Source of the DNA: a virus
Reading direction: 5' to 3' (one strand)
IMG/VR virus record: IMGVR_UViG_3300022868_000009
Span: 280,635 to 344,634 of that record
Length of the DNA stretch: 64,000 nt
Positions 1-64,000 of this stretch are shown here, piece by piece (position 1 is the first letter of the stretch; the number at the start of each line of letters is the position of its first letter). Made by a program: the position numbers and the translations under genes. The notes beneath the pieces are model-generated. The model searched no databases, was not told where the DNA came from, and saw only the letters and a program-made list of their open reading frames with translations.

Positions 1-1920
1 ATAGAAACTTATAAAGTATTTGATTTAGAAGATTATCAAATAAACGCAAGAAACCTTAAACTAGGTGGGTATGAAATAAAATATAGATTTACACAAAATA
101 ATGGAAGATCATATACAGAATGGGAAAATTTAACAACAGAAAATTTAAAAACATTAAGATTAGATGAATTAAGATTTGCTAATGTACAATATTTAATTAA
201 AAATATTGGTACAGACACATTTATAATCAATGATATTACGTTAATAGGAGATTTTCAAAATGTGTCTGCTGATTATATAAAAGTAAACAGATATGGATTA
301 AGAGAAGATTGTATAACATTTTTTCAAAATACAACCGTAGGTATTAATGCATTTAATAAAAATGCATTAACAAACGGATTAAGTTGTTATCAAAATCCAT
401 TAACCGATCTAGAAAATAAAGATAAATCTGGGTTTTGGAATCCTTATGACTTTGATAAAATAGTAGGATTAGCTAATCTATTTGGGGGACATGTTTCAGA
501 TATTGCTGGATGGACTTCAACTTATTGTTTAGCTGATCCAGACGGAAACGGTATAGATAAATATTTACATGAACATCAACTTAAAAATATAATTGATATG
601 CAAGATGTAAAAATAATAATTCCAGAAAATAAATTTCCAAACGAAACTATCAAAATAAATATATTTAACTTAGATCTTTTTGATACATTTGAAGTTCATA
701 TTATGAAAGACCCATTCAAAGAAGCTTTTGGAATAACAAAAAGACCAGGTGAAGATGATATAGTGTACATATGCGAATCAAATCGATTATTTAGAGTTAA
801 ACATGCTCAAGCATTTAGAGAAGTTATGAATGCATCAACTTATTATAAAGTTATTCTAGAAAAATATGAAGATAGAAAAAATATTCAATTTATTGATGAA
901 GATGCAAAAGATTTAATCGATGAATTAACTAAAAATACTTCTATAGATGAAATACTTGGTATTGAAAATGAACAAGATGAAGATAAAATCTCAAATAAAG
1001 AACAAACATATACATTATCATTTGATAAAATAAGAGCAGAAATACACAAAGACGTACTATTTGAAAATTATAATATAAATCAAGATAATACAACAATTTC
1101 AAAATCTCAATATGATTTCAAAGATGTAATTGGTAATACTGCTGTAGATTATTTAAAAACAGACCCTACATTAGGAAAAGGTAATAATAGGTCTTTTATT
1201 ACTTGGTTTAATTTTAATTATAAATATACATCAGAAAATTATTTATCTAATGAAGTATTTGATGCATATACACCAACTAAAAATGCAGTATTTCCTCTAT
1301 TATATAATTATGATACTACTGAAAAATTAGGTTATAGATACTGGTTAGAATATGATAAATTAATATTTCAAATAAATGAAAAATATTTCAGTTTAGAATA
1401 TAATTTTATGACTGGTATATGGTACGGTATAATAATAAACCTAAACCAAAAACAAGGATCAATATCACTGGATATTTATAAAAGAAGTTATGATATTGAA
1501 ATTACAATGTTTAATAAAGACTACGAAAAAATCACAATGACAACAGAAGATACAATAGAAAACAGTCACGAACAATATAATACAGGTTATACATATACTG
1601 ATGCAATTGCTGATGGTTATGAACCTGTTAAAAATATCCAGAATATATATTCTGTTACAGATGATAACTTGACAAATGTTAGTAGTATAACATATGAAAA
1701 TATTGAACCTTCAGAATTCTCACATGATCAATCTATTAAAATTATAGGTTCAGATATACAATATACAAACTTAAGGTTATTCAATGACGTTATTAAAGAA
1801 GAAAGCCAAGAAAATTTATTAAAACAATTTATTATCAAAGATGCACAATATTTAATTTTATCAGACAACTCATCAAAACAAGTCATAACAACAAATTATT
1901 GGAACAAAAATTTTAAATAA
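1..1920 (+). CDS. Virion structural protein, 5'-truncated by the window edge
   Basis: The frame is open from base 1, so the gene starts upstream of the window; the GTG at 262 is only an internal codon. 639 residues are visible. The first ~85 read like a beta-rich virion domain (YEIKYRFTQNNGR, then LRFANVQYLIKNIGTDTF). The rest is acidic with many aromatic strands and no catalytic motif I recognise. It converges on the M23 peptidase gene across a shared terminator. A tail, baseplate or neck component is inferred from style and from the baseplate genes nearby; exact role unknown. Confidence 0.6.
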   Translation: METYKVFDLEDYQINARNLKLGGYEIKYRFTQNNGRSYTEWENLTTENLKTLRLDELRFANVQYLIKNIGTDTFIINDITLIGDFQNVSADYIKVNRYGLREDCITFFQNTTVGINAFNKNALTNGLSCYQNPLTDLENKDKSGFWNPYDFDKIVGLANLFGGHVSDIAGWTSTYCLADPDGNGIDKYLHEHQLKNIIDMQDVKIIIPENKFPNETIKINIFNLDLFDTFEVHIMKDPFKEAFGITKRPGEDDIVYICESNRLFRVKHAQAFREVMNASTYYKVILEKYEDRKNIQFIDEDAKDLIDELTKNTSIDEILGIENEQDEDKISNKEQTYTLSFDKIRAEIHKDVLFENYNINQDNTTISKSQYDFKDVIGNTAVDYLKTDPTLGKGNNRSFITWFNFNYKYTSENYLSNEVFDAYTPTKNAVFPLLYNYDTTEKLGYRYWLEYDKLIFQINEKYFSLEYNFMTGIWYGIIINLNQKQGSISLDIYKRSYDIEITMFNKDYEKITMTTEDTIENSHEQYNTGYTYTDAIADGYEPVKNIQNIYSVTDDNLTNVSSITYENIEPSEFSHDQSIKIIGSDIQYTNLRLFNDVIKEESQENLLKQFIIKDAQYLILSDNSSKQVITTNYWNKNFK

Positions 1921-1949
1921 TGAAATTCCTCAAATAGAAATAACCCAAA

Positions 1950-1979
1950 AAAAAGAGCGCCGAAGCACTCTTTTTTTAT
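1950..1979. terminator. Bidirectional terminator
   Basis: Stem AAGAG..CTCTT with inner GC pairs and a CGAA loop, flanked by an A-run on the left and a T-run on the right, between two convergent genes. Confidence 0.75.
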
Positions 1980-2851
1980 TTTAATGTTATCAAATTTAAA
2001 GGATCCAGTGTCTTATCATTATAATATATTTCATAATGTAAATGAGATCCAGTTGATAAACCAGTACTACCAACATAAGCTATAACATCATCAACATCTA
2101 CTGTATCACCTAATTCAACGTTAAAATTAGATAAATGAGCGTATAATGTTTTATAACCATTTTGATGATTAATAACTAATCTGTTGCCATATCCGATTCT
2201 AGAATATATTTTCATAGTCACAATACCTTTACCAGGTGAATATATATCTGCACCATATTCTGTGTCTAAATCTATACCATCATGGAAATCTATTTTTTTA
2301 GTTATAGGATGTTTCCTATAACCATATCCTGATGTTATCCGATTAAGATCAATTGTTGATATTGGAGAACGATATGGTATATATTCCAATTCATTAACAT
2401 AATCTGAAAGTTCGTTATATGACTCTTTTTGAATTTTGAGTCTAGTTTCAAATTTATCAACATTCAAATATGAATCTTTTATAAAAGATTCTAAATCTTC
2501 GTCAAATAAAAAGATATTTTTATATCTTTCAACACCACCAAATCCACCATTTCTATCATATGGTATTTCATTAACTCCAAGTACATTTCTAAACATTGAA
2601 TCGTTTTTTTCAAAATCCATTAATGCTGTTTTTAAAAGTGTAACTTTGTTGTTAATTTTTTGGTAGGTGTTTGTTAGGGCTTTTTTATCATTTTTTAGTT
2701 CAATATTTTCTCTACTTTTATCAATAGAAATAATATTAACTGTTAAAAACAATAATAATAAAAGTAAAACCCAATTTTTTTTGAAAAAGATTTTTTTCTT
2801 TTCATTTTTCATCTTTAATTTTTGTTTTTTAAGACTTGTAACCCCAACCAT
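1976..2851 (-). CDS. Membrane-anchored M23 (LytM-type) peptidoglycan endopeptidase
   Basis: 291 residues. A lysine-rich N-terminus leads into one membrane segment (WVLLLLLLFLTVNIISI, about 27-43), then a coiled-coil spacer, then an M23 domain from about 170. The zinc ligands are visible: H and D in FHDGIDLD and the HLHYE motif near the end; the domain also has the typical SGYGYRKHP and YAHLSN segments. The family cleaves peptide cross-links of the cell wall. In a phage this suggests lysis or wall passage during entry. A single-pass membrane anchor is unusual for a free endolysin. It could also be a recently acquired host gene. Confidence 0.85.
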   Translation of the reverse strand: MVGVTSLKKQKLKMKNEKKKIFFKKNWVLLLLLLFLTVNIISIDKSRENIELKNDKKALTNTYQKINNKVTLLKTALMDFEKNDSMFRNVLGVNEIPYDRNGGFGGVERYKNIFLFDEDLESFIKDSYLNVDKFETRLKIQKESYNELSDYVNELEYIPYRSPISTIDLNRITSGYGYRKHPITKKIDFHDGIDLDTEYGADIYSPGKGIVTMKIYSRIGYGNRLVINHQNGYKTLYAHLSNFNVELGDTVDVDDVIAYVGSTGLSTGSHLHYEIYYNDKTLDPLNLITLK

Positions 2852-3082
2852 TTTAGTGTAATATTACTAAAGTAGTATCAATATTCAATTTTAATTTAAA
2901 ATCTTCCAAAGTCATATAAAATGAAAGATTACAGTCTAGTAACGATTTATATATAAAAATAAATTACTCAAAAAATTCTAAAAACACGAATTAATTATAA
3001 TTAGATTTATTTATTTAGTTTGAAAAAATTTTTTGGCATGAAAATTGTATTATATTAAATATAAAAACTTAAAAAATATATT

Positions 3083-4147
3083 ATGAAAACACTACTTTTA
3101 ACAATTTTACTCGCAATTACAACATTATTCTCATATTCACAAATAGATGAATATGATGATGTTTATTATTCTCCTCTAAAAGAGAAAGATACTATATATA
3201 TAGTGGATACTATATACACAGACACAACAGTTGAAAAAAACACACACGTAACGAATAACTATTATGATGATAATGATTATGAAGATTATTATTACACAAA
3301 AAGAATCCAAAGATTTCATAGATATTATAATTATGATTACTATTCAACGTATTATTCAGATTACTATTTTTTATTTGATATAGGTGGTGTTGATTTTTAC
3401 TTTACAAATTATTATTATCCATATTATTACGGACATTATTATAGACCATATCATTATCATTATTATAGACCATATTATTATTCATACTACAATAATTATC
3501 ACTACTGGGGATATAATCATTATTATTATAATTATAATGGATGGAATAATGGACATAACTATGGATATCATAATAATGAACAATATACCAACAACAATAA
3601 TATTTATTATGGACACAGAAATAATTCAATTACAAATGGATCTAGAGGAAATAACAATAGAACAGATAATGTTGCAGTTTCAACTAATACAAAAAACCCA
3701 ACTAGTAACCCTACATCTTATAGTCACAAACAAGACCAGTCACACACACCTGTTGCAACTAATACTTTAGAAAATAAAAAACCTTATACAAGACCTTCAA
3801 ATTATAGTAAAGATAAAAGTCCATATACAGAATTATTAAATGGTTCAGAAAATAAAAAACCATATAATAAACCTAATTTTAGACCTAACAATACAAAGAA
3901 ACCTACTAACACATACACTAAACCTAACAATAAACCAACTTATAAACCAACTTATAAACCATCTAGTTCAAGATCAAGTTATTCTAAACCTAGTAGAAGT
4001 TCATCAAATTATTCTAGACCAAGTTCAAAATCAAGTTACTCTAGACCTAGTTCTAGTAGAAGTTCATCAAGTTACTCTAGACCTAGTTCTAGTAGAAGTT
4101 CATCAAGTTCATCAAGACCATCTAGTAGAAGTGGTGGGCGAAGATAA
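3083..4147 (+). CDS. Secreted Tyr/His-rich and Ser/Arg-rich low-complexity protein
   Basis: 354 residues. Residues 1-20 form a clear signal peptide (MKTLLLTILLAITTLFSYSQ). Residues ~70-165 are extremely Tyr/His/Asn-rich (repeats like HYYRPYYYSYY), 190-290 are Asn/Thr/Pro/Lys-rich, and the C-terminus is a run of SSRSSYSRPSS repeats. No enzymatic domain. Bacteroidota genomes carry similar secreted low-complexity proteins, so host origin is likely. A role at the envelope, in adhesion or mineral/metal binding is only a guess. It has its own promoter region and a strong terminator. Confidence 0.75.
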   Translation: MKTLLLTILLAITTLFSYSQIDEYDDVYYSPLKEKDTIYIVDTIYTDTTVEKNTHVTNNYYDDNDYEDYYYTKRIQRFHRYYNYDYYSTYYSDYYFLFDIGGVDFYFTNYYYPYYYGHYYRPYHYHYYRPYYYSYYNNYHYWGYNHYYYNYNGWNNGHNYGYHNNEQYTNNNNIYYGHRNNSITNGSRGNNNRTDNVAVSTNTKNPTSNPTSYSHKQDQSHTPVATNTLENKKPYTRPSNYSKDKSPYTELLNGSENKKPYNKPNFRPNNTKKPTNTYTKPNNKPTYKPTYKPSSSRSSYSKPSRSSSNYSRPSSKSSYSRPSSSRSSSSYSRPSSSRSSSSSSRPSSRSGGRR

Positions 4148-4155
4148 TCGTTCAT

Positions 4156-4187
4156 AAAAAAACCTCTCGATTGAGAGGTTTTTTTAT
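4156..4187. terminator. Rho-independent terminator (bidirectional)
   Basis: AACCTCTC-GATT-GAGAGGTT, a perfect 8-bp stem flanked by A7 and T7; serves the low-complexity protein gene and the leftward operon. Confidence 0.85.
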
Positions 4188-4191
4188 GCGA

Positions 4192-4584
4192 CTATTTATA
4201 TAATAACCGTATTAAATCTTGTGTAATTATTTTAATCAATTTTTGATCACCAACTTGAACATCTGGTATATTCTTAAGAATAGAAAAATTGTCATTTCCC
4301 TCAATAACTAAATTTTCAATGTGTTGGTACATTTCTAAATCTTTTTTATAATATTCTTTAAGAGATTCTACAAATTTCTGACAATTAAATCCAACTCTAT
4401 TATTATATTTTATCATTTGTAAATCTTCACCTTCATTACTATCTTTTTCAATAATAAAATACCATAATTTTTTCTTAGAAACTTTTATATTTTCTAATAC
4501 ATTATAAGCTTTACTAGCTTGAACATTTTTTGGAAATGTAGCTACTTTACCATAAAAATTTACATCACTTGTATTACCTGTCAT
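4192..4584 (-). CDS. Hypothetical protein, last gene of the baseplate cluster
   Basis: 130 residues, acidic, no recognised motif. It follows the baseplate genes in the same direction after ~70 nt and ends at the bidirectional terminator. Association with the virion is inferred from position only. Confidence 0.6.
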   Translation of the reverse strand: MTGNTSDVNFYGKVATFPKNVQASKAYNVLENIKVSKKKLWYFIIEKDSNEGEDLQMIKYNNRVGFNCQKFVESLKEYYKKDLEMYQHIENLVIEGNDNFSILKNIPDVQVGDQKLIKIITQDLIRLLYK

Positions 4585-4655
4585 ATTTTATATTAAGATT
4601 TTAAGATTTTAATTATATATCTTCTTATAGAAGTCTAAAAAAGTCAAAAATTTTA

Positions 4656-4910
4656 TTAATTATTATGTTTATCATAATACTTATCAACATTATAATTCCA
4701 AAAATTTCTTAATACTAAATTTGAATTAATTACATCAATAGCAAGTTTTTGAAGCCATCCTAAAAATTCATATGTAGTATCATTATGTAAAAGATAACCA
4801 GAAGTCATTTTCTCAACCAATTTATTCTCATAATCAACCCCAGTATTTTTTAAATTATCATTTCTGTGTTTTAATTCATACAATTCTCTTATATGTCTAT
4901 CTTTTTCCAT
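4656..4910 (-). CDS. Small hypothetical protein of the baseplate operon
   Basis: 84 residues with a charged N-terminal helix (MEKDRHIRELYELKHRNDN). Its start overlaps the stop of the gp6-like gene by one base, so translation is probably coupled. No family recognised. Confidence 0.65.
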   Translation of the reverse strand: MEKDRHIRELYELKHRNDNLKNTGVDYENKLVEKMTSGYLLHNDTTYEFLGWLQKLAIDVINSNLVLRNFWNYNVDKYYDKHNN

Positions 4911-6862
4911 TATACAGTTTTATTCTCTTTCTTAGTAACACCATCAAATATTATATTAATACTTGTTAAACCATCAGAATCTGGATTCTCATTGTAATAT
5001 AAATTGTCTCTATCTTTCCAACCACCTCTTATAATAGCATATTCATCTTTACTAATAATAATATCACCATGCACTGGGTCTAAACCTATTATAGCATTAT
5101 TATCATAAGAATTTACTTTATCTTTATCATTAATAACCAATTCACTTATAGGTGTTATACTTTTTGTATTTATACTAACAATAGATTTTTTTGATAATTT
5201 AGAAAATTTTAAATTTTTTTGTTTCAAACCTTTTTGAATTAAATTAGAATTTCTTGCATGATAATCTTCATTATTTTGACTTACAAAATGAATATCAATA
5301 GAATCAACACCATCAACTCCTTTTAAAATTTTGATTAAATCTGATTTTACTATTCTATCAAATCTTTCGTTATTTAATAAATAATCAGACATTTTAGATA
5401 TAATATCTTGTTTAATATTAGTTTCAATAACATCATCATATCTTCTAACATAAACATAAGAAACATATTTAGTTATCTTAGGTTGAATTATAACCAATTC
5501 AGAAGTCATACTCAATATACCCATTTTTTTAATATAATTAACAATTTTTTGCTGTTCTACATCATCTAAATAAAATACATCAACAGGAACATTAAAATAA
5601 TTAACACTATCAGTAAAATAATTAGATATTTTAGGTATCAAGTATAAATAAATTTGATTGTCATTTGTATTACTAAAATACTCATAATAAGCATTCTCAA
5701 AATTTATCATTTTGTTTTGAATATATGCACTACTCTTGCCATTTGAAATAGATTTTTTTAATTCTTGCATCTTTGTATTGATAACAGTAGATGTAATATT
5801 AGAACCAAAGTTATTATCATCAGACTTATTAAAAGCATTTATTTTACTAAACATATTTAATCTCTTTAAATGAAATATAAATTGTGGAGGAGTAGATAAA
5901 ATAAAATTCCTAGAAACATAAGGAATTAAAGATTTTGTAAATTTAGGTGATTCGCCATTACTAGACAATCCAATATTAACATCAACTTCAATATTAAATA
6001 AATCTTCCATTTCTAAAGAATTACCATCACTATCATTAATCATATCAATAAACGTCCAATCATTATTAATTGGATTTAAAATATCACCCCTTTGACCTTC
6101 TGTTAATAAATATTTAACTTCTATAATTGAACCTAATGCAGGTATAAAACCAAAATCATCAGTACCAAATTCAACATCTACACCACCATTAAAACCTGTT
6201 TTAACAACACATGATAATTCACCAGATGTCATACTATATTTATGTTCTTTAATAGTTAATGGATAACCATTAACATAAACTAAAACATTAAAATTTTCAA
6301 TTAAAGATTCACTAGAAATATTAACACTTATAGATTGATCAGGCTCTGCAGCACCAGTAAAAGTTTGAGTTTCAAATTGACCTTGAATAATATTTGCAAA
6401 AAATTGTGTACTTGTGTTCATATTATAAATATTAGAATCAGTACCAAGTACGATAGAATATTTTAAATTATTCGTTTTATTTTTAACAACAGTATAATTA
6501 TTAATAGTAAATGTGCCAGAAGATATTTCCTCATTAATATTAATACCTGGTTTTAATTTAAACATTAATGTACCTGTAGCACTAATCGGTCTAGTAGGGC
6601 TATGTCCTGCAATTCTAGATATATTCCAAATAACTTTAGGATCAATTGTTTGTTCAATATTTATTTGTTCAACCGATCTTTTTTGATAAATCATAGTATG
6701 TCTAAAAACCTCTTCAATGAAAATTAACATTTGACCATAAGGGGAACTAGAATTAAAAAGAAGATCAGATTTCTGATACTGGTTTCGTAACCAAGTATTA
6801 GTTTGATTTACAAGACTATCAAATTTTAATTCTATAAAATTAAATATATTCTTTGCAGGCAT
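4910..6862 (-). CDS. Baseplate wedge protein, T4 gp6-like (baseplate J family)
   Basis: 650 residues, near the length of T4 gp6 (660). The N-terminus (SLVNQTNTWLRNQYQ, then GQMLIFIEEVFRHTMIYQ and NISRIAGHSPTRPISATGTL) is the typical wedge opening. The C-terminal third (IKQDIISKMSDYLLNNERFDRIVKSDL) matches the baseplate-J end domain. In T4, gp6 dimers form the iris of the baseplate and reorganise during sheath contraction. Overlaps both neighbours by one base. This is the best evidence for a contractile-tailed phage. Confidence 0.8.
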   Translation of the reverse strand: MPAKNIFNFIELKFDSLVNQTNTWLRNQYQKSDLLFNSSSPYGQMLIFIEEVFRHTMIYQKRSVEQINIEQTIDPKVIWNISRIAGHSPTRPISATGTLMFKLKPGININEEISSGTFTINNYTVVKNKTNNLKYSIVLGTDSNIYNMNTSTQFFANIIQGQFETQTFTGAAEPDQSISVNISSESLIENFNVLVYVNGYPLTIKEHKYSMTSGELSCVVKTGFNGGVDVEFGTDDFGFIPALGSIIEVKYLLTEGQRGDILNPINNDWTFIDMINDSDGNSLEMEDLFNIEVDVNIGLSSNGESPKFTKSLIPYVSRNFILSTPPQFIFHLKRLNMFSKINAFNKSDDNNFGSNITSTVINTKMQELKKSISNGKSSAYIQNKMINFENAYYEYFSNTNDNQIYLYLIPKISNYFTDSVNYFNVPVDVFYLDDVEQQKIVNYIKKMGILSMTSELVIIQPKITKYVSYVYVRRYDDVIETNIKQDIISKMSDYLLNNERFDRIVKSDLIKILKGVDGVDSIDIHFVSQNNEDYHARNSNLIQKGLKQKNLKFSKLSKKSIVSINTKSITPISELVINDKDKVNSYDNNAIIGLDPVHGDIIISKDEYAIIRGGWKDRDNLYYNENPDSDGLTSINIIFDGVTKKENKTV

Positions 6863-7518
6863 TATTGTCTAATATTATTTTTTAAAACATCTCCAACTGT
6901 CTCCACAATTGTTGTTAAATTATTTTTTTCAACATGTATAAATTTATCATATATTTGAAAATCAAATTTAAATAAACCATCTCTTTCTTTTGTAATATTT
7001 AATTTAACATCATGTTTATTACTAACATTAATATCAAAATTAAACGCTAAATATTTACACGGAACCATAGTAACTTGTGGATCATATTTAAAACCATAAA
7101 TAGATATTTCATTAACATCATTTTTAGAAAACCATTCATTAATCATAACAGCAGGCGAATTAATAAATTCCGATAAAATTTTTATATTTTTTCCAAATTT
7201 ATTTTTCTTAAAAACATTAGAAAGATTTTTTTTAAACTCATCTATATCTTCAAAATAAATAGCCTTATATAAACAATTAATATCATATAAATATAAGCAT
7301 TCATTTTTAGTTAAATATTGTTTATCTGAATCAACAACAAATATCAACTTTGTATGTAACACTTGTGTTTTCTTATAATATAATTTATTAAAAGCAACAA
7401 CCAATTTCAAATCATCAGAACCTTCTATTTTCTCATAAACATGATCGACAGTTAAAACTTGACTATCATCAAATTTTTCTTTCGTAGCTTTATATATTTC
7501 GTCAATACTTATATTCAT
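6862..7518 (-). CDS. Probable baseplate-associated protein
   Basis: 218 residues, alternating strands and helices, no named motif. Its start and stop each overlap a neighbour by one base, inside the operon of the gp6-like gene. It occupies the place where T4-like phages keep small wedge proteins, but sequence similarity to gp53 or gp25 is not visible by eye. Confidence 0.6.
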   Translation of the reverse strand: MNISIDEIYKATKEKFDDSQVLTVDHVYEKIEGSDDLKLVVAFNKLYYKKTQVLHTKLIFVVDSDKQYLTKNECLYLYDINCLYKAIYFEDIDEFKKNLSNVFKKNKFGKNIKILSEFINSPAVMINEWFSKNDVNEISIYGFKYDPQVTMVPCKYLAFNFDINVSNKHDVKLNITKERDGLFKFDFQIYDKFIHVEKNNLTTIVETVGDVLKNNIRQ

Positions 7519-10127
7519 TATAATAATTTTCTTGTTATTTCATATCTTTCTGAAACTGTAGACGTATTAGATTCATCAACTCTTAATATTCTAATATTCA
7601 TTCCTTTATAATAATTCATATCAGAATAATTTTTCATAGTTAAACCACTACTAGTACTATCCAAATTAATATTATAGTAATATGTTGTTCCAGTCATACC
7701 AGTTGATTGTATCGTATAAACGCCTGTTAAATCTACAACAGTATCTCCACTATTAAAATAAAAATTGTCTACATAAACTGTATCACCAGATTGAAATATA
7801 GGATATTTATAAGGTTCTAAATAAAGTGAACTAGTTGAACCACTAACAAATGTTATTAACCTTTCATTAACATTAGTATGATTATAATAAGAATTTGCAT
7901 ATGTAGAACCAGTTGGATTCGAAGAATTATATTCATATAAATCCACTGGTAAATTAACACTAAACAATCTAATCTCTGAATTTGAATCACCGTCATAAAA
8001 ATTCATATTCACATTTAACTTATTTAACACCGATGTCATATTTGCATCAATAGTTATATCCATAACTTGCGCATATTCTAAATCTTTTGTTAACATAATA
8101 TATAATTCACCACCAAAATCAACAATATCATCATTATCAACTGTCAATTTAACTTGATTAGTTGTCGGTATAATTATTGGATAACTTGTACCACTAGCAG
8201 TTTGGTTATAATTATATATTTCAGTTGAAGTTATATCATATATTTCTGAATATTCAGAATTCAAAGCTCTCATTCTCAATGTAGGATAATTACCTGTATA
8301 ATCAGTTTCTATTTTAATTGAAGGTGAATCCACAAATTGATAAGTAGAATATAAAGTTAACAATTCTTCTAAATTAATAATTTGTGATTTAATTAAATCT
8401 AAATCTGTTTGAGAATAAATCAAACTTTTTATGTTCCATAACTCTTCATGAAAATAAGTATATCCACTTAAAACTTTCATATAATTATCACTCATTTGAG
8501 CATTTGTCTGCAATATTCTCTTATATAAATCTAGACTAAATGAATTATAGATACTAGTTGGATCATAACTCATAGGCAAAACATCATTATCAATATCATA
8601 ATTTATATTTAATATAAAATCATAACTAACACCATCTTGTACCCCGTTACTCACATATTTTGGATATGGTCTTATTAATGTGCCATCTGGATCAACTGCA
8701 CCATCCAAATCGTTATTTGGATTATTAAGAAATTCTACACCATATAAATTAGTTGTAATATTTCCTGATCCATCATCAATTTCATAATACCATAAAATAG
8801 CATTAAAATAAAAATCAGAAGGAGCCTCGTTATTATAACTATAACTATTAAATTCATTAAATGTTTCTAAATTAGCAATAGTCATTTTATAATAATGTTC
8901 TGTTTCAAAGTCAATTGTTAAACCATCAATATCATCTGAATTAAAACTAACAAGACTCTCGACATAATCAGATTGATCTAAATCAACATTATTAGTTAAT
9001 TCTATACCATAATAATTTCCTTTTTTCCTCAATTTATCACCACTTGAACAAATATATGTTTTATCGTCTGTATCAAAATAACCAAAATAAGAGCCTGGAT
9101 AATCAGACGGATTTAATCTTATAGGAGAATTCAATGATTCTGCGCCCATAATTTCATCTTGTATTTCTTCTGGAATAATAGGTAATTCTAAATTTGGATA
9201 ATAATTATTATTATCTTCTATTTTAAATAAGATATTTGGAGTTTGACCCTCGTGATGAGGAATCTTAGCTATTATCTCATTGTAATTTCTTCTACTTGTC
9301 TGTACTTGGCTATCTACTTGTGTATCACCAGCATATTGTATAAATCTAGTATAATCTAAATAAATTGTAGCCGATTCGCTGATTATACTATGTACAGTAG
9401 AACCTAAATCAAGATATGTTATACTGCCAACAACAGTCACATTTTCAATTGTGTATGTTGTGTCTACTAAATATATGTTTGTTGTACCTGAAAAATTAAC
9501 TTCATCACCAATTTTGAATTTAGCAACACTTGATATTTCCACACTTATTGTACCACCACTGTAGTAACCAGTTGAACTATCTACAACACAACTATAATAA
9601 TTAATTTCTCTTTCTTTCCATAAATACTCTCTAAAATAATCTGTATTAGTTACAGTAGATGCATTCGGATTTTGAAAATCAGGAAGATTTTTATCCCAGT
9701 CTACCAAATGTACACCTGGTTCAAAATCCATCAAATTTAATTTTCTACACCATTTCCAAAAAATCATTTCGGTAGGTGTTTGTAACTCTGATATATTGTA
9801 GAAATCCGTGTTCGAGTTTATTCTACTTTCTCGTTCAACATCATCATAATTAGCAACATAATTTCTTAATGATTCAATTAAATTATCACCAAATGATAAA
9901 GCAGGTGGACTTGGTTCATAACAGAAAAAGTCTCCTTTTTTATTGGTTGTAATATCAAAATTTAATGTATCTCCAGATTGATTTGGAAAATTAAGACATA
10001 CAAATTTTGTAAAATTTACTTTGAAATTCTGATTATTATGCGCTTGATTAATATCTTCTGCTGCACTTGGAAAAGCATAAAAACTTGTTCCACGTTCTTT
10101 CATTGCTTTGTAAAGTGGTGTAGCCAT
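7518..10127 (-). CDS. Large baseplate or tail structural protein
   Basis: 869 residues, first gene of the leftward baseplate operon. The N-terminus (MATPLYKAMKERGTSFYAFPSAAEDIN, with WKWCRKLNLMDFEPG near 130) is well conserved in style. The middle holds small beta-rich domains (FKIGDEVNFSGT) that look like fibre or carbohydrate-contact folds. Position suggests a gp7/gp8-like wedge or peripheral baseplate component. Function inferred. Confidence 0.6.
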   Translation of the reverse strand: MATPLYKAMKERGTSFYAFPSAAEDINQAHNNQNFKVNFTKFVCLNFPNQSGDTLNFDITTNKKGDFFCYEPSPPALSFGDNLIESLRNYVANYDDVERESRINSNTDFYNISELQTPTEMIFWKWCRKLNLMDFEPGVHLVDWDKNLPDFQNPNASTVTNTDYFREYLWKEREINYYSCVVDSSTGYYSGGTISVEISSVAKFKIGDEVNFSGTTNIYLVDTTYTIENVTVVGSITYLDLGSTVHSIISESATIYLDYTRFIQYAGDTQVDSQVQTSRRNYNEIIAKIPHHEGQTPNILFKIEDNNNYYPNLELPIIPEEIQDEIMGAESLNSPIRLNPSDYPGSYFGYFDTDDKTYICSSGDKLRKKGNYYGIELTNNVDLDQSDYVESLVSFNSDDIDGLTIDFETEHYYKMTIANLETFNEFNSYSYNNEAPSDFYFNAILWYYEIDDGSGNITTNLYGVEFLNNPNNDLDGAVDPDGTLIRPYPKYVSNGVQDGVSYDFILNINYDIDNDVLPMSYDPTSIYNSFSLDLYKRILQTNAQMSDNYMKVLSGYTYFHEELWNIKSLIYSQTDLDLIKSQIINLEELLTLYSTYQFVDSPSIKIETDYTGNYPTLRMRALNSEYSEIYDITSTEIYNYNQTASGTSYPIIIPTTNQVKLTVDNDDIVDFGGELYIMLTKDLEYAQVMDITIDANMTSVLNKLNVNMNFYDGDSNSEIRLFSVNLPVDLYEYNSSNPTGSTYANSYYNHTNVNERLITFVSGSTSSLYLEPYKYPIFQSGDTVYVDNFYFNSGDTVVDLTGVYTIQSTGMTGTTYYYNINLDSTSSGLTMKNYSDMNYYKGMNIRILRVDESNTSTVSERYEITRKLL

Positions 10128-10226
10128 TTAAATATACTATATTTTTTTATTATATATTAAATAAACTCATTCATAATTCAAAAATTTATTTTTAAAACTT
10201 TTAAAAATAAGAACACTAAAATATAA

Positions 10227-10604
10227 ATGAGATGGAAACCCGGTACAATATTTCAGGCAGATGAAAGATTTATTTTTGCAAGAAAAATGATAGATAAAAA
10301 TACACTAATAATTTGTACCAGAGATGATGAATATAAAATGTACAAAAAAATTATCACAGAAAAAATATATTCTAAAGGCAAAGTATTTATAAATAAAAGA
10401 ATAGTAGAAATAAATCTAATGGCTGATGATATTACAAGAAATGGTTCATATTATAAAATAATAAAACCAATGTTTACTCCGTTTAAAAGTGAACACTTAG
10501 CAATAAGACTAGATAAGAATTTTAATAAACTAGAAGAAATAATAGATTTCCAATTAGACAAAATGATAAATCTAAAACTTAGTATTTTTGCCCCTGTCGT
10601 CTAA
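10227..10604 (+). CDS. Hypothetical basic protein
   Basis: 125 residues, no recognised family. Divergent from the baseplate operon; its 3' end overlaps the convergent gene at 10572 by 33 bases. Confidence 0.55.
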   Translation: MRWKPGTIFQADERFIFARKMIDKNTLIICTRDDEYKMYKKIITEKIYSKGKVFINKRIVEINLMADDITRNGSYYKIIKPMFTPFKSEHLAIRLDKNFNKLEEIIDFQLDKMINLKLSIFAPVV

Positions 10605-10976
10605 ATAAACATTTAACATATCATACATACTAATAGCCAGTTTTATCTGAAACTCAACTTCCTTAAACTTACCAGAATTTAACATATTCATCAATTGAAA
10701 TAAAGAATGATCTTTAAAAAGATAAAGAGTTAAACCATCCATTTCTTCTTCATCAACTAACTCTTCAACTTCAATTTTTTGATCCTCAATCTTTTTCTCA
10801 ATTTTTTTCAATTCTTTAGCATCTTTTTTATTTTTAACATCGATATATTGTGTATTTCCAAGAGAATCATGCATATAATATCCAAGTACTTTACCACCAT
10901 GTCCATATACAATTTGAGGCGGTTTATTTATAGGGTATCTGTCCATTTCACTACCAAATAATTTATGAATATCCAT
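10572..10976 (-). CDS. Hypothetical protein with internal coiled coil
   Basis: 134 residues. The middle (KNKKDAKELKKIEKKIEDQK) is a charged coiled coil followed by an acidic patch. Its start overlaps the end of the HAD gene by 14 bases. No function assigned. Confidence 0.6.
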   Translation of the reverse strand: MDIHKLFGSEMDRYPINKPPQIVYGHGGKVLGYYMHDSLGNTQYIDVKNKKDAKELKKIEKKIEDQKIEVEELVDEEEMDGLTLYLFKDHSLFQLMNMLNSGKFKEVEFQIKLAISMYDMLNVYLDDRGKNTKF

Positions 10977-11400
10977 TTAATATTTTTATTGCTTTTTTAG
11001 ACGAAATTAAACCAAATTCAGCATCTACTTTAATTAAATTATCATATAATCCATCTATATCCATATCATCAATTATAATAAATGATTCTACATCATTTAA
11101 ATATATCCAATGATTAATTTCTTCACTTCTATTTTTATATTCAAAACCAATAGGAGTAACATCTATTATGTTCTTTATACCTCTCTTTTTAAATATTTCT
11201 TGTATTTTTTCTAAACCTGCCGTTCTCCATGTACTAGTCACTACAATTTTCGCATCGGTTTTATTTTGAATTTCGTTGATAAATTTGACTACTTCTGGAT
11301 TAAATTTTGATAATTTATCCTTAGCCTCTTTATAATCAATTGAAATTTGATGTTTTCTAGTTACTAAAACACCATCTATATCCAAAAATATTATTTTCAT
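10963..11400 (-). CDS. HAD-superfamily phosphatase
   Basis: 145 residues. Motif I is FLDIDGVL (nucleophile and acid/base Asp), motif II is VVTSTWR and motif IV is FIIIDD. The TSTWR form resembles HAD domains found with RNA-repair enzymes, so a 3'- or 5'-phosphatase acting on nucleic-acid ends or nucleotides is plausible; an RNA ligase is encoded at 39 kb. Substrate not deducible. Confidence 0.8.
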   Translation of the reverse strand: MKIIFLDIDGVLVTRKHQISIDYKEAKDKLSKFNPEVVKFINEIQNKTDAKIVVTSTWRTAGLEKIQEIFKKRGIKNIIDVTPIGFEYKNRSEEINHWIYLNDVESFIIIDDMDIDGLYDNLIKVDAEFGLISSKKAIKILNGYS

Positions 11401-11449
11401 ATTTAATATATATTAAAGAATATAAATCCATTATGAAAAATTTAATGAC

Positions 11450-11509
11450 ATGAAAATTGGTTTAAAAAGAAAGCACATCATCGAAGCACTTAAAATGAAT
11501 TTATTATAA
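11450..11509 (+). pseudogene. Relic of a tagged gene (19 residues ending LKMNLL)
   Basis: MKIGLKRKHIIEALKMNLL, an N-terminal strand fused straight to the family's C-terminal tail, so nearly all of the body is deleted. It is preceded by a six-codon ORF overlapping it by ATGA. It lies 8 kb from the other tagged genes. Confidence 0.6.
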
Positions 11510-11524
11510 TAATATATAAAATAT

Positions 11525-12130
11525 ATGAGAAACCTTAAAACATATGAAGATTATTTATATGAATATTCTGAAATTAAAAAAGAAGAAACACTACACATAT
11601 ACACAGATGGTAGTTATTCTGACCAAGTTTCAAATTATAAAATAAGTTATAGTGCAGTTTTAATAACAGAAAACGAAAACGAATATTATCTTTCAGGACA
11701 TATGGTTAGAAAATATGTTGATCAATTATTTGGTTCTCAAACACCATTAAATAGTTTAACTGCTGAATTAGTGGCTTTAAATCAACTACTTTATATTATG
11801 AATAGCTATAAAATATCTAATAAAAATCTTCTAATTTATACAGATTGTGAATCTGTTTACGAACACTTCAATGAATCTTTGCCTGTAATAAAGAAAAAAA
11901 ATATGTCTAAATTAGTCAATAATATAAAACATAATATTAACAATTTAAAAAATAAAAAAAATATCGTTGATATTAGATGGATTCCAGGACATAAACAAAT
12001 ATACGGTAATATGATAGCAAACTATCTAGCCAAAAAAGGTGAAGATATCAACACTTTTAAAATATATTTTAATATGGCAGATAGACATTTTAAAAATATG
12101 AAAGACTACGATTGGTTCAAAAAACTTTAA
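11525..12130 (+). CDS. RNase HI-like nuclease with an N-terminal KTYE-type tag
   Basis: 201 residues. Catalytic residues of the RNase H fold are present: D in YTDGSY, E in TAELVALN, D in YTDCESV, and the H-containing GHK..GN..AN segment near the end. It cleaves RNA in RNA-DNA hybrids, for example removing primers. The first 16 residues (MRNLKTYEDYLYEYSE) precede the fold and resemble the MKYLKTYNE module of the tagged small proteins. Overlaps the convergent glycosyltransferase gene by 4 bases. Confidence 0.85.
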   Translation: MRNLKTYEDYLYEYSEIKKEETLHIYTDGSYSDQVSNYKISYSAVLITENENEYYLSGHMVRKYVDQLFGSQTPLNSLTAELVALNQLLYIMNSYKISNKNLLIYTDCESVYEHFNESLPVIKKKNMSKLVNNIKHNINNLKNKKNIVDIRWIPGHKQIYGNMIANYLAKKGEDINTFKIYFNMADRHFKNMKDYDWFKKL

Positions 12131-12765
12131 AAATCACCACCTTTTATTGGAGGAGCACCCCAGTGACAAACTAAATATTGTGGCATATTTTCAAGTTTCT
12201 TAAATTTCAAACCTTTACTAGCTAAAGTTAAAACAAATAACCAATCATGACCATAACCAGTTTTCCATTCTATACCAGAAATATTCTTATGACAAATAGA
12301 ACTTGTTCCGATCTGACCAAATCTCGGTTCAACCAACCTTTTATGTAATATTTTAAAATCTTTACTACCAACTAAATAATCATCATAATATACCCAGTCA
12401 TATTTATTAATATCAAATTGAGACATTATAGTTTCTAAATGTGTTTTACCCCAAGCATCATCACTATCAAGATAAGCGATAACTTCACCTTTAGCATGGT
12501 TTAATCCTTCTGTTCTAACATTTCCACTATAAGTTGGCTGTTTTGGTATTATTATACATTCAATATTTGGAATATCATCCCAATTTTCTTTATATATCTC
12601 ATAAGTTTTTGTACAACCATCTGAAACAATAATTAATTCAGTATTTTTATATGATTGTTTTATAAAAGTTTTAACAGCTCTTATAAATTTTTTATCTCTA
12701 TTTTTAGCAGCATTTGGATAATCACCCAAATAACTTGCCATTATAACTGAAACTAATTTATTCAT
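12127..12765 (-). CDS. Family 2 glycosyltransferase
   Basis: 212 residues of GT-A fold. It opens SVIMASYLGDY, has FIKQSYKNTELIIVSDG and the metal/nucleotide-sugar site AYLDSDDAW. Transfers a sugar from a nucleotide donor; target may be phage DNA, virion protein or host surface. Upstream of it in the same direction lie thyA and a second glycosyltransferase, which is compatible with base or surface modification. Confidence 0.85.
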   Translation of the reverse strand: MNKLVSVIMASYLGDYPNAAKNRDKKFIRAVKTFIKQSYKNTELIIVSDGCTKTYEIYKENWDDIPNIECIIIPKQPTYSGNVRTEGLNHAKGEVIAYLDSDDAWGKTHLETIMSQFDINKYDWVYYDDYLVGSKDFKILHKRLVEPRFGQIGTSSICHKNISGIEWKTGYGHDWLFVLTLASKGLKFKKLENMPQYLVCHWGAPPIKGGDF

Positions 12766-12780
12766 ATTATTTATTTTATT

Positions 12781-13953
12781 TTAAACTGCAACCTCCATTT
12801 TTATATTAGGATGATATTCATAATTAACAAATTCAAAATCTTCATATCTATAATCATAAATAGAAACTTTTTTTTCTATTTTTAATTTACAGGGTTTAAA
12901 ACTATCCCTTGTTAACAATTCTGTTAATTGTTCCTCATGATTCTTATAAATATGAACATCTCCCCCCTGCCAAATAAATTCATCAGGTTTCATATTAACA
13001 ACAGATGCAATCATATTTAATAAAATAGAATAAGATGCAATGTTAAATGGTAAACCTAAACCAACATCCACAGATCTTTGATATAATTGCAAAGATAAAG
13101 ATTTAGTAGATACATTTAAATCATTTAATTTATGTATTTGTTCAACTCTATCATATTTATCCATAAAAGTAACAATTTGATATTTATCATTATCAAAATA
13201 GTATTCTAATCTTTCTTTATGTGACAATGTTTTAACATAACATTGAAATAATATATGACATGGTGGTAACATCATATCATCAACATCATTAACATTCCAT
13301 GCATTAACAATATGCCTTCTTGAATCTGGATTTGACATTAAACCATCAATTAAATTATCAATTTGATTTATACCTGGAAAATATACATCTTTCCAACCAA
13401 GATGATCTACTATCTTAGTTTCTGATTTAGTATAATTATATTCTTTCTTTACTTCAACTTTTTCATAATGTCCATTCCAATCAACCCATTGTTTACCATA
13501 AACTGGTCCAAGATCTCCCCATTTAAGAGCAAAATTATCATCTTTTTCAATTTTAGTTTCAAATTCTTTCTGATTCAACATTTTAAATTTCTTTACAGTC
13601 TTTTCATCTATTAAATCATTTTGCATATATTTTTCTAATTTCTTACTTCTGTAATCTTTATACGGCCAATCACTCCAAAAAGTGACACCATTATCAATTA
13701 AATATTTGATATTAGTATTACCAAATTTATCATATTTCTCGTCATAAGATTTTAAAAACCATAATAATTCATGAATTAATGATTTATTGTGTATTTTTCT
13801 TAATGTTAATAATGGAAATCCATCATCCATTTTAAATCTTATATTATAACCAAAAACACTTTTAGTACCAATATTAGTTCTGTCTGCTTTATCAGAACCA
13901 TTTTCAAATATATGTTTGATAAGTTCTTTATATTTCTTATCATGTATATTCAT
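12781..13953 (-). CDS. thyA: Thymidylate synthase with insertions
   Basis: 390 residues against about 264 for the bacterial enzyme. It converts dUMP to dTMP using methylene-tetrahydrofolate. Visible signatures: DRTNIGTKSVFG, GFPLLTLRK, the active site MLPPCH, the dUMP-binding SRRHIVNAWN, LYQRSVDVGLGLPFNI and the folate end DFEFVNYEYHP. The extra ~120 residues sit as insertions near 70-110 (YKDYRSKKLE..), 145-185 and 235-265, between core elements. The core looks intact, so activity is expected. Confidence 0.95.
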   Translation of the reverse strand: MNIHDKKYKELIKHIFENGSDKADRTNIGTKSVFGYNIRFKMDDGFPLLTLRKIHNKSLIHELLWFLKSYDEKYDKFGNTNIKYLIDNGVTFWSDWPYKDYRSKKLEKYMQNDLIDEKTVKKFKMLNQKEFETKIEKDDNFALKWGDLGPVYGKQWVDWNGHYEKVEVKKEYNYTKSETKIVDHLGWKDVYFPGINQIDNLIDGLMSNPDSRRHIVNAWNVNDVDDMMLPPCHILFQCYVKTLSHKERLEYYFDNDKYQIVTFMDKYDRVEQIHKLNDLNVSTKSLSLQLYQRSVDVGLGLPFNIASYSILLNMIASVVNMKPDEFIWQGGDVHIYKNHEEQLTELLTRDSFKPCKLKIEKKVSIYDYRYEDFEFVNYEYHPNIKMEVAV

Positions 13954-13976
13954 ATTATTCTTTATTTTTGGAAAGA

Positions 13977-14507
13977 TTAACGTTTCATTAATTCTCTATA
14001 TTGTTCTTCTAATTGAGATATTTTATCTTTCATATATTCATTCTCACTAGTTAATTTTTCAACCTCACATTTATATTCATTTAATTCAATTTGCAAATTC
14101 CCAGTCGTTGTACCTTCACAACACTTATCAAATATATCACCATCTTCTTCCATTAAAATAGTTGAAATATATTTTCCAGATATTTCATTTTTTATATCAT
14201 TTAATTTCGCATGTAATGCATTTTGATAATTAATATCAGAATCTAATTCTAATTCATCTTTAATCCATCCAGATGATACTTCTAAACAATGATTTTCATG
14301 TTCTGTTATTAATTGTCGAACTTGTGGTTTAATTGCATTTGATATCAATAAAGTAAAATTACTTTTATCTGCATATGATTTACATAATATCTCACTTATA
14401 GTGTCAGCAATAATATTTGATATTATTTCGTAAGCTTCTGTTGATACAACCATTTCGGTGTATGTTTGTTCTCTATTTTCATTAAATATGAAACCTTTTT
14501 TAATCAT
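13977..14507 (-). CDS. Hypothetical protein with C-terminal coiled coil
   Basis: 176 residues; the last 40 (EVEKLTSENEYMKDKISQLE) form a heptad coiled coil. Lies between thyA and a glycosyltransferase in one operon. No family recognised. Confidence 0.65.
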   Translation of the reverse strand: MIKKGFIFNENREQTYTEMVVSTEAYEIISNIIADTISEILCKSYADKSNFTLLISNAIKPQVRQLITEHENHCLEVSSGWIKDELELDSDINYQNALHAKLNDIKNEISGKYISTILMEEDGDIFDKCCEGTTTGNLQIELNEYKCEVEKLTSENEYMKDKISQLEEQYRELMKR

Positions 14508-14518
14508 TTTTTAAATTA

Positions 14519-15736
14519 TTATTTTTTAGATACTATCTCTTTATAAAGATCAGTTCTTTTTTTATTTACTACACTCATTTCAAACGTTTTCATAAAATAT
14601 TCATGATTTGCTTCACCATGATCAATAATAGCATTTGGGTTATCAACATACCATTTCATTTTATTATACCAATCACTATTTTTTTCACTAACATAAAAAC
14701 CTTTTTGTTTACCGTCATTTTTGCCTTCTATATCATCTATAAGATAAGGACCATAATCACTTAATATTATTGGCATTTTGTGAGCACCAGATTCAATTAC
14801 TTTTAATTGAGATTTACAATAATTAAACATATGATTATTTTTTAAAGGTGCTAAAGAAATATCAGCCTCTCTATACATTGTACCATATTCTAAAATGGCT
14901 TTTGTCCATCTTCTTTGATAAAATTCATCTTTGTATTTTTCAACATATCCAAAAGTAACATTATCATTTTTTTCATTATTATCTAAATGAGATCTATAAT
15001 TATGATCTTTTATATATTTATTACCACTTGTAAATATACTCTCAAAATGACCCCATTGACTTCTTCTAGAATCATCAATTGCAGTTTGGCCACCAGCCAT
15101 TCTGATTCTTAAATCAAACCCACACAAATAAATTTGTGCCTTTGTCAAAAATTCTTTATCAAATAATTTAAAATCATCCTTTAATAATCTTAAATCTGGC
15201 ATATGAGAAATACCACCACCCCATATAAATCTAGTTTTTTCAGATTCAACTTTAACAGAGTTCCATTGTTGCTCTTTAATATTTAAAGCATTTTCAATAA
15301 CAGTAATATTTGGATTATGTTCTCTAATTATATCTGCAAACAAAGGAGAAGTAGTTGTTATATGATCTGAATTTTTAAGAATTTTTTCAATAACTGATTG
15401 TGAATTATTCTTTTTCCATGATCTATAATTTAAATGAGTACTATTCAATATCCAATAATCATCAATATCATAAACTAATTTAATATTATATTTTTTAATA
15501 ATTGAATAAAAAACAGATTCAATTTCAGGTTTTAAAGGTAACATTTTATTATAAAATAAAATATCATATTTACTCATAAATTCCTCGCTTAATAACGGTA
15601 ATGTACCATCAGAAAGAAGTCTAATGTCTACATTAATATCTGGGTCATTCATACATAAATGTGGATTTAATATCCGATAATATCCAACACCATCGTTATC
15701 ACCTGAAACTACAAGTATATTAATTTTTTTGCTCAT
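14519..15736 (-). CDS. GT-B type glycosyltransferase
   Basis: 405 residues. The start ILVVSGDNDGVGYYRILNPH is the glycine-rich opening of GT-B enzymes, and VYDIDDYW, TTTSPLFADIIREHNP and the C-terminal EADISLAPLKNN...KSQLKVIESGAHKMPII segment match group-1 glycosyltransferases. Acceptor unknown. Confidence 0.8.
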   Translation of the reverse strand: MSKKINILVVSGDNDGVGYYRILNPHLCMNDPDINVDIRLLSDGTLPLLSEEFMSKYDILFYNKMLPLKPEIESVFYSIIKKYNIKLVYDIDDYWILNSTHLNYRSWKKNNSQSVIEKILKNSDHITTTSPLFADIIREHNPNITVIENALNIKEQQWNSVKVESEKTRFIWGGGISHMPDLRLLKDDFKLFDKEFLTKAQIYLCGFDLRIRMAGGQTAIDDSRRSQWGHFESIFTSGNKYIKDHNYRSHLDNNEKNDNVTFGYVEKYKDEFYQRRWTKAILEYGTMYREADISLAPLKNNHMFNYCKSQLKVIESGAHKMPIILSDYGPYLIDDIEGKNDGKQKGFYVSEKNSDWYNKMKWYVDNPNAIIDHGEANHEYFMKTFEMSVVNKKRTDLYKEIVSKK

Positions 15737-15808
15737 AAATAGTAATATTTTTAATTTTATATATCCTTAGAGATTAAGTTTAATAAAAATTATTTTTTAA
15801 AATTCAAA

Positions 15809-15836
15809 AAACCTATTCGACGAATCGAACAGGTTT
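15809..15836 (-). terminator. Terminator of the small leftward operon
   Basis: AACCTATTCGA-CGAA-TCGAACAGGTT with one mismatch; the T-run lies on the minus strand, so it stops transcripts coming from 19.2-16.0 kb. Confidence 0.7.
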
Positions 15837-15860
15837 TCTATATTTGAAGTATAATTTTAT

Positions 15861-16044
15861 TTATTTTTTAAAATCATGTACATTACAATAATTATTTTTT
15901 GAAACTATTTCTATTAACTCATCAAGAGTAACTTTTATGAGAAATTCACCTCTCTTTACATTCTTTGCAAATTTGCATGTCTTTTATTCCTGTACCAATA
16001 CAATCTTCACAAAGTTTGTGAACATAATATAATCCTTTCAGGAT
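15861..16044 (-). pseudogene. Degraded small zinc-motif gene
   Basis: Directly after the stop of the next gene the same minus-strand frame reads LCEDCIGTGIKDMQICKECKER then stops; the following frame continues as RGEFLIKVTLDELIEIVSKNN. Together they look like one ~60-residue CxxC protein broken by a frameshift and lacking a start codon. Confidence 0.35.
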
Positions 16045-16278
16045 TTAATTTAATTTTTCTAATTCTTCATAAAATTTTTCCATTAACTTCTCTTTATACA
16101 TTATCCAATCTTTATTTGTCTTATCAAAATAACTAAAAACAAGCAAAGGTGATATTAAATAAATTATAGGTACTCTTAATAACCAAAAAGGGTATATACA
16201 TATTTTACCAATTTTATTATAATTAGACCAATCCTCTTTTATATATTGATTATACACAAACTTATAGAATTTTCTCAT
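16045..16278 (-). CDS. Small membrane protein
   Basis: 77 residues with one or two membrane segments (YPFWLLRVPIIYLISPLLVFS, about 28-48) between charged ends. No family recognised. Confidence 0.6.
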   Translation of the reverse strand: MRKFYKFVYNQYIKEDWSNYNKIGKICIYPFWLLRVPIIYLISPLLVFSYFDKTNKDWIMYKEKLMEKFYEELEKLN

Positions 16279-16295
16279 TTAAATTTTTTCTTTTG

Positions 16296-16499
16296 TTAAT
16301 AAATAAGTACATATTCTACATTAATATAACATTTCTTTTTTAACTCCACTAAATCAACTTTTAATTCCTGTGGAATTCCATACAATCTACCATGATATTT
16401 AGATTTCATTTTAATTTCTAATTGATCTGAAACAAATCTAATATAATCACCTTTTGTTTCAAAAATTTCCATATCATGACCACTAACATTTAATTTCAT
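16296..16499 (-). CDS. Small hypothetical protein
   Basis: 67 residues; no motif. Member of a run of short leftward genes with 15-20 nt spacing. Confidence 0.55.
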   Translation of the reverse strand: MKLNVSGHDMEIFETKGDYIRFVSDQLEIKMKSKYHGRLYGIPQELKVDLVELKKKCYINVEYVLIY

Positions 16500-16514
16500 A
16501 TAATTTTATTTATT

Positions 16515-16889
16515 TTATTTTCCTAAGCCAAATAAACGTTGAAAAAAATTTCTTGAAGGTTTAACCATAATAATCTCTTTCAATTCTCGAACAACTTCTT
16601 GTTCATTTTTTTCTTCAACTTTAGGTTCAACTTTAGGTTCAACTTTAGGTTCAACTTTAGGTTCAACTTTAGGTTCAACTTTAGGTTCAACTTTAAGTTT
16701 TTTAGCAGAATCAACTGATCTAATTAAATCTTTATAATTTGCTTCAAATCTGTGTCTTTCATTAGAATCTAACATTTCTTTTAAAATACTATCAATTTTA
16801 ATTTTATACTCTTCATAATTTAAATCAACTTTTAATAAAGGTTTAACTTTATGCCAAAAGTAATAAGCAACTGTTGTTTTTGGTACCAT
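16515..16889 (-). CDS. Protein with KVEP tetrapeptide repeats
   Basis: 124 residues: a helical N-terminal half, then about seven KVEP repeats (residues ~70-95) and a short hydrophobic C-terminus. The repeat comes from a 12-bp DNA tandem repeat (TTTAGGTTCAAC on the plus strand). The charged Pro-rich stretch is probably an extended spacer. Confidence 0.65.
   Translation of the reverse strand: MVPKTTVAYYFWHKVKPLLKVDLNYEEYKIKIDSILKEMLDSNERHRFEANYKDLIRSVDSAKKLKVEPKVEPKVEPKVEPKVEPKVEPKVEEKNEQEVVRELKEIIMVKPSRNFFQRLFGLGK
16620..16694. repeat. 12-bp tandem repeat coding KVEP
   Basis: About six near-identical units of TTTAGGTTCAAC; copy number is likely to vary between isolates. Confidence 0.85.
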
Positions 16890-16907
16890 AATTTTATGTT
16901 TTTAAGT

Positions 16908-17363
16908 TTATACTAATTTTATTTCTATATTTTCATTCTTGTAAAAATGTTCCTTCATTAAAAATATAACAGAAGTTTTTCTTAAAAAATAAGTCTTTGA
17001 AGTAAAACATTCTTTATCATCCATAATCTTAATAACCAAGCCATCTTTCATTTTAAATTCACCATCTCTCAATAAATCTATAACTTGTTCATATGTTAAA
17101 TCAACTTCTTTAAATTTAAGAGATTCGCCATTTTTAATTACATATCTTGTTTCATTATATTTCTTACTAATTGTATCTGTAGTTTCATCTACAAAATCTT
17201 TAACCTCTGAATTTTTATAATTTTCCATTAATCCATCAACCCTTTTTTTGAAATTAGATTTTTTATATTTTTCTTGCGCTTTCTTAGCACTAACTTTAAC
17301 ATTTCTCTTTACAGAATATTTGAGTGTTTCAAATAATAACTGTTGTTTTAAAAAATTCCACAT
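16908..17363 (-). CDS. Hypothetical lysine-rich protein
   Basis: 151 residues, strongly basic helical N-terminal half, then a small alpha/beta C-terminal part (VDLTYEQVIDLLRDGEFK). No function assigned. Confidence 0.55.
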   Translation of the reverse strand: MWNFLKQQLLFETLKYSVKRNVKVSAKKAQEKYKKSNFKKRVDGLMENYKNSEVKDFVDETTDTISKKYNETRYVIKNGESLKFKEVDLTYEQVIDLLRDGEFKMKDGLVIKIMDDKECFTSKTYFLRKTSVIFLMKEHFYKNENIEIKLV

Positions 17364-17377
17364 TTTTTTTATATTTT

Positions 17378-17830
17378 TTAGTTAATAAATTCTTTATGTA
17401 CTATTACATTTTCTCTGAATTCTTCAGAGAAAGTTTTCTTCAAATCTTCATTCTCTTTTTTCAATACCTTATTCTCTTTTTTCAATTCTTCTATCTTCTT
17501 ATATTCAGGTGTTAAATTACCATCCCAATTTAACCATTCTTCAGTTTCACCAATAATATTCAAATAATTCTCAATCAATCTTGTAACACCAACTTGATAA
17601 TCTTCCAATTTATCATATAAATCACGAGTCCAATCATTATAAAATATAAATTTACTCTTAGAATGATACCTTTCTGAATGTAATTCAACTTTTCTAATTT
17701 TTTTATAACCAAAAAAATTTTTTTTTATAACATCCTTATATAAAGTAGTTTTTATTTCCCAAGAAAAACTACTATCATGAAAAGTCGTATAATACTTTTT
17801 ACCCTTATAATGAATTTCTCTATATGTCAT
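17378..17830 (-). CDS. Hypothetical protein with C-terminal coiled coil
   Basis: 150 residues; aromatic beta-rich N-terminus, C-terminal coiled coil (ELKKENKVLKKENEDLKK). Overlap-free but tightly spaced with its neighbours. Confidence 0.6.
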   Translation of the reverse strand: MTYREIHYKGKKYYTTFHDSSFSWEIKTTLYKDVIKKNFFGYKKIRKVELHSERYHSKSKFIFYNDWTRDLYDKLEDYQVGVTRLIENYLNIIGETEEWLNWDGNLTPEYKKIEELKKENKVLKKENEDLKKTFSEEFRENVIVHKEFIN

Positions 17831-17832
17831 TT

Positions 17833-18027
17833 TTAGTTGTCTTCTGACTCCTTTAATTTCTGAACATAAATCGCTTTCAATTTTTGTTCTCTTTTCTTAA
17901 CTGATTTCTTTTTATAATCTTTCTTGTCCCTGATTGCTTTTAAAACACCAGTCTTAATATATTTTTGCTTATATTTTTTTAAAGCTCTATCAATTTTATC
18001 TTTACTATCTACTTTAATTATTAACAT
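17833..18027 (-). CDS. Small very basic protein
   Basis: 64 residues, about 40% Lys/Arg. The opening LIIKVDSKDKIDRALKKYKQK and the C-terminal KKREQKLKAIYVQKLKE resemble ribosomal protein bS21 (strand, then basic helix). A phage bS21 homologue is plausible but needs a profile search. Confidence 0.45.
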   Translation of the reverse strand: MLIIKVDSKDKIDRALKKYKQKYIKTGVLKAIRDKKDYKKKSVKKREQKLKAIYVQKLKESEDN

Positions 18028-18134
18028 TTTTTATATTTATTATTTTTATTCTGTTTTGTTTAATTATTTGTTAAAATTTCACTAACACAAATATAGTAAA
18101 AATTTAACAAATAAAAAATTTAAAAAGAAAAATA

Positions 18135-19208
18135 CTAAGAAACTACATACTTATATAACTTCTTGTGATAGTCAAGATCCTTATAATCACTAACCATCAA
18201 ATAAACTATATAACAAAAATAAAATATTTTATCAATCATCAAACTTCTATCAACATCACCACCAACAAACCTAAATTCAACATAATCATCATCAATAATT
18301 CTTCTTAAATTCATACCGAAAGTTTTAGAACCTAGATTATTAGATAATTCCTTTAATTCGATTTCCAAAAACTTCTCAACATCATCTACAAAATTATCAC
18401 TACTAAACTCAGGAAACTCACCCTTCTTTATCTTATCTAAAAATGTCTGACAATATGCAGTAAATTGTCTATATTCAATATCTTTATAAATATAGGGTTT
18501 TTCACTAGTCTCAACCATCATAATTAAACCCTTTACAAAATTCCATCTATCTACATCTTTATTTAAACCAATATTAATATGAATAGAAGTGTGATTATTC
18601 ATATACCAATAATCCTGTTTATTAAAATCATCATAAAAATCATTAATCATTTCTAAACCTTTATCCAAACCAGTCACATATTTCTTAGGTGAAAATTCAA
18701 CCCCCCTAGATAAAGTTTGATCAAACTCAAATTTTAAATCATCATAATATTTAGTATAAAAATTAGGCAAATATTCACCAATTTTATTTATAACATATCC
18801 AAGATTTTCAAATTCATCTTCTTCCTCTTCCTCATATTCAATTTCTAAATTATCAATAATATTAATCATATTAGAAACTATATATTCCTCTGTCTTATTC
18901 TTACAACTATTCATAATATTATCCAAAGAATCAGATATATTTCCAAAATCAAACTGATTATAAACTATCTGTTTTAAAAAATCTAAATCATAATCAATTT
19001 TATCAATGTCTAATCCAACACGTAATTTTTTAAATATTTCTAATAAATACTTATCCTCTACTTTAGAAACTTTAACATTCTCATCATCTGTTTCTAATTC
19101 AAATTCAAAAGCTAATGTAAAATGTTCTACCATACCAGAATCAAATAATAATTTCTTATCTTTTCTATTAAATTCTAGTAATTGTTTATATGTTATAAGA
19201 TATTTCAT
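18135..19208 (-). CDS. Amidoligase-like protein with KYLITY-type N-terminus
   Basis: 357 residues. Motifs fit the COOH-NH2 amidoligase group (PF12224-like): FEFELET near 32, RGVEFSPKKY near 165, the paired HTSIHINIG near 205 and VEFRFVGGD near 325. These enzymes join a carboxylate to an amine using ATP. The first residues MKYLITYKQLLEFN precede the domain and match the N-terminal module of the small tagged proteins. Expected family length is 250-350. Substrate unknown. Confidence 0.5.
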   Translation of the reverse strand: MKYLITYKQLLEFNRKDKKLLFDSGMVEHFTLAFEFELETDDENVKVSKVEDKYLLEIFKKLRVGLDIDKIDYDLDFLKQIVYNQFDFGNISDSLDNIMNSCKNKTEEYIVSNMINIIDNLEIEYEEEEEDEFENLGYVINKIGEYLPNFYTKYYDDLKFEFDQTLSRGVEFSPKKYVTGLDKGLEMINDFYDDFNKQDYWYMNNHTSIHINIGLNKDVDRWNFVKGLIMMVETSEKPYIYKDIEYRQFTAYCQTFLDKIKKGEFPEFSSDNFVDDVEKFLEIELKELSNNLGSKTFGMNLRRIIDDDYVEFRFVGGDVDRSLMIDKIFYFCYIVYLMVSDYKDLDYHKKLYKYVVS

Positions 19209-19244
19209 TTCAACTTTATATATTAAAAATTAATATATACTAGT

Positions 19245-19637
19245 ATGAAAAATTTTTTAAATTTTATAAATAATAATCACGAATATTCAAATAATGAAAT
19301 GAATAAAATTATTAAATTCATTGGCAAATTATGTAAATATGAAAACAAAAAAGCAAACGCAATATTCAATTTTAACATATCAAAAAATATACTTAATGAT
19401 ACAGATTTTAATGCATCAGTAAGATCAAATAACATATATTCAAACGATATAAAACAAGTTACAAAAATACTTGATAAAGTATGCGAAAAATTAAATATGT
19501 ATCCAACAATAAATATTATGATTAATACATTTGGTAGATCAACAAATTATAATATTAACTGTACATTTGAATTTACAGAAAAAAATAAATTAGACATTCT
19601 TGCAACTATAGAAGGAAATAAATTAGGACTATTATAA
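19245..19637 (+). CDS. Tagged small protein (tail EGNKLGLL)
   Basis: 130 residues. Body is alpha/beta without a recognised fold; it closes TIEGNKLGLL. The next gene begins at the base after its stop. First intact member of the tagged family from the left. Confidence 0.7.
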   Translation: MKNFLNFINNNHEYSNNEMNKIIKFIGKLCKYENKKANAIFNFNISKNILNDTDFNASVRSNNIYSNDIKQVTKILDKVCEKLNMYPTINIMINTFGRSTNYNINCTFEFTEKNKLDILATIEGNKLGLL

Positions 19638-19982
19638 ATGAAACATCTTAAAAAATATAACGAAGAGAAAATAGAAAATAAATGGAAAAATACAATAGTA
19701 ATTTATGAATCTTACTCGGATTCATGGGTATATGTAGATGGTTCATTGATATCAGAATGGTCTGTTACCATATTTGATATATTATTAATATTATCAGAGG
19801 ATAATGTTAATATATTGAAATATAAAATATCAATGTTAACAGATCATTTTCCTCAAAATATAATTGATCATTTAAACGATCACCCAGAACAAGAATTTCC
19901 AATGTATGATTTAGATATATATGAACAAGAAATAATAAAAAGAAAAGCAGAAAAAGAAGGACAAAAAATGGGTCTGTTTTAA
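19638..19982 (+). CDS. Tagged small protein, both modules (MKHLKKYNEE ... QKMGLF)
   Basis: 114 residues carrying the N-terminal module and an acidic C-terminal helix before QKMGLF. Abuts its upstream neighbour with no gap. Confidence 0.7.
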   Translation: MKHLKKYNEEKIENKWKNTIVIYESYSDSWVYVDGSLISEWSVTIFDILLILSEDNVNILKYKISMLTDHFPQNIIDHLNDHPEQEFPMYDLDIYEQEIIKRKAEKEGQKMGLF

Positions 19983-19983
19983 A

Positions 19984-20307
19984 ATGAAACATATTTCAAC
20001 ATATAACGAATACTTACAAACACCCTTAAATTTATCAATACCAATATAGAAGATAATGATAAATTTACAAATTACCTAGAACAATCAAACCTAATATCAA
20101 AAAATTCTTTATTTAGAACATATCATAAAGGATGTATATATCATACATTTTTAATATCAATTATAGATAATCATTCTTAAAAATTAGTTGTTCAAACCCA
20201 GATAATGTATCTGGGTTTGAACAAAAAGGAGTAAATGAAATATTATTTGATCCAGATATAATTATATAATTATAAGATTAGAAGCAAATAAAATGGGATT
20301 ATTATGA
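19984..20307 (+). pseudogene. Broken tagged gene interrupted near a perfect hairpin
   Basis: Starts MKHISTYNEYLQ, hits a stop after 21 codons, and the matching end LEANKMGLL lies in another frame just before the next gene. A 37-nt inverted repeat sits inside. Clearly a disabled member with both modules. Confidence 0.65.
20188..20224. repeat. Perfect 17-bp inverted repeat, 3-nt loop
   Basis: TTGTTCAAACCCAGATA, spacer ATG, then its exact reverse complement, followed by AAAAAGGAG. Inside a pseudogene. Could be a small inserted element, an attenuator or a terminator without T-run. Confidence 0.85.
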
Positions 20308-20585
20308 AATATTTAAAGACATACAACGAATCAAAATATAAACCATCATATACTGCACGCCCAATGCCAGATAAATATCGGCTTAGATGTGAATATTTAA
20401 TAGATAAATACGGTAAACTAAATACAAATAATAAAATTACACATTTATCAGAAGAATCAGAAATTTTACAAATAGATATAAATGATGATTATAGATTAGA
20501 TATTTTTAAAACTACTGATAAATCGTTACTTAATATGAGAGAATTAGAAATGAAATTACAAGCAAAAGAATTAGGATTGTTATAG
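20304..20585 (+). CDS. Tagged small protein, both modules (MKYLKTYNES ... KELGLL)
   Basis: 93 residues. The start ATG overlaps the stop of the broken gene before it (TTATTATGA). It shares the segment RCEYLIDKYGKLN with the genes at 21030 and 58927, so these three form a subfamily. Confidence 0.75.
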   Translation: MKYLKTYNESKYKPSYTARPMPDKYRLRCEYLIDKYGKLNTNNKITHLSEESEILQIDINDDYRLDIFKTTDKSLLNMRELEMKLQAKELGLL

Positions 20586-20647
20586 ATTTAATGAAAAGGG
20601 GAATTTATATTATAATATATTTAATGTATCATAATTTAGCACCTTTT

Positions 20648-21020
20648 TTATAATAATCCCATTTGATTTGCCTGTTTAACATTATCGAGTGATATACCAA
20701 CATTTTTTTCTAACCAATTTTCAATTGTAATATAATTGTATTTTTTATAATCAGGATCTTGTAAATTATTTTGTAAATATACCATACTACCCCCAATTAA
20801 AATCATAATCTTTAACATTAAATATTTCATAATTTTCTTGAGAAATAGATATCAGAAAATAACTAGGTCTACCACCAGAATAACGAAAAATATAATCATA
20901 ATCTATATCAATATTATAAAAATCATCATATAATGAAAATAATACAAAATTAATACATAATATATGTATACATAATATTAAAACAGATGATATAAAATTA
21001 TTAGAAAAAATATGTTGTTT
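20648..21020 (-). pseudogene. Broken tagged gene (degenerate IKYLKT start, tail NQMGLL)
   Basis: Read leftwards, the region opens with ATAAAATACCTTAAAACA, a damaged MKYLKT, continues YDYIFRYSGGRPSYFLIS and shifts frame near 20800 before NVKQANQMGLL. The apparent 60-codon ORF at 20830 is only its 3' part. Confidence 0.6.
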
Positions 21021-21029
21021 TAAGGTATT

Positions 21030-21416
21030 TTATAACAATCCCATTTTTTTCGCAGTTAATATTTTTTCTATTTCAGAACCTAATAAAAATGCATTTAATT
21101 TTATGAGTATAGAATTATCTAAATCATCATATTGTACATTTCTTTCATATTCACTATCTGATAAATTATAATAATAAATAATACCGGTTGTATTAATATT
21201 ACTTTGATAAATGTCAAATTTTAAATCATCTAATTTTATTTTTATTAAATTAGTAGATGTAGATCTACCATAAAGATCAGATATTCTATTATTACCATCA
21301 TTATTTTTTTCACCGTATTTATCTAGTAAATATAAACACCTATTAAATACTTTATCAGGCATTAAATAACAATGATTTCTATTAATTTTTTCTAAATATG
21401 ATTTCAAATATCTCAT
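21030..21416 (-). CDS. Tagged small protein, both modules (MRYLKSYLEK ... KKMGLL)
   Basis: 128 residues; contains RCLYLLDKYGEKN as in the 20304 and 58927 genes. Divergent from the gene at 21458 with a 41-bp gap. Confidence 0.75.
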   Translation of the reverse strand: MRYLKSYLEKINRNHCYLMPDKVFNRCLYLLDKYGEKNNDGNNRISDLYGRSTSTNLIKIKLDDLKFDIYQSNINTTGIIYYYNLSDSEYERNVQYDDLDNSILIKLNAFLLGSEIEKILTAKKMGLL

Positions 21417-21457
21417 TAATCTTATATATTAAATTTAAATAAGAATATATAAATAAT

Positions 21458-21760
21458 ATGAAATACCTTAAAACATATAATGAAAATAAATCATTTAATG
21501 ATAAAGTTAATATGATTAAAAAAATAGTAGACACCGTTGGTAAAACTGATGATAGAGGTAAAATTTTAAATTTAAACTATAAATCAAAAGGTTCTAAAAC
21601 CTATCTTTTAAAAATTCAAGATACATGCTGGATAAGTATTGAGATGATAGGTACAAGATTTTTAAGAAATTTAGATTCTAGAGTAATTGAATCTATATAT
21701 AAAGAATTAAAAGAAAAATACCCAGAGTTTTTTATGGGAGATAAATTAGGTATTTTATAA
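21458..21760 (+). CDS. Tagged small protein, both modules (MKYLKTYNEN ... DKLGIL)
   Basis: 100 residues. Last gene before the AT-rich gap. Relation to the KYG subfamily is visible in the spacing (KKIVDTVGKTDDRGKI). Confidence 0.7.
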   Translation: MKYLKTYNENKSFNDKVNMIKKIVDTVGKTDDRGKILNLNYKSKGSKTYLLKIQDTCWISIEMIGTRFLRNLDSRVIESIYKELKEKYPEFFMGDKLGIL

Positions 21761-22246
21761 AATAAAAGTCTTAAAAAATTTTCCAAAAAAATTTTCCAAA
21801 AAAATTTTAGAAACAAAATCCCAGTTTCTAAGTTATACTTTGTAACGGATACCCAAACGTAATTATATTATATATTATATTATATACACTTTTTAAATTT
21901 ACACTTTCTGACAAATACTTAATATCTACTACAAAACAGTTACTAATTTAAATGAACACTACTTACTCTATAAAAACAAACTTACTATTCTGTGATATAA
22001 AAAGTACTCTATTTACTATAAAATAGTTAATACCTTATATAGATAATACTTTATTTTAAAATAAACTTCTTTATATTATTTAAAATAAACTTCTTCATGA
22101 CCTCATATATTCACTATATCTATATATGTAGATAGGTGGCCCGTGAGCTATTTTTACTTATTATTATTAATCTTAAATTAGGAGGATTTTTATAATCCTT
22201 ATCTATTATTATTTTTTTGTCATGGATCATTGTGACATCTTTTTTT
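21761..22246. other. AT-rich non-coding gap, candidate control or origin region
   Basis: No ORF of note. It holds tandem TTTTCCAAAAAAA units (21778-21808), two copies of TTTAAAATAAACTTCTT (about 22052-22096), an inverted repeat TATCTA..TAGATA near 22115, a short GC-rich patch GGTGGCCCGTGAGC and the hairpin AGGAT..ATCCT near 22185. Base composition of the plus strand changes sharply across it. Confidence 0.4.
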
Positions 22247-22249
22247 ATT

Positions 22250-22281
22250 TTTATATTAAGGTTGCTTTCCTTATCTTTGTA
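22250..22281 (+). promoter_or_regulatory. Promoter of the first tagged array
   Basis: TATTAAGGTTGCTTTCC then TTATCTTTGTA; the ATG follows the TTTG by two bases, implying a leaderless transcript. Confidence 0.65.
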
Positions 22282-22854
22282 ATGAATAAAAATTATAATG
22301 AGATGGAAAATTATTTTAAAATTGAACATGGAAGAAAGGTTGAGACATACACACCTAAAGATACATATGTATTAACATGGAATGAAAGACATGGTGATGC
22401 TGATCAAAGTATGCCTACATCTATGACTATACACAGTATGGATGAGTTATGGTTCATGTTATGGTTTAGTAAGTGGTTAGATAGATACAGACAGTATAGT
22501 GACTTAGATGAGTATAGTAAGGTACTTAATAAGTATAGTAAGGAGTTATTGGGTAGTAGTTGGTATATAACTGATTGGTGTAGTGATGTGTATGATCATG
22601 ATTGTATATATTCTAGTTGTTATTGTGGTGTGGATGCCATGAAGTTATATTATTATGATGAGCATGGTGTTAAGTATGAAGAGGAGATTGATGGTAGTAC
22701 ATATATATCTTTAGTGAAGATGGGATATAAGTTAGATTGTTGGTTCATTGATAAGTATCCACATATAGCTAATGAGTTACAGGGTATGATATGTGATGCT
22801 GCATTGGAAGATAAGAAGGATGTTATTGAGGCTAATAAAATGGGGTTGATATGA
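22282..22854 (+). CDS. Tagged protein of the YYYDEHGV family (tail EANKMGLI)
   Basis: 190 residues, longest in the array. It shares GDAD near 40 and KLYYYDEHGVKYEEEI near 140 with the genes at 26950 and 43171. I chose the ATG at 22282 since it sits at the expected transcription start, as in other leaderless genes here; the next ATG, 22303, is possible. G-rich codon use compared with genes left of 21.8 kb. Confidence 0.7.
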   Translation: MNKNYNEMENYFKIEHGRKVETYTPKDTYVLTWNERHGDADQSMPTSMTIHSMDELWFMLWFSKWLDRYRQYSDLDEYSKVLNKYSKELLGSSWYITDWCSDVYDHDCIYSSCYCGVDAMKLYYYDEHGVKYEEEIDGSTYISLVKMGYKLDCWFIDKYPHIANELQGMICDAALEDKKDVIEANKMGLI

Positions 22855-23183
22855 TAGATAAGAATATAGTTATAGTATCGTATAGTAAAGAGGAGTTTAA
22901 TTATGTATTGAATCTATTTAAATCTAGGGAGTTCAGTAGGTCTACGATTGATTCGTATCTACGTTACGTTAATGATGATGGTCATTATAATGATTATGTA
23001 TATCCTATTGCATTAATTGTGAGGTTTAAATTAATGTCAGCAACGTGGCAGTATAAAGATATGTGGGATCATATTAATGATTTATTAGATAGGGGTGAGG
23101 TTGATAGTGTTATTGATTGTAAAGATTTCAAAGAGATGGGTGGTGATAATTATATTGAAGGTATTAAATTAGGTTTACTTTAA
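22851..23183 (+). CDS. Tagged small protein (tail EGIKLGLL)
   Basis: 110 residues. Overlaps the preceding stop by ATGA. Body begins with strand NIVIVSYS and a helix (EEFNYVLNLFKSRE). No recognised function. Confidence 0.7.
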   Translation: MIDKNIVIVSYSKEEFNYVLNLFKSREFSRSTIDSYLRYVNDDGHYNDYVYPIALIVRFKLMSATWQYKDMWDHINDLLDRGEVDSVIDCKDFKEMGGDNYIEGIKLGLL

Positions 23184-23213
23184 AGTTTAGAAGGTATTCC
23201 TTATCTTTGTATT
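23184..23213 (+). promoter_or_regulatory. Promoter, GTTTAGAAGGTATTCC variant
   Basis: AAGTTTAGAAGGTATTCC followed by TTATCTTTGTATT, one of four near-identical copies (also 25414, 26164, 30653). Confidence 0.8.
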
Positions 23214-23255
23214 GAATATAATTTAAAGAATAGAAAATGATAAAAGGAATAAGTA

Positions 23256-23573
23256 ATGACATATAAGGTATTGATTAAGGTTCGTAATGAATCTGAATGG
23301 ATATCATGTTGTGATATGTTGTATAGTCATGGTTATCGATGGCAAGACAATTGTATGGACTCAAAGAAGATACATGGATATAAGTTGATAAGTGAAGGTG
23401 ATATATATTTAGTTATATATAATCATACTGACCCTCATCATCATGATGATCGTTTATTTTATAATACTAATGTTAATGTTGATATTTATGGGCCGGATGT
23501 TATTATAATTAATTATGTTGAAGGTATGGATTTACATGAGATAATAGAAGTTAATAAATTGGGATTAATATGA
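23256..23573 (+). CDS. Tagged small protein, GYRW group (tail EVNKLGLI)
   Basis: 105 residues. Opening VLIKVRNESEWISCCDMLY then SHGYRW; the middle has an HHHDD run, and it closes EVNKLGLI. Paralogous to the next two genes. Preceded by an AAAAGGA ribosome site inside a nine-codon ORF that overlaps the start. Confidence 0.75.
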   Translation: MTYKVLIKVRNESEWISCCDMLYSHGYRWQDNCMDSKKIHGYKLISEGDIYLVIYNHTDPHHHDDRLFYNTNVNVDIYGPDVIIINYVEGMDLHEIIEVNKLGLI

Positions 23574-23905
23574 TAGTATTTAGTAAAGATATAAAGAAAA
23601 TAAATATTAAGGTTCGTAATGAATCTGAATGGGTATCATGTTGCAATATGTTGTATAGTCATGGTTATCATTGGAATGTTGAGTCTGATTTTATGGAGAT
23701 ATATTCTGAATGTTTAGAAACTGCTAAGGAATATATTAAGACTTATGCAATAAATGATGGTATATATTTAGTTGTTTATAATGATAATAGTGGACGGTTA
23801 TATTATAATTATAAATATAAGACTGATGGTATAATAAATCTTGATTGGTATGATGGTATGGATTTACATGAGATAAATGAAGCTAATAAATTGGGGTTAA
23901 TATGA
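23570..23905 (+). CDS. Tagged small protein, GYHW group (tail EANKLGLI)
   Basis: 111 residues; shares KVRNESEWVSCCNMLYSHGY and GMDLHE with the upstream paralogue. ATGA overlap on both sides. Confidence 0.75.
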   Translation: MIVFSKDIKKINIKVRNESEWVSCCNMLYSHGYHWNVESDFMEIYSECLETAKEYIKTYAINDGIYLVVYNDNSGRLYYNYKYKTDGIINLDWYDGMDLHEINEANKLGLI

Positions 23906-24207
23906 AAGAGAAGATATACATAATATTAAATAATATAGATGATTGGATTAATTGTTGTAATCAATTAGACAATGAGGGATATTTTTGGGCAAGAAGTAGT
24001 GACTCATATAAAGATAAATATCATAAATGTAAAACTTTCGGTAATCCTGAAAATTATATAGTAATAGGTCATAATGAGTATGATGATAATCGTTTATATT
24101 ATGGTAATATATATAATGATAAGAAGTTTGATGGTATTATTTTATATTGGGATGCTGATGTAGATTTAGAAAGTTATTTTGCAGGTTTAAAAATGGGATT
24201 ATTATAA
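23902..24207 (+). CDS. Tagged small protein (tail AGLKMGLL)
   Basis: 101 residues; third member of the tandem set (DDWINCCNQLDNEGYFW, then RLYYGN). Last gene before a 110-bp gap. Confidence 0.75.
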   Translation: MKEKIYIILNNIDDWINCCNQLDNEGYFWARSSDSYKDKYHKCKTFGNPENYIVIGHNEYDDNRLYYGNIYNDKKFDGIILYWDADVDLESYFAGLKMGLL

Positions 24208-24317
24208 TAATATTTTCATGTTTGACCAGGGAGAATTTAGGTTGGAGGAAAGGGGATATTTTTATTTGGTGAAGGTTTGTTGTGTATTTGTGTATAAATT
24301 AAAATGTAAAAAAGATT
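24208..24317 (+). promoter_or_regulatory. Gap with promoter and a repeated TTAGGTTGGAGGA element
   Basis: Contains GACCAGGGAGAA (also near 46381) and TTAGGTTGGAGGA (also near 52090), then a promoter-like GTGTATTTGTGTAT at about 24281-24294. The repeated elements may be part of an RNA. Confidence 0.45.
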
Positions 24318-24698
24318 ATGATAAAATGGATTAATATAAGGCTGGAAGGTTATGGTAAAGGTAAAGGTAAAGGTAAAGGTAAGAAGAAACTGAATAAGAT
24401 GGTTATGCGTAAATTGTTACATCAAATTGATTGTAAGGTTGGTTTTCGTATTAAGGATGGTGGATGGAAACCAGTTTTAAATAGTTTAAAAGAATATAAG
24501 CATTATAAATATATATGGATTGCTATATGTCCTTTTGGTAAAGATATGGCTGCGGATTATCATGAAAATAAAGAAGAATGGGAGAGTTATAAAGACGGTA
24601 TTGAGGCGGATGAAGCTGAGGTATGGTTGAGTTGGGAAGAGTTTATGGATTTAGATATTCAGATGATTGTTAATGGTTCTAAAATGAATTTATTATGA
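24318..24698 (+). CDS. Tagged small protein with GK repeats (tail GSKMNLL)
   Basis: 126 residues. KWINIRLEGYG is followed by GKGKGKGKGKKK, coded by GGTAAA repeats, an insertion compared with paralogues at 24695 and 51002. The tail has N for G, as at 11450 and 41187. Confidence 0.7.
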   Translation: MIKWINIRLEGYGKGKGKGKGKKKLNKMVMRKLLHQIDCKVGFRIKDGGWKPVLNSLKEYKHYKYIWIAICPFGKDMAADYHENKEEWESYKDGIEADEAEVWLSWEEFMDLDIQMIVNGSKMNLL

Positions 24699-25087
24699 AA
24701 GATATAAAGTGGATAAATATAATGTTAGACTGGGATAAGTTTAAGTGGGAACAATTCCATGATGTTGTTGATTATTATAAAGAGTTATTTCCTAAATTAG
24801 ATTGGACAACTGTTCAAACTGAGATACAGATACATGATAAAATTCGAAATGAATCTGTTTTTGATATTTTAGGTTTATCTATATGTTTGGAACATGATAG
24901 TAATGATTTTAATATTAATAATTGTGAAAATACTATAAATAATTGGCATCCTGTTATATTTAAGTATGGTATTGGTGATGATTTATATGACAAGCAAACT
25001 GGTATTGAAATAATTGTTAAATATAGTAAAGATTTCCGTGAAGAGATTGAGTTTTATTTAGAGGGTTCTAAAATGGGTTTATTATGA
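24695..25087 (+). CDS. Tagged small protein, KWINI group (tail EGSKMGLL)
   Basis: 130 residues; opens KDIKWINIMLDWDKFKWEQ, has a helix then DILGLSICLEHD, and ends FREEIEFYLEGSKMGLL. Related to 51002, 51382 and the broken 51756. ATGA overlaps at both ends. Confidence 0.75.
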   Translation: MKDIKWINIMLDWDKFKWEQFHDVVDYYKELFPKLDWTTVQTEIQIHDKIRNESVFDILGLSICLEHDSNDFNINNCENTINNWHPVIFKYGIGDDLYDKQTGIEIIVKYSKDFREEIEFYLEGSKMGLL

Positions 25088-25416
25088 AAAAAACAATAAT
25101 ATTTTTACATAACAATAAGGATTTGGGCAACTTGTTCATGTATTTACATGTTATTGGATGCAAATGGTCTAGTGGTAGACCTATTATAATAGATAGTGAA
25201 ATACAAAGATTTAATTTATCTTGTTCTAGATCTAAATCTGTTGCAATTATCGTTGATGATGGTAGTCTTACTTATGTATCAAATAAGAAAGATATTGTTT
25301 ATAGTTATATATCTGGTGATAAATTTAAATATTATGATCATTATGAGTATGTAGATTTTGATAAGGAGTTTGATATTGATGTAACTATTAATGGTAATAA
25401 GATGGGATTACTTTAA
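25084..25416 (+). CDS. Tagged small protein, GCKW group (tail NGNKMGLL)
   Basis: 110 residues; strand KKTIIFLHNN, helix, VIGCKW, a VAIIVDDGSLTYV hairpin and YDHYEYVDFDKEF before the tail. Paralogue of the next two genes. Confidence 0.75.
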   Translation: MKKTIIFLHNNKDLGNLFMYLHVIGCKWSSGRPIIIDSEIQRFNLSCSRSKSVAIIVDDGSLTYVSNKKDIVYSYISGDKFKYYDHYEYVDFDKEFDIDVTINGNKMGLL

Positions 25417-25446
25417 AGTTTAGAAGGTATTCCGTGTCTTTGTATT
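25414..25446 (+). promoter_or_regulatory. Promoter inside the array
   Basis: AAAGTTTAGAAGGTATTCC then GTGTCTTTGTATT; begins at the stop of the previous gene. Confidence 0.75.
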
Positions 25447-25468
25447 ATAATTAAAGGAGGAAACAAAA

Positions 25469-25804
25469 ATGAAAATGATAATATATGCACATAATGACGA
25501 AGATATTTATAAGTTATCAACTTATTTACATTATATTGGAATTAAATGGCAAACTGAAATTTTTATTATGAATGATGGTGAAATGACAATAGATTGTAAT
25601 AGAGCTGAATCTAAATCTATTGCATTTTGTGTTAAAAATAATCGTGTGTCATATATGAATGATGGTGGTTCTTTTGGTGGTGATGTTTATAATTTTTTCA
25701 AAAGGCAACCATATGAATGTTATGACCATTATGAGTATATTGAATTTGATAAGGAGTTTGGTGTTGATATGGTTTTAGAATCAATAAAGATGGGTTTATT
25801 ATGA
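25469..25804 (+). CDS. Tagged small protein, GIKW group (tail ESIKMGLL)
   Basis: 111 residues. Same plan as its neighbours: MKMIIYAHNDED, YLHYIGIKW, IAFCVKNNRVSYM, YDHYEYIEFDKEF. Strong AAAGGAGG ribosome site. ATGA joins it to the next gene. Confidence 0.75.
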   Translation: MKMIIYAHNDEDIYKLSTYLHYIGIKWQTEIFIMNDGEMTIDCNRAESKSIAFCVKNNRVSYMNDGGSFGGDVYNFFKRQPYECYDHYEYIEFDKEFGVDMVLESIKMGLL

Positions 25805-26166
25805 AAAAAACAATAATATATGTACATAGTGATGAGGATATGATTAATTTATTAAGTTATTTACATTTTGTTGGAGTTACATGGCATGGCTCTGCTATTA
25901 TAAAAGATGATGATAGTTCCGATAATTTTTTTAATGCCGATGCCAGATATATAGATATTAGTTGTAAAAAAACGGGAACTGTTGGATTTTGTATTGATCA
26001 AGATGATTATATTACATATATGGATGATGGTACTTTTAAAGGCGAGAATGTTTATGAATATTTCGGTAGAGATTTTATGGAGTATGATCATTATGAGTAT
26101 GATGAATATGTTGAAAAGTTTGATATTGAACCACTCATAAATGGAATAAAGATGGGTTTACTTTAA
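25801..26166 (+). CDS. Tagged small protein, GVTW group (tail NGIKMGLL)
   Basis: 121 residues, third of the tandem triplet, with an insertion after the first hairpin (SSDNFFNADARYIDIS). Confidence 0.75.
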   Translation: MKKTIIYVHSDEDMINLLSYLHFVGVTWHGSAIIKDDDSSDNFFNADARYIDISCKKTGTVGFCIDQDDYITYMDDGTFKGENVYEYFGRDFMEYDHYEYDEYVEKFDIEPLINGIKMGLL

Positions 26167-26196
26167 AGTTTAGAAGGTATTCCGTATCTTTGTATT
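26164..26196 (+). promoter_or_regulatory. Promoter
   Basis: AAAGTTTAGAAGGTATTCC then GTATCTTTGTATT, overlapping the preceding stop codon. Confidence 0.8.
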
Positions 26197-26218
26197 ATAA
26201 TTAAAAAGGAGAAGAAAA

Positions 26219-26473
26219 ATGAAAAAGAAACAAAATAAAAAAGAAGAGAGTAAATATCAATACAGAAGTGATACTGCTGTTAGGGTTGAAGAAACTGAAT
26301 ATAGTGTAAATGAGTATGACGAATGGGATCGCATAGTATTTTATTTATGGAAGAAGAGTGGTTATTGGTCTGTGAATGTTTTTGCTCCTGTAACTGATGG
26401 TAAAAGGGTTTCATTAGAACCTTTACAAGTAATTCATAAGTATTGGACATCTTATAATAAATTATCAATATGA
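26219..26473 (+). CDS. Hypothetical protein without tag
   Basis: 84 residues; basic N-terminus, then a beta-rich stretch (WDRIVFYLWKKSGYWSVNVFAP). First gene after a promoter, coupled by ATGA to the next. Confidence 0.6.
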   Translation: MKKKQNKKEESKYQYRSDTAVRVEETEYSVNEYDEWDRIVFYLWKKSGYWSVNVFAPVTDGKRVSLEPLQVIHKYWTSYNKLSI

Positions 26474-26736
26474 AAAGATTAAATATATTTGTAAGAAGTG
26501 GATTACAGCAAACGTTGTTTCTACATTATTTATATACTAATGGTTATAGTTATAAAGATAGAAAGGATCTTTATTGGAAATTTACTAATGGTTCAGGTGC
26601 TATTGTGGTTAATGTAATTGATAAAATAATATTAGGTGGTAACACAGGTTGGTTTGCAACACAATCACATATGAATGTAAAAGAATTTGTTGATAAGGCG
26701 TGGGAATTTGAAAGTATGAGGATTGGTGTATTATGA
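26470..26736 (+). CDS. Tagged small protein (tail ESMRIGVL)
   Basis: 88 residues: RLNIFVRSGLQQTLFLHYLY then NGYSY, GGNTGWF, and a diverged tail. R and I replace K and M/L. Confidence 0.7.
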   Translation: MKRLNIFVRSGLQQTLFLHYLYTNGYSYKDRKDLYWKFTNGSGAIVVNVIDKIILGGNTGWFATQSHMNVKEFVDKAWEFESMRIGVL

Positions 26737-26780
26737 TTAAGGAATATCATATATGTATTATAAATAAAAAGGAGAAAAAA

Positions 26781-26972
26781 ATGCTAACAATATTAACAAT
26801 ATTATTAATATGGAATCAATTTAGTGGTTGGTTTAGAAAGATGTTTTGTAAAATTGGTTTACACACATGGATTAAAGTCTATTCACATAATGAAAAAGGT
26901 TGGCATATAAAGGAAAAGAAATGTAGAATATGTAATAAGGAGGTAAAAAATGATAAAAATAATAGAAAATAA
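26781..26972 (+). CDS. Small membrane-proximal CxxC protein
   Basis: 63 residues from ATG 26781, which has a perfect AAAAAGGAG ribosome site; an in-frame ATG at 26733 overlaps the previous stop. Hydrophobic start (LTILTILLIWNQF), then CKIGLHTW and CRICNKEVK, a possible zinc site. Confidence 0.6.
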   Translation: MLTILTILLIWNQFSGWFRKMFCKIGLHTWIKVYSHNEKGWHIKEKKCRICNKEVKNDKNNRK

Positions 26973-27459
26973 AACACAAACTAAAAGAATTGAACCTTAT
27001 TATAGGTTAAAATTTAGTTACATGATTGGTGATGCTGATGGTGACACTACAGAGAAGATTGATATTCCTCTTAACAATCCATATGTCGAAAGAGTTGTTG
27101 ATGTTTTAAATAATTGTGATACACCTAAAGGTCATTGGGGTATGATATTAGACTCTGAACATTTCACTAAGTTATTGAATCAGGGTAAAATGACACAGAG
27201 TGATTATAATTTTTGTAAAGTGGTTGTATTTGGTGATGACATTGATGAACACATGGAAGAGTTTTTCAGCAAGGAAAGAATTGAGGCTGACAAATTAAAA
27301 TTATTGGAGATAACTGGCGATGAAAAATCATACGCTTATGAATTTGAAGAGGCTTGTATTACTTCGATTGGACATAGTTTCGCAGTTTTTGAAGGTATTG
27401 ATTTATATTATATTGATGAATATGGAGTAAAACATGAGACCAAAATAGTTGATGATTAA
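26950..27459 (+). CDS. Untagged protein of the YYxDEYGV family
   Basis: 169 residues. Shares MIGDADGDT and GIDLYYIDEYGVKHETKI with the genes at 22282 and 43171. It contains EADKLKLLE internally near 117, like an embedded tag, but ends KIVDD. Role unknown. Confidence 0.7.
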   Translation: MIKIIENKTQTKRIEPYYRLKFSYMIGDADGDTTEKIDIPLNNPYVERVVDVLNNCDTPKGHWGMILDSEHFTKLLNQGKMTQSDYNFCKVVVFGDDIDEHMEEFFSKERIEADKLKLLEITGDEKSYAYEFEEACITSIGHSFAVFEGIDLYYIDEYGVKHETKIVDD

Positions 27460-27478
27460 AACATTAAAATGGTAAGGA

Positions 27479-27509
27479 ATTTCAGAAGGAGTTCCTTATC
27501 TTTGTATTA
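27479..27509 (+). promoter_or_regulatory. Promoter
   Basis: TTTCAGAAGGAGTTCC then TTATCTTTGTATT upstream of 27534. Confidence 0.75.
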
Positions 27510-27533
27510 ATATTAATTTAAAGAAGAAATAAA

Positions 27534-27761
27534 ATGATAAAATATAAAATAACAGATGAAAAAATTGAAGTAGGCGACATTGTTGCTTATGGAATAACAT
27601 GGAGAGAGAAACGTGTAAGAAAGCACGGTTATGTACTTGGTGTTTGGGAAGAATATTGGGATGAGGATTCACAGAAGTTTAGAAATAAGGTTGAATGTGT
27701 TGATAAAGATAATCATATAATTCGTAGTGAAGAATGGTTAAAAAAGGTGGTATTGATATGA
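27534..27761 (+). CDS. Hypothetical SH3-like small protein
   Basis: 75 residues with IEVGDIVAYGITW...RKHGYVLGVWEEYW, a beta-barrel rhythm reminiscent of small binding domains. No tag. Confidence 0.55.
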   Translation: MIKYKITDEKIEVGDIVAYGITWREKRVRKHGYVLGVWEEYWDEDSQKFRNKVECVDKDNHIIRSEEWLKKVVLI

Positions 27762-28063
27762 TAAAACGATATTATAAAATAGGAATAGATATTCCTGATA
27801 ATAAATTTGTTAAGTTGATATCAGATCATTTATATTCTTTGGGTTATAAATGGTGTAGTGATTTTAGAGACGAATCTTTTTATGATAAAGTAACGAATGA
27901 ATGTATAAGAAGTAATGTGCGTGGTATTGGTGTTGAATGTAATGGTCGCATGAGTTACAATGTTGTTAAAAATCAAACTGAAAAGTGGTATTCTCTTGAA
28001 GAATATGTAATAAAATATGATTTAGTGATTGAATATGAAGGATTAAAAATGGGTTTATTATGA
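27758..28063 (+). CDS. Tagged small protein, GYKW group (tail EGLKMGLL)
   Basis: 101 residues; ISDHLYSLGYKWCSD, GIGVECNGRMSYNV, WYSLEEYV, tail. Closest relatives are at 49021, 49238 and 49534, 21 kb away in the second array. Start set by the ATGA overlap. Confidence 0.75.
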   Translation: MIKRYYKIGIDIPDNKFVKLISDHLYSLGYKWCSDFRDESFYDKVTNECIRSNVRGIGVECNGRMSYNVVKNQTEKWYSLEEYVIKYDLVIEYEGLKMGLL

Positions 28064-28167
28064 GAAAGAGAAAACGAATCAAGGAAAATATTGACTATTT
28101 GTTATTTGGAATGGATTGTGCATTGATAGTATTATTTGTATTATTCATAGTATTAATTATAATTTAG
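28060..28167 (+). CDS. Very small membrane protein
   Basis: 35 residues: basic MRKRKRIKEN then a membrane segment MDCALIVLFVLFIVLIII. Starts in the ATGA of the previous stop. Confidence 0.55.
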   Translation: MRKRKRIKENIDYLLFGMDCALIVLFVLFIVLIII

Positions 28168-28176
28168 GAGGAAAAA

Positions 28177-28527
28177 ATGAGAAAAATATATTTAGCAACA
28201 AATTATTTCACAGCGTTAACCCCGCTTGATGATGATAACAATTTATTAAAATTAGAAAGAGGTAAAGATCCTGTTATTATTTGTACCCTTGAGAAATATC
28301 TGGAAGATGTTGATAACACAATAATCACAGGTAACATATTAAGATTAGAAATAATTGCAAAAACAGATGATGGTTGGATAATTGAACAAGAATTTATAAC
28401 ACCGGGAATGTTAGAGAGTTTGAATTGTAGAAAGATAAGTCTTGACTCACAATTTATTGAAACTTTAAATCGAAGCCAGAAAGTGGCTTTAGAGTTAAAG
28501 AATATAAATGAAAAATTGTCAAGGTAA
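28177..28527 (+). CDS. Hypothetical protein
   Basis: 116 residues with AGGAGG ribosome site; strand-rich N-terminus and a helical C-terminus. No tag, no recognised family. Confidence 0.6.
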   Translation: MRKIYLATNYFTALTPLDDDNNLLKLERGKDPVIICTLEKYLEDVDNTIITGNILRLEIIAKTDDGWIIEQEFITPGMLESLNCRKISLDSQFIETLNRSQKVALELKNINEKLSR

Positions 28528-28533
28528 ATTTTT

Positions 28534-28565
28534 TTATTAAGTAGAATCACCGTATATTTGTATTA
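28534..28565 (+). promoter_or_regulatory. First of two tandem promoters before HU gene 1
   Basis: TTATTAAGTAGAATCACC then GTATATTTGTATT. Confidence 0.7.
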
Positions 28566-28610
28566 TACAATTGAGAAGATAGAAAAAGAAGAGAAATAAA
28601 CAGAATGATT

Positions 28611-28644
28611 TTTTAATTCAGAATAAAGTTCTTATCTTTGTATA
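28611..28644 (+). promoter_or_regulatory. Second tandem promoter before HU gene 1
   Basis: TTAATTCAGAATAAAGTTC then TTATCTTTGTATAG, about 50 bases upstream of the ATG. Confidence 0.75.
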
Positions 28645-28695
28645 GACAAAAACAAGTAAACATAATATTAATTAATTTAAAAAACGAAAAACAAA

Positions 28696-29010
28696 ATGGC
28701 AAACAAAAAAGATTTAACAAACGCAATTGCAATAGCTACAGGCAAAACAAAAAAAGATAGCAAAGAATTAGTAAACGTCATAATGGCATCTATTAAATCT
28801 GAATTAAGTAACGGTGAAGGTTCTATCGTAAAATTAGTAAACTTTGGAACATTTAAAGTAGTTAATCGAAAAGCAAGAAAAGGAAGAAATCCAAGGACTG
28901 GTGAATCAATTGATATCCCTGCAAAGAATGTAGTTAGATTCAAAGCTGGTAAAGGTCTTAAAGAAGCGGTTGATTATACTGCTGAAGAAAGAGAAGAATT
29001 AGGAATATAA
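28696..29010 (+). CDS. HU-family DNA-binding protein, copy 1
   Basis: 104 residues. Full HU/IHF layout: helical MANKKDLTNAIAIATGKTK, SELSNGEGSIVKLVNFGTFKV, the arm RKARKGRNPRTGESIDIP with the DNA-intercalating Pro region, and FKAGKGLKEAV. Bends and packages DNA. Two close paralogues at 36686 and 42643. Followed by a strong terminator, so it is a single-gene unit. Confidence 0.95.
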   Translation: MANKKDLTNAIAIATGKTKKDSKELVNVIMASIKSELSNGEGSIVKLVNFGTFKVVNRKARKGRNPRTGESIDIPAKNVVRFKAGKGLKEAVDYTAEEREELGI

Positions 29011-29029
29011 GAAATAAAACTCCTGAAAT

Positions 29030-29061
29030 ATCGAAGCCACCTGGAGAGGTGGCTTTTTTTA
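29030..29061 (+). terminator. Terminator of HU gene 1
   Basis: AAGCCACCT-GGAG-AGGTGGCTT followed by T6; its T-run runs into the next promoter. Confidence 0.9.
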
Positions 29062-29087
29062 TTTGAAAAAATTCCTTATATTTGTAT
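29059..29087 (+). promoter_or_regulatory. Promoter for a leaderless gene
   Basis: TTATTTGAAAAAATTCC then TTATATTTGTAT, with ATG directly after. Confidence 0.75.
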
Positions 29088-29408
29088 ATGAATAACGAAA
29101 AATATATAAGGTTTAAGGTAAAAACTCTATCAGATAGTAAGAGTATTCAAGAATTTTTATTTTCTTTAGGATATATGTGGTGTTCAGAAAATAGGAAAGA
29201 ATATTATTATATGAATTTTGAAACGTCTGATATTTTATTATGTCTTGAGAGTGACTTTAATCCTAATATAGATCATATTTTTCATGGTGATGTAGAGATA
29301 TTAAATTATGATAAAAGATGGATGGATAAGATAATAAAATCTTATGATATGAGTAATTATAAAGATTTTATTCAATATAAAAATGCAAAACAACTGGGAT
29401 TAATTTAA
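29088..29408 (+). CDS. Tagged small protein, GYMW group (tail NAKQLGLI)
   Basis: 106 residues from ATG 29088; the TTG six bases upstream lies inside the promoter and cannot be the start. KSIQEFLFSLGYMWCSEN matches the next gene. Confidence 0.75.
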   Translation: MNNEKYIRFKVKTLSDSKSIQEFLFSLGYMWCSENRKEYYYMNFETSDILLCLESDFNPNIDHIFHGDVEILNYDKRWMDKIIKSYDMSNYKDFIQYKNAKQLGLI

Positions 29409-29437
29409 TATTAAGAACAAACTCCGTATCTTTACAC
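29409..29437 (+). promoter_or_regulatory. Promoter for a leaderless gene
   Basis: TATTAAGAACAAACTCC then GTATCTTTACACT directly before ATG 29439. Confidence 0.7.
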
Positions 29438-29438
29438 T

Positions 29439-29744
29439 ATGAAAAAACATGAAAAATTTATATTATTTAAGGTTGATACTTCAAGGGAAAGTAAGGAAAT
29501 TCAAGAATTTTTGTTTTCTTTAGGTTATTCTTGGCGTGGAGATAATAATATGGAATATTTCTCTGTTGAAATTGGGGCTTATATTTTATTATGTGTTGAT
29601 AGTAATAATATTAAGAGCAAAAATTGTATTTTTTATGGAAATGATAAAATGCAATATGATCAAGAACTTATAAAATCTTATAACATGAATAATTATAAAG
29701 ATTCTTTATGTTTTATAGAATCATTTAAATTGGGATTATTTTAA
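29439..29744 (+). CDS. Tagged small protein, GYSW group (tail ESFKLGLF)
   Basis: 101 residues, tandem paralogue of 29088 (EIQEFLFSLGYSWRGDN, YILLCVDSNN). Stop is followed at once by another promoter. Confidence 0.75.
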   Translation: MKKHEKFILFKVDTSRESKEIQEFLFSLGYSWRGDNNMEYFSVEIGAYILLCVDSNNIKSKNCIFYGNDKMQYDQELIKSYNMNNYKDSLCFIESFKLGLF

Positions 29745-29773
29745 AATTGAGAACAAACTCCGTATCTTTACAT
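29743..29773 (+). promoter_or_regulatory. Promoter of small RNA copy A
   Basis: TAAAATTGAGAACAAACTCC then GTATCTTTACATA. Confidence 0.7.
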
Positions 29774-29777
29774 AGTT

Positions 29778-29845
29778 AAAGGGCGGAGAATTTTTATAGG
29801 TTCTGGGAGAGTAGACTCCAACTTGCGATATATTTTTTTTAACAC
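29778..29845 (+). ncRNA. GAGTAGACTCC small RNA, copy A
   Basis: AAAGGGCGGAGAA, then GGTTCTGGGAGAGTAGACTC, then CAACTTGCGATATA. GGAG can pair with CTCC. It begins about 5 bases after a promoter and no ORF follows before the next promoter. See copies at 34484, 40363, 42279 and 44735. Confidence 0.65.
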
Positions 29846-29851
29846 AATTTT

Positions 29852-29883
29852 TATTTCTTAGAAGTAATCCGTATCTTTGTTAT
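29852..29883 (+). promoter_or_regulatory. Promoter for a leaderless gene
   Basis: TTTCTTAGAAGTAATCC then GTATCTTTGTTAT; ATG follows immediately. Confidence 0.75.
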
Positions 29884-30315
29884 ATGAAAATGAAAGTATT
29901 ATATATTAAAGCTGAAAACATGAAAGATGGTGATTTTGACATTATGTTAAAATTTGTTAATAATAATAAAAATTTAGATTATTATTTAACAGGTATAAAT
30001 ATGGGGGGTATTATGAGAACATTTATATGTATAGCCGTAAATGATGATAATTATAATGAGGTTAAAGAAAAATTATTCTCTAAATATAATACACCATCAC
30101 ATATTACTGATTTTCAAAATTATGAAGATTATAAATATCCCTATTTATCAATTGAAATATCAATGGAAAATGAACATGCAGATCATTTAACTATTCATCC
30201 TTTGAATGATGATGATGTAGATGTTAAAAATTTTGAAATAATTTATAGTAATATTGATGACATATTTGATGATATTGATATGCATATAACTACAAAAAAA
30301 CTTGGTTTATCTTAA
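29884..30315 (+). CDS. Tagged protein (tail TKKLGLS)
   Basis: 143 residues. Strand-helix start, acidic middle (HPLNDDDVDVKNFE), diverged tail ending Ser. Leaderless by promoter position. Confidence 0.65.
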   Translation: MKMKVLYIKAENMKDGDFDIMLKFVNNNKNLDYYLTGINMGGIMRTFICIAVNDDNYNEVKEKLFSKYNTPSHITDFQNYEDYKYPYLSIEISMENEHADHLTIHPLNDDDVDVKNFEIIYSNIDDIFDDIDMHITTKKLGLS

Positions 30316-30330
30316 CTAAAAAAAATAATT

Positions 30331-30651
30331 ATGAGAAAATTTAATTGTATTAAAATAGAAAATGAAGAACATTTAAATGAATGTTATAAAAAGATAATTG
30401 ATCTTAAAACACATTATCCATATAACACTTTTGTTGATAGATTTATTATGATAAAGGGTTATTGTATTGGTTTTGAAATAGAAGAAATAGAAGAAGGAAG
30501 ATTAATTTTAACATTTTTAACTGATAATGATCTTCAACGATTTGATGAATCAAATGAATTAGCTTTTAATTGTAATTATTTTAATGATATTGATTCTTTT
30601 GTTGAATATCATAAGATTTATTTTGATTGTAGATCATTAGGGGTTTTATAA
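30331..30651 (+). CDS. Tagged small protein (tail CRSLGVL)
   Basis: 106 residues; begins KFNCIKIENEEHLNECYKKI. A diverged tail with S and V substitutions. Confidence 0.65.
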   Translation: MRKFNCIKIENEEHLNECYKKIIDLKTHYPYNTFVDRFIMIKGYCIGFEIEEIEEGRLILTFLTDNDLQRFDESNELAFNCNYFNDIDSFVEYHKIYFDCRSLGVL

Positions 30652-30652
30652 G

Positions 30653-30685
30653 AAAGTTTAGAAGGTATTCCGTATCTTTGTATAA
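30653..30685 (+). promoter_or_regulatory. Promoter of the SprT-like operon
   Basis: AAAGTTTAGAAGGTATTCC then GTATCTTTGTATA. Confidence 0.8.
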
Positions 30686-30704
30686 ATATTAAAATAATAT
30701 AATT

Positions 30705-31166
30705 ATGGAATTAGATAAAGCAAGAATAAAAATGAGAGAATTGTTATCAAAACATGGTCTTGATAATTGGAGTTTTGATTTTGATAGAGCAGTTAGACGT
30801 TTAGGTCAATGTGTTTGGAAAAAGAATAGTATCATGACTCGAAAAATTACTATGTCTAGAATTATGACTGAAAGTAGAACTGATAAAGAAGTTATTAATA
30901 CAATGTTACATGAAATAGCACACGCAATAGATTTTGAAACAAGGGGTAGAAGTGCTCATGATGATGTTTGGAGATCAATTGCATTGAGTATTGGTTGTGA
31001 TGGTAATAGATCTAGTAATGTTGATGTTGAGGTTTCAGAAAAGAATTATAAGTGGTTGGCTATATGTCCAGAGCATGGTGTTTTGGGTGGATGGCAAAGA
31101 AAACCAAAAGATAATAAAATGTGTAAAAAATGTAAAAGTAAAATCATAATAAAGGAAAATAAATAA
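30705..31166 (+). CDS. SprT-like zinc metallopeptidase
   Basis: 153 residues. The HExxH site is MLHEIAHAIDF near 65, followed by HDDVWRSIALSIG with the third ligand region, and a C-terminal zinc ribbon (ICPEHGVLGGW, CKKCKSK). Same layout as SprT/Spartan proteins, which in eukaryotes degrade DNA-bound proteins. In a phage it may clear protein from DNA; that is inference. Followed after one base by the 31168 gene. Confidence 0.85.
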   Translation: MELDKARIKMRELLSKHGLDNWSFDFDRAVRRLGQCVWKKNSIMTRKITMSRIMTESRTDKEVINTMLHEIAHAIDFETRGRSAHDDVWRSIALSIGCDGNRSSNVDVEVSEKNYKWLAICPEHGVLGGWQRKPKDNKMCKKCKSKIIIKENK

Positions 31167-31167
31167 C

Positions 31168-31995
31168 ATGAAAATAAAAGAAATAATAAGAAAAATATAT
31201 GATAAAACCGGACATGGATATACTGCTACGGCTATTAGTGTTTTAAAAAAATCTGGTTTGATGGGTGATAAAACACATCAAAAGATTAAGAACATTGTTG
31301 AGAATGAAATTCAAAGATATGAAAAAGAATATTTTGAAAAATATAAGTCTTATATTAGTGAGTATAGATATGAATCACCAACTATGATTTTATCAATAAT
31401 GTATATTGATGGTTTTAAAGGAAAATATACTGATTCTTATAAGAAGATTCAGAAAGAGATTCAAAGAATTGACACATCAGAATTAAAGTCATATAAATCT
31501 TTAATAAAGAAAGCTAAATCTACTGATCATTTGCTAAGTAAGATATCCCATTATAAAAGAGCATTATCATTTCGAGGGGATAAAAAAATTGAAGAGAAAT
31601 TGAAAGATTTAGAGGAGGATTTTCACTCAGATCAGATTATAGAGGATGAGAAGCAATTTTCAGAGAATACTATTCAATTAAAAGATTCCTCTATAATCAA
31701 AATTTATCTTGATCCGAATAACAGAAATACTTTGATGATGGAACAAGAACAAGAAGGTAAAAAAGGTTTTAGGTTAGTTAATCATTTTGCAGCTATACCA
31801 CCATTGAAAGAAACTACTGACATATTTTGGATTGGTGAAAGAACTTCAAAAGCAACTGGTTATAAACATAATTCAGAGGCTTTAATAATAATGAGAGATG
31901 AAAATGATACAATAAGAATATATTATAAAGGAAGTTTATTAATAGAAAATTATTGTGAAGAAGAATTAAAAAAAATTATAAATAAAATTAAATAA
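31168..31995 (+). CDS. Hypothetical helical protein
   Basis: 275 residues, helical N-terminal two thirds and a beta-rich end (DIFWIGERTSKATGYKHNSEALIIM). Co-transcribed with the SprT-like gene. A fragment of its 5' part recurs at 47630. No family recognised. Confidence 0.65.
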   Translation: MKIKEIIRKIYDKTGHGYTATAISVLKKSGLMGDKTHQKIKNIVENEIQRYEKEYFEKYKSYISEYRYESPTMILSIMYIDGFKGKYTDSYKKIQKEIQRIDTSELKSYKSLIKKAKSTDHLLSKISHYKRALSFRGDKKIEEKLKDLEEDFHSDQIIEDEKQFSENTIQLKDSSIIKIYLDPNNRNTLMMEQEQEGKKGFRLVNHFAAIPPLKETTDIFWIGERTSKATGYKHNSEALIIMRDENDTIRIYYKGSLLIENYCEEELKKIINKIK

Positions 31996-32003
31996 AACAA
32001 ATT

Positions 32004-32210
32004 ATGTGGATAACAATTGGAATAATAATAGGATTAGTAATAGGTGGTTGGTTAGGATATCAGGCTTGTATGGCAAAATATAGACCTACAGAATTACTTA
32101 AATTAGCAAAAATACAAACTGAAATGATTTCAGGTGAAATAACACCGGAAAAGGCTTTAAAAGAGATACATCAAATTGAAATTGAACACCCTGAATTGAA
32201 AAAGAAATGA
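32004..32210 (+). CDS. Small membrane-anchored protein
   Basis: 68 residues: membrane segment ITIGIIIGLVIGGWLGYQAC then a helical cytoplasmic tail. ATGA-type overlap with the next gene. Confidence 0.65.
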   Translation: MWITIGIIIGLVIGGWLGYQACMAKYRPTELLKLAKIQTEMISGEITPEKALKEIHQIEIEHPELKKK

Positions 32211-32530
32211 AAAAGTATAAATTTATAACAGAAAGTGATTATGGTGATTTGCAACTCATCATTTATTTTGAAGATAGAGATGAATCTATTAAAGTTCAAA
32301 ATGAAATGATAGAACGTGGTTATTTAAAAATCACAGAGACAAATACACAAGATAAAGATTTATATCCATTTTCTGTTTGGTTTGAACCTAAAAATAAAAT
32401 AATGAATGGTGGTCAAAAGAATTCTGAATATATGTTAAGGTATGGTAGATCATTACATTCTGATATATTTATGGAGTATATAGATAATCTGGAAGCATTA
32501 TTTGAGTCTTTAAAAATGGGTTTGTTATAA
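32207..32530 (+). CDS. Tagged small protein (tail ESLKMGLL)
   Basis: 107 residues; DLQLIIYFEDRDESIKVQNEMIERGY opening, YIDNLEALFESLKMGLL end. Confidence 0.75.
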   Translation: MKKYKFITESDYGDLQLIIYFEDRDESIKVQNEMIERGYLKITETNTQDKDLYPFSVWFEPKNKIMNGGQKNSEYMLRYGRSLHSDIFMEYIDNLEALFESLKMGLL

Positions 32531-32536
32531 TTTTTA

Positions 32537-32567
32537 ACTTTTGAACAAAGTCCGTATATTTGTATTA
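32537..32567 (+). promoter_or_regulatory. Promoter of a tRNA-like transcript
   Basis: ACTTTTGAACAAAGTCC then GTATATTTGTATT. Confidence 0.7.
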
Positions 32568-32571
32568 TCAT

Positions 32572-32652
32572 TAACGGTTACATGTGTCCAACGACACCTT
32601 GCAAGAGCGTAATAAGCGATGTCCAGTGTTCGATTCCCTGGTAGTGGTACAA
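32572..32652 (+). other. Degenerate tRNA-like RNA
   Basis: Directly after a promoter lies GTGTC-CAAC-GACAC and, further on, a T-arm-like CAGTG-TTCGATT-CCCTG. I cannot fold a proper acceptor or anticodon arm, so it is either a decayed tRNA or another structured RNA. Confidence 0.3.
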
Positions 32653-32684
32653 AAATCACAAAGAAAACAAAACACAAGTATATT

Positions 32685-32718
32685 TTTTATTTAGGAAGGA
32701 AGTCCGTATATTTGTATA
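32685..32718 (+). promoter_or_regulatory. Promoter
   Basis: TTTAGGAAGGAAGTCC then GTATATTTGTATA upstream of 32771. Confidence 0.75.
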
Positions 32719-32770
32719 ACAATAAAGAAAAATAATAATATTAATTTAAAATCTATAGGAGGATATAAAA

Positions 32771-33007
32771 ATGGCAAGAGAAAAATTAGGTAAAGTAGTA
32801 GGACAAGTTGGTGGATTCAGAATCAGAATGGAAATGAAAAATATCCAAAAAATTGAAACAGACAGATTTGGTAGAAGAAAAGTAACTGAATCTAAAAGAT
32901 GTTTCACCGGAAAATACGGAGTTTACGCAGGTAGAAACCTTTGTAAAAATGGTCTAACCAAAGAAAAAGCAATTCAATACGCAAAATCGTATAACAAAGA
33001 AAATTAG
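32771..33007 (+). CDS. Small basic protein
   Basis: 78 residues, pI strongly basic (RMEMKNIQKIETDRFGRRK, then a Tyr/Gly-rich FTGKYGVYAGRN). TAGGAGG ribosome site. Nucleic-acid binding is possible but not shown. Confidence 0.6.
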   Translation: MAREKLGKVVGQVGGFRIRMEMKNIQKIETDRFGRRKVTESKRCFTGKYGVYAGRNLCKNGLTKEKAIQYAKSYNKEN

Positions 33008-33021
33008 AGCTCCCAGTTGGA

Positions 33022-33054
33022 GATTCGTTCCTCAAGGTTGAAAGGTCTTGAGGG
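33022..33054 (+). other. Hairpin between gene and tRNA-Lys
   Basis: TTCCTCAAG and CTTGAGGGA form an 8-bp stem around a 10-nt loop; no T-run, so perhaps an RNA processing site before the tRNA. Confidence 0.4.
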
Positions 33055-33090
33055 ACGTCTTAATTATAATAATAATTATTAAAAATATAT

Positions 33091-33163
33091 GTATCATTAG
33101 CTCAGTTGGTAGAGCTTCTGCCTTTTAAGCAGAAAGTCCAGGGTTCGAGTCCCCGATGGTATA
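33091..33163 (+). tRNA. tRNA-Lys (TTT)
   Basis: Acceptor GTATCAT/ATGGTAT, D-arm GCTCAGTTGGTAGAGC, anticodon loop CTTTTAA, T-arm with GGTTCGAGTCC. No CCA encoded. Confidence 0.95.
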
Positions 33164-33197
33164 CACAATGTAACCTCCTTTCACATTGAATTAGTAC

Positions 33198-33229
33198 TTC
33201 CCCACCCGAACAGGTGGGGATTTTTTTTA
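33198..33229 (+). terminator. Terminator after tRNA-Lys
   Basis: TCCCCACC-CGAACA-GGTGGGGA followed by T8. Confidence 0.9.
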
Positions 33230-33258
33230 TTAGAAGGATTGTTGTATCTTTGTATTAG
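33228..33258 (+). promoter_or_regulatory. Promoter
   Basis: TTATTAGAAGGATTGTT then GTATCTTTGTATT before 33285. Confidence 0.7.
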
Positions 33259-33284
33259 TATAAATTTTAAAAAAGGAGAAAAAA

Positions 33285-33440
33285 ATGAATGAATTAACAA
33301 AATTTATTGAATATTTAGAAAAAACTGATATTGAGGATTTTAAACATCCTGAACAGATTAAAGAATATATTATTGGTATATGTAAATCAATTAAAAAAGA
33401 TATTATTGATTTTCATCCAATGATGGAGGATACGGAATAG
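33285..33440 (+). CDS. Small acidic helical protein
   Basis: 51 residues with AAAAGGAG ribosome site: MNELTKFIEYLEKTDIED, later HPMMEDTE. Its leader and first codons are nearly identical to those of the next unit (33507), pointing to a recent duplication. Confidence 0.6.
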   Translation: MNELTKFIEYLEKTDIEDFKHPEQIKEYIIGICKSIKKDIIDFHPMMEDTE

Positions 33441-33443
33441 GGT

Positions 33444-33478
33444 TTTTTAAATCAGAACAAATTCCGTATCTTTGTATT
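33444..33478 (+). promoter_or_regulatory. Promoter
   Basis: TTAAATCAGAACAAATTCC then GTATCTTTGTATT. Confidence 0.75.
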
Positions 33479-33506
33479 AATATAAATTTTAAAAAAGGAG
33501 AAAAAA

Positions 33507-33608
33507 ATGAATGAATTAAACAAAATAGCAATAAATTTTATAAATATTATAAACACAATTAGTATAGACGCATTTACATTATATATGTATATTGGGTTTT
33601 TCATATAG
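33507..33608 (+). CDS. Very small hydrophobic protein
   Basis: 33 residues: MNELNKIAINFINIINT, then YMYIGFFI. Same leader and MNEL start as 33285. Followed by AGGAG for the next gene. Confidence 0.5.
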   Translation: MNELNKIAINFINIINTISIDAFTLYMYIGFFI

Positions 33609-33619
33609 GAGAAATTAAA

Positions 33620-33853
33620 ATGATAGTAAGTATAAGAATAAATAACTGGGAAGATTATTTCAAAATTAAGAAATATCTAATATCACTCAATTTTAAGTGG
33701 TTTAGGACAACCTATAGCCCAAAATTTGATTTAATTATACACTTATCAAGTGGTAAATTATCATATGATCCAAGAATGAATAAAAATGATAATTATGAAT
33801 ATGCTACTGTAAAAGAAATTATAAGTAAAGGATTCGGATCTTTTATTTTTTAG
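33620..33853 (+). CDS. Untagged relative of the GYxW family
   Basis: 77 residues: VSIRINNWEDYFKIKKYLISL, NFKWFR, then a GKLSYDP hairpin as in the tagged genes. It ends GFGSFIF, so the tail is missing; the stop overlaps a promoter, which may have replaced the tail codons. Confidence 0.6.
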   Translation: MIVSIRINNWEDYFKIKKYLISLNFKWFRTTYSPKFDLIIHLSSGKLSYDPRMNKNDNYEYATVKEIISKGFGSFIF

Positions 33854-33876
33854 AAGATAATCCGTATATTTGTATT
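33845..33876 (+). promoter_or_regulatory. Promoter of the long structured RNA
   Basis: TTTTAGAAGATAATCC then GTATATTTGTATT, 5-8 bases before the RNA. Confidence 0.8.
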
Positions 33877-33879
33877 GAC

Positions 33880-34452
33880 ACAAGCAGAAACAGGATTGGT
33901 CGAATTGCCTGTGTTCTTCGGAACAAACTCGTTACCTATGCTTTTTTCCTAGAGGTTGGGCGAATTAATAACAATAAACTAGGCGCCGGACAATGCGATA
34001 TTGTATGATTTTTAAGTAGTGAAATAAGAACTAACTTGGCTCTCTAACCAGATAGAGTGACTTTCGTAAGATGTTTGAAAGAAAACTATCTAGACTTTTA
34101 TGTTTCAAGATAACCGGTAATGGAATTAAAAAGTTGCTAACACACAACGCGACAAGGCTTTGTCGCGTGAGATAGATATTCAAGGTAGGAGGTATTAGAT
34201 ACACCGTCTGGACTACAAGTTTGGAAATCAACAAAGTGGTGGGATGCGAGTGGTTGACCAGTGTTAGAATTAAAGAAGCAGGTTCGAATCCTGTGAATAT
34301 GGATATAGAAAACAAAGGAGGGTTAATATTCGAGATAGAATGGCTCTAGCTTCGGCAGAGTATCGCCTCAGAAATTAAATGAACGGCTATGCTAAATAGC
34401 TTCAGTACTTTAATCGAGAAGCCCAATAGGAAATTACTATTGGGCTTTTTTT
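33880..34452 (+). ncRNA. Long structured non-coding RNA (~570 nt)
   Basis: No ORF fits, but the region has its own promoter and terminator and many perfect helices: ACAGG..CCTGT around 33895-33913, GTTC-TTCG-GAAC (33913-33924), ACGCGACAA-GGCT-TTGTCGCGT (34147-34168) and CTAACAC (34137) with GTGTTAG (34261). It also holds a tRNA-like end: GCAGG-TTCGAAT-CCTGT (34278-34294) directly followed by GAATAT, which pairs with ATATTC at 34176. Large phage RNAs such as ROOL and GOLLD are of this size class and lie near tRNAs; I cannot assign it to either. Confidence 0.75.
34419..34452 (+). terminator. Terminator of the long RNA
   Basis: AAGCCCAATAG-GAAATTA-CTATTGGGCTT then T6. Confidence 0.95.
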
Positions 34453-34481
34453 ATTTGAATAATCTCCGTATATTTGTACTA
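34452..34481 (+). promoter_or_regulatory. Promoter of small RNA copy B
   Basis: ATTTGAATAATCTCC then GTATATTTGTACT. Confidence 0.8.
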
Positions 34482-34483
34482 TC

Positions 34484-34548
34484 AAAAGGCGGAGTTTTAA
34501 AAGAACCCCGAAGAGTAGACTCCAATTTGCGTTATATATTATATAACA
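34484..34548 (+). ncRNA. GAGTAGACTCC small RNA, copy B
   Basis: AAAAGGCGGAGTTTTA, then CCCCGAAGAGTAGACTCC, then AATTTGCGTTATAT. GGAGT pairs with ACTCC and flanking GC with GC. Ends where the next promoter starts. Confidence 0.7.
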
Positions 34549-34550
34549 TT

Positions 34551-34584
34551 TTTTAATTCAGAATATTATTAGTATCTTTGTATT
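34551..34584 (+). promoter_or_regulatory. Promoter, first of a tandem pair
   Basis: TTAATTCAGAATATTATTA then GTATCTTTGTATT. Confidence 0.7.
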
Positions 34585-34649
34585 ATAAATATAAAATTAG
34601 AAATTATAATTACATATTTTTTCTCTTTGAAAAAATTGGGAGGAATTTT

Positions 34650-34682
34650 TAATTTAAGAAAAATTTCCGTATATTTGTAGTA
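34650..34682 (+). promoter_or_regulatory. Promoter of 34724 gene
   Basis: TAATTTAAGAAAAATTTCC then GTATATTTGTAGT. Confidence 0.75.
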
Positions 34683-34723
34683 TTAAAATGTTTAGTATAA
34701 ATTAAATAAAAAACTGAAAAAAT

Positions 34724-35368
34724 ATGGCAAAAGAAAAAAAGATTGAAGAAAAAATAGTGGAAAAATTATTAACATCTAAGAAGAAATTAGAAACAGGCAA
34801 ATGGCTTTATAGAGGATTTGTAGTTGAAAAAAATGGATCAAAATGGGTGGCTAAAGTTCACGAAGGTTCTAATATTGTTGAAGAAAAATCTGATTCTGTT
34901 GTTGATGAATTGATGACATCAGCTAAAAATATTTGTATTAGTATTGATAAGGTTTTAGGTGATTTAACAGATTCAGAAAAAACTAAACCGAAAAGAGCAA
35001 TAAAATCAAAAGCATCAAGACTTAAAGATAAAGATGAAAAAGCTAAATATATTGAAAGAGCGCAAAGAGTAGCTTATGACATTAGAAATGGTTTACAAGT
35101 ATTATCATTTCTTAATAAGAAAAAATTAAAAGATAATCTTTTAAGTGATGCTCCGAATATGAGAAAAACATTATCTAATGGTTATAGATTAGGATGGGAA
35201 AATGGTTGTTTATATAATGTACCAGAAATAACTGATGAAATTAAAGCAATCATAGAAAAGGACAAAGAGTTTATTGAAGAATTAAAAGTGAAACATGAAG
35301 ATTTAAACATATCATTTGGTATGGAAGATAATAAAATTGATATAGAAGTAACTTATAAAGAAAAATAA
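34724..35368 (+). CDS. Hypothetical lysine-rich protein
   Basis: 214 residues. N-terminal domain with WLYRGFVVEKNGSKWVAKVHEG (beta sheet), a basic linker (KTKPKRAIKSKASRLKDKDEK) and a C-terminal helical/acidic part. Single-gene unit with promoter and terminator. No family recognised. Confidence 0.65.
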   Translation: MAKEKKIEEKIVEKLLTSKKKLETGKWLYRGFVVEKNGSKWVAKVHEGSNIVEEKSDSVVDELMTSAKNICISIDKVLGDLTDSEKTKPKRAIKSKASRLKDKDEKAKYIERAQRVAYDIRNGLQVLSFLNKKKLKDNLLSDAPNMRKTLSNGYRLGWENGCLYNVPEITDEIKAIIEKDKEFIEELKVKHEDLNISFGMEDNKIDIEVTYKEK

Positions 35369-35387
35369 TCTCAATCTTTTTAATATA

Positions 35388-35418
35388 AACCCCAGTTAAT
35401 CGACTGGGGTTTTTTTAT
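35388..35418 (+). terminator. Terminator
   Basis: AACCCCAGT-TAATCG-ACTGGGGTT then T6. Confidence 0.9.
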
Positions 35419-35445
35419 TTTAAATACTTTCCGTATATTTGTATA
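35414..35445 (+). promoter_or_regulatory. Promoter
   Basis: TATTTTAAATACTTTCC then GTATATTTGTATA. Confidence 0.75.
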
Positions 35446-35475
35446 ACGAAATTAATAATTAAAAAGGAGGAAAAA

Positions 35476-35838
35476 ATGACAACATTATTATTTATAAAAA
35501 TATTAATAATTATAATGATTTTAGTAATGGGATTTATATCAGTTAGAATATGGGTTAAGCAAGTTAAATTGTTTAATAAGAGAAATAAAATGATTGCTGA
35601 TAAAAAATTAAAAACTGAAAACTATATCAAAGAAAGAACTGAATTCTTTAAGAAAAATATTGATGAGTTTGAAATAGATGAAGTCGTTAAAGAAAAAGCA
35701 TTTAACTTTGAAGCAATTATATTAGATAAAACAGCAAACAGTCTTTTTGTTCACACAAAGAAAAGAAAACCAGAAGGAACTGATTGTACAGGATGGTTTT
35801 CTATTGATGATTTCAACAGAAGATTTAAAAAACAATAA
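35476..35838 (+). CDS. Membrane-anchored hypothetical protein
   Basis: 120 residues; membrane segment LLFIKILIIIMILVMGFISV, basic helix, then a soluble end with FNFEAIILDKTANSLFVHTKKRKP. AAGGAGG ribosome site. Confidence 0.65.
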   Translation: MTTLLFIKILIIIMILVMGFISVRIWVKQVKLFNKRNKMIADKKLKTENYIKERTEFFKKNIDEFEIDEVVKEKAFNFEAIILDKTANSLFVHTKKRKPEGTDCTGWFSIDDFNRRFKKQ

Positions 35839-35921
35839 TAATAATTAAAATTAAAACTAGAAACTATGAAAAATTATGAAATTGAAGATGATAGAGTAAT
35901 GTTCTAAAAACATTGAAACAT

Positions 35922-35993
35922 GGTCCGTTCGTCTATTGCGAAGGACGTTGGGTTTTCAGCCCAGAAAGAGGGGTTCGATTCCCCTACGGACTA
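35922..35993 (+). tRNA. tRNA-Glu (TTC)
   Basis: Acceptor GGTCCGT/ACGGACT, anticodon loop TTTTCAG, T-arm AGGGG-TTCGATT-CCCCT. First of a five-tRNA cluster. A GluRS-like gene lies at 62.4 kb. Confidence 0.95.
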
Positions 35994-36000
35994 CTAAATT

Positions 36001-36084
36001 GGGTAGGTATGCAAGAGGCTAAAGCAGGCGGTCTGTAAAACCGTTACGTAAGATCTACCGGTGGTTCAAATCCATCTCTACCCA
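36001..36084 (+). tRNA. tRNA-Tyr (GTA)
   Basis: Acceptor GGGTAGG/TCTACCC, anticodon loop CTGTAAA, long variable arm as usual for Tyr, T-loop TTCAAAT. Confidence 0.95.
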
Positions 36085-36091
36085 CACATAT

Positions 36092-36167
36092 CTAGATGTT
36101 CCTCCAGCCAGGCATAGGGGCGTGACTTGGACTCACGTGTTCACAGGTTCGAATCCTGTCATTTAGA
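36092..36167 (+). tRNA. tRNA-Pro (TGG)
   Basis: Acceptor CTAGATG/CATTTAG, anticodon loop CTTGGAC on a CGTGA/TCACG stem, T-arm ACAGG-TTCGAAT-CCTGT. Confidence 0.92.
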
Positions 36168-36176
36168 CTAAAATAT

Positions 36177-36250
36177 TGTGATGTAGCTCAGCTAGGTAGA
36201 GCACCAGATTGAAGATCTGGGTGTCGGTGGTTCAAATCCATCTATCACAA
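36177..36250 (+). tRNA. tRNA-Phe (GAA)
   Basis: Acceptor TGTGATG/TATCACA, D-arm GCTCAGCTAGGTAGAGC, anticodon loop TTGAAGA. Confidence 0.95.
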
Positions 36251-36256
36251 CAAAAT

Positions 36257-36331
36257 GCCTTTATGATGTAAAGGATAGCATAAAAGTTTTCTAAACTTTT
36301 CGTCTAGGTTCGAATCCTAGTAAGGGTACCA
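36257..36331 (+). tRNA. tRNA-Arg (TCT)
   Basis: Acceptor GCCTTTA/TAAGGGT with G-T wobbles, anticodon loop TTTCTAA, T-arm CTAGG-TTCGAAT-CCTAG; the 3' ACCA is encoded, unlike in its neighbours. Confidence 0.92.
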
Positions 36332-36367
36332 ATATCAAAATAAATTACAAATTATTGAATACTATTT

Positions 36368-36400
36368 TTAGTTTAAGAAAAATATTCGTATATTTGTATT
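36368..36400 (+). promoter_or_regulatory. Promoter
   Basis: TTAGTTTAAGAAAAATATTC then GTATATTTGTATT. Confidence 0.75.
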
Positions 36401-36440
36401 ATAATTAAATTAAAAATTAAACTAATAGGAGGAAAATAAA

Positions 36441-36593
36441 ATGGCAATTAAAAGATGTACTTGTAAAAATGAATTTCAAGATGAGAAATATGGTAAAGGA
36501 AAAAGAGTATTTACTCAATCTAGCGTACCTAAAGAAGGTGGAACCGCAAAAGAAGGTAAATCAAGATGTACTGTATGTGGATCAACAAAATAA
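36441..36593 (+). CDS. Small zinc-binding protein
   Basis: 50 residues: MAIKRCTCKNEFQDEKYGKG, then RVFTQSS, ending RCTVCGSTK. The CxC..CxxC arrangement with the QDxxYG segment is typical of a small protein found in many phages. TAGGAGG ribosome site 9 bases upstream. Confidence 0.8.
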   Translation: MAIKRCTCKNEFQDEKYGKGKRVFTQSSVPKEGGTAKEGKSRCTVCGSTK

Positions 36594-36601
36594 TACGAAT
36601 T

Positions 36602-36636
36602 ATTTTTTATTTAAGTATAAAGTTCGTATGTATAAC
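36602..36636 (+). promoter_or_regulatory. Weak promoter of HU gene 2
   Basis: TTATTTAAGTATAAAGTTC then GTATGTATAA; the -7 lacks TTTG. Confidence 0.45.
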
Positions 36637-36685
36637 AATTAAACAATTAAATTATTTATTAATAACACTAAAACAAAAAATTAAA

Positions 36686-37000
36686 ATGGCAAACAAAAAA
36701 GACTTAACAAACGCAATCGCTTTAGCAACAGGTAAAACTAAAAAATCAAGTAAAGACCTAGTTGATGTTATCATGGCATCTATTAAAGCTGAATTATCAA
36801 ATGGTGAAGGTTCAATCGTGAAATTAGTTAATTTCGGAACATTCAAAGTAGTAAACAGAAAAGCAAGAAAAGGTAGAAACCCTAGAACTGGTGAATCAAT
36901 CAACATACCTTCAAAAAATGTTGTTAGATTTAAAGCTGGTAAAGCATTGAAAGAAGCAGTTGATTATACTGCCGAAGAAAGAGAAGAATTAGGACTATAA
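36686..37000 (+). CDS. HU-family DNA-binding protein, copy 2
   Basis: 104 residues. Start fixed by similarity to copy 1 (MANKKDLTNAIALATGKTK); the frame extends upstream to 36566 but is not coding there. Differs from copy 1 at few positions (KKSSKDLV, SINIPSKN). Own terminator. Confidence 0.95.
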   Translation: MANKKDLTNAIALATGKTKKSSKDLVDVIMASIKAELSNGEGSIVKLVNFGTFKVVNRKARKGRNPRTGESINIPSKNVVRFKAGKALKEAVDYTAEEREELGL

Positions 37001-37016
37001 TCTACTCAAACATAAA

Positions 37017-37049
37017 GAAAACCCTGACTTTGACGGTCAGGGTTTTTTT
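37017..37049 (+). terminator. Terminator of HU gene 2
   Basis: AAACCCTGAC-TTTGACG-GTCAGGGTTT then T6. Confidence 0.9.
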
Positions 37050-37080
37050 ATGTAGAATAATTTTCGTATCTTTGTATTAA
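37048..37080 (+). promoter_or_regulatory. Promoter
   Basis: TTATGTAGAATAATTTTC then GTATCTTTGTATT. Confidence 0.75.
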
Positions 37081-37116
37081 GTAAAATTAATTATGAACCT
37101 ATTTAAAATAAAAATT

Positions 37117-37467
37117 ATGGGAAAAAAAGAAAAAAAACAAATAGGCTTTAAACAAAATTATCAAATTGAAGCTGACAAATTAAAAGAAGAACCAAAAGAA
37201 GAAGAAAATATAAATAAAGAAGAAGAAAAAGGTCAAGCTGCACTTGAAGCAATGGCTAAACTTACCGGACAATTTCAAATGTCTACAAATGAAATATTAA
37301 TATCAACAAAATTAAAAATGTATGTAGATTTAATTAAATCAGAAGAATTCATAATAAAAACATTAGAAGAAAAAGAAGCATTTATAGGTGAATTGTTATT
37401 TTTACAATCATTAAGCACAGAAATGACCACATTAAAATCACAAATGCAATCAGTTATAAACAAATAA
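37117..37467 (+). CDS. Hypothetical helical protein
   Basis: 116 residues from ATG 37117 (MGKKEKKQIGFKQNYQ); ATG 37093 is also in frame. Acidic-basic N-terminus (EEPKEEENINKEEEK), then helices. No family recognised; co-transcribed with 37481. Confidence 0.6.
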   Translation: MGKKEKKQIGFKQNYQIEADKLKEEPKEEENINKEEEKGQAALEAMAKLTGQFQMSTNEILISTKLKMYVDLIKSEEFIIKTLEEKEAFIGELLFLQSLSTEMTTLKSQMQSVINK

Positions 37468-37480
37468 AAAAGGGAAAATT

Positions 37481-37690
37481 ATGTTATCAAAAGAAGAATT
37501 TAAATCGCTAGAAGAAACAAAATTACTTGCGTCTAATGTTAAAAAAATGTTAAATGATGATTGCGAATTATTTATCAAATACACAAACGAACCAACAGGT
37601 AAAATTAAACAATTATTGAAAAGAACTAAAGATCCTTATTTAGAGTTTATTTTAAATAATGTTTTACAAACAAGATATGGAAAGAAGTAA
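37481..37690 (+). CDS. Small helical protein
   Basis: 69 residues, no motif; 13 bases after the upstream stop. Confidence 0.6.
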   Translation: MLSKEEFKSLEETKLLASNVKKMLNDDCELFIKYTNEPTGKIKQLLKRTKDPYLEFILNNVLQTRYGKK

Positions 37691-37698
37691 TTTTTTTT

Positions 37699-37731
37699 AT
37701 CTTTTGAAGAATATCCGTATATTTGTATATT
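37699..37731 (+). promoter_or_regulatory. Promoter
   Basis: ATCTTTTGAAGAATATCC then GTATATTTGTATA. Confidence 0.75.
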
Positions 37732-37758
37732 GTTAAACTAAAAAAGGAGGAAATTAAT

Positions 37759-38025
37759 ATGGCACGTAAAATAAATTGGAATAAAAATAAAGCTAAATCA
37801 GAAATTAAAAAAAATGTAGAAATTGTATCTGAAAAGAAAACTATTAAATTTGCTTATAAAATTGGATTAATCAAACGAAAAGGTGGTATAACATCTTATA
37901 ACGCAATTGATAAAGACGCAATGGAAACCAAAGTATTGGAAATAATGGAAAAAGATAATTATAAGAAAATCCTAGTTTTAAACAATAAAACCAGAGAACG
38001 TAAAGTATATTTATCAGAATTATAA
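37759..38025 (+). CDS. Small basic protein
   Basis: 88 residues from ATG 37759, which has AAAAAGGAGG upstream; the frame runs upstream into the promoter and is not coding there. Very Lys-rich N-terminus, C-terminal KILVLNNKTRERKVYLSEL. Confidence 0.65.
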   Translation: MARKINWNKNKAKSEIKKNVEIVSEKKTIKFAYKIGLIKRKGGITSYNAIDKDAMETKVLEIMEKDNYKKILVLNNKTRERKVYLSEL

Positions 38026-38038
38026 TTATAATATAATT

Positions 38039-38072
38039 TTTTACCTGGAATATTATCCGTATATTTATATCA
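38039..38072 (+). promoter_or_regulatory. Promoter
   Basis: TTTACCTGGAATATTATCC then GTATATTTATATC. Confidence 0.7.
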
Positions 38073-38123
38073 ACAAACAACAATTAAATTATTTATTAAC
38101 TAACATTAAAACAAAAAATTAAA

Positions 38124-38336
38124 ATGCCAAACATCAAAAAATGTAAAATAGGAGAATTTGTACAAATCATCACTAATGGACAAGCGAACCGTAGAGGTCG
38201 TATAGTATCTAAAACAGAGAAACGAGTTTATTGTTTCATCATGGAAGGTGGAAAATATTTACGTGACGAGAATGGTCGTGAAAAACGTTTTTTAGTTAAC
38301 CCTACAAACATTAAGTTTTACAACTCAGCAGAGTAA
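38124..38336 (+). CDS. Small KOW/SH3-like basic protein
   Basis: 70 residues: KIGEFVQIITNGQANRRGRI, then VYCFIMEGGKYLRDENGREK. The layout resembles small RNA-binding beta barrels. Promoter leader resembles that of HU gene 2 (ATTAAATTATTTATTAA). Confidence 0.6.
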   Translation: MPNIKKCKIGEFVQIITNGQANRRGRIVSKTEKRVYCFIMEGGKYLRDENGREKRFLVNPTNIKFYNSAE

Positions 38337-38345
38337 AAGAAAAAA

Positions 38346-38376
38346 GAGAACCTCCATTTAATTGGAGGTTCTTTAC
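38346..38376 (+). terminator. Terminator
   Basis: GAACCTCCA-TTTAA-TTGGAGGTTC then TTT. Confidence 0.75.
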
Positions 38377-38378
38377 AT

Positions 38379-38449
38379 TGACCCATGGTATAATGGTAGT
38401 ATACCTGCCTTTGAAGTAGGTGGTTTTGGTTCGAATCCTGATAGGTCAA
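38379..38449 (+). tRNA. tRNA-Gln (TTG)
   Basis: Acceptor TGACCCA/TAGGTCA, anticodon loop CTTTGAA on CCTGC/GTAGG, T-loop TTCGAAT. Confidence 0.93.
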
Positions 38450-38477
38450 CAATTATTAACTTTAAAAAATTTAAAAT

Positions 38478-38624
38478 ATGGATATTTGTATAATAATAAT
38501 ATCACTTTTATTTATATTATGTAACGTTTTTGTTTTAGGATATTATTTTGAAAGAAATAAATCTAAAAAGGTGTCTTATTACAAATGTTTTATTGAGTGT
38601 TTAGAATTGTTTAAATATTTTTAA
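38478..38624 (+). CDS. Small membrane protein
   Basis: 48 residues: membrane segment CIIIISLLFILCNVFVLGYY then a Lys/Cys-containing tail. Lies 28 bases after tRNA-Gln. Confidence 0.55.
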   Translation: MDICIIIISLLFILCNVFVLGYYFERNKSKKVSYYKCFIECLELFKYF

Positions 38625-38838
38625 CCCGAAAAACCATAGTTCGTTTTTTATACACCTAATTAATAACATGAAACAAAATGTGGGTACAAACCTTATATAA
38701 TAAAAGATATGGGTGGTTATGATAAAGACTTTGTTGAAAAAGAATTTGAAAACTTTAAAAATATTTTTTAATTAAGAAACAAAATCGTATATTTGTTCTA
38801 TAATAGAAAATGAAAGATATAAGAATCCAAAAATATAT
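38625..38838 (+). other. Gap with very short ORFs and a promoter
   Basis: Only ORFs of 10-20 codons (for example one starting MGGYDKDFVEKEFEN near 38709). A promoter, TTAATTAAGAAACAAAATC then GTATATTTGTTCT, lies at about 38767-38799 and serves tRNA-Met. Confidence 0.6.
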
Positions 38839-38910
38839 TGCGAGGTGGAGCAGGGGTAGCTCGCTAGGCTCATAACCTAGAGGCCGTCGGTTCAAATCCG
38901 ACTCTCGCTA
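38839..38910 (+). tRNA. tRNA with CAT anticodon (Met, or Ile if modified)
   Basis: Anticodon loop CTCATAA on CTAGG/CCTAG, T-arm GTCGG-TTCAAAT-CCGAC. The first acceptor pair is mismatched (T-T) if the arm is seven pairs, which recalls initiator tRNA, but the anticodon stem lacks three G-C pairs. Confidence 0.85.
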
Positions 38911-38968
38911 CTAAGTAGGTCTATATGGCTTACCGAATATGTCTCTTAACACTACGGTGTTCAAAAGG

Positions 38969-38994
38969 AAAAGCCCGATAAGGGCTTTTTTTAT
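38969..38994 (+). terminator. Terminator after tRNA-CAT
   Basis: AAGCCC-GATA-AGGGCTT then T6; preceded by hairpin AACAC-TACG-GTGTT. Confidence 0.85.
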
Positions 38995-39021
38995 TGGAAT
39001 ATATTCCGTATATTTGTATAG
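38990..39021 (+). promoter_or_regulatory. Promoter of the RNA ligase gene
   Basis: TTTATTGGAATATATTCC then GTATATTTGTATA. Confidence 0.8.
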
Positions 39022-39045
39022 TTAAAATAAAAAGTAAAAAGTATT

Positions 39046-40029
39046 ATGGAAAGAAAATTAGCAACAATAGCAAAAATTAATGACATCAACCCTATTAAAG
39101 GAGCTGATGTAATTGAAGTAGCTACTATTCGAGGATGGAAAGTTGTAGTTAAAAAAGATGAATTCAAAATTGGAGATCTTTGTGTGTATTGTGAAATAGA
39201 CTCAGTTATGCCTCCAAAAGAAGAATTTAAATTCCTAGAAAATAAAAAATATAGGATTAAAACTATTAAACTCAGAGGACAAGTATCTCAAGGTATAGCA
39301 TTTCCATTGTCTATTTTACCATTAGGTTGGCACTCAATTATAGATCAAGATGTAACAGAACTTCTTGAAGTAATTAAATGGGAACCAGTAATACCAGCTT
39401 GTTTAGCAGGTAAAATAAAAGGTCTTTTTCCTTCTCATTCTCTAAAAACAGATGAAGAAAGAATACAAAATCTTATTGAAGAATTTCCTAATTTAAAAAC
39501 TAAAACATATATAGCAACAGAAAAACTTGATGGTTCTTCTGCAACATTTTATCTTAAAGATAATATATTTGGTGTATGTTCTAGAAACTTAGATATATTA
39601 GAAGATGATACTAATTCATTTTGGAAAGTAGCAAGAGAATTGAAAATCGAAGAATTAATGAGAGAAAATGGTCTTGATAATTATAACCTCCAAGGAGAAC
39701 TTATTGGAGAAGGTATACAAAAAAACAAATATAAAATCAAAGGACAAACAGTAAGATTCTTTAGAATGTTTAATATTAAAACACATTCATTTATAAATTA
39801 TAGTGACTTTATTTTATTAATTAAAGCAATGGAATTACAAACTGTTCCTATTGTAGAAGTTAATTTAGAACTACCTGAAACAATAGATGAACTTCTTAAA
39901 TATGCTGAAGGATTATCAAAACTTAATAAAAATATACAAAGAGAAGGTATTGTCTTTGTAGCTGAAGAAACAGAAGATAGAGAATCATTTAAAGTAATAT
40001 CAAATAAATTTTTATTGAAAAATGAATAA
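39046..40029 (+). CDS. RNA ligase, Deinococcus Rnl5-like
   Basis: 327 residues. An N-terminal OB-type domain (RKLATIAKINDINPIKGADV, YCEIDSVMP) precedes the nucleotidyltransferase domain, the order seen in DraRnl. Motif I is EKLDGSSATF (Lys accepts AMP), with GVCSRNLDI, NLQGELIGEGIQ, EGIVFV and FKVISNKFL for the remaining motifs. Seals nicked RNA, probably repairing tRNAs or other RNAs cut by host nucleases; nine tRNAs lie in the window. Overlaps the DUF4314 gene by 8 bases. Confidence 0.85.
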   Translation: MERKLATIAKINDINPIKGADVIEVATIRGWKVVVKKDEFKIGDLCVYCEIDSVMPPKEEFKFLENKKYRIKTIKLRGQVSQGIAFPLSILPLGWHSIIDQDVTELLEVIKWEPVIPACLAGKIKGLFPSHSLKTDEERIQNLIEEFPNLKTKTYIATEKLDGSSATFYLKDNIFGVCSRNLDILEDDTNSFWKVARELKIEELMRENGLDNYNLQGELIGEGIQKNKYKIKGQTVRFFRMFNIKTHSFINYSDFILLIKAMELQTVPIVEVNLELPETIDELLKYAEGLSKLNKNIQREGIVFVAEETEDRESFKVISNKFLLKNE

Positions 40030-40216
40030 AGAACTAGAATTAACAGGAAAACAAGTAAAACTCATATCAATGGATGACCCTTATACTAAATTGAAAAATG
40101 GAGATAAAGGTATAATAATCTTTGTCGATGATATAGGTCAAATACATGTACAATGGGACAATGGATCATCACTTGCATTAATACCAGGTGAAGATAAGTA
40201 TGAAATATTAGATTGA
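40022..40216 (+). CDS. DUF4314-like small protein
   Basis: 64 residues closely following the DUF4314 pattern (KQVKLISMDDPYTKLKNGDK, then VQWDNGSSLALIPGEDKYEI). Family of unknown function found in phages and Firmicutes; a KOW-like barrel is likely. Confidence 0.8.
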   Translation: MNKELELTGKQVKLISMDDPYTKLKNGDKGIIIFVDDIGQIHVQWDNGSSLALIPGEDKYEILD

Positions 40217-40330
40217 TGGAACTTCCAGAAATGGGCGCTATTTCGAGCATAAGATGTGAATTGCCCTGATATCTCTGCAGACAAACCCCTATAAGGGGAG
40301 AGAAAATTAGCATTCTTCCATCATTTTTAA
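40215..40330 (+). ncRNA. Structured RNA closed by a GATGGAA stem
   Basis: GATGGAA (40215) pairs with TTCCATC (40316), enclosing CCCC-TATA-AGGGG and other short helices; a short T-run follows. Too long for a tRNA and without a clear T-arm. No ORF. Transcribed behind the RNA ligase genes. Confidence 0.5.
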
Positions 40331-40359
40331 TCTTTGAATAATTTCCATATCTTTACATA
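40326..40359 (+). promoter_or_regulatory. Promoter of small RNA copy C
   Basis: TTTAATCTTTGAATAATTTCC then ATATCTTTACATA. Confidence 0.7.
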
Positions 40360-40362
40360 AGT

Positions 40363-40425
40363 AAAGGGCGGGAATTTTTTAGGTTCTGGAAGAGTAGACT
40401 CTAATTTATGATATATTCACCCCAA
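40363..40425 (+). ncRNA. GAGTAGACTCC small RNA, copy C
   Basis: AAAGGGCGGGAATTTTTTAG, then GGAAGAGTAGACTC, then TAATTTATGATATA. Closest to copy A; the stem is weaker. Confidence 0.6.
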
Positions 40426-40428
40426 TTT

Positions 40429-40461
40429 TTTATATTCAATAATTATCCGTATATTTATACA
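40429..40461 (+). promoter_or_regulatory. Promoter
   Basis: TTATATTCAATAATTATCC then GTATATTTATACA. Confidence 0.7.
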
Positions 40462-40481
40462 AAATTAAAAAACCTAAAGAA

Positions 40482-40668
40482 ATGAAAAAAAAAATATTTA
40501 ACACAAAAATTAGAAGAATTAACAACTCGGACTTATAAATATAAAAGGACTAAACTTGATGTAATTATGTTTAAACTTAAAGAAGCATTAAGTAATGATG
40601 AATTGGCAGATCTATTAGAAATCAGATTAGTAGATATTTTAGAAGGACAGAAATTGGGTCTATTGTAA
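40482..40668 (+). pseudogene. Tagged gene out of frame at an A10 tract (tail EGQKLGLL)
   Basis: ATG 40482 is followed by ten A. As read it gives an 18-residue ORF. With nine A the frame runs MKKKYLTQKLEELTTRTY, then VIMFKLKEALSNDELADLLE, to EGQKLGLL, a normal 61-residue tagged protein. Either a disabled gene, a sequencing error, or expression through slippage. An internal ATG at 40567 gives 33 residues. Confidence 0.6.
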
Positions 40669-40670
40669 TT

Positions 40671-40704
40671 TTTAATTCTTGAAAGATATCCTTATCTTTG
40701 TATA
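40671..40704 (+). promoter_or_regulatory. Promoter
   Basis: TTTTAATTCTTGAAAGATATCC then TTATCTTTGTATA. Confidence 0.7.
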
Positions 40705-40725
40705 AACAATTAAAGATAAAATATC

Positions 40726-40917
40726 ATGGCAAAAAGAAAAAGAAAAAGAACAAAAAAAATCAAAGAATTTAAAATAACTTTAGATGACTTTCTAAAAGCT
40801 AATCGTATAGGATCTAGAGAGGCAGAATTAGAACAAAATGGAACTGGTTGGAAATCTAATCGAAAAGCATATAAAAATAAAAAATCATATTCACGCAAAG
40901 ATAAACACAGAAATTAA
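40726..40917 (+). CDS. Small very basic protein
   Basis: 63 residues with basic ends (MAKRKRKRTKKIKEFK and NKKSYSRKDKHRN). Possibly nucleic-acid binding. No tag. Confidence 0.6.
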   Translation: MAKRKRKRTKKIKEFKITLDDFLKANRIGSREAELEQNGTGWKSNRKAYKNKKSYSRKDKHRN

Positions 40918-41190
40918 TGGAATTCAATCAATTATCATATCAAATAATAGTTACGATGAATTAATGGAAGAACTTAAAGGTTTTATTGATTTTAAAGAAA
41001 ATGATAGTTTACGACCGAATATCGTGACTATAAACAAGATTTTAAAGCAACATGGGATCATTATGAAGTTTATAAACGTAAAGTTATATGGGATAGTAAT
41101 GATTATATATTTAATATGAATGAACAGTCTATTAAAGAAATAATTAATAAAATTAAAGAAATAATACCATATAAATTAAAACTATTATGA
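40918..41190 (+). pseudogene. Frameshifted tagged-family gene (end KLKLL)
   Basis: One frame gives NNSYDELMEELKGFIDFKEN, and another, from about 41035, gives YKQDFKATWDHYEVYKRKVI down to YKLKLL and a TGA that overlaps the next ATG. Together they make one protein broken by an indel. Confidence 0.5.
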
Positions 41191-41513
41191 TTAAACTATT
41201 AGCAATAAAAATATATTCTAAAACAAGATTATTACAAATATTAGATGATCTTAAAAAGAACTATAATATACATAAAACATACAATAATGATTGGGTAGGT
41301 TTTAAAGGTATAAGAGAAGGTGGTATATTTGTATATATCAATATTGAATCAAATATAAAGTTATATGGTTGGGATTATATTTACAAAGATTATGATAAGG
41401 AATATGTACCAAGTACTATCAGCAATGGTTTAAAACACAAAACATTAATAATAATAGATAACGATTTACCAATATCAGCAATAATAGAATCAAATAAATT
41501 TAACTTAATATAA
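41187..41513 (+). CDS. Tagged small protein, GGIxVY group (tail ESNKFNLI)
   Basis: 108 residues; KLLAIKIYSKTRLLQILDDL, WVGFKGIREGGIFVYINIES, as in 53504 and 54920. The tail shows F and N substitutions. Confidence 0.7.
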   Translation: MIKLLAIKIYSKTRLLQILDDLKKNYNIHKTYNNDWVGFKGIREGGIFVYINIESNIKLYGWDYIYKDYDKEYVPSTISNGLKHKTLIIIDNDLPISAIIESNKFNLI

Positions 41514-41526
41514 AAAAGGAGACAAA

Positions 41527-41805
41527 ATGATTGAAACTAAAACAAAAGAATTAGTAATAAATAAAACAACTATTAAGAAATCATTAATAATTCATGAATG
41601 TAAAAGATGTGGAAATACACACCTAATACATATTGAATATGAGATTGAAAACATAGATACATCTTGGGAAGAAGAAATGATTGCATTCTCTGATGGTTAT
41701 TGGTGTGAAAAATGTAATCATGTTATAAGTGAAGATGAAAATCATACTTCCACTTATGTTATTACTTCATCTACAAATGATGATTTTGATATAAGAAAAA
41801 TATAA
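41527..41805 (+). CDS. Zinc-ribbon protein
   Basis: 92 residues with CKRCGNTHL and, 40 residues on, WCEKCNHVI: a four-Cys zinc site. Strong AAAGGAG site. tRNA-Leu follows within a few bases. Confidence 0.7.
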   Translation: MIETKTKELVINKTTIKKSLIIHECKRCGNTHLIHIEYEIENIDTSWEEEMIAFSDGYWCEKCNHVISEDENHTSTYVITSSTNDDFDIRKI

Positions 41806-41806
41806 T

Positions 41807-41890
41807 GCCAAAATGGCGAAATAGGTAGACGCGCCAGGTTTAGAACCTGGTGTCCATTAGGACGTGTGGGTTCGAGTCCCACCTTTGGTA
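41807..41890 (+). tRNA. tRNA-Leu (TAG)
   Basis: Anticodon loop TTTAGAA on CCAGG/CCTGG, long variable arm TGTCCATTAGGACG, T-arm GTGGG-TTCGAGT-CCCAC. Start may be 41806. Shares a transcript with the zinc-ribbon gene. Confidence 0.93.
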
Positions 41891-41906
41891 CAAAATAATT
41901 AAAAAT

Positions 41907-42221
41907 ATGAAAAATATAGAAGAATATTATTTTATAACAATTGAAACTAAAAAATGTAACAATGGAAATATTAATGAAATATTAGACTATTGTATAAAAA
42001 TAGGACTTCAACTTCAGTATCCACGGCAAAGCTACGAAACTGATGAATATTTAGTAATGTGTTTCAAAAGTTATCATAAAGCAATTGCTAATTGTGATGC
42101 TGGTATAGTTTACGGAACTAATGATTTATTAGAAGAACTAGATTATATGTTATCACCAGAAGAATTTTTATCTGGTGAATATGACTACTTATTCGATGCA
42201 GGAAAATTAAACTTAATTTAA
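41907..42221 (+). CDS. Tagged small protein (tail DAGKLNLI)
   Basis: 104 residues from ATG 41907; the frame runs back into the tRNA, which cannot be coding. EEYYFITIETKKCNNGNINE opening, acidic end, tail with N for G. Confidence 0.7.
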   Translation: MKNIEEYYFITIETKKCNNGNINEILDYCIKIGLQLQYPRQSYETDEYLVMCFKSYHKAIANCDAGIVYGTNDLLEELDYMLSPEEFLSGEYDYLFDAGKLNLI

Positions 42222-42239
42222 AAATATAACATTTAAACT

Positions 42240-42274
42240 TTTTATTCCAGAATAATCTCCGTATATTTGTACTA
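42240..42274 (+). promoter_or_regulatory. Promoter of small RNA copy D
   Basis: TTTTATTCCAGAATAATCTCC then GTATATTTGTACT. Confidence 0.8.
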
Positions 42275-42278
42275 TAAT

Positions 42279-42415
42279 AAAGGCTGAGAGATTAAACTCC
42301 CCCAGAAGAGTAGACTCCAACTTGCGTTATATCCCCGCACACAAGAATAATATATACCAATAAACAGATTCGTGATTCGACTGCTTGCGTCAAAGCCTCG
42401 AATCACGATCATGTT
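42279..42415 (+). ncRNA. GAGTAGACTCC small RNA, copy D, with 3' hairpin
   Basis: AAAGGCTGAGAGATTAA, then CCCAGAAGAGTAGACTCC, then AACTTGCGTTATAT. Downstream (42367-42410) CGTGATTCGA and TCGAATCACG form a long stem, so this copy may be a longer RNA. Confidence 0.65.
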
Positions 42416-42462
42416 GATATATCTAAGTTACATGTTTAAATTCAATTTTATTACATTTAAGT

Positions 42463-42497
42463 TTTTTTACCTGAAAAAAATCCGTATATTTGTATAA
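42463..42497 (+). promoter_or_regulatory. First of two promoters before HU gene 3
   Basis: TTTTTACCTGAAAAAAATCC then GTATATTTGTATA. Confidence 0.75.
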
Positions 42498-42521
42498 CAA
42501 GATTGGAAATAATCTTACACT

Positions 42522-42542
42522 TTTCTTGAAAATTTCAAGAAA
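42522..42542. promoter_or_regulatory. Palindrome, possible operator or hairpin
   Basis: TTTCTTGAAA-A-TTTCAAGAAA, 10-bp arms, placed between the two promoters of HU gene 3. Confidence 0.5.
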
Positions 42543-42561
42543 TAAAACTTTAAAAATATTT

Positions 42562-42596
42562 TTAATGTAAGAAAAATTTCACTATATTTGTATATA
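42562..42596 (+). promoter_or_regulatory. Second promoter before HU gene 3
   Basis: TTAATGTAAGAAAAATTTC then ACTATATTTGTATA. Confidence 0.75.
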
Positions 42597-42642
42597 ACAA
42601 TTAAGAAAAATTATTTATTAACCTTTTAAAACCTTAAAGACT

Positions 42643-42951
42643 ATGGCAAACAGAAAAGACCTTATCAATGGTATCGCATCAGCGACCGGTAAAACAAAAA
42701 AAGATTCTAAAATCGCTTTAGAAGCAATGCTTTCAATTATGAAAAAAGAATTAGGCGATGGCGGAGAAATTAAACTTGTAAATTTTGGTACCTTTAAAAT
42801 CGTAGCAAGAAAAGCTCGAAAAGGAAGAAATCCTAGAACAGGTGAATCAATCAACATTCCTGCAAAGAATGTAGTTAAATTTAAAGCTGGTAAAGGCCTT
42901 AAAGAAGCGGCTGATTACACAGCAGAAGAAAGAGCTGAATTAGGACTATAA
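42643..42951 (+). CDS. HU-family DNA-binding protein, copy 3
   Basis: 102 residues, the most diverged of the three copies (MANRKDLINGIASATGKTKK, KELGDGGEIKLVNFGTFKI, ADYTAEERAELGL). The DNA-binding arm RKARKGRNPRTGESINIP is conserved. Confidence 0.95.
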   Translation: MANRKDLINGIASATGKTKKDSKIALEAMLSIMKKELGDGGEIKLVNFGTFKIVARKARKGRNPRTGESINIPAKNVVKFKAGKGLKEAADYTAEERAELGL

Positions 42952-42969
42952 ACCTAATAATTCTATAAT

Positions 42970-42999
42970 AAAAAGAGGATTTATTAATCCTCTTTTTTA
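42970..42999 (+). terminator. Terminator of HU gene 3
   Basis: AAAGAGGAT-TTATT-AATCCTCTTT then T-run. Confidence 0.8.
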
Positions 43000-43053
43000 T
43001 TGCGATAAACACTATTTAGATTTAGTCTAAATAAAAATAATAATTCAAATTAT

Positions 43054-43084
43054 TATATTAAGAAGATTATCCCTATATTTAATA
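43054..43084 (+). promoter_or_regulatory. Promoter
   Basis: ATATTAAGAAGATTATCC then CTATATTTAATA. Confidence 0.6.
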
Positions 43085-43100
43085 AATAAATTAAAAAATT

Positions 43101-43178
43101 ATGCAAAAAGTAGAAATAATATTAAGTGTGGTGGATATGGATTGTTTCATTAAAAATAATAATAACAATTATGATTAA
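43101..43178 (+). CDS. Short leader ORF
   Basis: 25 residues (MQKVEIILSVVDMDCFIKNN..), overlapping the start of the next gene; may couple its translation. Confidence 0.35.
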   Translation: MQKVEIILSVVDMDCFIKNNNNNYD

Positions 43179-43803
43179 AATAGGAGAAAAGAAAATAATA
43201 CATAAAGATTGTATATACTTTGAAAATAGTATATGTTTTGGAGATGGCGATACATATAGTACCGTTAAATATGAAATACCTAACAATGAAGTAGGACACA
43301 ATACAATTTTACTTGCATTATTCTTAGGATATTATGATGAATATTCAGATGGAGGTATAAAAAATCTACCAAATTGGATTCAAGATGAATTAAAAACATT
43401 AGACCTTCTAATTCTAAATAGATGGAATATAAATAAAAAAACAAATGTTAAAGATACAGATGAAAGAGAACTTATGTATATCTTTAATGATTCTGAAGAA
43501 CATTCAGGATATTTTGGTTGGGTTGATGGTACAGATATATATTATTATGATAAAGATGGTGTATCACATGATATTGAAATATTTGGTATATCATTCGATA
43601 AACAAACTAATCATACAGCAATAGATATAATGCTTAATATATATGCATGGTTTCTAAGTAAGTGCAAAGAAATAACAATGGAAAAATTTAAAGACTTAGT
43701 AAGATTTGAATATAGAGTAAAATTCAAGGAAATAATAGAGGACAAACCCGAACTAAAAGACCTTAAAATTAAAATAGAAGCCGCTAACCTTGGCTTATTA
43801 TAA
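43171..43803 (+). CDS. Tagged protein of the YYYDKDGV family (tail EAANLGLL)
   Basis: 210 residues from ATG 43171. ICFGDGDTYS and GTDIYYYDKDGVSHDIEI align with 22282 and 26950. Tail lacks the Lys. Confidence 0.7.
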   Translation: MIKIGEKKIIHKDCIYFENSICFGDGDTYSTVKYEIPNNEVGHNTILLALFLGYYDEYSDGGIKNLPNWIQDELKTLDLLILNRWNINKKTNVKDTDERELMYIFNDSEEHSGYFGWVDGTDIYYYDKDGVSHDIEIFGISFDKQTNHTAIDIMLNIYAWFLSKCKEITMEKFKDLVRFEYRVKFKEIIEDKPELKDLKIKIEAANLGLL

Positions 43804-43854
43804 TATTGGTTTGCCATAACTCCAAGTTATCTGAAAATGTACAATGAGTAGGCA

Positions 43855-43888
43855 CAACCCCACCTTTAAAGGTGGGGTTTTTTTATTT
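43855..43888 (+). terminator. Terminator
   Basis: AACCCCACC-TTTAAA-GGTGGGGTT then T6. Confidence 0.9.
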
Positions 43889-43913
43889 AGAAGAATTTCC
43901 TTACCTTTATTTA
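43883..43913 (+). promoter_or_regulatory. Promoter
   Basis: TTATTTAGAAGAATTTCC then TTACCTTTATTTA. Confidence 0.6.
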
Positions 43914-43931
43914 AATTAAAAAGAAAAAATT

Positions 43932-44033
43932 ATGTTAGAATATACAAAAAATGGAGTAATTATAAGTGGTCAATTTCATTCACTTGAGAGCATCATCAGA
44001 AAAGTAAACCAAATGAAGAAATTGATGAACTAA
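43932..44033 (+). CDS. Very small hypothetical protein
   Basis: 33 residues (MLEYTKNGVIISGQFHSLES..). Placed right after a promoter; may be a truncated gene. Confidence 0.4.
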   Translation: MLEYTKNGVIISGQFHSLESIIRKVNQMKKLMN

Positions 44034-44204
44034 CAAAGAAATGGAAAGTATGAAAAAAGAATATGAACATACGAGAAATTAACAAATTTGGACCAACACT
44101 AATTAAATAAAGAAATGTAATTTTTTAATTAAACAAATTTACTATTGTAAAATATAAATCATAATATTTGATATGTTAATCGGTTAAAAAACAAATTAAA
44201 AATT

Positions 44205-44666
44205 ATGATTTTAACAATAATTATTACAACCTTAGCAAGCGTATTATCAACTTTGGTGGTTGGCTATTTTATATGGTCAGGTATTAGGGCACGTAAGTTA
44301 AATCAAAAGGTCAAGGATAATACATTAAGTATTACACAAAATGAAAGATATTGTCAAGATGCAGATGATTCACTTAGTGAATCTATAGATGAAGTGAATA
44401 TTCGTGTTGATAATAATGTAAATGAATTAAGTGAAAGAATTCATTCTATGTATGGTCAGAATTCAGATAATAGAGATGAATTAGATAGAAAAATTCATAA
44501 AGAATTAGATAAAAGATTTGATAAAGTTTGGCAAACAATTCAAAATAATTCTTTATTCCAAAAGTATAATATTATAACTGCGTCGGGAAATATTGATTCA
44601 GATAAAGTTACAAAACTTGCTATTGAGAATGATGGTGAAGCCGTGAAAGATGAAGAAATAAAATAA
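44205..44666 (+). CDS. Membrane-anchored coiled-coil protein
   Basis: 153 residues: membrane segment ILTIIITTLASVLSTLVVGY, then heptad-rich DDSLSESIDEVNIRVDNN and later DELDRKIHKELDKRFDK. A spanin-like or membrane scaffold role is conceivable but not shown. Confidence 0.65.
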   Translation: MILTIIITTLASVLSTLVVGYFIWSGIRARKLNQKVKDNTLSITQNERYCQDADDSLSESIDEVNIRVDNNVNELSERIHSMYGQNSDNRDELDRKIHKELDKRFDKVWQTIQNNSLFQKYNIITASGNIDSDKVTKLAIENDGEAVKDEEIK

Positions 44667-44696
44667 GAAATATAACTGATTAACAATCAAATATTT

Positions 44697-44730
44697 TTTA
44701 TATTAGAAGAAAATCCGTATCTTTATACTA
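44697..44730 (+). promoter_or_regulatory. Promoter of small RNA copy E
   Basis: TTTATATTAGAAGAAAATCC then GTATCTTTATACT. Confidence 0.75.
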
Positions 44731-44734
44731 TTAA

Positions 44735-44800
44735 AAAAGGCTGAGGATTTAAACTTCCCTAGAAGAGTAGACTTCAACATGCAAAAAATTCTTATTTAGA
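44735..44800 (+). ncRNA. GAGTAGACTTC small RNA, copy E
   Basis: AAAAGGCTGAGGATTTAAAC, then CCTAGAAGAGTAGACTTC, then AACATGC. TGAG pairs with CTTCA, a compensatory change against copy B. Confidence 0.65.
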
Positions 44801-45206
44801 ACCATTTTAAATAAGATCAGAATATTAAGAATTTTATTCTTATTTACACACCCCTTCTTCGATAAACACTAACCAAAATAATTGCTATACAATTTTTATT
44901 TCTTGAAAATTTTCCGTATCCTATTACTATATCAGAATAAAAAATTCTAAGATTGAAATATATCAGAAATTTTCCTATAAGTGAATAACATAAACAGACA
45001 ATTTCAGAATTACAAAAAACCTAGATATAAGACCAAAATTTTCGAATGAGAATTTAATTGAATAATTTTAAAGCCTTGAACGTGAATAACACATATTCAT
45101 TATATGTAAATACGTAAAGATATAAATGCGCTTATTCTTATTTAGACTAAATAAGAATTATAATAATAATTTTTATTATTAATAATAATTACTATTATAA
45201 TGATAT
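44801..45206 (+). other. Non-coding gap
   Basis: Contains stems such as CTTATTTA..TAAATAAG (44790-44814) and one promoter-like site, TTCTTGAAAATTTTCC then GTATCCTATTA (44905-44933). I see no gene in it. Confidence 0.5.
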
Positions 45207-45395
45207 ATGAGTCTTAATAGTAAATATCCTGAACAATTTCAAGTGCAAATATTTGAATCAAGAGAAGGAGATATAATAACCAACAAAATTAATAATTGGT
45301 TAGATGATAATAAAAGTAAACAAATACACGATATTAAGTACATTGTCGATGGTAATGGTTATATATGGTGCGTAATTGAATTTTATAATGAATAA
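45207..45395 (+). CDS. MSLNxK-type small protein
   Basis: 62 residues. Start MSLNSKYPEQFQV resembles the openings at 46957 and 47239, though the body (IVDGNGYIWCVIEFYNE) differs. Overlaps the next start. Confidence 0.55.
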   Translation: MSLNSKYPEQFQVQIFESREGDIITNKINNWLDDNKSKQIHDIKYIVDGNGYIWCVIEFYNE

Positions 45396-45639
45396 TATAA
45401 ATAAAAATACAACATTTATTAGAAAATCAGGGCTTAGTATCAAGGTTGATGAAGTAGAAGGTGTTAAATGTGTGAAAGATAATCTTGATAAAGGTAATGT
45501 AATATGGTTTCATATGAAAAGTGGAAAAACTTTATGTATTCCACAATTAGAACTAGATATTTTTAAGAAATTAGAAGAATATTTATTAAAATATTTTAAT
45601 GTAACACAAATAAATGATCTATTAGATGAATCTGAATAA
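45388..45639 (+). CDS. MSLNNN-family protein
   Basis: 83 residues from ATG 45388: MNNINKNTTFIRKSG, strand-rich (VKCVKDNLDKGNVIWFHMKS, then GKTLCIPQLELDIFKKLEEY). The layout matches 46085, 46638 and 46957: short strands, then a closing helix. Confidence 0.6.
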   Translation: MNNINKNTTFIRKSGLSIKVDEVEGVKCVKDNLDKGNVIWFHMKSGKTLCIPQLELDIFKKLEEYLLKYFNVTQINDLLDESE

Positions 45640-45707
45640 TAACATACCGAATATTTCGGAATTATGAAAATGTATCAATTAAAACAAGTAAAAGAAAAAT
45701 TAAAATT

Positions 45708-45929
45708 ATGAAATATCTTGATTACAAAGGTTACACAGGTAGTATAGAGTATAGTGAAGAAGATAACTTGCTTTATGGAAAAGTATTAGGAATACAAGGA
45801 CTTATCTCTTATGAAGGACTTACGGGAAAGGATTTAGAAGCAGATTTTAAAGAATCTATTAATGTTTATTTCGCTGATTGTAAAGCAAACAATACAAGCC
45901 CTGAAAAACCATTTAAAGGACGAATATAA
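45708..45929 (+). CDS. HicB-like antitoxin fragment
   Basis: 73 residues matching the HicB N-terminal fold: YKGYTGSIEYSEEDNLLYGK, VLGIQGLISYEGLTGKDLEA, then FADCKANNTSPEKPFKG. It stops where HicB proteins continue into the DNA-binding C-terminus, and no HicA toxin is nearby. Probably truncated or used as an orphan inhibitor. Confidence 0.7.
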   Translation: MKYLDYKGYTGSIEYSEEDNLLYGKVLGIQGLISYEGLTGKDLEADFKESINVYFADCKANNTSPEKPFKGRI

Positions 45930-46098
45930 AGGACATTTATTTAAAATTTCTGATATTGTATTGATAAAATATACTAATCAGTATGGAACAGTAATCGTAT
46001 TTAAAAATAAATCAACAATAAATACATCTGATGAACGATTATATCAGTATTTTAAAAAAATGTTAAACCCAACAAATATAGAAAATGAACTTAAATAA
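45862..46098 (+). CDS. MSLNNN-family protein with lost start
   Basis: The frame holds HLFKISDIVLIKYTNQYGTV and DERLYQYFKKML, the family pattern, but the first ~20 codons overlap the HicB-like gene in another frame. The true start is unclear; probably a fusion that truncated both genes. Confidence 0.45.
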   Translation: MFISLIVKQTIQALKNHLKDEYKGHLFKISDIVLIKYTNQYGTVIVFKNKSTINTSDERLYQYFKKMLNPTNIENELK

Positions 46099-46336
46099 CA
46101 ATGAAGATTTTATCTTATTATGGCATGATAATGGATATACAACAGTTAAAATTGATCAAATATCTTATATGGTTTGGTATTATTATACTACAAGTACAAG
46201 TTATTTAAAGCTTTTTATATATTATATAAATGGAAAATATTCTGAGGTTATAATTTTTAAAAGACATTATGATGTAAATAAACCAAAATTCGAATTAGCT
46301 GGATTAGAAATACCAAGTTATGAAAAAACATCTTAA
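46085..46336 (+). CDS. MNLNNN-family protein
   Basis: 83 residues: MNLNNNEDFILLWHDNG, KIDQISYMVWYYY, then strands. Overlaps the preceding gene by 14 bases. Confidence 0.6.
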   Translation: MNLNNNEDFILLWHDNGYTTVKIDQISYMVWYYYTTSTSYLKLFIYYINGKYSEVIIFKRHYDVNKPKFELAGLEIPSYEKTS

Positions 46337-46458
46337 ATATAAGAATAATGTCAATGTAGATGAATTTCAAATTTACCTCCGACCAGGGAGAAAACAAGTT
46401 ATCAGGAAACGGAAACCTTAGATGAATATAGATTAGATAGTAATTTAAAAATTTAAAG
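46337..46458 (+). other. Gap with GACCAGGGAGAA element
   Basis: The element also occurs near 24222. Followed by AAACAAGTTATCAGG; possibly part of a repeated RNA. Confidence 0.35.
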
Positions 46459-46647
46459 ATGCAAGAAAAAATTGAAAATAAGACAACTCATAAAGCCATT
46501 GATCTTATTGAACAAGGACATTTACCTATTGATGTTGTTGATACTCTAAAGTTAAAGAAATTATTAGTTATATCTATTGAACTTGAAAGATATAAATGTT
46601 GTCAAATGATAAAAGAAGAACTATTAAATAGAAAAGAATGGGATTAA
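46459..46647 (+). CDS. Small helical protein
   Basis: 62 residues, fully helical, two Cys near 48. Overlaps the next gene by 10 bases. Confidence 0.55.
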   Translation: MQEKIENKTTHKAIDLIEQGHLPIDVVDTLKLKKLLVISIELERYKCCQMIKEELLNRKEWD

Positions 46648-46967
46648 ATTATAAATACCTTAAAGTAAAAGGACAATTAATAATATTAGAAGATATTGTA
46701 AGTGTTACTAAATATATTTGTAATCCTACACTGAAAGCAGCATGGAGTGGATATGTGATGAGAAGATTTAATACTATGGAGGAATTTAAAGAAAGTGATT
46801 ATGCGGATTGTGAAGAAACTGTAATAGGTGTAAAGTATGTTTTATCTGATATTAAGTTAGTTTTTACACTAGAAGAAAAAGAAGATGCAGAGAAATGTTT
46901 TAATTTCTTAAAACAATTAGAAATTACAGATTATATTGAATTAAAAGATATTAAAAATGAGTCTTAA
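46638..46967 (+). CDS. MSLNNN-family protein (MGLNYKYLKV)
   Basis: 109 residues: KYLKVKGQLIILEDIVSVTK, an insertion, then VKYVLSDIKLVFTLEEKEDA and FLKQLEI. Overlaps its right neighbour by 11 bases, a spacing repeated in this cluster. Confidence 0.65.
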   Translation: MGLNYKYLKVKGQLIILEDIVSVTKYICNPTLKAAWSGYVMRRFNTMEEFKESDYADCEETVIGVKYVLSDIKLVFTLEEKEDAEKCFNFLKQLEITDYIELKDIKNES

Positions 46968-47238
46968 CAACAATATTAAATACATAGAAGTTATAACTGG
47001 AACAGAATCTATTTGGATTTGTACTGAAAATATATTACAAGTTAAAAAAGAAACAAAGAACCATTATAATGGACACAATTATGTGAAGTATGCAATATTA
47101 AGAATTGTATATAAAACTAAGAATGTTAAAGTTAAAATCAGAGATATTAATATTTCTAATGAATTAAGAGATAAGTTGTGTATTGTTTTAGAAGAATATG
47201 TACTAAAGAGTGAGTACAAACAAGTAAAATTAAATTAA
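46957..47238 (+). CDS. MSLNNN-family protein
   Basis: 93 residues: MSLNNNIKYIEVITGTESIW, TENILQVKKET, YVKYAILRIVYKTKNVKVKI, closing helix. Reference member of the family. Confidence 0.65.
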   Translation: MSLNNNIKYIEVITGTESIWICTENILQVKKETKNHYNGHNYVKYAILRIVYKTKNVKVKIRDINISNELRDKLCIVLEEYVLKSEYKQVKLN

Positions 47239-47379
47239 ATGAGCCTGAACAATAATACTAAATGGATATATGCTGATATTTCTGATTATGAAGAGAGAAA
47301 TATATTGAAAATCAACAAAGAAGCGTCTTGTGCTAATAATGGATATAATATATTTTTCAAAATAATATATGTTAAGTAA
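47239..47379 (+). CDS. Truncated MSLNNN-family protein
   Basis: 46 residues: MSLNNNTKWIYADISDYEER, ending IIYVK where 46957 continues, so the C-terminal half is lost. Confidence 0.5.
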   Translation: MSLNNNTKWIYADISDYEERNILKINKEASCANNGYNIFFKIIYVK

Positions 47380-47746
47380 ATACATAACAATTGAGAAAGG
47401 AACAATTAATGAGAGAGAAAAAACGAGAGAAAAATCAACAAAGTCTATCATTTATTGAAAGAATTCGTGATAGAATCCACGGAAATTGACCTCGCAGAAT
47501 GACGCATATCAACGCACATATGTGACAAAAAAGTATTGATTGGGAACCCCTATACACATTTATTCGGATTTTGAACTTTATATGGTTGTTATATTTAGGT
47601 CTTTTGTTTTCTAATTTTACTTACTGTTGATGTGTGATAAAACACATTAAAAGATTAAGAACATTGAATTTTAGATTTGACAATCAAAATTATTATTAAA
47701 TCTCCGAACAACAGAATATGGTAGAGAAAAAATTAAAGGATTTAAA
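47380..47746 (+). other. Gap with a gene relic
   Basis: A 26-codon ORF (MREKKREKNQQSLSFIER..) at 47409, no promoter match, and at 47630-47666 a stretch nearly identical to the 31260-31300 part of the 31168 gene (GATAAAACACAT..AAAAGATTAAGAACATTG). Confidence 0.5.
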
Positions 47747-47962
47747 ATGAAAAATAATTATATGATTATAGAAACAATATTTGGTGAAATGAAAATTGAA
47801 GAATATAAATATTCTGATTTTGATAAAGAAACTCAGAATTATATTGATAGATTATGGGAAGTTGATATAGATAATTATGATGGTGATGTACTAAAAATTA
47901 TGTCTGATATTGTAATTGTTGCTAAAGATAAATCTGATTATGATCATTATATATTAAATTAA
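47747..47962 (+). CDS. Small acidic protein
   Basis: 71 residues, many Asp/Tyr (DNYDGDVLKIMSDIVIVAKD). No tag, no family. Confidence 0.55.
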   Translation: MKNNYMIIETIFGEMKIEEYKYSDFDKETQNYIDRLWEVDIDNYDGDVLKIMSDIVIVAKDKSDYDHYILN

Positions 47963-48186
47963 AAATTACCTACAGATGATGAAGAGATTGAATTTTTGAA
48001 AAAATATATTGAAAAAATATATTAATATGAACGAAATAATTGTATTTTTTATCAAACCCATGGTCTTTAACATCGATTGTTTGTATAATCTTGATTGCCA
48101 AATCTAAGATTTAACAATATATTGTTTTCAGTATGTTTAGGAGTACATATTATTAACTGTAAGTATTAATTATAAAGGATTTGAGT

Positions 48187-48352
48187 ATGAAAAAAACAAG
48201 TAAAATGAGGATTGCAATAAAAATAAAATCACCTAAAAAGTTACATGAAGTATGGTCAGAAATGGATGGTAAGATATCCTAATGATAGAGAAACCATTAT
48301 TGTAGATTTGGATAACAATGATTTAGATTCTAATAAATTAGGATTATTATAA
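48187..48352 (+). pseudogene. Broken tagged gene (tail SNKLGLL)
   Basis: MKKTSKMRIAIKIKSPKKLH and EVWSEMDGK match the start of 53504 and 54920, then a stop; the other frame carries ETIIVDLDNNDLDSNKLGLL. About 50 codons are deleted. Confidence 0.65.
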
Positions 48353-48633
48353 TGTTGTATTATATAAAAGTAAAGGAAGATATGGATATCAGTCGAATAA
48401 CCGATGTTGTTCCATGGTATAATAATGAGGGTTTAACTTTTGTAAAATTTGTTAATTGTTATTGTATTGGTTTTTATGATTATTATAATTATTTTGATAA
48501 TAATGTATCTAGAAAATTATTTTGGTATTCGTATTTTCATATGAAAAATGTAATAATTGAGAGAAAGAAAAAGTGTAAAGACATTGATGAATTTTTAAGT
48601 TATTACGAAGGATGTAAAATGGGATTGCTGTAA
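48352..48633 (+). CDS. Tagged small protein (tail EGCKMGLL)
   Basis: 93 residues: MLYYIKVKEDMDIS, VPWYNNEGL, then a Tyr-rich middle and CKDIDEFLSYYEGC. Related to 53201. Start overlaps the previous stop (TAATG). Confidence 0.75.
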   Translation: MLYYIKVKEDMDISRITDVVPWYNNEGLTFVKFVNCYCIGFYDYYNYFDNNVSRKLFWYSYFHMKNVIIERKKKCKDIDEFLSYYEGCKMGLL

Positions 48634-48635
48634 AT

Positions 48636-48691
48636 GGAGGAATTAATTCCACGAACCTATCCAGGAATTAGTTACGTTAGAATTATTGAAT
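48636..48691 (+). repeat. Direct repeat, copy 1
   Basis: GGAGGAATTAATTCCACGAA, then CCTATCCAGGAATTAGTTAC, then GTTAGAATTATTGAA; nearly identical to 50243-50297. One frame reads IPRTYPGISYVRIIE in both copies. Confidence 0.85.
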
Positions 48692-49024
48692 ATGAAATAT
48701 GCGATAGAAATAAATAATATATCAGAGGGTGCGAAATTATTTGATATTATAGATATAGATTTGGGAAGAATAAAAGGTTTTATAGGTGATAGATATTCTT
48801 CAGATAAGGAGATATGGATAGATTTTTTAAAGTTAAGGATTAATCATTATAATCATTTTAATTCTGTAATAGTTTGTTTTTATGAAGGATTAATTTTTGA
48901 AAAGTATATTTATGGTGGTCATATATTTCACAATGTATTGGGTGATAATTATATAGAATTAAATTGTAATGATATGGATTATATTAAATTATTTTTTGAA
49001 GCTAATAAAATGGGATTGTTATGA
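48692..49024 (+). CDS. Tagged small protein (tail EANKMGLL)
   Basis: 110 residues from ATG 48692: MKYAIEINNISEGAKLFDII, YNHFNSVIVCFYEGLIFEKY. The repeat before it sits where a promoter or ribosome site would be expected. Confidence 0.75.
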   Translation: MKYAIEINNISEGAKLFDIIDIDLGRIKGFIGDRYSSDKEIWIDFLKLRINHYNHFNSVIVCFYEGLIFEKYIYGGHIFHNVLGDNYIELNCNDMDYIKLFFEANKMGLL

Positions 49025-49241
49025 TTATGAAAGAAAGTATTGAGTATGATTTTAAATTTGCTATAAAGGTGGATGATAAGTTATTAATTAAATTAGTGGT
49101 AAATCATTTATATATTTTGGGTTATAAGTGGTATGGGGGTGGTGATAGGGATGATATATTAGAGGTATGTATTAAATCTAATTATGATGTCATCCTGAAT
49201 TAATGGAGGATTATGTTAGTATTAAAATGGGATTATTATGA
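49021..49241 (+). pseudogene. Broken tagged gene, GYKW group
   Basis: FKFAIKVDDKLLIKLVVNHL, ILGYKWYGG, then frameshift; its last 50 bases equal the end of the 49534 gene (CATCCTGAATTAATGGAGG). A central deletion joined by recombination is the simplest reading. Confidence 0.7.
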
Positions 49242-49537
49242 AAAAGTTTGAAAACACACAATTTAAATTTGCTATAAAGGTGAGTGGTATAGGATTAACT
49301 GAGTTAGTGGTAAATCATTTATATTCTTTGGGTTATGAGTGGTGTGGTGGTGATAAGTGTGAGGTAATAAATGAATGTGCAAAAAATAATGAACATGGAA
49401 TTGGTGTTGAACATGGTAGGATAAGTTATAATGTTTATGAATGGGATTGTGATAAGTGGTATGATATTGATGAATATGTTGAAAAATATGATGAATTAAT
49501 GGAAGAATATATTAGTATTAAAATGGGATTATTATGA
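49238..49537 (+). CDS. Tagged small protein, GYEW group (tail ISIKMGLL)
   Basis: 99 residues: FKFAIKVSGIGLTELVVNHL, YSLGYEWCGG, GIGVEHGRISYNV, WYDIDEYVEKYDELME. ATGA on both sides. Confidence 0.78.
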   Translation: MKKFENTQFKFAIKVSGIGLTELVVNHLYSLGYEWCGGDKCEVINECAKNNEHGIGVEHGRISYNVYEWDCDKWYDIDEYVEKYDELMEEYISIKMGLL

Positions 49538-49833
49538 AAGTTAAAAAGTGTGATTATAAATTTGCTGTAGAGGTAAGTGGTGTATTATTAACTGAGTTAT
49601 TAGTAGAACATTTATATTCTTTGGGTTATGAATGGTTTAGTGGTAAGAAAATGAATATAAATGCTCTATGTGAAAGAACAGAATCAAATAAAATTGGTAT
49701 TGATTATAATGGTAAGATAAGTTATAATGTTCACGAAGAGATATGTGATGAGTGGTATGATATTGATGAATATATTGAATGTCATCCTGAATTAATGGAG
49801 GATTATGTTAGTATTAAAATGGGATTATTATAA
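49534..49833 (+). CDS. Tagged small protein, GYEW group (tail VSIKMGLL)
   Basis: 99 residues, about two-thirds identical to 49238 and sharing GKISYNV and EYIECHPELMED. Recent duplicate. Confidence 0.78.
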   Translation: MKVKKCDYKFAVEVSGVLLTELLVEHLYSLGYEWFSGKKMNINALCERTESNKIGIDYNGKISYNVHEEICDEWYDIDEYIECHPELMEDYVSIKMGLL

Positions 49834-49949
49834 TGATTATAGATAGTCAGGAAGTATTAAACAGATTTATAAAGTTTTTAGAAGAAGATCATCTTGAAGG
49901 TTATATAAAAATTGTAGAAAAATTGAGAGATAAGTTAATTAGATATTGA
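49833..49949 (+). CDS. Very small helical protein
   Basis: 38 residues (MIIDSQEVLNRFIKFLEEDH, ending RDKLIRY), starting in TAATG of the previous stop. No tag. Confidence 0.45.
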   Translation: MIIDSQEVLNRFIKFLEEDHLEGYIKIVEKLRDKLIRY

Positions 49950-49956
49950 TTTGTTG

Positions 49957-50241
49957 ATGAAATATTGTAGTGATTCTTATGGTAATAATTTTTCTTATGG
50001 TGATGATTATTTTTTAGGTATAACTGAGGAAGGTGAAGCCTTATTAAAAAAAGATAGTAGAATTCATGATGAGATTTTAGGAATTGTGGAAGAAGATGAA
50101 ATTAAATTGATTTTTGTATATTTTAATAAGGGTTCAATTATAAAATATAGTTATCTTGAAGTTTTTAATTATGGGGAGTATAAGAAGCATTTTTTAAGGA
50201 ATCAGAGAAAGTTAAAGTTAGAGAGGGTTAATGGAAAATAA
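49957..50241 (+). CDS. Untagged hypothetical protein
   Basis: 94 residues from ATG 49957: beta-rich (EEDEIKLIFVYFNKGSIIKY) with a basic end. Followed by the second copy of the direct repeat. Confidence 0.55.
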   Translation: MKYCSDSYGNNFSYGDDYFLGITEEGEALLKKDSRIHDEILGIVEEDEIKLIFVYFNKGSIIKYSYLEVFNYGEYKKHFLRNQRKLKLERVNGK

Positions 50242-50242
50242 G

Positions 50243-50297
50243 TGGAGGAATTCCACGAACCTATCCAGGAATTAATTACGTTAGAATTATTGAAAAT
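50243..50297 (+). repeat. Direct repeat, copy 2
   Basis: Same block as 48636-48691; AATTCC and GGAATT can form a hairpin. Confidence 0.85.
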
Positions 50298-50357
50298 TTA
50301 TATAAATGTGATTTAAGTAATATAAAGAAGATATGCATTAAATTAAATGATAGTAAT

Positions 50358-50558
50358 ATGCATGAAGTTATGAATTATTTAGGTTATTCAGCTAACATGT
50401 GTTATTATAATTATGGTTATGTGATATATTATATTGGTTTTGGTGTGTATAGATTTTGTGAAAATAATAGGTTTACTGAATTAATAAATGATTGTGAAGA
50501 ATGTAATTTTGAAGAGTTTAAATTTAGTATAGAGTCAAATAAGATGGGATTGTTATAA
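50358..50558 (+). CDS. Tagged small protein (tail ESNKMGLL)
   Basis: 66 residues from the first ATG, but the open frame extends upstream with a family-like strand (NIKKICIKLNDSN), so the original start codon may be lost or non-ATG. YNYGYVIYYIGFGVYRF and NFEEFKFSIESNKMGLL follow. Confidence 0.65.
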   Translation: MHEVMNYLGYSANMCYYNYGYVIYYIGFGVYRFCENNRFTELINDCEECNFEEFKFSIESNKMGLL

Positions 50559-50568
50559 AAAATAAATA

Positions 50569-50616
50569 ATGTTAATAGTAATTTTACATAAAAACGAAGA
50601 GGAAAAGAAATTATAG
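50569..50616 (+). pseudogene. Relic of a GxxW-type tagged gene
   Basis: MLIVILHKNEEEKKL resembles the start of 25084 and 25469; the rest is gone. Confidence 0.4.
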
Positions 50617-50679
50617 ATTTTTGGAAAGAAAATTTTTATTTTGAAAGTTAATGTAGTGATTATATAAAATAGAGATATT

Positions 50680-50943
50680 ATGAAAAAATATTATATAAAA
50701 TTAGACTATAATAGAGATGAAATTTTTGATTATTGTATGCCTTATTTCAAGGAGGATATTATTAGTGATATTAAGATTAAAAATGATTTATTTGTATATT
50801 TAATATATTATACTCATACTGCGAATTACAATTTTTATACAAGTTTTTCTAATAAATTATTATTAGGAAGGGATTATATAATGTGTGATAATCTTGAAGA
50901 GTTTAAATTTAGTATAGAATCTAGTAGAATGGGATTGATATAG
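50680..50943 (+). CDS. Tagged small protein (tail ESSRMGLI)
   Basis: 87 residues: KYYIKLDYNRDEIFDYCMPY, then NLEEFKFSIESSRMGLI, its end nearly identical to that of 50358 while the bodies differ. Confidence 0.72.
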   Translation: MKKYYIKLDYNRDEIFDYCMPYFKEDIISDIKIKNDLFVYLIYYTHTANYNFYTSFSNKLLLGRDYIMCDNLEEFKFSIESSRMGLI

Positions 50944-51001
50944 ACATATTTTTTAAATTAAAAGAAGTTTCGTATATTATGTTAAATTAAAAAAGGAAAA
51001 A

Positions 51002-51382
51002 ATGAAATTACAATGGATAAATATATTTATAAAGTATGATGATTTTACTTGGAAGATTTATGATGAAGTTGAGTTTTATTTTAAATCTAAATATCCTGGT
51101 ATTAAATGTGTAGGTAAAAAAGAATTAAAATATGCATTAAAAGATAGATTAGAAGAAAATCATTATTTTCTAGATATTTTTGCTTTTTGTGTAGAATTTT
51201 ATCCTAAAAGAGATAGATTTACAGTATATACACCAATTGGAAAAAATTTTGCTGATTATGGTTTATGTTATAATAAATATACTGAAAGTGTTACTTATTA
51301 TGAATTAACTGTTGATTATGGTGAAAATTTTAAAGAAGAAATTGAAATGTTATTAACATCAATGAATATGGGGGTTCTTTAA
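51002..51382 (+). CDS. Tagged small protein, QWINI group (tail TSMNMGVL)
   Basis: 126 residues: LQWINIFIKYDDFTWKIYDE, FAFCVEFYP, ELTVDYGENFKEEIEMLLTS. Promoter-like TCGTATATTATGTT at about 50970. Stop overlaps the next ATG (TAATG). Confidence 0.75.
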   Translation: MKLQWINIFIKYDDFTWKIYDEVEFYFKSKYPGIKCVGKKELKYALKDRLEENHYFLDIFAFCVEFYPKRDRFTVYTPIGKNFADYGLCYNKYTESVTYYELTVDYGENFKEEIEMLLTSMNMGVL

Positions 51383-51753
51383 TGAAAAAATGGTTAAACA
51401 TAAAAATTGACATAAATGGTGATATCATGGGCCAAATGGTTAAGATGATAAATAAAATGAAAAATTTTTATAGTCCAACTTTATCATTTGATAAACATTT
51501 AGAAGAATTGTCAGAATCTATAAAAACTATAAAAGAAAACAGAAGTTTAAAAGATGATAATTTATTTATAAGTTTCTTTTTAGAAAATAATAAGGACTTG
51601 AATTTACATGAATCAAGTTTAATGGTTGTAGATTTATGGAGTGATGATAGATGGAGGGATATCACAAATGAGATATGGATTGAGGATACTAATGTTTTTT
51701 TGGAATATGGTTTAGATGCATTATTAGATAGTATAAATATGGGGTTACTTTAG
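51382..51753 (+). CDS. Tagged small protein, KWLNI group (tail DSINMGLL)
   Basis: 123 residues: KKWLNIKIDINGDIMGQMVK, then LFISFFLENNKDLN and EDTNVFLEYGLDALLDS. N replaces K in the tail. Confidence 0.72.
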   Translation: MKKWLNIKIDINGDIMGQMVKMINKMKNFYSPTLSFDKHLEELSESIKTIKENRSLKDDNLFISFFLENNKDLNLHESSLMVVDLWSDDRWRDITNEIWIEDTNVFLEYGLDALLDSINMGLL

Positions 51754-51755
51754 AT

Positions 51756-52081
51756 ATGGAATTAGATTATATAAATATACTTATAAAGTATGATGATTTT
51801 ACTTGGGAGATTTATGATGAAGTGGAGTCTTATTTTTTATCGAAATACCCTGATTTAAAATTAGAAGTATTTTTGCTTTTTGTTTAGAAATTCGCCCTGA
51901 TAATATTAGGAATGTATTTAGAATATACACACCACAAACAATAAATTATGCTAAACATGGTTTAAGTTGCAATTCTTATAATGAAGATATTACTTATTAT
52001 GAATTAACTGTTGATTATGGTGAAAATTTTAAAGAAGAAATTGAAATGTTATTAATATCAATGAAATTAGGTTTATTATAA
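51756..52081 (+). pseudogene. Broken copy of the 51002 gene (tail ISMKLGLL)
   Basis: DYINILIKYDDFTWEIYDEV, then a deletion near 51865 shifts frame; FCLEIRPDN and the long identical stretch ELTVDYGENFKEEIEMLL follow. Confidence 0.75.
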
Positions 52082-52192
52082 ATTAAAAATTAGGTTGGAG
52101 GAGGCATTTAGAAGGTTCAGAGAAGCTGTTAGACTAAATTTAAAAAAAAGATAATAAAATTAATCGTCTAAAAAATTTAAAGTTATAAAATC
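52082..52192 (+). other. Gap with TTAGGTTGGAGGA element
   Basis: Second copy of the element at 24238, here continuing GGCATTTAGAAGGTTCAGAG. Possible small RNA or leader; no promoter core evident. Confidence 0.35.
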
Positions 52193-52375
52193 ATGAATAA
52201 GTATTGTTACATAGAAAGAAATAACATTGGAGTAATTCAGAAATATACTAAACCAAGTTGGTTTAGAAAGACTTTCTTTAATGACGGATATGAATGGAGA
52301 GACTTTTGTTTATGTACCGATAAAGAATGGACGAAAGACTTTTACGAAAGATCATATAAAGATATTAAAATTTAA
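52193..52375 (+). CDS. Small untagged protein
   Basis: 60 residues: NNIGVIQKYTKPSWFRKTFF, DGYEWRDFCLC. Aromatic-rich, no family. Confidence 0.55.
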   Translation: MNKYCYIERNNIGVIQKYTKPSWFRKTFFNDGYEWRDFCLCTDKEWTKDFYERSYKDIKI

Positions 52376-52483
52376 AAATCATCGAATCTATTATTGAGCC
52401 TGAAAAAATGAATCTTTTATAATAGATTGTCTAAGAATTTGTTGTAACAAATAATTAAAAAAAATGAAAATAATAAAAAAAAT

Positions 52484-52807
52484 ATGAATTATAGAAAATT
52501 TGTGCAAGAACGAATTGGTATTTTTATAGTCTTTACACAAGAAGATTATAATGAAGTTGTTAAAATCTTTGAATCTATTGGATTAACATTTAATCCATTT
52601 TCTAACTTATCATTTAATAGAGTATTTTGTATTACTTTACAAATAAATCCATGGGGTGGTAACAGAGTTTTCAGGGATTCTTATTCATATAGATCATATT
52701 ATGAAAGAGAAAAAGAATATTCCAAATTTTGGGATGTAGATAAATTAAGAGAAGAGAGTAAAGATTTACCAATAAAATATGAAGCAAGAAAGATGGGTTT
52801 ATTATAA
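52484..52807 (+). CDS. Tagged small protein (tail EARKMGLL)
   Basis: 107 residues: ERIGIFIVFTQEDYNEVVKI, SIGLTFNPF, then Tyr/Arg-rich middle. Its end overlaps the convergent tagged gene by 6 bases, both supplying TTATTATAA-type ends. Confidence 0.75.
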   Translation: MNYRKFVQERIGIFIVFTQEDYNEVVKIFESIGLTFNPFSNLSFNRVFCITLQINPWGGNRVFRDSYSYRSYYEREKEYSKFWDVDKLREESKDLPIKYEARKMGLL

Positions 52808-53146
52808 TAGACCCATTTTGTTTCCTGTGTGATATATTTTGAATTCTTTATTATAATCAGCATATTCTTCTAGGCTTTCAAATACTGTAAAAAATGTATT
52901 AGAAGAATAATTAAATGCGATGAGGGTTTTATTATAACCAATATAATATTCATTGTAACTATAATTGTTAATGCAATGTTCTAATATTTCTTTGTGATGG
53001 GCTTCATCTTCATTGGGTTCATCCCAGTATTTATTCAATTGACTTCTCCAATAATTAATAAGGCTTGTTACTTCTTCCGGAGTTTTGCAGTTAACTAGGA
53101 CTTTATCTGATTGTATATTTTCTAAATATGTACTAAGGTATTTCAT
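52802..53146 (-). CDS. Tagged small protein, both modules (MKYLSTYLEN ... GNKMGLL)
   Basis: 114 residues; KTPEEVTSLINYWRSQLNKY, GYNKTLIAFNYSSNTFFTVF. First leftward member of the second array. Confidence 0.75.
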   Translation of the reverse strand: MKYLSTYLENIQSDKVLVNCKTPEEVTSLINYWRSQLNKYWDEPNEDEAHHKEILEHCINNYSYNEYYIGYNKTLIAFNYSSNTFFTVFESLEEYADYNKEFKIYHTGNKMGLL

Positions 53147-53200
53147 ATGAAGATATATATTGAATTTGTTTTTTCAAAATAAATTTTGTATTTTATATTT

Positions 53201-53482
53201 ATGAAATTTTATTATTTAGAAGTAAAAGAAAAGGATTGGAATGAAGTTATAAACTATATAACTAAAGTTATTCCTATTTGGAATGAAAAGTTTGATATAA
53301 GTCTTCCTATTAAACATATTGGATTTTATATAGATCTAAAGAATGAATTTGGTTTAAATAATGATAATTTATTATTGTTTCGTTATCATAAATTAAATTT
53401 TAAAACTTGTGATTATATAAAGTGTAAGGATATAGAAGAATTCTTATTTTCTTATGAATCAAGTAAGATGGGATTATTGTAA
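53201..53482 (+). CDS. Tagged small protein (tail ESSKMGLL)
   Basis: 93 residues from ATG 53201; FYYLEVKEKDWNEVINYITK, VIPIW, CKDIEEFLFSYESSKM. Related to 48352. The upstream TTG lies in the probable promoter (TTGTATTTTATATTT), so the transcript may be leaderless. Confidence 0.72.
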   Translation: MKFYYLEVKEKDWNEVINYITKVIPIWNEKFDISLPIKHIGFYIDLKNEFGLNNDNLLLFRYHKLNFKTCDYIKCKDIEEFLFSYESSKMGLL

Positions 53483-53503
53483 CATTATTAAATAAAACAA
53501 AGA

Positions 53504-53827
53504 ATGAACATAGCTATCGAGTTATATACTAAGAAAGAGTTATTTAAGGCATGGAAAAAGATGTTAGATTTAGGATATAATTTAGATGTTTGGCATAGAA
53601 TTTACATGGAGAAGGATTATAATTGGATTGGATTTGATTATATAAAAAAAAGGGGTGGTCTTTATATTTATTTTGATTTAGATGAATATATAATGACTGG
53701 TTGGGATGGTTTATATAATATACACATGATTAAATATATTCCTGATGATATGGATTTTATTATCAATCATATTGATATTGATTCGATTGATTCGTGTATA
53801 GAGGGTATTAAATTAGGTTTATTATAG
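53504..53827 (+). CDS. Tagged small protein, GGLYIY group (tail EGIKLGLL)
   Basis: 107 residues: MNIAIELYTKKELFKAWKKM, LDLGYN, DYNWIGFDYIKKRGGLYIYF, DEYIMTGW. Paralogues at 41187 and 54920. Confidence 0.75.
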   Translation: MNIAIELYTKKELFKAWKKMLDLGYNLDVWHRIYMEKDYNWIGFDYIKKRGGLYIYFDLDEYIMTGWDGLYNIHMIKYIPDDMDFIINHIDIDSIDSCIEGIKLGLL

Positions 53828-53876
53828 ATTTGAAATTATGAGATTTTATAGGATCTACTAAAATGGGATTAATGTA
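53828..53876 (+). pseudogene. Orphan tag tail
   Basis: GGATCTACTAAAATGGGATT, then AATGTAATG: an isolated GSTKMGLM end with no body, right before the next start. Confidence 0.5.
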
Positions 53877-54176
53877 ATGAATGAACTTGTATATATTAGT
53901 GTAAATAATAAGGAACAATATGATAGAGTTATACGTATTGCTGAAAATAATGGTTTTAAAACAAGAGGTAATTCCTCTTCTTTACCTGTTAATATTTATC
54001 TTTGTATTAAGGATGCTGTTGAAGGATCTTGGTTAAAGGATGTTATTTATTTTAGTAGTAATGATTATGATCTATATAAAACTGTATTACCAGTTAGGAT
54101 AAAATGTGATTATGAGGATTTTTCAGAAGAATATTTAAAGTTTATAACAGAATCAGATAAGATGGGATTATTATAA
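53877..54176 (+). CDS. Tagged small protein (tail ESDKMGLL)
   Basis: 99 residues: NELVYISVNNKEQYDRVIRI, NNGFKTRG, IYLCIKDAVEG, EEYLKFITESDKM. Start uses the TAATG of the orphan tail. Confidence 0.75.
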   Translation: MNELVYISVNNKEQYDRVIRIAENNGFKTRGNSSSLPVNIYLCIKDAVEGSWLKDVIYFSSNDYDLYKTVLPVRIKCDYEDFSEEYLKFITESDKMGLL

Positions 54177-54178
54177 TT

Positions 54179-54590
54179 ATGAATGAATCGAATACAATAT
54201 TGTGTGCTGCTTTTTGTGGTACTGGAAAAACTTATATTTGCAATCAGAATAAGAAGGCTATTAAAATTGAATATTGGAAGTATGAAAGAAGGACTAGAAA
54301 AAGAATATGTTAGTGATATAAAAAAGCAAATTGGAAAAGTAGATTATATTTTTTTAAGTACTGACATAGAAGGTTTGAAACTATTAAAAGGTTTTAATAT
54401 TGTACTTGATTACCCTGAAAATAATTTGAGAAATGAATACCTTGATAGGTTTATTGATAGAGATAGTCCTTACGATTTTATAGGGACGTTTATGAAACAT
54501 TGGAATATATGGATAGATGAACTTAAAGATCAAAATTATTGTAAACATATTATATTGAAAAATGGTGAGTACTTGCAAAATATTCTCTAA
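54179..54590 (+). pseudogene. P-loop nucleotide kinase-like gene with frameshift
   Basis: From ATG 54179 the frame gives NTILCAAFCGTGKTYICNQN, a Walker A site, then stops near 54311. From about 54290 the other frame continues KEGLEKEYVSDIKKQIGKVD, YIFLSTDIEGLKLLKGFNIV, DYPENNLRNEYLDRF. Together they make a ~135-residue P-loop protein of adenylate-kinase-like style, broken by one indel. Known small phage nucleotide-kinase-like proteins have this layout. Confidence 0.6.
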
Positions 54591-54620
54591 ATTAAAGACT
54601 ATGTTTTAAATTAAATAACA

Positions 54621-54923
54621 ATGAATGATATAGATATAAATGTAAATGAAGATAATTATATAGAATTTGTCAATTATTTATATAGTATTAATTATATAAC
54701 TAAGAATGATAATGAAAGGTTAGTTAATTGGTATACTGATGTGAATGATTATTTTCAAAAAGAATATAACTCATATGAATATAGATTATTTTTTGATCGT
54801 AAAGAATGGGATATAATAGCTTGTTGTTGTGGCGGTTCTGAATTTTTTAAAAAAGTAACTTTTATTAATAATTTAAAGGAATTAGAGGTTTATATGAATT
54901 GTTTAAAAATGGGGCTATTATGA
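54621..54923 (+). CDS. Tagged small protein (tail NCLKMGLL)
   Basis: 100 residues: NEDNYIEFVNYLYSINYITK, YRLFFDRKEWDIIACCCGG. ATGA with the next gene. Confidence 0.73.
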   Translation: MNDIDINVNEDNYIEFVNYLYSINYITKNDNERLVNWYTDVNDYFQKEYNSYEYRLFFDRKEWDIIACCCGGSEFFKKVTFINNLKELEVYMNCLKMGLL

Positions 54924-55240
54924 AAAGAATTGCAATAGAGATATATTCCATAGAGAAATTATTTGAAATATGGGAAGAAATGGTTGATTTAGGTTACACT
55001 TTAAGTTCTTGGACTAATATATTTAAGAGAACAGAAATTGATTGGCTTGGTTTTTTAAGTATTGAAAGAGGTGGTATTTATCTTTGTTTTGATTTAGATA
55101 AGTGTATAATGATTGGTTGGGGAAGTCTATATTATGATTCTGGAAAAAAGTTTATTATTAAAGATTTTGAATTAATTATAGATAGTAGTAAAGATGATAT
55201 TAGATTTCATCTAAATTCAATTAAGATGGGGTTATTATAA
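54920..55240 (+). CDS. Tagged small protein, GGIYLC group (tail NSIKMGLL)
   Basis: 106 residues from the ATGA overlap at 54920: KRIAIEIYSIEKLFEIWEEM, VDLGYT, DWLGFLSIERGGIYLCFDLD. Overlaps the convergent gene by 6 bases. Confidence 0.75.
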   Translation: MKRIAIEIYSIEKLFEIWEEMVDLGYTLSSWTNIFKRTEIDWLGFLSIERGGIYLCFDLDKCIMIGWGSLYYDSGKKFIIKDFELIIDSSKDDIRFHLNSIKMGLL

Positions 55241-55588
55241 TAGTCCGAGTTTATTTCCTTGTATCAATATATCAAGATCCATTCCATATTCTTTTTTTAA
55301 CCAATCATCACAACTTATAAAAGAATCTTTATAAAATGACACATATTCTAATAGAAACTTCATTGAGCTCCAACACTTATCAAAGCGTTGACCATCATCT
55401 AATGTAAAAAATGTTTTATCTTTTGAAAAAGCAACCCAAAAATTTTCTTTAAAATTTACTCTAGAATATTCTATATCATATTTTTCCTCAATTAATTTTA
55501 TTATAAATTTTGTTTCTTTATGAGGTATATCAGTTATTACAACAATATTATCCTCTTTATTTTCATTGTATGTATTAAGATATTTCAT
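55235..55588 (-). CDS. Tagged small protein, both modules (MKYLNTYNEN ... GNKLGLL)
   Basis: 117 residues. An ATG 15 bases upstream would add MKHLK, a partial duplicate of the module; I chose the ATG that aligns with the consensus. VVITDIPHKETKFIIKLIEE resembles 61463 and 61750. Confidence 0.73.
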   Translation of the reverse strand: MKYLNTYNENKEDNIVVITDIPHKETKFIIKLIEEKYDIEYSRVNFKENFWVAFSKDKTFFTLDDGQRFDKCWSSMKFLLEYVSFYKDSFISCDDWLKKEYGMDLDILIQGNKLGLL

Positions 55589-55629
55589 TTTCAAATGTTT
55601 CAAATCTTATTTTGTTTTATATATTAATT

Positions 55630-55662
55630 TGTTTTTTTAGAATATTTTTTTTATCTTTCAAT
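55630..55662 (+). promoter_or_regulatory. Promoter for a leaderless gene
   Basis: GTTTTTTTAGAATATTTTT then TTATCTTTCAAT directly before ATG 55663. Confidence 0.65.
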
Positions 55663-56163
55663 ATGAAAATAAATATAATGTATGCGGGGATGGCGGATGA
55701 TATTATGCTTCCAATGTTACAAGTTCCAACTTTCATAATAATCCAAGTTTATTTGCTTCTATTTTTATTTGATGGAGCCTTTGCTAGAAATGGTTGGGAA
55801 AGTCAAAAAGAAGATATAAGACAAACGTTATTGTCTGGTAATAATGAGAATTCATGGCACAGGGAGGTATATTTAAAATATGAATCAGACACTCCAACTT
55901 TTTCATTAGAAGAAAAATGTGTTATATTATCTGATATAGATAAAGATGAATGTTGGAAATTGACATTTGATTATAATGGAAAGCGCAGAGAACTAATTTA
56001 TTATCATCATCAAAACTTTTATGATGTGTGGCCTGATAATATAAAGGATATTAATCATTTATTTAGTATTGGTGCTACTTTTGAATATTTAACAGAACCT
56101 AAATTAAAAGAAATGTTGAAGACAAGATGTACTGGTTATTTATATGATCAAGTGACACCATAA
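55663..56163 (+). CDS. Chimeric hypothetical protein
   Basis: 166 residues. Residues ~45-166 (NGWESQKEDIRQTLLSGNN, CWKLTFDYNGKRRELIYYHH) look like a normal protein. The first ~45 codons cross a stretch that on the minus strand ends IEANKLGLL, a tagged-gene tail, so the N-terminus was probably created by recombination. No C-terminal tag. Confidence 0.5.
   Translation: MKINIMYAGMADDIMLPMLQVPTFIIIQVYLLLFLFDGAFARNGWESQKEDIRQTLLSGNNENSWHREVYLKYESDTPTFSLEEKCVILSDIDKDECWKLTFDYNGKRRELIYYHHQNFYDVWPDNIKDINHLFSIGATFEYLTEPKLKEMLKTRCTGYLYDQVTP
55725..55768 (-). pseudogene. Antisense orphan tag tail
   Basis: Minus-strand ATAGAAGCAAATAAACTTGG, then ATTATTATGA, encodes IEANKLGLL and stop; an ATG overlapping the stop opens a 39-codon ORF. 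Confidence 0.6.
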
Positions 56164-56217
56164 GAAACAGAAATAATTCAAATGAATAGAAGGATTTATA
56201 TTAATAAAATAGATATA

Positions 56218-56697
56218 TTAATATAATCCCATTTTATTTGCATTATAAAGGTCTGGATTTTCTTTCCAAAACCATTCCCAATATTCTTCTAAATTATTAT
56301 AAGGTAATTGGTTATTATAACAATTTAAATATTCTAATCTTTTAGATAATTCAGGTAATTCAGTTAATTGGTTACCATCACAATCTAAATATTTTAACTC
56401 TTTTGGTAATTCAGGCAATTTAGTTAATTTATTATTATAACAATATAATATTTCTAACCCTTTTGGTAGTTCAGGTAATTCAATTAATTTGTTGTTGTCA
56501 CAATATAACATTTCTAATCCTTTTGGTAATTCAGGTAATTCAGTTAATTGATTATTATAACACATTAATTTTTCTAACCCTTTAGGTAATTCAGGTAATT
56601 CAGTTAAATTTAAATTAACTAAATTTAATATTTTACCATCATCACTTAGATGATCTTTTATTAATTGGTTTTCTGAATATGTTTTTAAATATTTCAT
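56218..56697 (-). CDS. Leucine-rich-repeat protein with both modules
   Basis: 159 residues. MKYLKTYSENQ start, then about five 20-residue repeats of the form LPKGLExLYCxNNxLTELPE (residues ~30-130), then EYWEWFWKENPDLYNANKMGLY. The repeat type resembles short bacterial LRRs of IpaH-like spacing; LRRs bind proteins. An interaction module placed between the two tags suggests a delivered or sorted binding protein. Confidence 0.85.
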   Translation of the reverse strand: MKYLKTYSENQLIKDHLSDDGKILNLVNLNLTELPELPKGLEKLMCYNNQLTELPELPKGLEMLYCDNNKLIELPELPKGLEILYCYNNKLTKLPELPKELKYLDCDGNQLTELPELSKRLEYLNCYNNQLPYNNLEEYWEWFWKENPDLYNANKMGLY

Positions 56698-56722
56698 CTA
56701 TTTTATAATTTTATTGACTTAC
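56698..56722. repeat. Repeated leader, copy 1
   Basis: ATCTATTTTATAATTTTATT then GACTTAC, identical to 57103-57127; lies between stop and start of consecutive leftward genes. Confidence 0.8.
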
Positions 56723-57102
56723 ATAAGTCCTAATTTACCTGATTCAAATACATATGGGTTATTATGAAAGAATATTTTCATAATAAATAATATTAGTTCA
56801 TAATCTTTTATTATTTGGTGTCCATCATTTTTATTTGAAGATTCTTTTATCCAATTTGGATCTGATACAACTGCAACTTGCTGTTCAACTTTTTGTAATA
56901 TTATTTGAAATAGATTTCCTTCTCGTTTTAACACAATAGTTGTGTATACTCCGTTATAATCTATTTCAAGGAATCCATTTCTAATATAAATTTTAAATTT
57001 GGTATCTTTAAACATATCTTTTATTGTATCAACAAAGAAATCTTGATTGTTATCATTAACTGAAATCTCATTTATCATTTGATATGTCTTTAAATGTTTC
57101 AT
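56719..57102 (-). CDS. Tagged small protein, both modules (MKHLKTYQMI ... SGKLGLM)
   Basis: 127 residues; KFKIYIRNGFLEIDYNGVYT near 36, then a mixed region and a helical end. Tail ends Met. Confidence 0.73.
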   Translation of the reverse strand: MKHLKTYQMINEISVNDNNQDFFVDTIKDMFKDTKFKIYIRNGFLEIDYNGVYTTIVLKREGNLFQIILQKVEQQVAVVSDPNWIKESSNKNDGHQIIKDYELILFIMKIFFHNNPYVFESGKLGLM

Positions 57103-57123
57103 CTATTTTATAATTTTATTGAC

Positions 57124-57492
57124 TTACAAGACACCAAGATTTTTTGTCCCATTATACATATTTATCATATTTTGTAATTCATTCATAAATTCATCTTTAG
57201 TTATTAATATATCTGAGTGTTTATAATAACCGCAAGGACCATAAATACGATTTAATTTATAATGAATTGTTCTACTTTCATGTTGTACACAGCAACTATA
57301 CACCATTTTTCTTTTATCTTCCTCTTTTTCAAGTATATCACAACATAATTCTATTTTTGTTCTATGTACATCAAATTTAAAATCATTTATAAGTTTATCA
57401 TATATTTCAATTGCTTCTTTTGCGTTATTAAATTCAACTGATATAAACTTATCTTCATCTATATTTTCATTATATGTTTTAAGGTATTTCAT
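57124..57492 (-). CDS. Tagged small protein, both modules (MKYLKTYNEN ... TKNLGVL)
   Basis: 122 residues; ISVEFNNAKEAIEIYDKLIN, CCDILEKEEDKRKMVYSCC, Cys-rich middle. Start overlaps the next upstream stop by one base. Confidence 0.73.
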   Translation of the reverse strand: MKYLKTYNENIDEDKFISVEFNNAKEAIEIYDKLINDFKFDVHRTKIELCCDILEKEEDKRKMVYSCCVQHESRTIHYKLNRIYGPCGYYKHSDILITKDEFMNELQNMINMYNGTKNLGVL

Positions 57493-57962
57493 TATAATAA
57501 TCCTAGTTTATTTGCTTCTAAATCTGCTTTAAGGTCTTCACTTTTAAGGTATTCTAATATTTGTGAAAGTTTTTTATAATTTTTTAAATTTTTACTAACC
57601 CTTGTTAAAAGACTAAATTTATCTCTATTATTATCTTCAATAAGATAAGCAATAACATCAACAATTTTACTAGTATTAATATCAACTGAATCTAATACTT
57701 CTAGATGTGTATAATTACCTAATTTAATATTTTCTGGTATTTTTATAAATACTTGTTCATATTTATCACCATGTAAAATATATTGATATTTATTATATAT
57801 TTTAGCACATTCCTTTTTAATATCTGATATTAGTTTATTAAAATTATCAAAAATTGTTTTATCATTTATTTGTTTATAAAGCAATTCTTTTTGTTTATAA
57901 AATGATTCTTGTTGTTTATAGTTTTCTTCTATGTTTTCGTTATATGTTTCACTTATGATCAT
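57492..57962 (-). CDS. Tagged protein (MIISETYNEN ... EANKLGLL)
   Basis: 156 residues, helical. The N-terminal module keeps only ETYNENIEEN; the first residues are altered. The end LEYLKSEDLKADLEANK is a clear helix before the tail. Confidence 0.73.
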   Translation of the reverse strand: MIISETYNENIEENYKQQESFYKQKELLYKQINDKTIFDNFNKLISDIKKECAKIYNKYQYILHGDKYEQVFIKIPENIKLGNYTHLEVLDSVDINTSKIVDVIAYLIEDNNRDKFSLLTRVSKNLKNYKKLSQILEYLKSEDLKADLEANKLGLL

Positions 57963-58027
57963 ATTGTTTTGTTTGTTTTATATATTAATTTGTTTTTTTA
58001 GAATTTTTTTCTTATATTACAATAATT

Positions 58028-58083
58028 ATTAAAAATTATGAAAGAATTAATTTGGTTAAATATATGTTATAAAGGTCTTATGT
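58028..58083 (+). pseudogene. Head fragment of a KWINI-group gene
   Basis: MKELIWLNICYKGLM on the plus strand resembles the start of 24695 and 51002. It abuts the 3' end of the leftward 58083 gene, so a rearrangement joined the two. Confidence 0.4.
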
Positions 58084-58325
58084 CAAAAGAAATGTATTTC
58101 TACATATTCATCTATGATGATTGGATGATATCTTTTAATATCTCTCACTATATCATCTACAATTTCTTTTAGTTTTATTATATCTGTATTTGGTGGAACA
58201 AATAAGTAAATTTCTGAATCATCTTTACACAAACCCTTTTTATTCAAATAATATGGTGTATTTTTAAATATATCATCAATAATATATTTAAATTTAAATG
58301 ATTCATACTTTTTTATATATTTCAT
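58083..58325 (-). CDS. Small protein with N-terminal module, tail missing
   Basis: 80 residues: MKYIKKYESFKFKYIIDDIF, then YLFVPPNTDIIKLKEIVDDI, ending EIHFF. The tail appears cut off at the junction with the plus-strand fragment. Confidence 0.6.
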   Translation of the reverse strand: MKYIKKYESFKFKYIIDDIFKNTPYYLNKKGLCKDDSEIYLFVPPNTDIIKLKEIVDDIVRDIKRYHPIIIDEYVEIHFF

Positions 58326-58335
58326 AATTATTAGA

Positions 58336-58746
58336 TTATAAAAGACCCATTTGACCTGTTATTAATAATCTTTTTACTTTTTTTAATGGTACTAAATAAT
58401 TTTCCCAGTTTTCTGGACTATCATCTATACCATCTGTTATATCTTTATCTTCCCAAACAGATATTGGTATTTTATTATCCTTTGTAAAGATAGTGTTTGC
58501 ACCATTTTGATCAAATCGTATAATCTCTTCATCAAATAAATTAAAAATTGTTCGACTTGTTTTTATATTATCATCAATATATGAATTATAGTCAGTAATT
58601 AAATGTTTTGCATATTGATTAAACCATTTACAACCATTCTTTATAGCTAAATTAGTATAAGTAAAATATTCATCAATATTACTTACTTCAAACACAAATA
58701 ATACATTTGGTATTGTACTTTCATTATATGTTTTTAAATATTTCAT
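58336..58746 (-). CDS. Tagged small protein, both modules (MKYLKTYNES ... GQMGLL)
   Basis: 136 residues; NVLFVFEVSNIDEYFTYTNL, AIKNGCKWF, then TIFNLFDEEIIRFDQNG. Combines the N-module with a GCKW-type body. Confidence 0.77.
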   Translation of the reverse strand: MKYLKTYNESTIPNVLFVFEVSNIDEYFTYTNLAIKNGCKWFNQYAKHLITDYNSYIDDNIKTSRTIFNLFDEEIIRFDQNGANTIFTKDNKIPISVWEDKDITDGIDDSPENWENYLVPLKKVKRLLITGQMGLL

Positions 58747-58752
58747 TATAGT

Positions 58753-58926
58753 TTATATATTTATTTTTTTATTTAAGAAAATTTTAACTATTTTTTTAAT
58801 ACCTTTAGTTTTAACTATTGGTATATTTTTAAAATAATTATTTAATTCATCAACCATTTTAATTCTTAACTTAGATGTAATGGTCATAGACTTAGCAAAT
58901 TGATTATATGTGTCTAATTTATTCAT
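58753..58926 (-). CDS. Small basic protein with MNKLDTYNQF start
   Basis: 57 residues, Lys-rich (LRIKMVDELNNYF, KGIKKIVKIFLNKK). The start is a variant of the N-terminal module; no tail. The ATG overlaps the stop of the upstream tagged gene by one base. Confidence 0.55.
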   Translation of the reverse strand: MNKLDTYNQFAKSMTITSKLRIKMVDELNNYFKNIPIVKTKGIKKIVKIFLNKKINI

Positions 58927-59352
58927 TTATAATAGTCCTAATTTAGTAGATTCAAATTTTGATTCTATATTTTCACTATGAATATATTCTATTATTTTTT
59001 CTTCAAATTCCGTAGAGCAACTCTCAATATAATAATTAGTGTCATTCACAGATTGAAGAAATATTCTATAAGAAGTCGAAATTTCTTCATCATACTTTAT
59101 GATATATAATGATAAATCATCATCTGGATCTACAATTGTTCTTCTATCTATATTAGTAGGTTTATCTATAAAATCTGAACCAGATACATTTACTTTAACA
59201 TCTGTTCTACTATTCAAATATTCATTAGGTTTACCATATTTATTTATTAAATACTCACATCTATATAATAATTCTTCATCATCTTTATAAATATGATGAA
59301 CAGTACCATTATCATATATTAATGATTCATTATAAGTTTTTAAATATTTCAC
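58927..59352 (-). CDS. Tagged small protein, both modules (MKYLKTYNES ... STKLGLL)
   Basis: 141 residues; LLYRCEYLINKYGKPNEYLN links it to 20304 and 21030, 38 kb away. Confidence 0.77.
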   Translation of the reverse strand: MKYLKTYNESLIYDNGTVHHIYKDDEELLYRCEYLINKYGKPNEYLNSRTDVKVNVSGSDFIDKPTNIDRRTIVDPDDDLSLYIIKYDEEISTSYRIFLQSVNDTNYYIESCSTEFEEKIIEYIHSENIESKFESTKLGLL

Positions 59353-59471
59353 AAGACTATATATTAATTTTTTATTTTAAGATAAATTTTCTATATTAAA
59401 ATTATGGATATTAAAGAAAACCTTAAAAATTATTATGAAATTAGATAAATATTTCTTAATTAAAGATAAAT

Positions 59472-59795
59472 ATGATTAAAATTAATATTACGGGAATTAA
59501 TTGTAATGAATTTGAAAAGTTACAAAAAATATTCTTTGATCAAAATATACCTTGGTATTATAGTGGTTATAAATTACAATCATCCGATGATTGTAATTAT
59601 TATCATAACATTTATATTGTTTCAAAAATCGTTGTCATGAGAAATGATAACCATGAAAAAGAAGAATATTATATGACCTTTAAAAAAGATAATATAATCT
59701 CAAAAGACCAAGATTTAATTGAATATAAATATGATGAAATGGATGAGAATACATTAAAAAGTTATTTTAACGGTTTACAACTAGGATTATTATGA
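59472..59795 (+). CDS. Tagged small protein (tail NGLQLGLL)
   Basis: 107 residues: IKINITGINCNEFEKLQKIF, QNIPWYYSG. Q replaces K in the tail. ATGA joins it to the following broken paralogue. Confidence 0.73.
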   Translation: MIKINITGINCNEFEKLQKIFFDQNIPWYYSGYKLQSSDDCNYYHNIYIVSKIVVMRNDNHEKEEYYMTFKKDNIISKDQDLIEYKYDEMDENTLKSYFNGLQLGLL

Positions 59796-60110
59796 TATCA
59801 ATAAATATAGAAAATATAAGTCTAAATGACTTCAAGAAATTGCAAATACATATGATTGATCAAAATATTCCTTGGATTGATGGTGATTGGGAAGTTTGGG
59901 TAGATGGATATTGGTCATTTATAATTAATCATAAAAAAAAATATCTTACTAATTGATCAATATACATCAACTGGTAAACCAGTTGATGGTTACCTTAGAT
60001 ATAATATGCAATTGTGTAATGTTTCATCTCCAATCGTTTTAAGTGTTGAAGAAATGCTTGATTTAAATATATACGAATATTTGGAGGCGAAAAAGTTTAA
60101 TTTATTATAA
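59792..60110 (+). pseudogene. Tagged gene out of frame at an A9 tract (tail EAKKFNLL)
   Basis: ISINIENISLNDFKKLQIHM, DQNIPWIDGDW matches 59472. At A9 (about 59933-59941) the frame is lost; removing one A restores ILLIDQYTSTGKPVDGYLRY and the tail. Confidence 0.65.
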
Positions 60111-60355
60111 TAGATCCATCTTATTCGATGCAATATACTCTTGTAAATTAAAATCTTTAGTTATATCAGAACCATTTAACTTACCTAACAAAATACCAAT
60201 TTCAGTATATTTTTCAATAATTTGATTATAAAACCAAGTAGTCCAATGATTTCCAATATAAGTTTTATCATCTATATTAATTAGTAAATTAATTTCTTTC
60301 CAAAACCATTCCTTATATCACTAATACTTTCATCATATGTCTTTAAGTATTTCAT
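60105..60355 (-). pseudogene. Broken tagged gene, both modules (MKYLKTYDES ... NKMDLL)
   Basis: After SDIRNGF the frame is wrong; a one-base change gives EWFWKEINLLINIDDKTYIG and LQEYIASNKMDLL. EWFWKE also occurs at the end of the LRR gene. Converges tail-to-tail with the 59792 gene. Confidence 0.65.
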
Positions 60356-60451
60356 GAATAATTTAAAAACTTTTGTTTTATATATTAAAATTTAGATTTG
60401 AATATCAATACCCAGAATTTATATTCCAACCTCTACAATATCATAAAATTA

Positions 60452-60546
60452 ATTTTTATACCAAGAAATATTCCTTATATTTAAGTATTGGAATTTCGAA
60501 AAAATTGAAGAATTTTTATTTTTTGAACAAATTCCGTATATTATAA
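60452..60546 (+). promoter_or_regulatory. Tandem promoters of the ATPase gene
   Basis: ACCAAGAAATATTCC then TTATATTTAAGTA (60458-60486), and TTTTTTGAACAAATTCC then GTATATTATAAAT (60519-60547). Confidence 0.6.
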
Positions 60547-60572
60547 ATGATGAAATACATAAACTACTAAAT

Positions 60573-61463
60573 ATGGAAGAAAAAACAAAAATATTATTAA
60601 ACGGCAAAGAAAATAAGAGCGAACTTATTAACTTACTTACAAAAGTTGATGTTTCTTGCTCTACTCGTGAACTAAATTCTGAGTTGATAGTTAAAATCAA
60701 ACATTTTAACAAATGTATCGAAGAAAATATCGAATTCAGAAATAAATTCAATGTTAATGAAAGATTTGAGTTCTTAGAAGATCTTACCAACATGATTATT
60801 GATGGTAAAGGTAACTCATTGATAGTTATAGGTGAAGGTGGACTTGGTAAAACATTTACTGTATTAAGCACTTTATCAAAAAGAACAAAAACTGGATTTC
60901 TAAACCTTTTCAAGAAAAAAGAAGATGTTCACATAGTTAAAGGTTTCTCAACAGCTAGAGGTCTATATGATACATTATATGATAATAGAGATAAATTAAT
61001 TTTATTTGACGACTGTGATTCAATCTTAGAAGATAAAACAGCTATTAATATTTTAAAATCAGCTTTAGATTCTTATGATACTAGAATCGTTACATGGTCT
61101 AAATTTTTGAAAAATAAAAACAATTATCCACAATCATTCGAATTTACAGGTAGAATAATCTTTATCTCAAATAAAAAGAAAACTCAAATACCACAACCAA
61201 TCTTAACAAGAGGTTATGTAGTTGATTTAGAAATGAGCAATGGTGAGAAAATCGACAGAATGGCTCACATCATGCCAACACTTATCGAAGATAAAGGTAA
61301 AGGTAGATGGAGTTTAAATGATGGTTTTACGGCTTTAGAATTCATTAGAATAAATATAGATGATGTTAAAGAACTAAGTATTAGAACATTAGTAGATGTT
61401 TTAAGAATAATGAAATCAAGAAAAAATTGGGAAAAATTAGCTTTATATACAATAACAGAATAA
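60573..61463 (+). CDS. AAA-type P-loop ATPase
   Basis: 296 residues. Walker A GEGGLGKTF near 91, Walker B KLILFDDCDSIL near 143, sensor-like IIFISNKKKTQIP and the arginine-finger candidate ILTRGYVV near 213, then a helical lid. Substrate unknown; such ATPases in phages remodel or load DNA/protein complexes. Stop overlaps the next start (TAATG). Confidence 0.8.
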   Translation: MEEKTKILLNGKENKSELINLLTKVDVSCSTRELNSELIVKIKHFNKCIEENIEFRNKFNVNERFEFLEDLTNMIIDGKGNSLIVIGEGGLGKTFTVLSTLSKRTKTGFLNLFKKKEDVHIVKGFSTARGLYDTLYDNRDKLILFDDCDSILEDKTAINILKSALDSYDTRIVTWSKFLKNKNNYPQSFEFTGRIIFISNKKKTQIPQPILTRGYVVDLEMSNGEKIDRMAHIMPTLIEDKGKGRWSLNDGFTALEFIRINIDDVKELSIRTLVDVLRIMKSRKNWEKLALYTITE

Positions 61464-61753
61464 TGACAACATATATAACAGATATACCATCAGAATATAT
61501 ATTATATCTTGATAAAATAATCAGTGAATATTATAATATGAAATCTATAATTAGACCTAATAAAAGAATCATAAAATATGATTATTATTTTATAAGTATC
61601 AATAAATATAATGATAATTGTCTGTGTTATTCAGGTATGTGTTATTTACATGAACTCATAGGACCAACCAGTGAAACTATTAATTATGTTGATTGGTTAG
61701 AAAAACATAATTTAACATACAAATTAGAATCAACCAAATTAGGATTATTATGA
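61463..61753 (+). CDS. Tagged small protein, YITDIP group (tail ESTKLGLL)
   Basis: 96 residues from ATG 61463, which overlaps the ATPase stop; the in-frame extension upstream is not needed. TTYITDIPSEYILYLDKIIS, then NYVDWLEKHNLTYKLEST. Confidence 0.77.
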   Translation: MTTYITDIPSEYILYLDKIISEYYNMKSIIRPNKRIIKYDYYFISINKYNDNCLCYSGMCYLHELIGPTSETINYVDWLEKHNLTYKLESTKLGLL

Positions 61754-62046
61754 CATTATATATAACAGACATACCTCAAAAAGAAATATTATATCTTGAT
61801 AAAATAATCAGTGAATATTATAATATGGAAACTATAACTCGTAGTATTAATAGAATTAATTTCACATTATATGATTATATTTATATAAGTGTTGGTAAAA
61901 ATTGTACTGAGGGATTATATTATTCAGATATGAATTATTTAAAACATATTAAAAAACAGAACCATAAAACTATCAATTATATTGATTGGTTGAAAAAGAA
62001 TAATTTATTCTATAAATTAGAATCAGCCAAATTAGGATTATTATGA
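61750..62046 (+). CDS. Tagged small protein, YITDIP group (tail ESAKLGLL)
   Basis: 98 residues, tandem duplicate of 61463 (TLYITDIPQKEILYLDKIIS, NYIDWLKKNNLFYKLESA). Middles differ more than the ends. Confidence 0.77.
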   Translation: MTLYITDIPQKEILYLDKIISEYYNMETITRSINRINFTLYDYIYISVGKNCTEGLYYSDMNYLKHIKKQNHKTINYIDWLKKNNLFYKLESAKLGLL

Positions 62047-62070
62047 TAATAAATTAATATATAAATTAGA

Positions 62071-62358
62071 ATGATATTAACAGATGAAATATTAAATGAA
62101 ATAAAAGGATTTAAAAACCAATTTGCAATTTATATGCGTAATGGTGATATATTTTATATACCAAAAGGTAGACCAGTTCAATATGCCGCTGGAAGAATGA
62201 TAGCAAATTCTGAAAAACATAATACTATTGAAATAATTAAATTTATTAATATTCTTTATTTTGTTATTGATGGTAAAAGATATGATTTTGAACTACCAAC
62301 TGTAAAATTAACTAGATATCAAAAAATAATTAATTTTTTTAAAAGACCAACTTTCTAA
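62071..62358 (+). CDS. Hypothetical protein
   Basis: 95 residues, no tag; FAIYMRNGDIFYIPKGRPVQ, then IIKFINILYFVIDGKRYDFE. Four bases before the GluRS-like start. Confidence 0.6.
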   Translation: MILTDEILNEIKGFKNQFAIYMRNGDIFYIPKGRPVQYAAGRMIANSEKHNTIEIIKFINILYFVIDGKRYDFELPTVKLTRYQKIINFFKRPTF

Positions 62359-62361
62359 ATT

Positions 62362-63189
62362 ATGATAACACGAATTGCACCATCACCAACAGGATATTTT
62401 CATTTAGGAACTCTAAGAACTGCACTACTAAATTATTTAATGGCAAGAGCAAACAATGGAACATTCATCCTTAGAATTGATGATACCGACCAAGAAAGAA
62501 ATCAAAACACATTCACAAACTATATCTATAAACAAATGAATAAATTTGGCCTTGATTATGATATAACTTTTAAACAATCAGAAAGATTAGACAGATATAA
62601 AGAAGTAGCATATAAAATAGGAACAAAAACTGAAAATGGTTATGAATTAAATATGGGAGAATATTCAATGGTTATACTCAGAAATAACGGTTTTCCTACC
62701 TATAATTTCTGTTCAATTCTTGATGATTATGATTATGATGTTACAGATATAGTCAGAGGTGTTGACCATATCGCAAACGAATCTAAACAAAAAATTATAT
62801 GGGATTTGATTTGTTATGTAGAAAGTGATAAACCTTTTCCTAATATAATTCATGCTGGTTTACTTTTTGAAGGAAATAAAAAGCTTTCTAAAAGAAGTGG
62901 TAATGGTCTAACAGAAGATTATTTAGATTTTAGTACTAATGCAATATTAAATTGGTTATTAAAATTTGGTTGGTCACATCCAGACCCAAACTTCGATAAG
63001 AAGTATCCTACATTAAATATGAATCAAATGATTAATTTATTCAATGATGGTAAAATCTCCGATAGAAATTGTAAAATAGATAAGGCTAAATTAAACTTTT
63101 TAAATAAAAAATGGAGATACTTAGAAAGAAAAGCTAATGAAAACTCTAAACTTTCTAAGTTTAATGAATTTAATAATGGTCTATTGTAA
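62362..63189 (+). CDS. Glutamyl-tRNA synthetase-like catalytic domain
   Basis: 275 residues, about half a normal GluRS and near the length of GluQ-RS. Class I motifs: RIAPSPTGYFHLGTLRTALL (HIGH variant HLGT) and KKLSKRSGN (KMSKS variant), with RIDDTDQERN, VRGVDHIANESKQ. The anticodon-binding C-terminus is absent. It could charge tRNA with Glu or modify a tRNA. It ends EFNNGLL, which resembles a worn tag. tRNA-Glu and tRNA-Gln are in this window. Confidence 0.85.
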   Translation: MITRIAPSPTGYFHLGTLRTALLNYLMARANNGTFILRIDDTDQERNQNTFTNYIYKQMNKFGLDYDITFKQSERLDRYKEVAYKIGTKTENGYELNMGEYSMVILRNNGFPTYNFCSILDDYDYDVTDIVRGVDHIANESKQKIIWDLICYVESDKPFPNIIHAGLLFEGNKKLSKRSGNGLTEDYLDFSTNAILNWLLKFGWSHPDPNFDKKYPTLNMNQMINLFNDGKISDRNCKIDKAKLNFLNKKWRYLERKANENSKLSKFNEFNNGLL

Positions 63190-63861
63190 AGATTCACCAA
63201 GTTTTAAAGCAACTTCTACTGAAGCTCTTACATCATTTTCACAATATTCAACAATGGTTTGAATATCATTCTTTTGATGAAAATATTCATAAACATCAGC
63301 ACCACTTATCTTTTGCTTAGGTGATTCAACTCCTAAAACATAACACACTTCTTCTAATGAAGAATATTCACGAGAACCTGCTTTCCAAATATCACTTAAT
63401 TCAATTAAATTCATTTCCCAAGGTTTCTTACCTTCTACTCTTAATAAAAAAGGCAGTTTTATTCCATATTTAAAATATTTCTTATTTAATAAAGGTATGT
63501 CAAATCCTGTAATATTATAACCACCTAGACTAAAGTTGTTATTATTAGCATTAATAATGACTTTATTGAATTTATTCAAAATGTCTGTTTCATCACCGTG
63601 AAATGATTTTATAATCCATTCATCATTAATAAAATGCGACATAGATATACAAACAATTTTATTATATTCATGTAAAAGAGGACCCTTCATAGGATATAGT
63701 TCTTCTAGTGGTTTATCCCAACTTTTATCATATACTGATTTCTTTTTTTGTTTATTATTGAAAACTTTAAAACCAATTGGATCTAAAGATTCAAATTCAT
63801 GTATATCTTTGTATTCAGTACTCGTTTCAATATCAAAAAATAAGCAAGTATAATTGTTCAT
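63181..63861 (-). CDS. PolB-type 3'-5' exonuclease
   Basis: 226 residues. DEDD motifs: Exo I FFDIETST, Exo II GGYNITGFDIPLLN, Exo III YCENDVRASVE. Resembles the stand-alone exonuclease family related to DNA polymerase B. Proofreading or DNA processing. Converges with the GluRS-like gene, overlapping 9 bases. Confidence 0.85.
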   Translation of the reverse strand: MNNYTCLFFDIETSTEYKDIHEFESLDPIGFKVFNNKQKKKSVYDKSWDKPLEELYPMKGPLLHEYNKIVCISMSHFINDEWIIKSFHGDETDILNKFNKVIINANNNNFSLGGYNITGFDIPLLNKKYFKYGIKLPFLLRVEGKKPWEMNLIELSDIWKAGSREYSSLEEVCYVLGVESPKQKISGADVYEYFHQKNDIQTIVEYCENDVRASVEVALKLGESLQ

Positions 63862-63889
63862 ATAATTTTTTTCTTTTTATATATTTGTT

Positions 63890-63965
63890 AGTGTAAAACA
63901 CACAAGTCTTTAGCTTGTGTGATGTAAGCGATTAAAATGGTAAAAAAACCATTATATTTTAATTA
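63890..63965. other. Hairpins at the window end
   Basis: ACACAAG-TCTTTAG-CTTGTGT and, just after, AATGGT..ACCATT around an A-run. Either a terminator-like signal or leader of the exonuclease gene. Confidence 0.45.
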
Positions 63966-64000
63966 TATATACTTACAGAAGAAAAAAGTTTTTTGTAAAA

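What the first reader, a model, noticed from the sequence alone, without database searches (positions are those of the whole stretch)
11450..62046. A short C-terminal tag shared by about 60 otherwise divergent phage proteins
Fifty intact small genes (65-210 residues) and about 12 broken ones or relics end in E-x-x-K-[M/L]-G-L-[L/I] directly before the stop. The bodies differ so much that many cannot be aligned by eye. The same peptide is written with different codons (TTATTA, TTACTT, TTGATA, CTTTTA for the last pair) in both orientations, so the peptide, not the DNA, is kept. Substitutions are conservative (N for G, F for M, V or F at the end). Neighbouring untagged genes (HU, SprT, RNA ligase, structural genes) lack it. 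Possible roles: sorting into capsid or another compartment, docking on one common phage protein, or a degradation signal read at the hydrophobic C-terminus. I know of no described phage system like this.
Basis: partly seen in the sequence, partly recalled or inferred. Interest (0 to 1): 0.96.

Follow-up and report, generated by a model that had tools for sequence, protein, structure and literature searches.

The report
Phage-wide C-terminal tag, lineage by lineage
A giant virus of bacteria ends about one in six of its proteins with the same short peptide, relatives use their own versions of that ending, and the proteins that carry it are otherwise mostly unrelated, which points to a shared, still unknown docking or sorting system in infected cells.

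Summary
In the window 44 of 121 called genes (plus 3 near-matches and 10 uncalled or relic frames) end in [DE][LI]xxΦΦE[ASG]xK[ML]GL[LI]; in the two overlapping fragments of this phage (433,697 bp) 111 of 645 do, against 0.1 expected. Tagged bodies form 80 BLAST clusters (LRR and a new small fold among them); 108 of 111 tags differ in DNA. Several relatives carry their own version: K[YF]N[LIV] (in one fragment 23 tagged genes in 23 body clusters), NIEW, YGEExW, RKxxIxxL[LI]; other relatives' fragments show none. LRR bodies about 50% identical end in KMGLY here and in KFNI in another lineage. T4 and 220 kb of phiKZ show none. The phage also has a T4-type N-terminal capsid-targeting-like motif, mostly behind late-type promoters. 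The C-tag sits both on late-type genes with that motif and on early-type genes without it; recognisable enzymes with such N-termini lack it. Best reading: a docking motif that brings fast-evolving effector proteins, injected or made early, to one common partner that changes by lineage (confidence 0.42). A C-terminal packaging signal is the main rival. No partner was identified.

The parts
19245..19982 (+). tagged genes 19245-19637 (MKNFLNFINN.., EGNKLGLL) and 19638-19982 (N-motif MKHLKKYNEE, EGQKMGLF); late-type promoter upstream
20304..20830 (.). tagged genes 20304-20585 + (MKYLKTYNES, QAKELGLL) and 20648-20830 - (QANQMGLL)
21030..21760 (.). divergent pair 21030-21416 - (MRYLKSYLE, TAKKMGLL) and 21458-21760 + (MKYLKTYNE, MGDKLGIL); late motif within 3-12 nt before each ATG
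22222..26166 (+). run of tagged genes 22222-22854, 22851-23183 (no promoter assigned), then behind an early-type promoter at 23202: 23256-23573, 23570-23905, 23902-24207, 24318-24698, 24722-25087, 25084-25416, 25469-25804, 25801-26166; no strict N-motif; several are GYxW family
27758..30315 (+). tagged genes 27758-28063, 29088-29408, 29439-29744 and 29884-30315 (score 5, KKLGLS); early-type promoters at 27497 and 29077
32207..32530 (+). tagged gene, ESLKMGLL
41187..43803 (+). tagged genes 41187-41513 (ESNKFNLI), 41907-42221 (DAGKLNLI), 43171-43803 (EAANLGLL)
48352..49833 (+). tagged genes 48352-48633, 48692-49024, 49238-49537 (AF2 model, pLDDT 85.2), 49534-49833
50358..51753 (+). tagged genes 50358-50558, 50680-50943, and score-5 genes 51002-51382 (MNMGVL), 51382-51753 (INMGLL)
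52484..54176 (.). tagged genes 52484-52807 +, 52802-53146 - (N-motif, late-type), 53201-53482 +, 53504-53827 +, 53877-54176 +
54621..55588 (.). tagged genes 54621-54923 +, 54899-55240 +, 55235-55588 - (N-motif MKYLNTYNE, late-type)
56218..57962 (-). tagged genes 56218-56697 (LRR, N-motif, NANKMGLY; AF2 pLDDT 93.4), 56719-57102 (N-motif), 57492-57962; all traced to late-type promoters
58927..59795 (.). tagged genes 58927-59352 - (N-motif, late-type) and 59472-59795 + (NGLQLGLL)
61463..62046 (+). tagged paralogues 61463-61753 and 61750-62046 (ESTKLGLL, ESAKLGLL)
20251..60110 (.). the other nine uncalled or relic segments with the tag: 20251-20307 +, 40486-40668 +, 48227-48352 +, 49188-49241 +, 51854-52081 +, 52369-52422 +, one ending at 53877 +, 55733-55783 -, 59925-60110 +
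23202..42583 (+). cluster of 20 intergenic early-type promoter matches (TAnnTTTGTA, many with an upstream T-run) among the 30 matches listed for this record, in the tRNA region

Best explanation
The C-terminal tag is a short docking motif. It is a terminal helix ending in K-[M/L/F/Y]-[G/N]-[L/I], closed by a hydrophobic residue and the free C-terminus. It brings a large, fast-evolving set of small phage proteins to one common partner in the newly infected cell. The bodies (LRR, ankyrin-like, GYxW fold and others) would bind diverse host targets; the tag supplies the shared connection. Proteins reach the cell in two ways: one subset carries a T4-type N-terminal capsid-targeting motif, is made late, and would be packaged and injected with the DNA; the other lacks it and is made after infection, some of it from early-type promoters. 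Because lineages change the tag across unrelated genes, the partner probably co-evolves and is likely phage-encoded. Shown: the tag, its distribution, body diversity, lineage-specific forms, LRR bodies with different lineage tags, the N-motif and its promoter association. Inferred: packaging and injection of N-motif proteins, the early/late naming, docking, the partner.
For: 111 of 645 genes tagged against 0.1 expected, 108 of 111 tag DNAs distinct; 80 body clusters. Unbiased C-terminal enrichment finds lineage tags: union K.GL. 77 genes in 50 clusters, G012 YNL 23 in 23, G016 IEW 18 in 15, W02 K..I..L. 39 in 31, W01 (260 of 735 kb) Y.E..W 7 in 6, G009 KFN 6 in 6; T4 (256 genes) and 220 kb of phiKZ (244 genes) none. 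LRR bodies 47-58% identical end in KMGLY/KMGLM here and mostly KFNI in L310, where 16 of 18 called genes end K[FY][NS]I, 11 with LRR hits in our phage and 5 without. Five cross-lineage pairs keep K[YF]N[LIV] with bodies 28-55% identical. Promoter walk on the union: N-motif+tag 29 late, 3 early, 7 none of 39; N-motif only 39 late, 0 early, 13 none of 52; tag without strict N-motif 15 early, 13 late, 44 none of 72; late motif directly upstream 14/39, 22/52, 7/72, and 69/482 for the rest. Tagged genes with the late motif: W02 0 of 51, G016 1 of 18, against 114 of 837 and 33 of 152 others. Five enzyme-like proteins with an N-motif-like start by eye (DeoC, PolyA_pol/CCA, NUDIX; below cut-off DHH, NT5C) have no C-tag. 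Both models end the last helix at the tag's Lys, leaving a 4-residue tail.
Against: No partner was found; no PDZ domain in G000 or G001. In the KYN lineages most tagged proteins also have the (loose) N-motif: 17 of 23, 5/6, 8/10, 5/6, as a packaging role would predict; in G016, W02 and W01 there is no such association. Some homologues of KYN-tagged proteins in other genomes are untagged (for example those of G009_7176 in G004, G007 and G010, of G009_7538 in G012, and of G012_79718). 44 of 72 tag-only genes could not be given a promoter class, and W02's tagged genes show no early motif enrichment either (4 of 51; others 124 of 837, reverse-strand control 95). The promoter motifs are my own derivations. 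Tags of G016, W01 and W02 are chemically unlike KMGLL and may be separate phenomena. Many relatives' fragments show no tag above shuffles. Part of the count is paralogy (24 of 111 GYxW, 11 LRR).
Confidence: 0.42

Rival explanations
1. C-terminal capsid-targeting or cargo signal: the tag binds the prohead core or shell and loads the protein into the capsid, alone or together with the N-terminal CTS, as encapsulin C-terminal targeting peptides load cargo into an HK97-fold shell.
For: Tag and N-motif co-occur (odds ratio 5.0, p=2.6e-10 in the union; 17 of 23 in G012 by the loose pattern). N-motif+tag genes are mostly late-type (29 of 39). In W01 two of the six tagged genes of the first 160 kb are a prohead-protease-like paralogue and an MCP-like fragment. 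Encapsulins use short C-terminal targeting peptides (PMC8346489, passages).
Against: 52 strict N-motif genes have no tag, nor do the enzyme-like ones. 15 tag-only genes trace to early-type promoters and W02 tagged genes have no late motif. MCP and protease C-termini do not resemble the tag. In T4 ten N-terminal residues suffice for packaging (PMC9026906, section read).
Confidence: 0.27
2. C-terminal degron: the tag is read by a host or phage-encoded Clp unfoldase and gives timed turnover of the tagged proteins.
For: Hydrophobic free C-terminus; the phage encodes a ClpB/ClpA-type AAA+ ATPase (AAA_2 over its cut-off; NCBIfam ClpB 1051 bits, below the 1232 cut-off) and a ClpS (64 bits, cut-off 23); ClpP is in 7 of 20 records searched.
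Against: No ClpP match in G000, G001 or W01. A degron on late proteins that would have to be packaged is hard to reconcile. ClpS is known for N-terminal degrons (recalled). The motif extends over about 14 residues, longer than usual C-degrons (recalled).
Confidence: 0.1
3. Structural remnant: the tag is the C-terminal helix cap (Gly or Asn after a helix, then a hydrophobic residue) of a few ancestral folds that duplicated and diverged; no partner is involved.
For: 24 of 111 fall in one diverged family and 11 in another; in both models the Lys ends the last helix and the final four residues are coil; the G/N exchange fits a helix C-cap (recalled rule).
Against: LRR, ankyrin-like and GYxW bodies share it; 23 tags sit in 23 body clusters in G012; a cap would not become KYNL, KFNI or NIEW through a genome while LRR bodies stay alike.
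Confidence: 0.13

Closest known systems
T4 internal proteins and their capsid targeting sequence (CTS)
   Same: A short terminal peptide shared by small, highly diverse proteins, at least one (IPI) a counter-defence protein injected with the DNA (PMC3012670 passages; PMC9026906 passages and sections 9-10). This phage has the same N-terminal type: 21 of 631 genes with [FY]xxF[IL]xE in the first 18 residues (0.44 expected) and 57 with MK[YH][LI]KxF/Y-type starts (0.28 expected); T4 ipII/ipIII begin MKTYQEFIAEA.
   Different: The tag is at the C-terminus, is not an (L/I)xE site, is on many more genes, sits also on proteins without CTS, and changes by lineage. T4 itself shows no C-terminal tag.
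Encapsulin cargo-loading (targeting) peptides
   Same: Short C-terminal peptide on unrelated proteins (PMC8346489 passages).
   Different: No shell partner shown; here on scores of phage proteins, partly early-type.
Docking tails of Clp adaptors (SspB) and ssrA-type C-degrons
   Same: Short C-terminal peptide read by one partner; one tether for diverse proteins (recalled).
   Different: Analogy only; search listing seen, no paper of it read; no such partner tested here.
Poxvirus ankyrin/PRANC (F-box-like) proteins
   Same: Repeat-protein bodies with a common C-terminal docking element, expanded and diverged (recalled, no call).
   Different: A peptide rather than a domain; phage; partner unknown.
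Sliding-clamp binding C-termini of T4-like phages
   Same: Hydrophobic motif at the extreme C-terminus (recalled).
   Different: Likely clamp users in this phage end otherwise: polymerase part (by eye) ..FDDWGF, flap-nuclease-like protein ..DDFWDF.

Membership tests
T4-type capsid targeting sequence (applied to the C-tag) | located at the N-terminus | tested here: not met
   tag is defined by the last 8-14 residues
T4-type capsid targeting sequence (applied to the C-tag) | prohead-protease site (L/I)xE at the junction | tested here: not met
   E at -8 in only 60 of 111 tags; at the matching place in about 2 of 23 KYNL tags, by eye; rule from PMC9026906 section 9
T4-type capsid targeting sequence (applied to the N-motif) | MK..[FY]xxF[IL]xE-like start | tested here: met
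   21 of 631 vs 0.44 expected; 18 of the 21 late by promoter walk; the five MCP N-termini share a conserved [IM][NH]EN segment; cleavage itself inferred
T4-type capsid targeting sequence (applied to the N-motif) | protein found in the virion and injected | not testable with these tools
   no isolate or proteome known to me
End of one known protein domain | one Pfam/PHROG model covers the tagged proteins | tested here: not met
   110 of 111 scanned: Pfam LRR in 10, Ank in up to 3, rest one or two members; PHROGs best covers 10
PDZ ligand with phage-encoded PDZ | PDZ domain in the phage | tested here: not met
   no match in G000 or G001; these are fragments, and a host PDZ is not excluded
ssrA-like C-degron | tag shortens half-life via Clp/Lon | not testable with these tools
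   only context: AAA+ and ClpS present, no ClpP match
Encapsulin-type cargo peptide | binds inside an HK97-fold shell | not testable with these tools
   no complex prediction available here
Sliding-clamp binding motif | shared with polymerase and other clamp users of the same phage | tested here: not met
   those C-termini are FDDWGF, DDFWDF; identity of the polymerase part by eye

The most novel reading that the evidence does not exclude
A phage adaptor system: hypervariable target-binding proteins (LRR, ankyrin, GYxW and others), some preloaded in the capsid and injected, some made early, all end in one lineage-specific tether that hands captured host proteins to a single executor, for example the phage's own Clp-type unfoldase, much as poxvirus repeat proteins feed one ubiquitin ligase. 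The tether and its receptor co-evolve, so each phage lineage has its own tag code.
Probability: 0.14. Interest if true: 0.96.

Novelty: categorically new. Interest (0 to 1): 0.86.

Why it matters
If true, one peptide marks an entire arsenal of unknown giant-phage proteins: the tag alone picks out 111 of 645 called genes of this phage, most without annotation, and separate lineages use separate tags. That gives a handle for fishing out a common partner with one peptide, a way to recognise effectors where homology fails, and a testable case of a whole gene repertoire re-tagged in step. The accompanying N-motif would say which of them, and which metabolic enzymes, are carried in the virion.

Tried and rejected
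Clamp-binding motif: rejected, because likely clamp users end differently. Tag as prohead-protease site: Glu at -8 in only 60 of 111 and about 2 of 23 KYNL tags by eye. Tag as the end of capsid or protease/scaffold protein: those ends differ. DNA repeat or gene conversion: 108 of 111 tag DNAs distinct here, but in the tandem LRR array of L310 the last four codons are identical in 11 of 16, and G012's 23 KYNL tags use only 6 twelve-base spellings, so local duplication may add copies there. Paralogy alone: rejected for most, accepted for G025, where 8 hits are one cluster. T4 TATAAATA late promoter: not enriched (27 vs 21 reverse control); AATATATA is (103 vs 47). GYxW fold: no PDB match at E<=0.001 (150 matches up to E 10); best viral match an uncharacterised Leuconostoc phage protein, E 2.4e-3. 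Homologues of tagged bodies in 14 other genomes or fragments by masked BLAST: none at 1e-4; profiles reached a few and the LRR search of IMG/VR found more. LRR against the phage collection: no match. Literature: listings show nothing on such tags.

My loose N-motif pattern has false positives; the strict one misses variants. G010_15867 and a few large W02 proteins in the tag lists look like chance matches. Names such as sheath, polymerase, Dam-like or HU-like without a search call are by eye.
Full report
WHAT WAS CHECKED. The window is positions 280,635-344,634 of a 344,634-bp IMG/VR virus record, about 25% G+C, T4-like by its UvsX, its Gp23-type capsid protein and a Peptidase_S77-like protease (the protease scores 23.5 bits, under the 27-bit cut-off, but lies within 4 kb of the capsid gene here and in the four huge-phage records searched). 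A second IMG/VR record shares 259,159 bp at 100% identity, so the two are fragments of one phage; joined they give 433,697 bp and 645 called genes.

THE TAG. Scoring the last eight residues on seven positions gives a two-humped distribution: of 482 genes of the first record 60 score 6-7, 4 score 5, 12 score 4. In the union 111 of 645 score >=6. Internal 8-mers reach this 24 times in 120,007, i.e. 0.13 expected; shuffled tails give 0.106 on average, at most 2 in 1000 runs. In the window it is 44 of 121 genes, 3 more at score 5 and 10 uncalled or relic segments. Residue counts among 111: -14 D/E 68, -13 L/I 59, -9 I/L/Y/F 80, -8 E 60, -7 A/S/G 108, -5 K 93, -4 M/L 107, -3 G 98 or N 10, -2 L 99, -1 L 70, I 16, Y 10. 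108 of 111 tag DNAs are distinct.

NOT ONE FAMILY. With ten residues cut from each end, the 111 tagged proteins form 80 BLAST clusters, the largest of 10. Iterated profiles with the tail removed gather 24 of 111 into one diverged family (here called GYxW), with 7 members scored untagged: 3 have decayed or variant tags, 1 is a 60-residue relic, 3 have none. The LRR profile gathers 11 tagged and 4 untagged, one of which ends ANKLGL. Pfam recognises LRR in 10 of 110 scanned and ankyrin repeats weakly in up to 3; PHROGs mostly families of unknown function. An AlphaFold2 model of a GYxW member (pLDDT 85.2, 12 sequences) has no PDB match at E<=0.001 and weak matches to uncharacterised phage proteins. 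In that model and in the LRR model (pLDDT 93.4, 21 sequences) the tag's lysine ends the last helix and four residues follow; the first six residues of the LRR protein are below pLDDT 50.

RELATIVES HAVE THEIR OWN TAG. From the 80 loci kept out of 401 capsid-protein relatives in IMG/VR I fetched all or part of 17 records, besides LR756504 whole, 260 kb of LR756501, T4 whole and 220 kb of phiKZ. An unbiased search for over-represented residue triples in the last eight positions, with 40 shuffles per genome, was run on 19 sets. It finds K.GL. in the union (77 genes, 50 body clusters), YNL in G012 (23, 23), KFN in G009 (6, 6), IEW in G016 (18, 15), K..I..L. in LR756504 (39, 31), Y.E..W in LR756501 (7, 6). 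G010 (4 genes; 12.8 against a shuffle maximum of 12.0) and G023 (5 genes; 14.9 against 12.7) are marginal. G007, G022 part and G027 part lie below their shuffle maxima; G011, G020, G021, G026 part, G004, T4 and phiKZ give no triple of four or more genes; G025's signal is one paralogous cluster. G005 (KYN in 6 of 32 genes), G013 and G002 were seen only, the last two without signal.

SAME BODY, OTHER TAG. LRR proteins 47-58% identical to ours occur in another lineage (L306-L311). On one 10-kb stretch there (L310) 16 of 18 called genes end in K[FY][NS]I instead of KMGLY/KMGLL; 11 have BLAST hits to our tagged LRR bodies, 5 do not. In the 21-row alignment the lysine is invariant and is followed by MGLY, LGLY or MGLM on one side and FNI, FSI or YNI on the other. 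Five homologous pairs between KYN-type genomes share 28-55% of body residues and keep K[YF]N[LIV]; other cross-genome hits of tagged proteins are untagged (G009_7176 in G004, G007 and G010; G009_7538 in G012; G012_79718 in larger proteins). On a capsid-protein tree of 22 sequences the KYN genomes form one clade (support 1.0); G000 lies with G002, G004, G016 and LR756501 (0.97); LR756504 is in the other main clade. LRR proteins with the KMGLL form also occur in another IMG/VR record (L302, L303), perhaps a further fragment of the same or a close phage.

A SECOND SIGNAL AT THE OTHER END. 57 of 631 proteins start MK[YH][LI]KxF/Y-like (0.28 expected) and 21 have [FY]xxF[IL]xE in the first 18 residues (0.44 expected); T4 has 2 of the latter kind among 248, and its ipII and ipIII begin MKTYQEFIAEA. 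In T4 this N-terminal propeptide is the capsid targeting sequence, ten residues suffice, gp21 cuts after L/I-x-E, and foreign proteins with it are packaged and delivered (PMC9026906, sections 9 and 10 read, other passages seen). The capsid proteins of this clade share a conserved segment with [IM][NH]EN near residue 43, like the [IL]NE of many N-motif proteins. That N-motif proteins are packaged here is inference. By eye such starts also occur on proteins with DeoC, poly(A)-polymerase-head/CCA and NUDIX matches and, below cut-off, DHH and NT5C; none of these five has the tag.

PROMOTERS SPLIT THE TAGGED GENES. AATATATA lies 15-40 nt upstream of the capsid and protease genes and of large genes taken by eye as tail genes, and within 5-8 nt of many N-motif starts. 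TAnnTTTGTA, the Bacteroidota type as I recall it, has 20 of its 30 listed matches in window 23-43 kb. Walking each gene to its first upstream promoter: N-motif and tag, 39 genes: 29 late, 3 early, 7 none; N-motif only, 52: 39 late, 0 early, 13 none; tag without strict N-motif, 72: 15 early, 13 late, 44 none (several of the 13 are N-motif variants by eye); neither, 482: 190 late, 31 early, 260 none, 1 at an end. Late versus early differs between the two tagged groups (p=2.4e-4). N-motif and tag are associated (odds ratio 5.0, p=2.6e-10). Tagged genes with the late motif directly upstream: LR756504 0 of 51, G016 1 of 18, G012 4 of 23, G009 2 of 10; other genes there 114/837, 33/152, 19/182, 12/77. 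The early motif is hardly above its reverse-strand control in these four.

READING. A signal that sits on late-type proteins carrying a packaging-type N-motif and also on early-type proteins without it, but not on recognisable enzymes with such N-termini, is best explained by something that happens in the infected cell rather than in the head: a docking motif for one partner. The KYN lineages, where most tagged proteins have the loose N-motif (17 of 23, 5 of 6, 8 of 10, 5 of 6), and LR756501, where the tag is on a protease-like paralogue and a capsid-protein-like fragment, keep the packaging rival alive. The phage has a Clp-type ATPase and a ClpS but no ClpP match, which leaves a degron or an adaptor role open. 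No PDZ match was found in the two fragments. No partner was identified.

NOVELTY. The listings show no report of a genome-wide C-terminal tag in phages; the library lacks most subscription papers and holds no bioRxiv preprints. Related huge phages are in print (PMC9723777 passages; predicted Bacteroidetes phages with late-expressed head genes, PMC9723584 passages). The concept of a shared terminal peptide is known from T4 (N-terminal) and encapsulins (C-terminal, PMC8346489 passages); the tested defining features of the former are not met by the tag. If packaging were shown, I would re-file it as a new variant of the capsid targeting sequence.

Noticed in passing
G000 genes with AATATATA close to the ATG, e.g. 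52377, 239550, 245500, window 21030-21416: Many N-motif genes have the late motif so close to the start codon that their transcripts would be nearly leaderless (5-8 nt: 19 occurrences among strict N-motif genes, 13 at 5-7 nt among others).
   Followed up: partly
G000 151411-153567 and 117622-117903: Phage-encoded ClpB/ClpA-type ATPase lacking the N-terminal part of the ClpB model, followed two genes on by a tagged gene (154279), and a ClpS adaptor; no ClpP match.
   Followed up: partly
LR756501 11314 and 145891: Tagged (DPYGEExW) paralogue of the prohead protease domain and a tagged fragment similar to the capsid protein.
   Followed up: no
G000 127581-132418 and 134077-137952: Polymerase region (by eye) split by an intein-type element (intein C-terminal match) and other insertions; terminase large subunit (PHROG match for 135625-137952) apparently interrupted by an ORF that looks like a homing endonuclease.
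   Followed up: no
G000 144873, 127581, 159074: Replication-type proteins end in DDFWDF, FDDWGF, NDDFWN: a possible clamp-binding C-terminus in this phage.
   Followed up: no
window 28696-29010 and 42643-42951: Two similar small genes (MANKKDLTNAIA.., MANRKDLINGIA..; HU-like by eye), each behind two early-type promoter matches.
   Followed up: no
G025 (IMGVR 3300045921_000484): Eight genes of median 292 aa share an I..Y.F.. C-terminus but are one paralogous cluster.
   Followed up: no
window 12781-13953: 390-aa thymidylate synthase whose profile match is stretched over 385 residues (model length 266), with a 31-bp exact match to coliphage thymidylate synthase genes: possible insertion.
   Followed up: no
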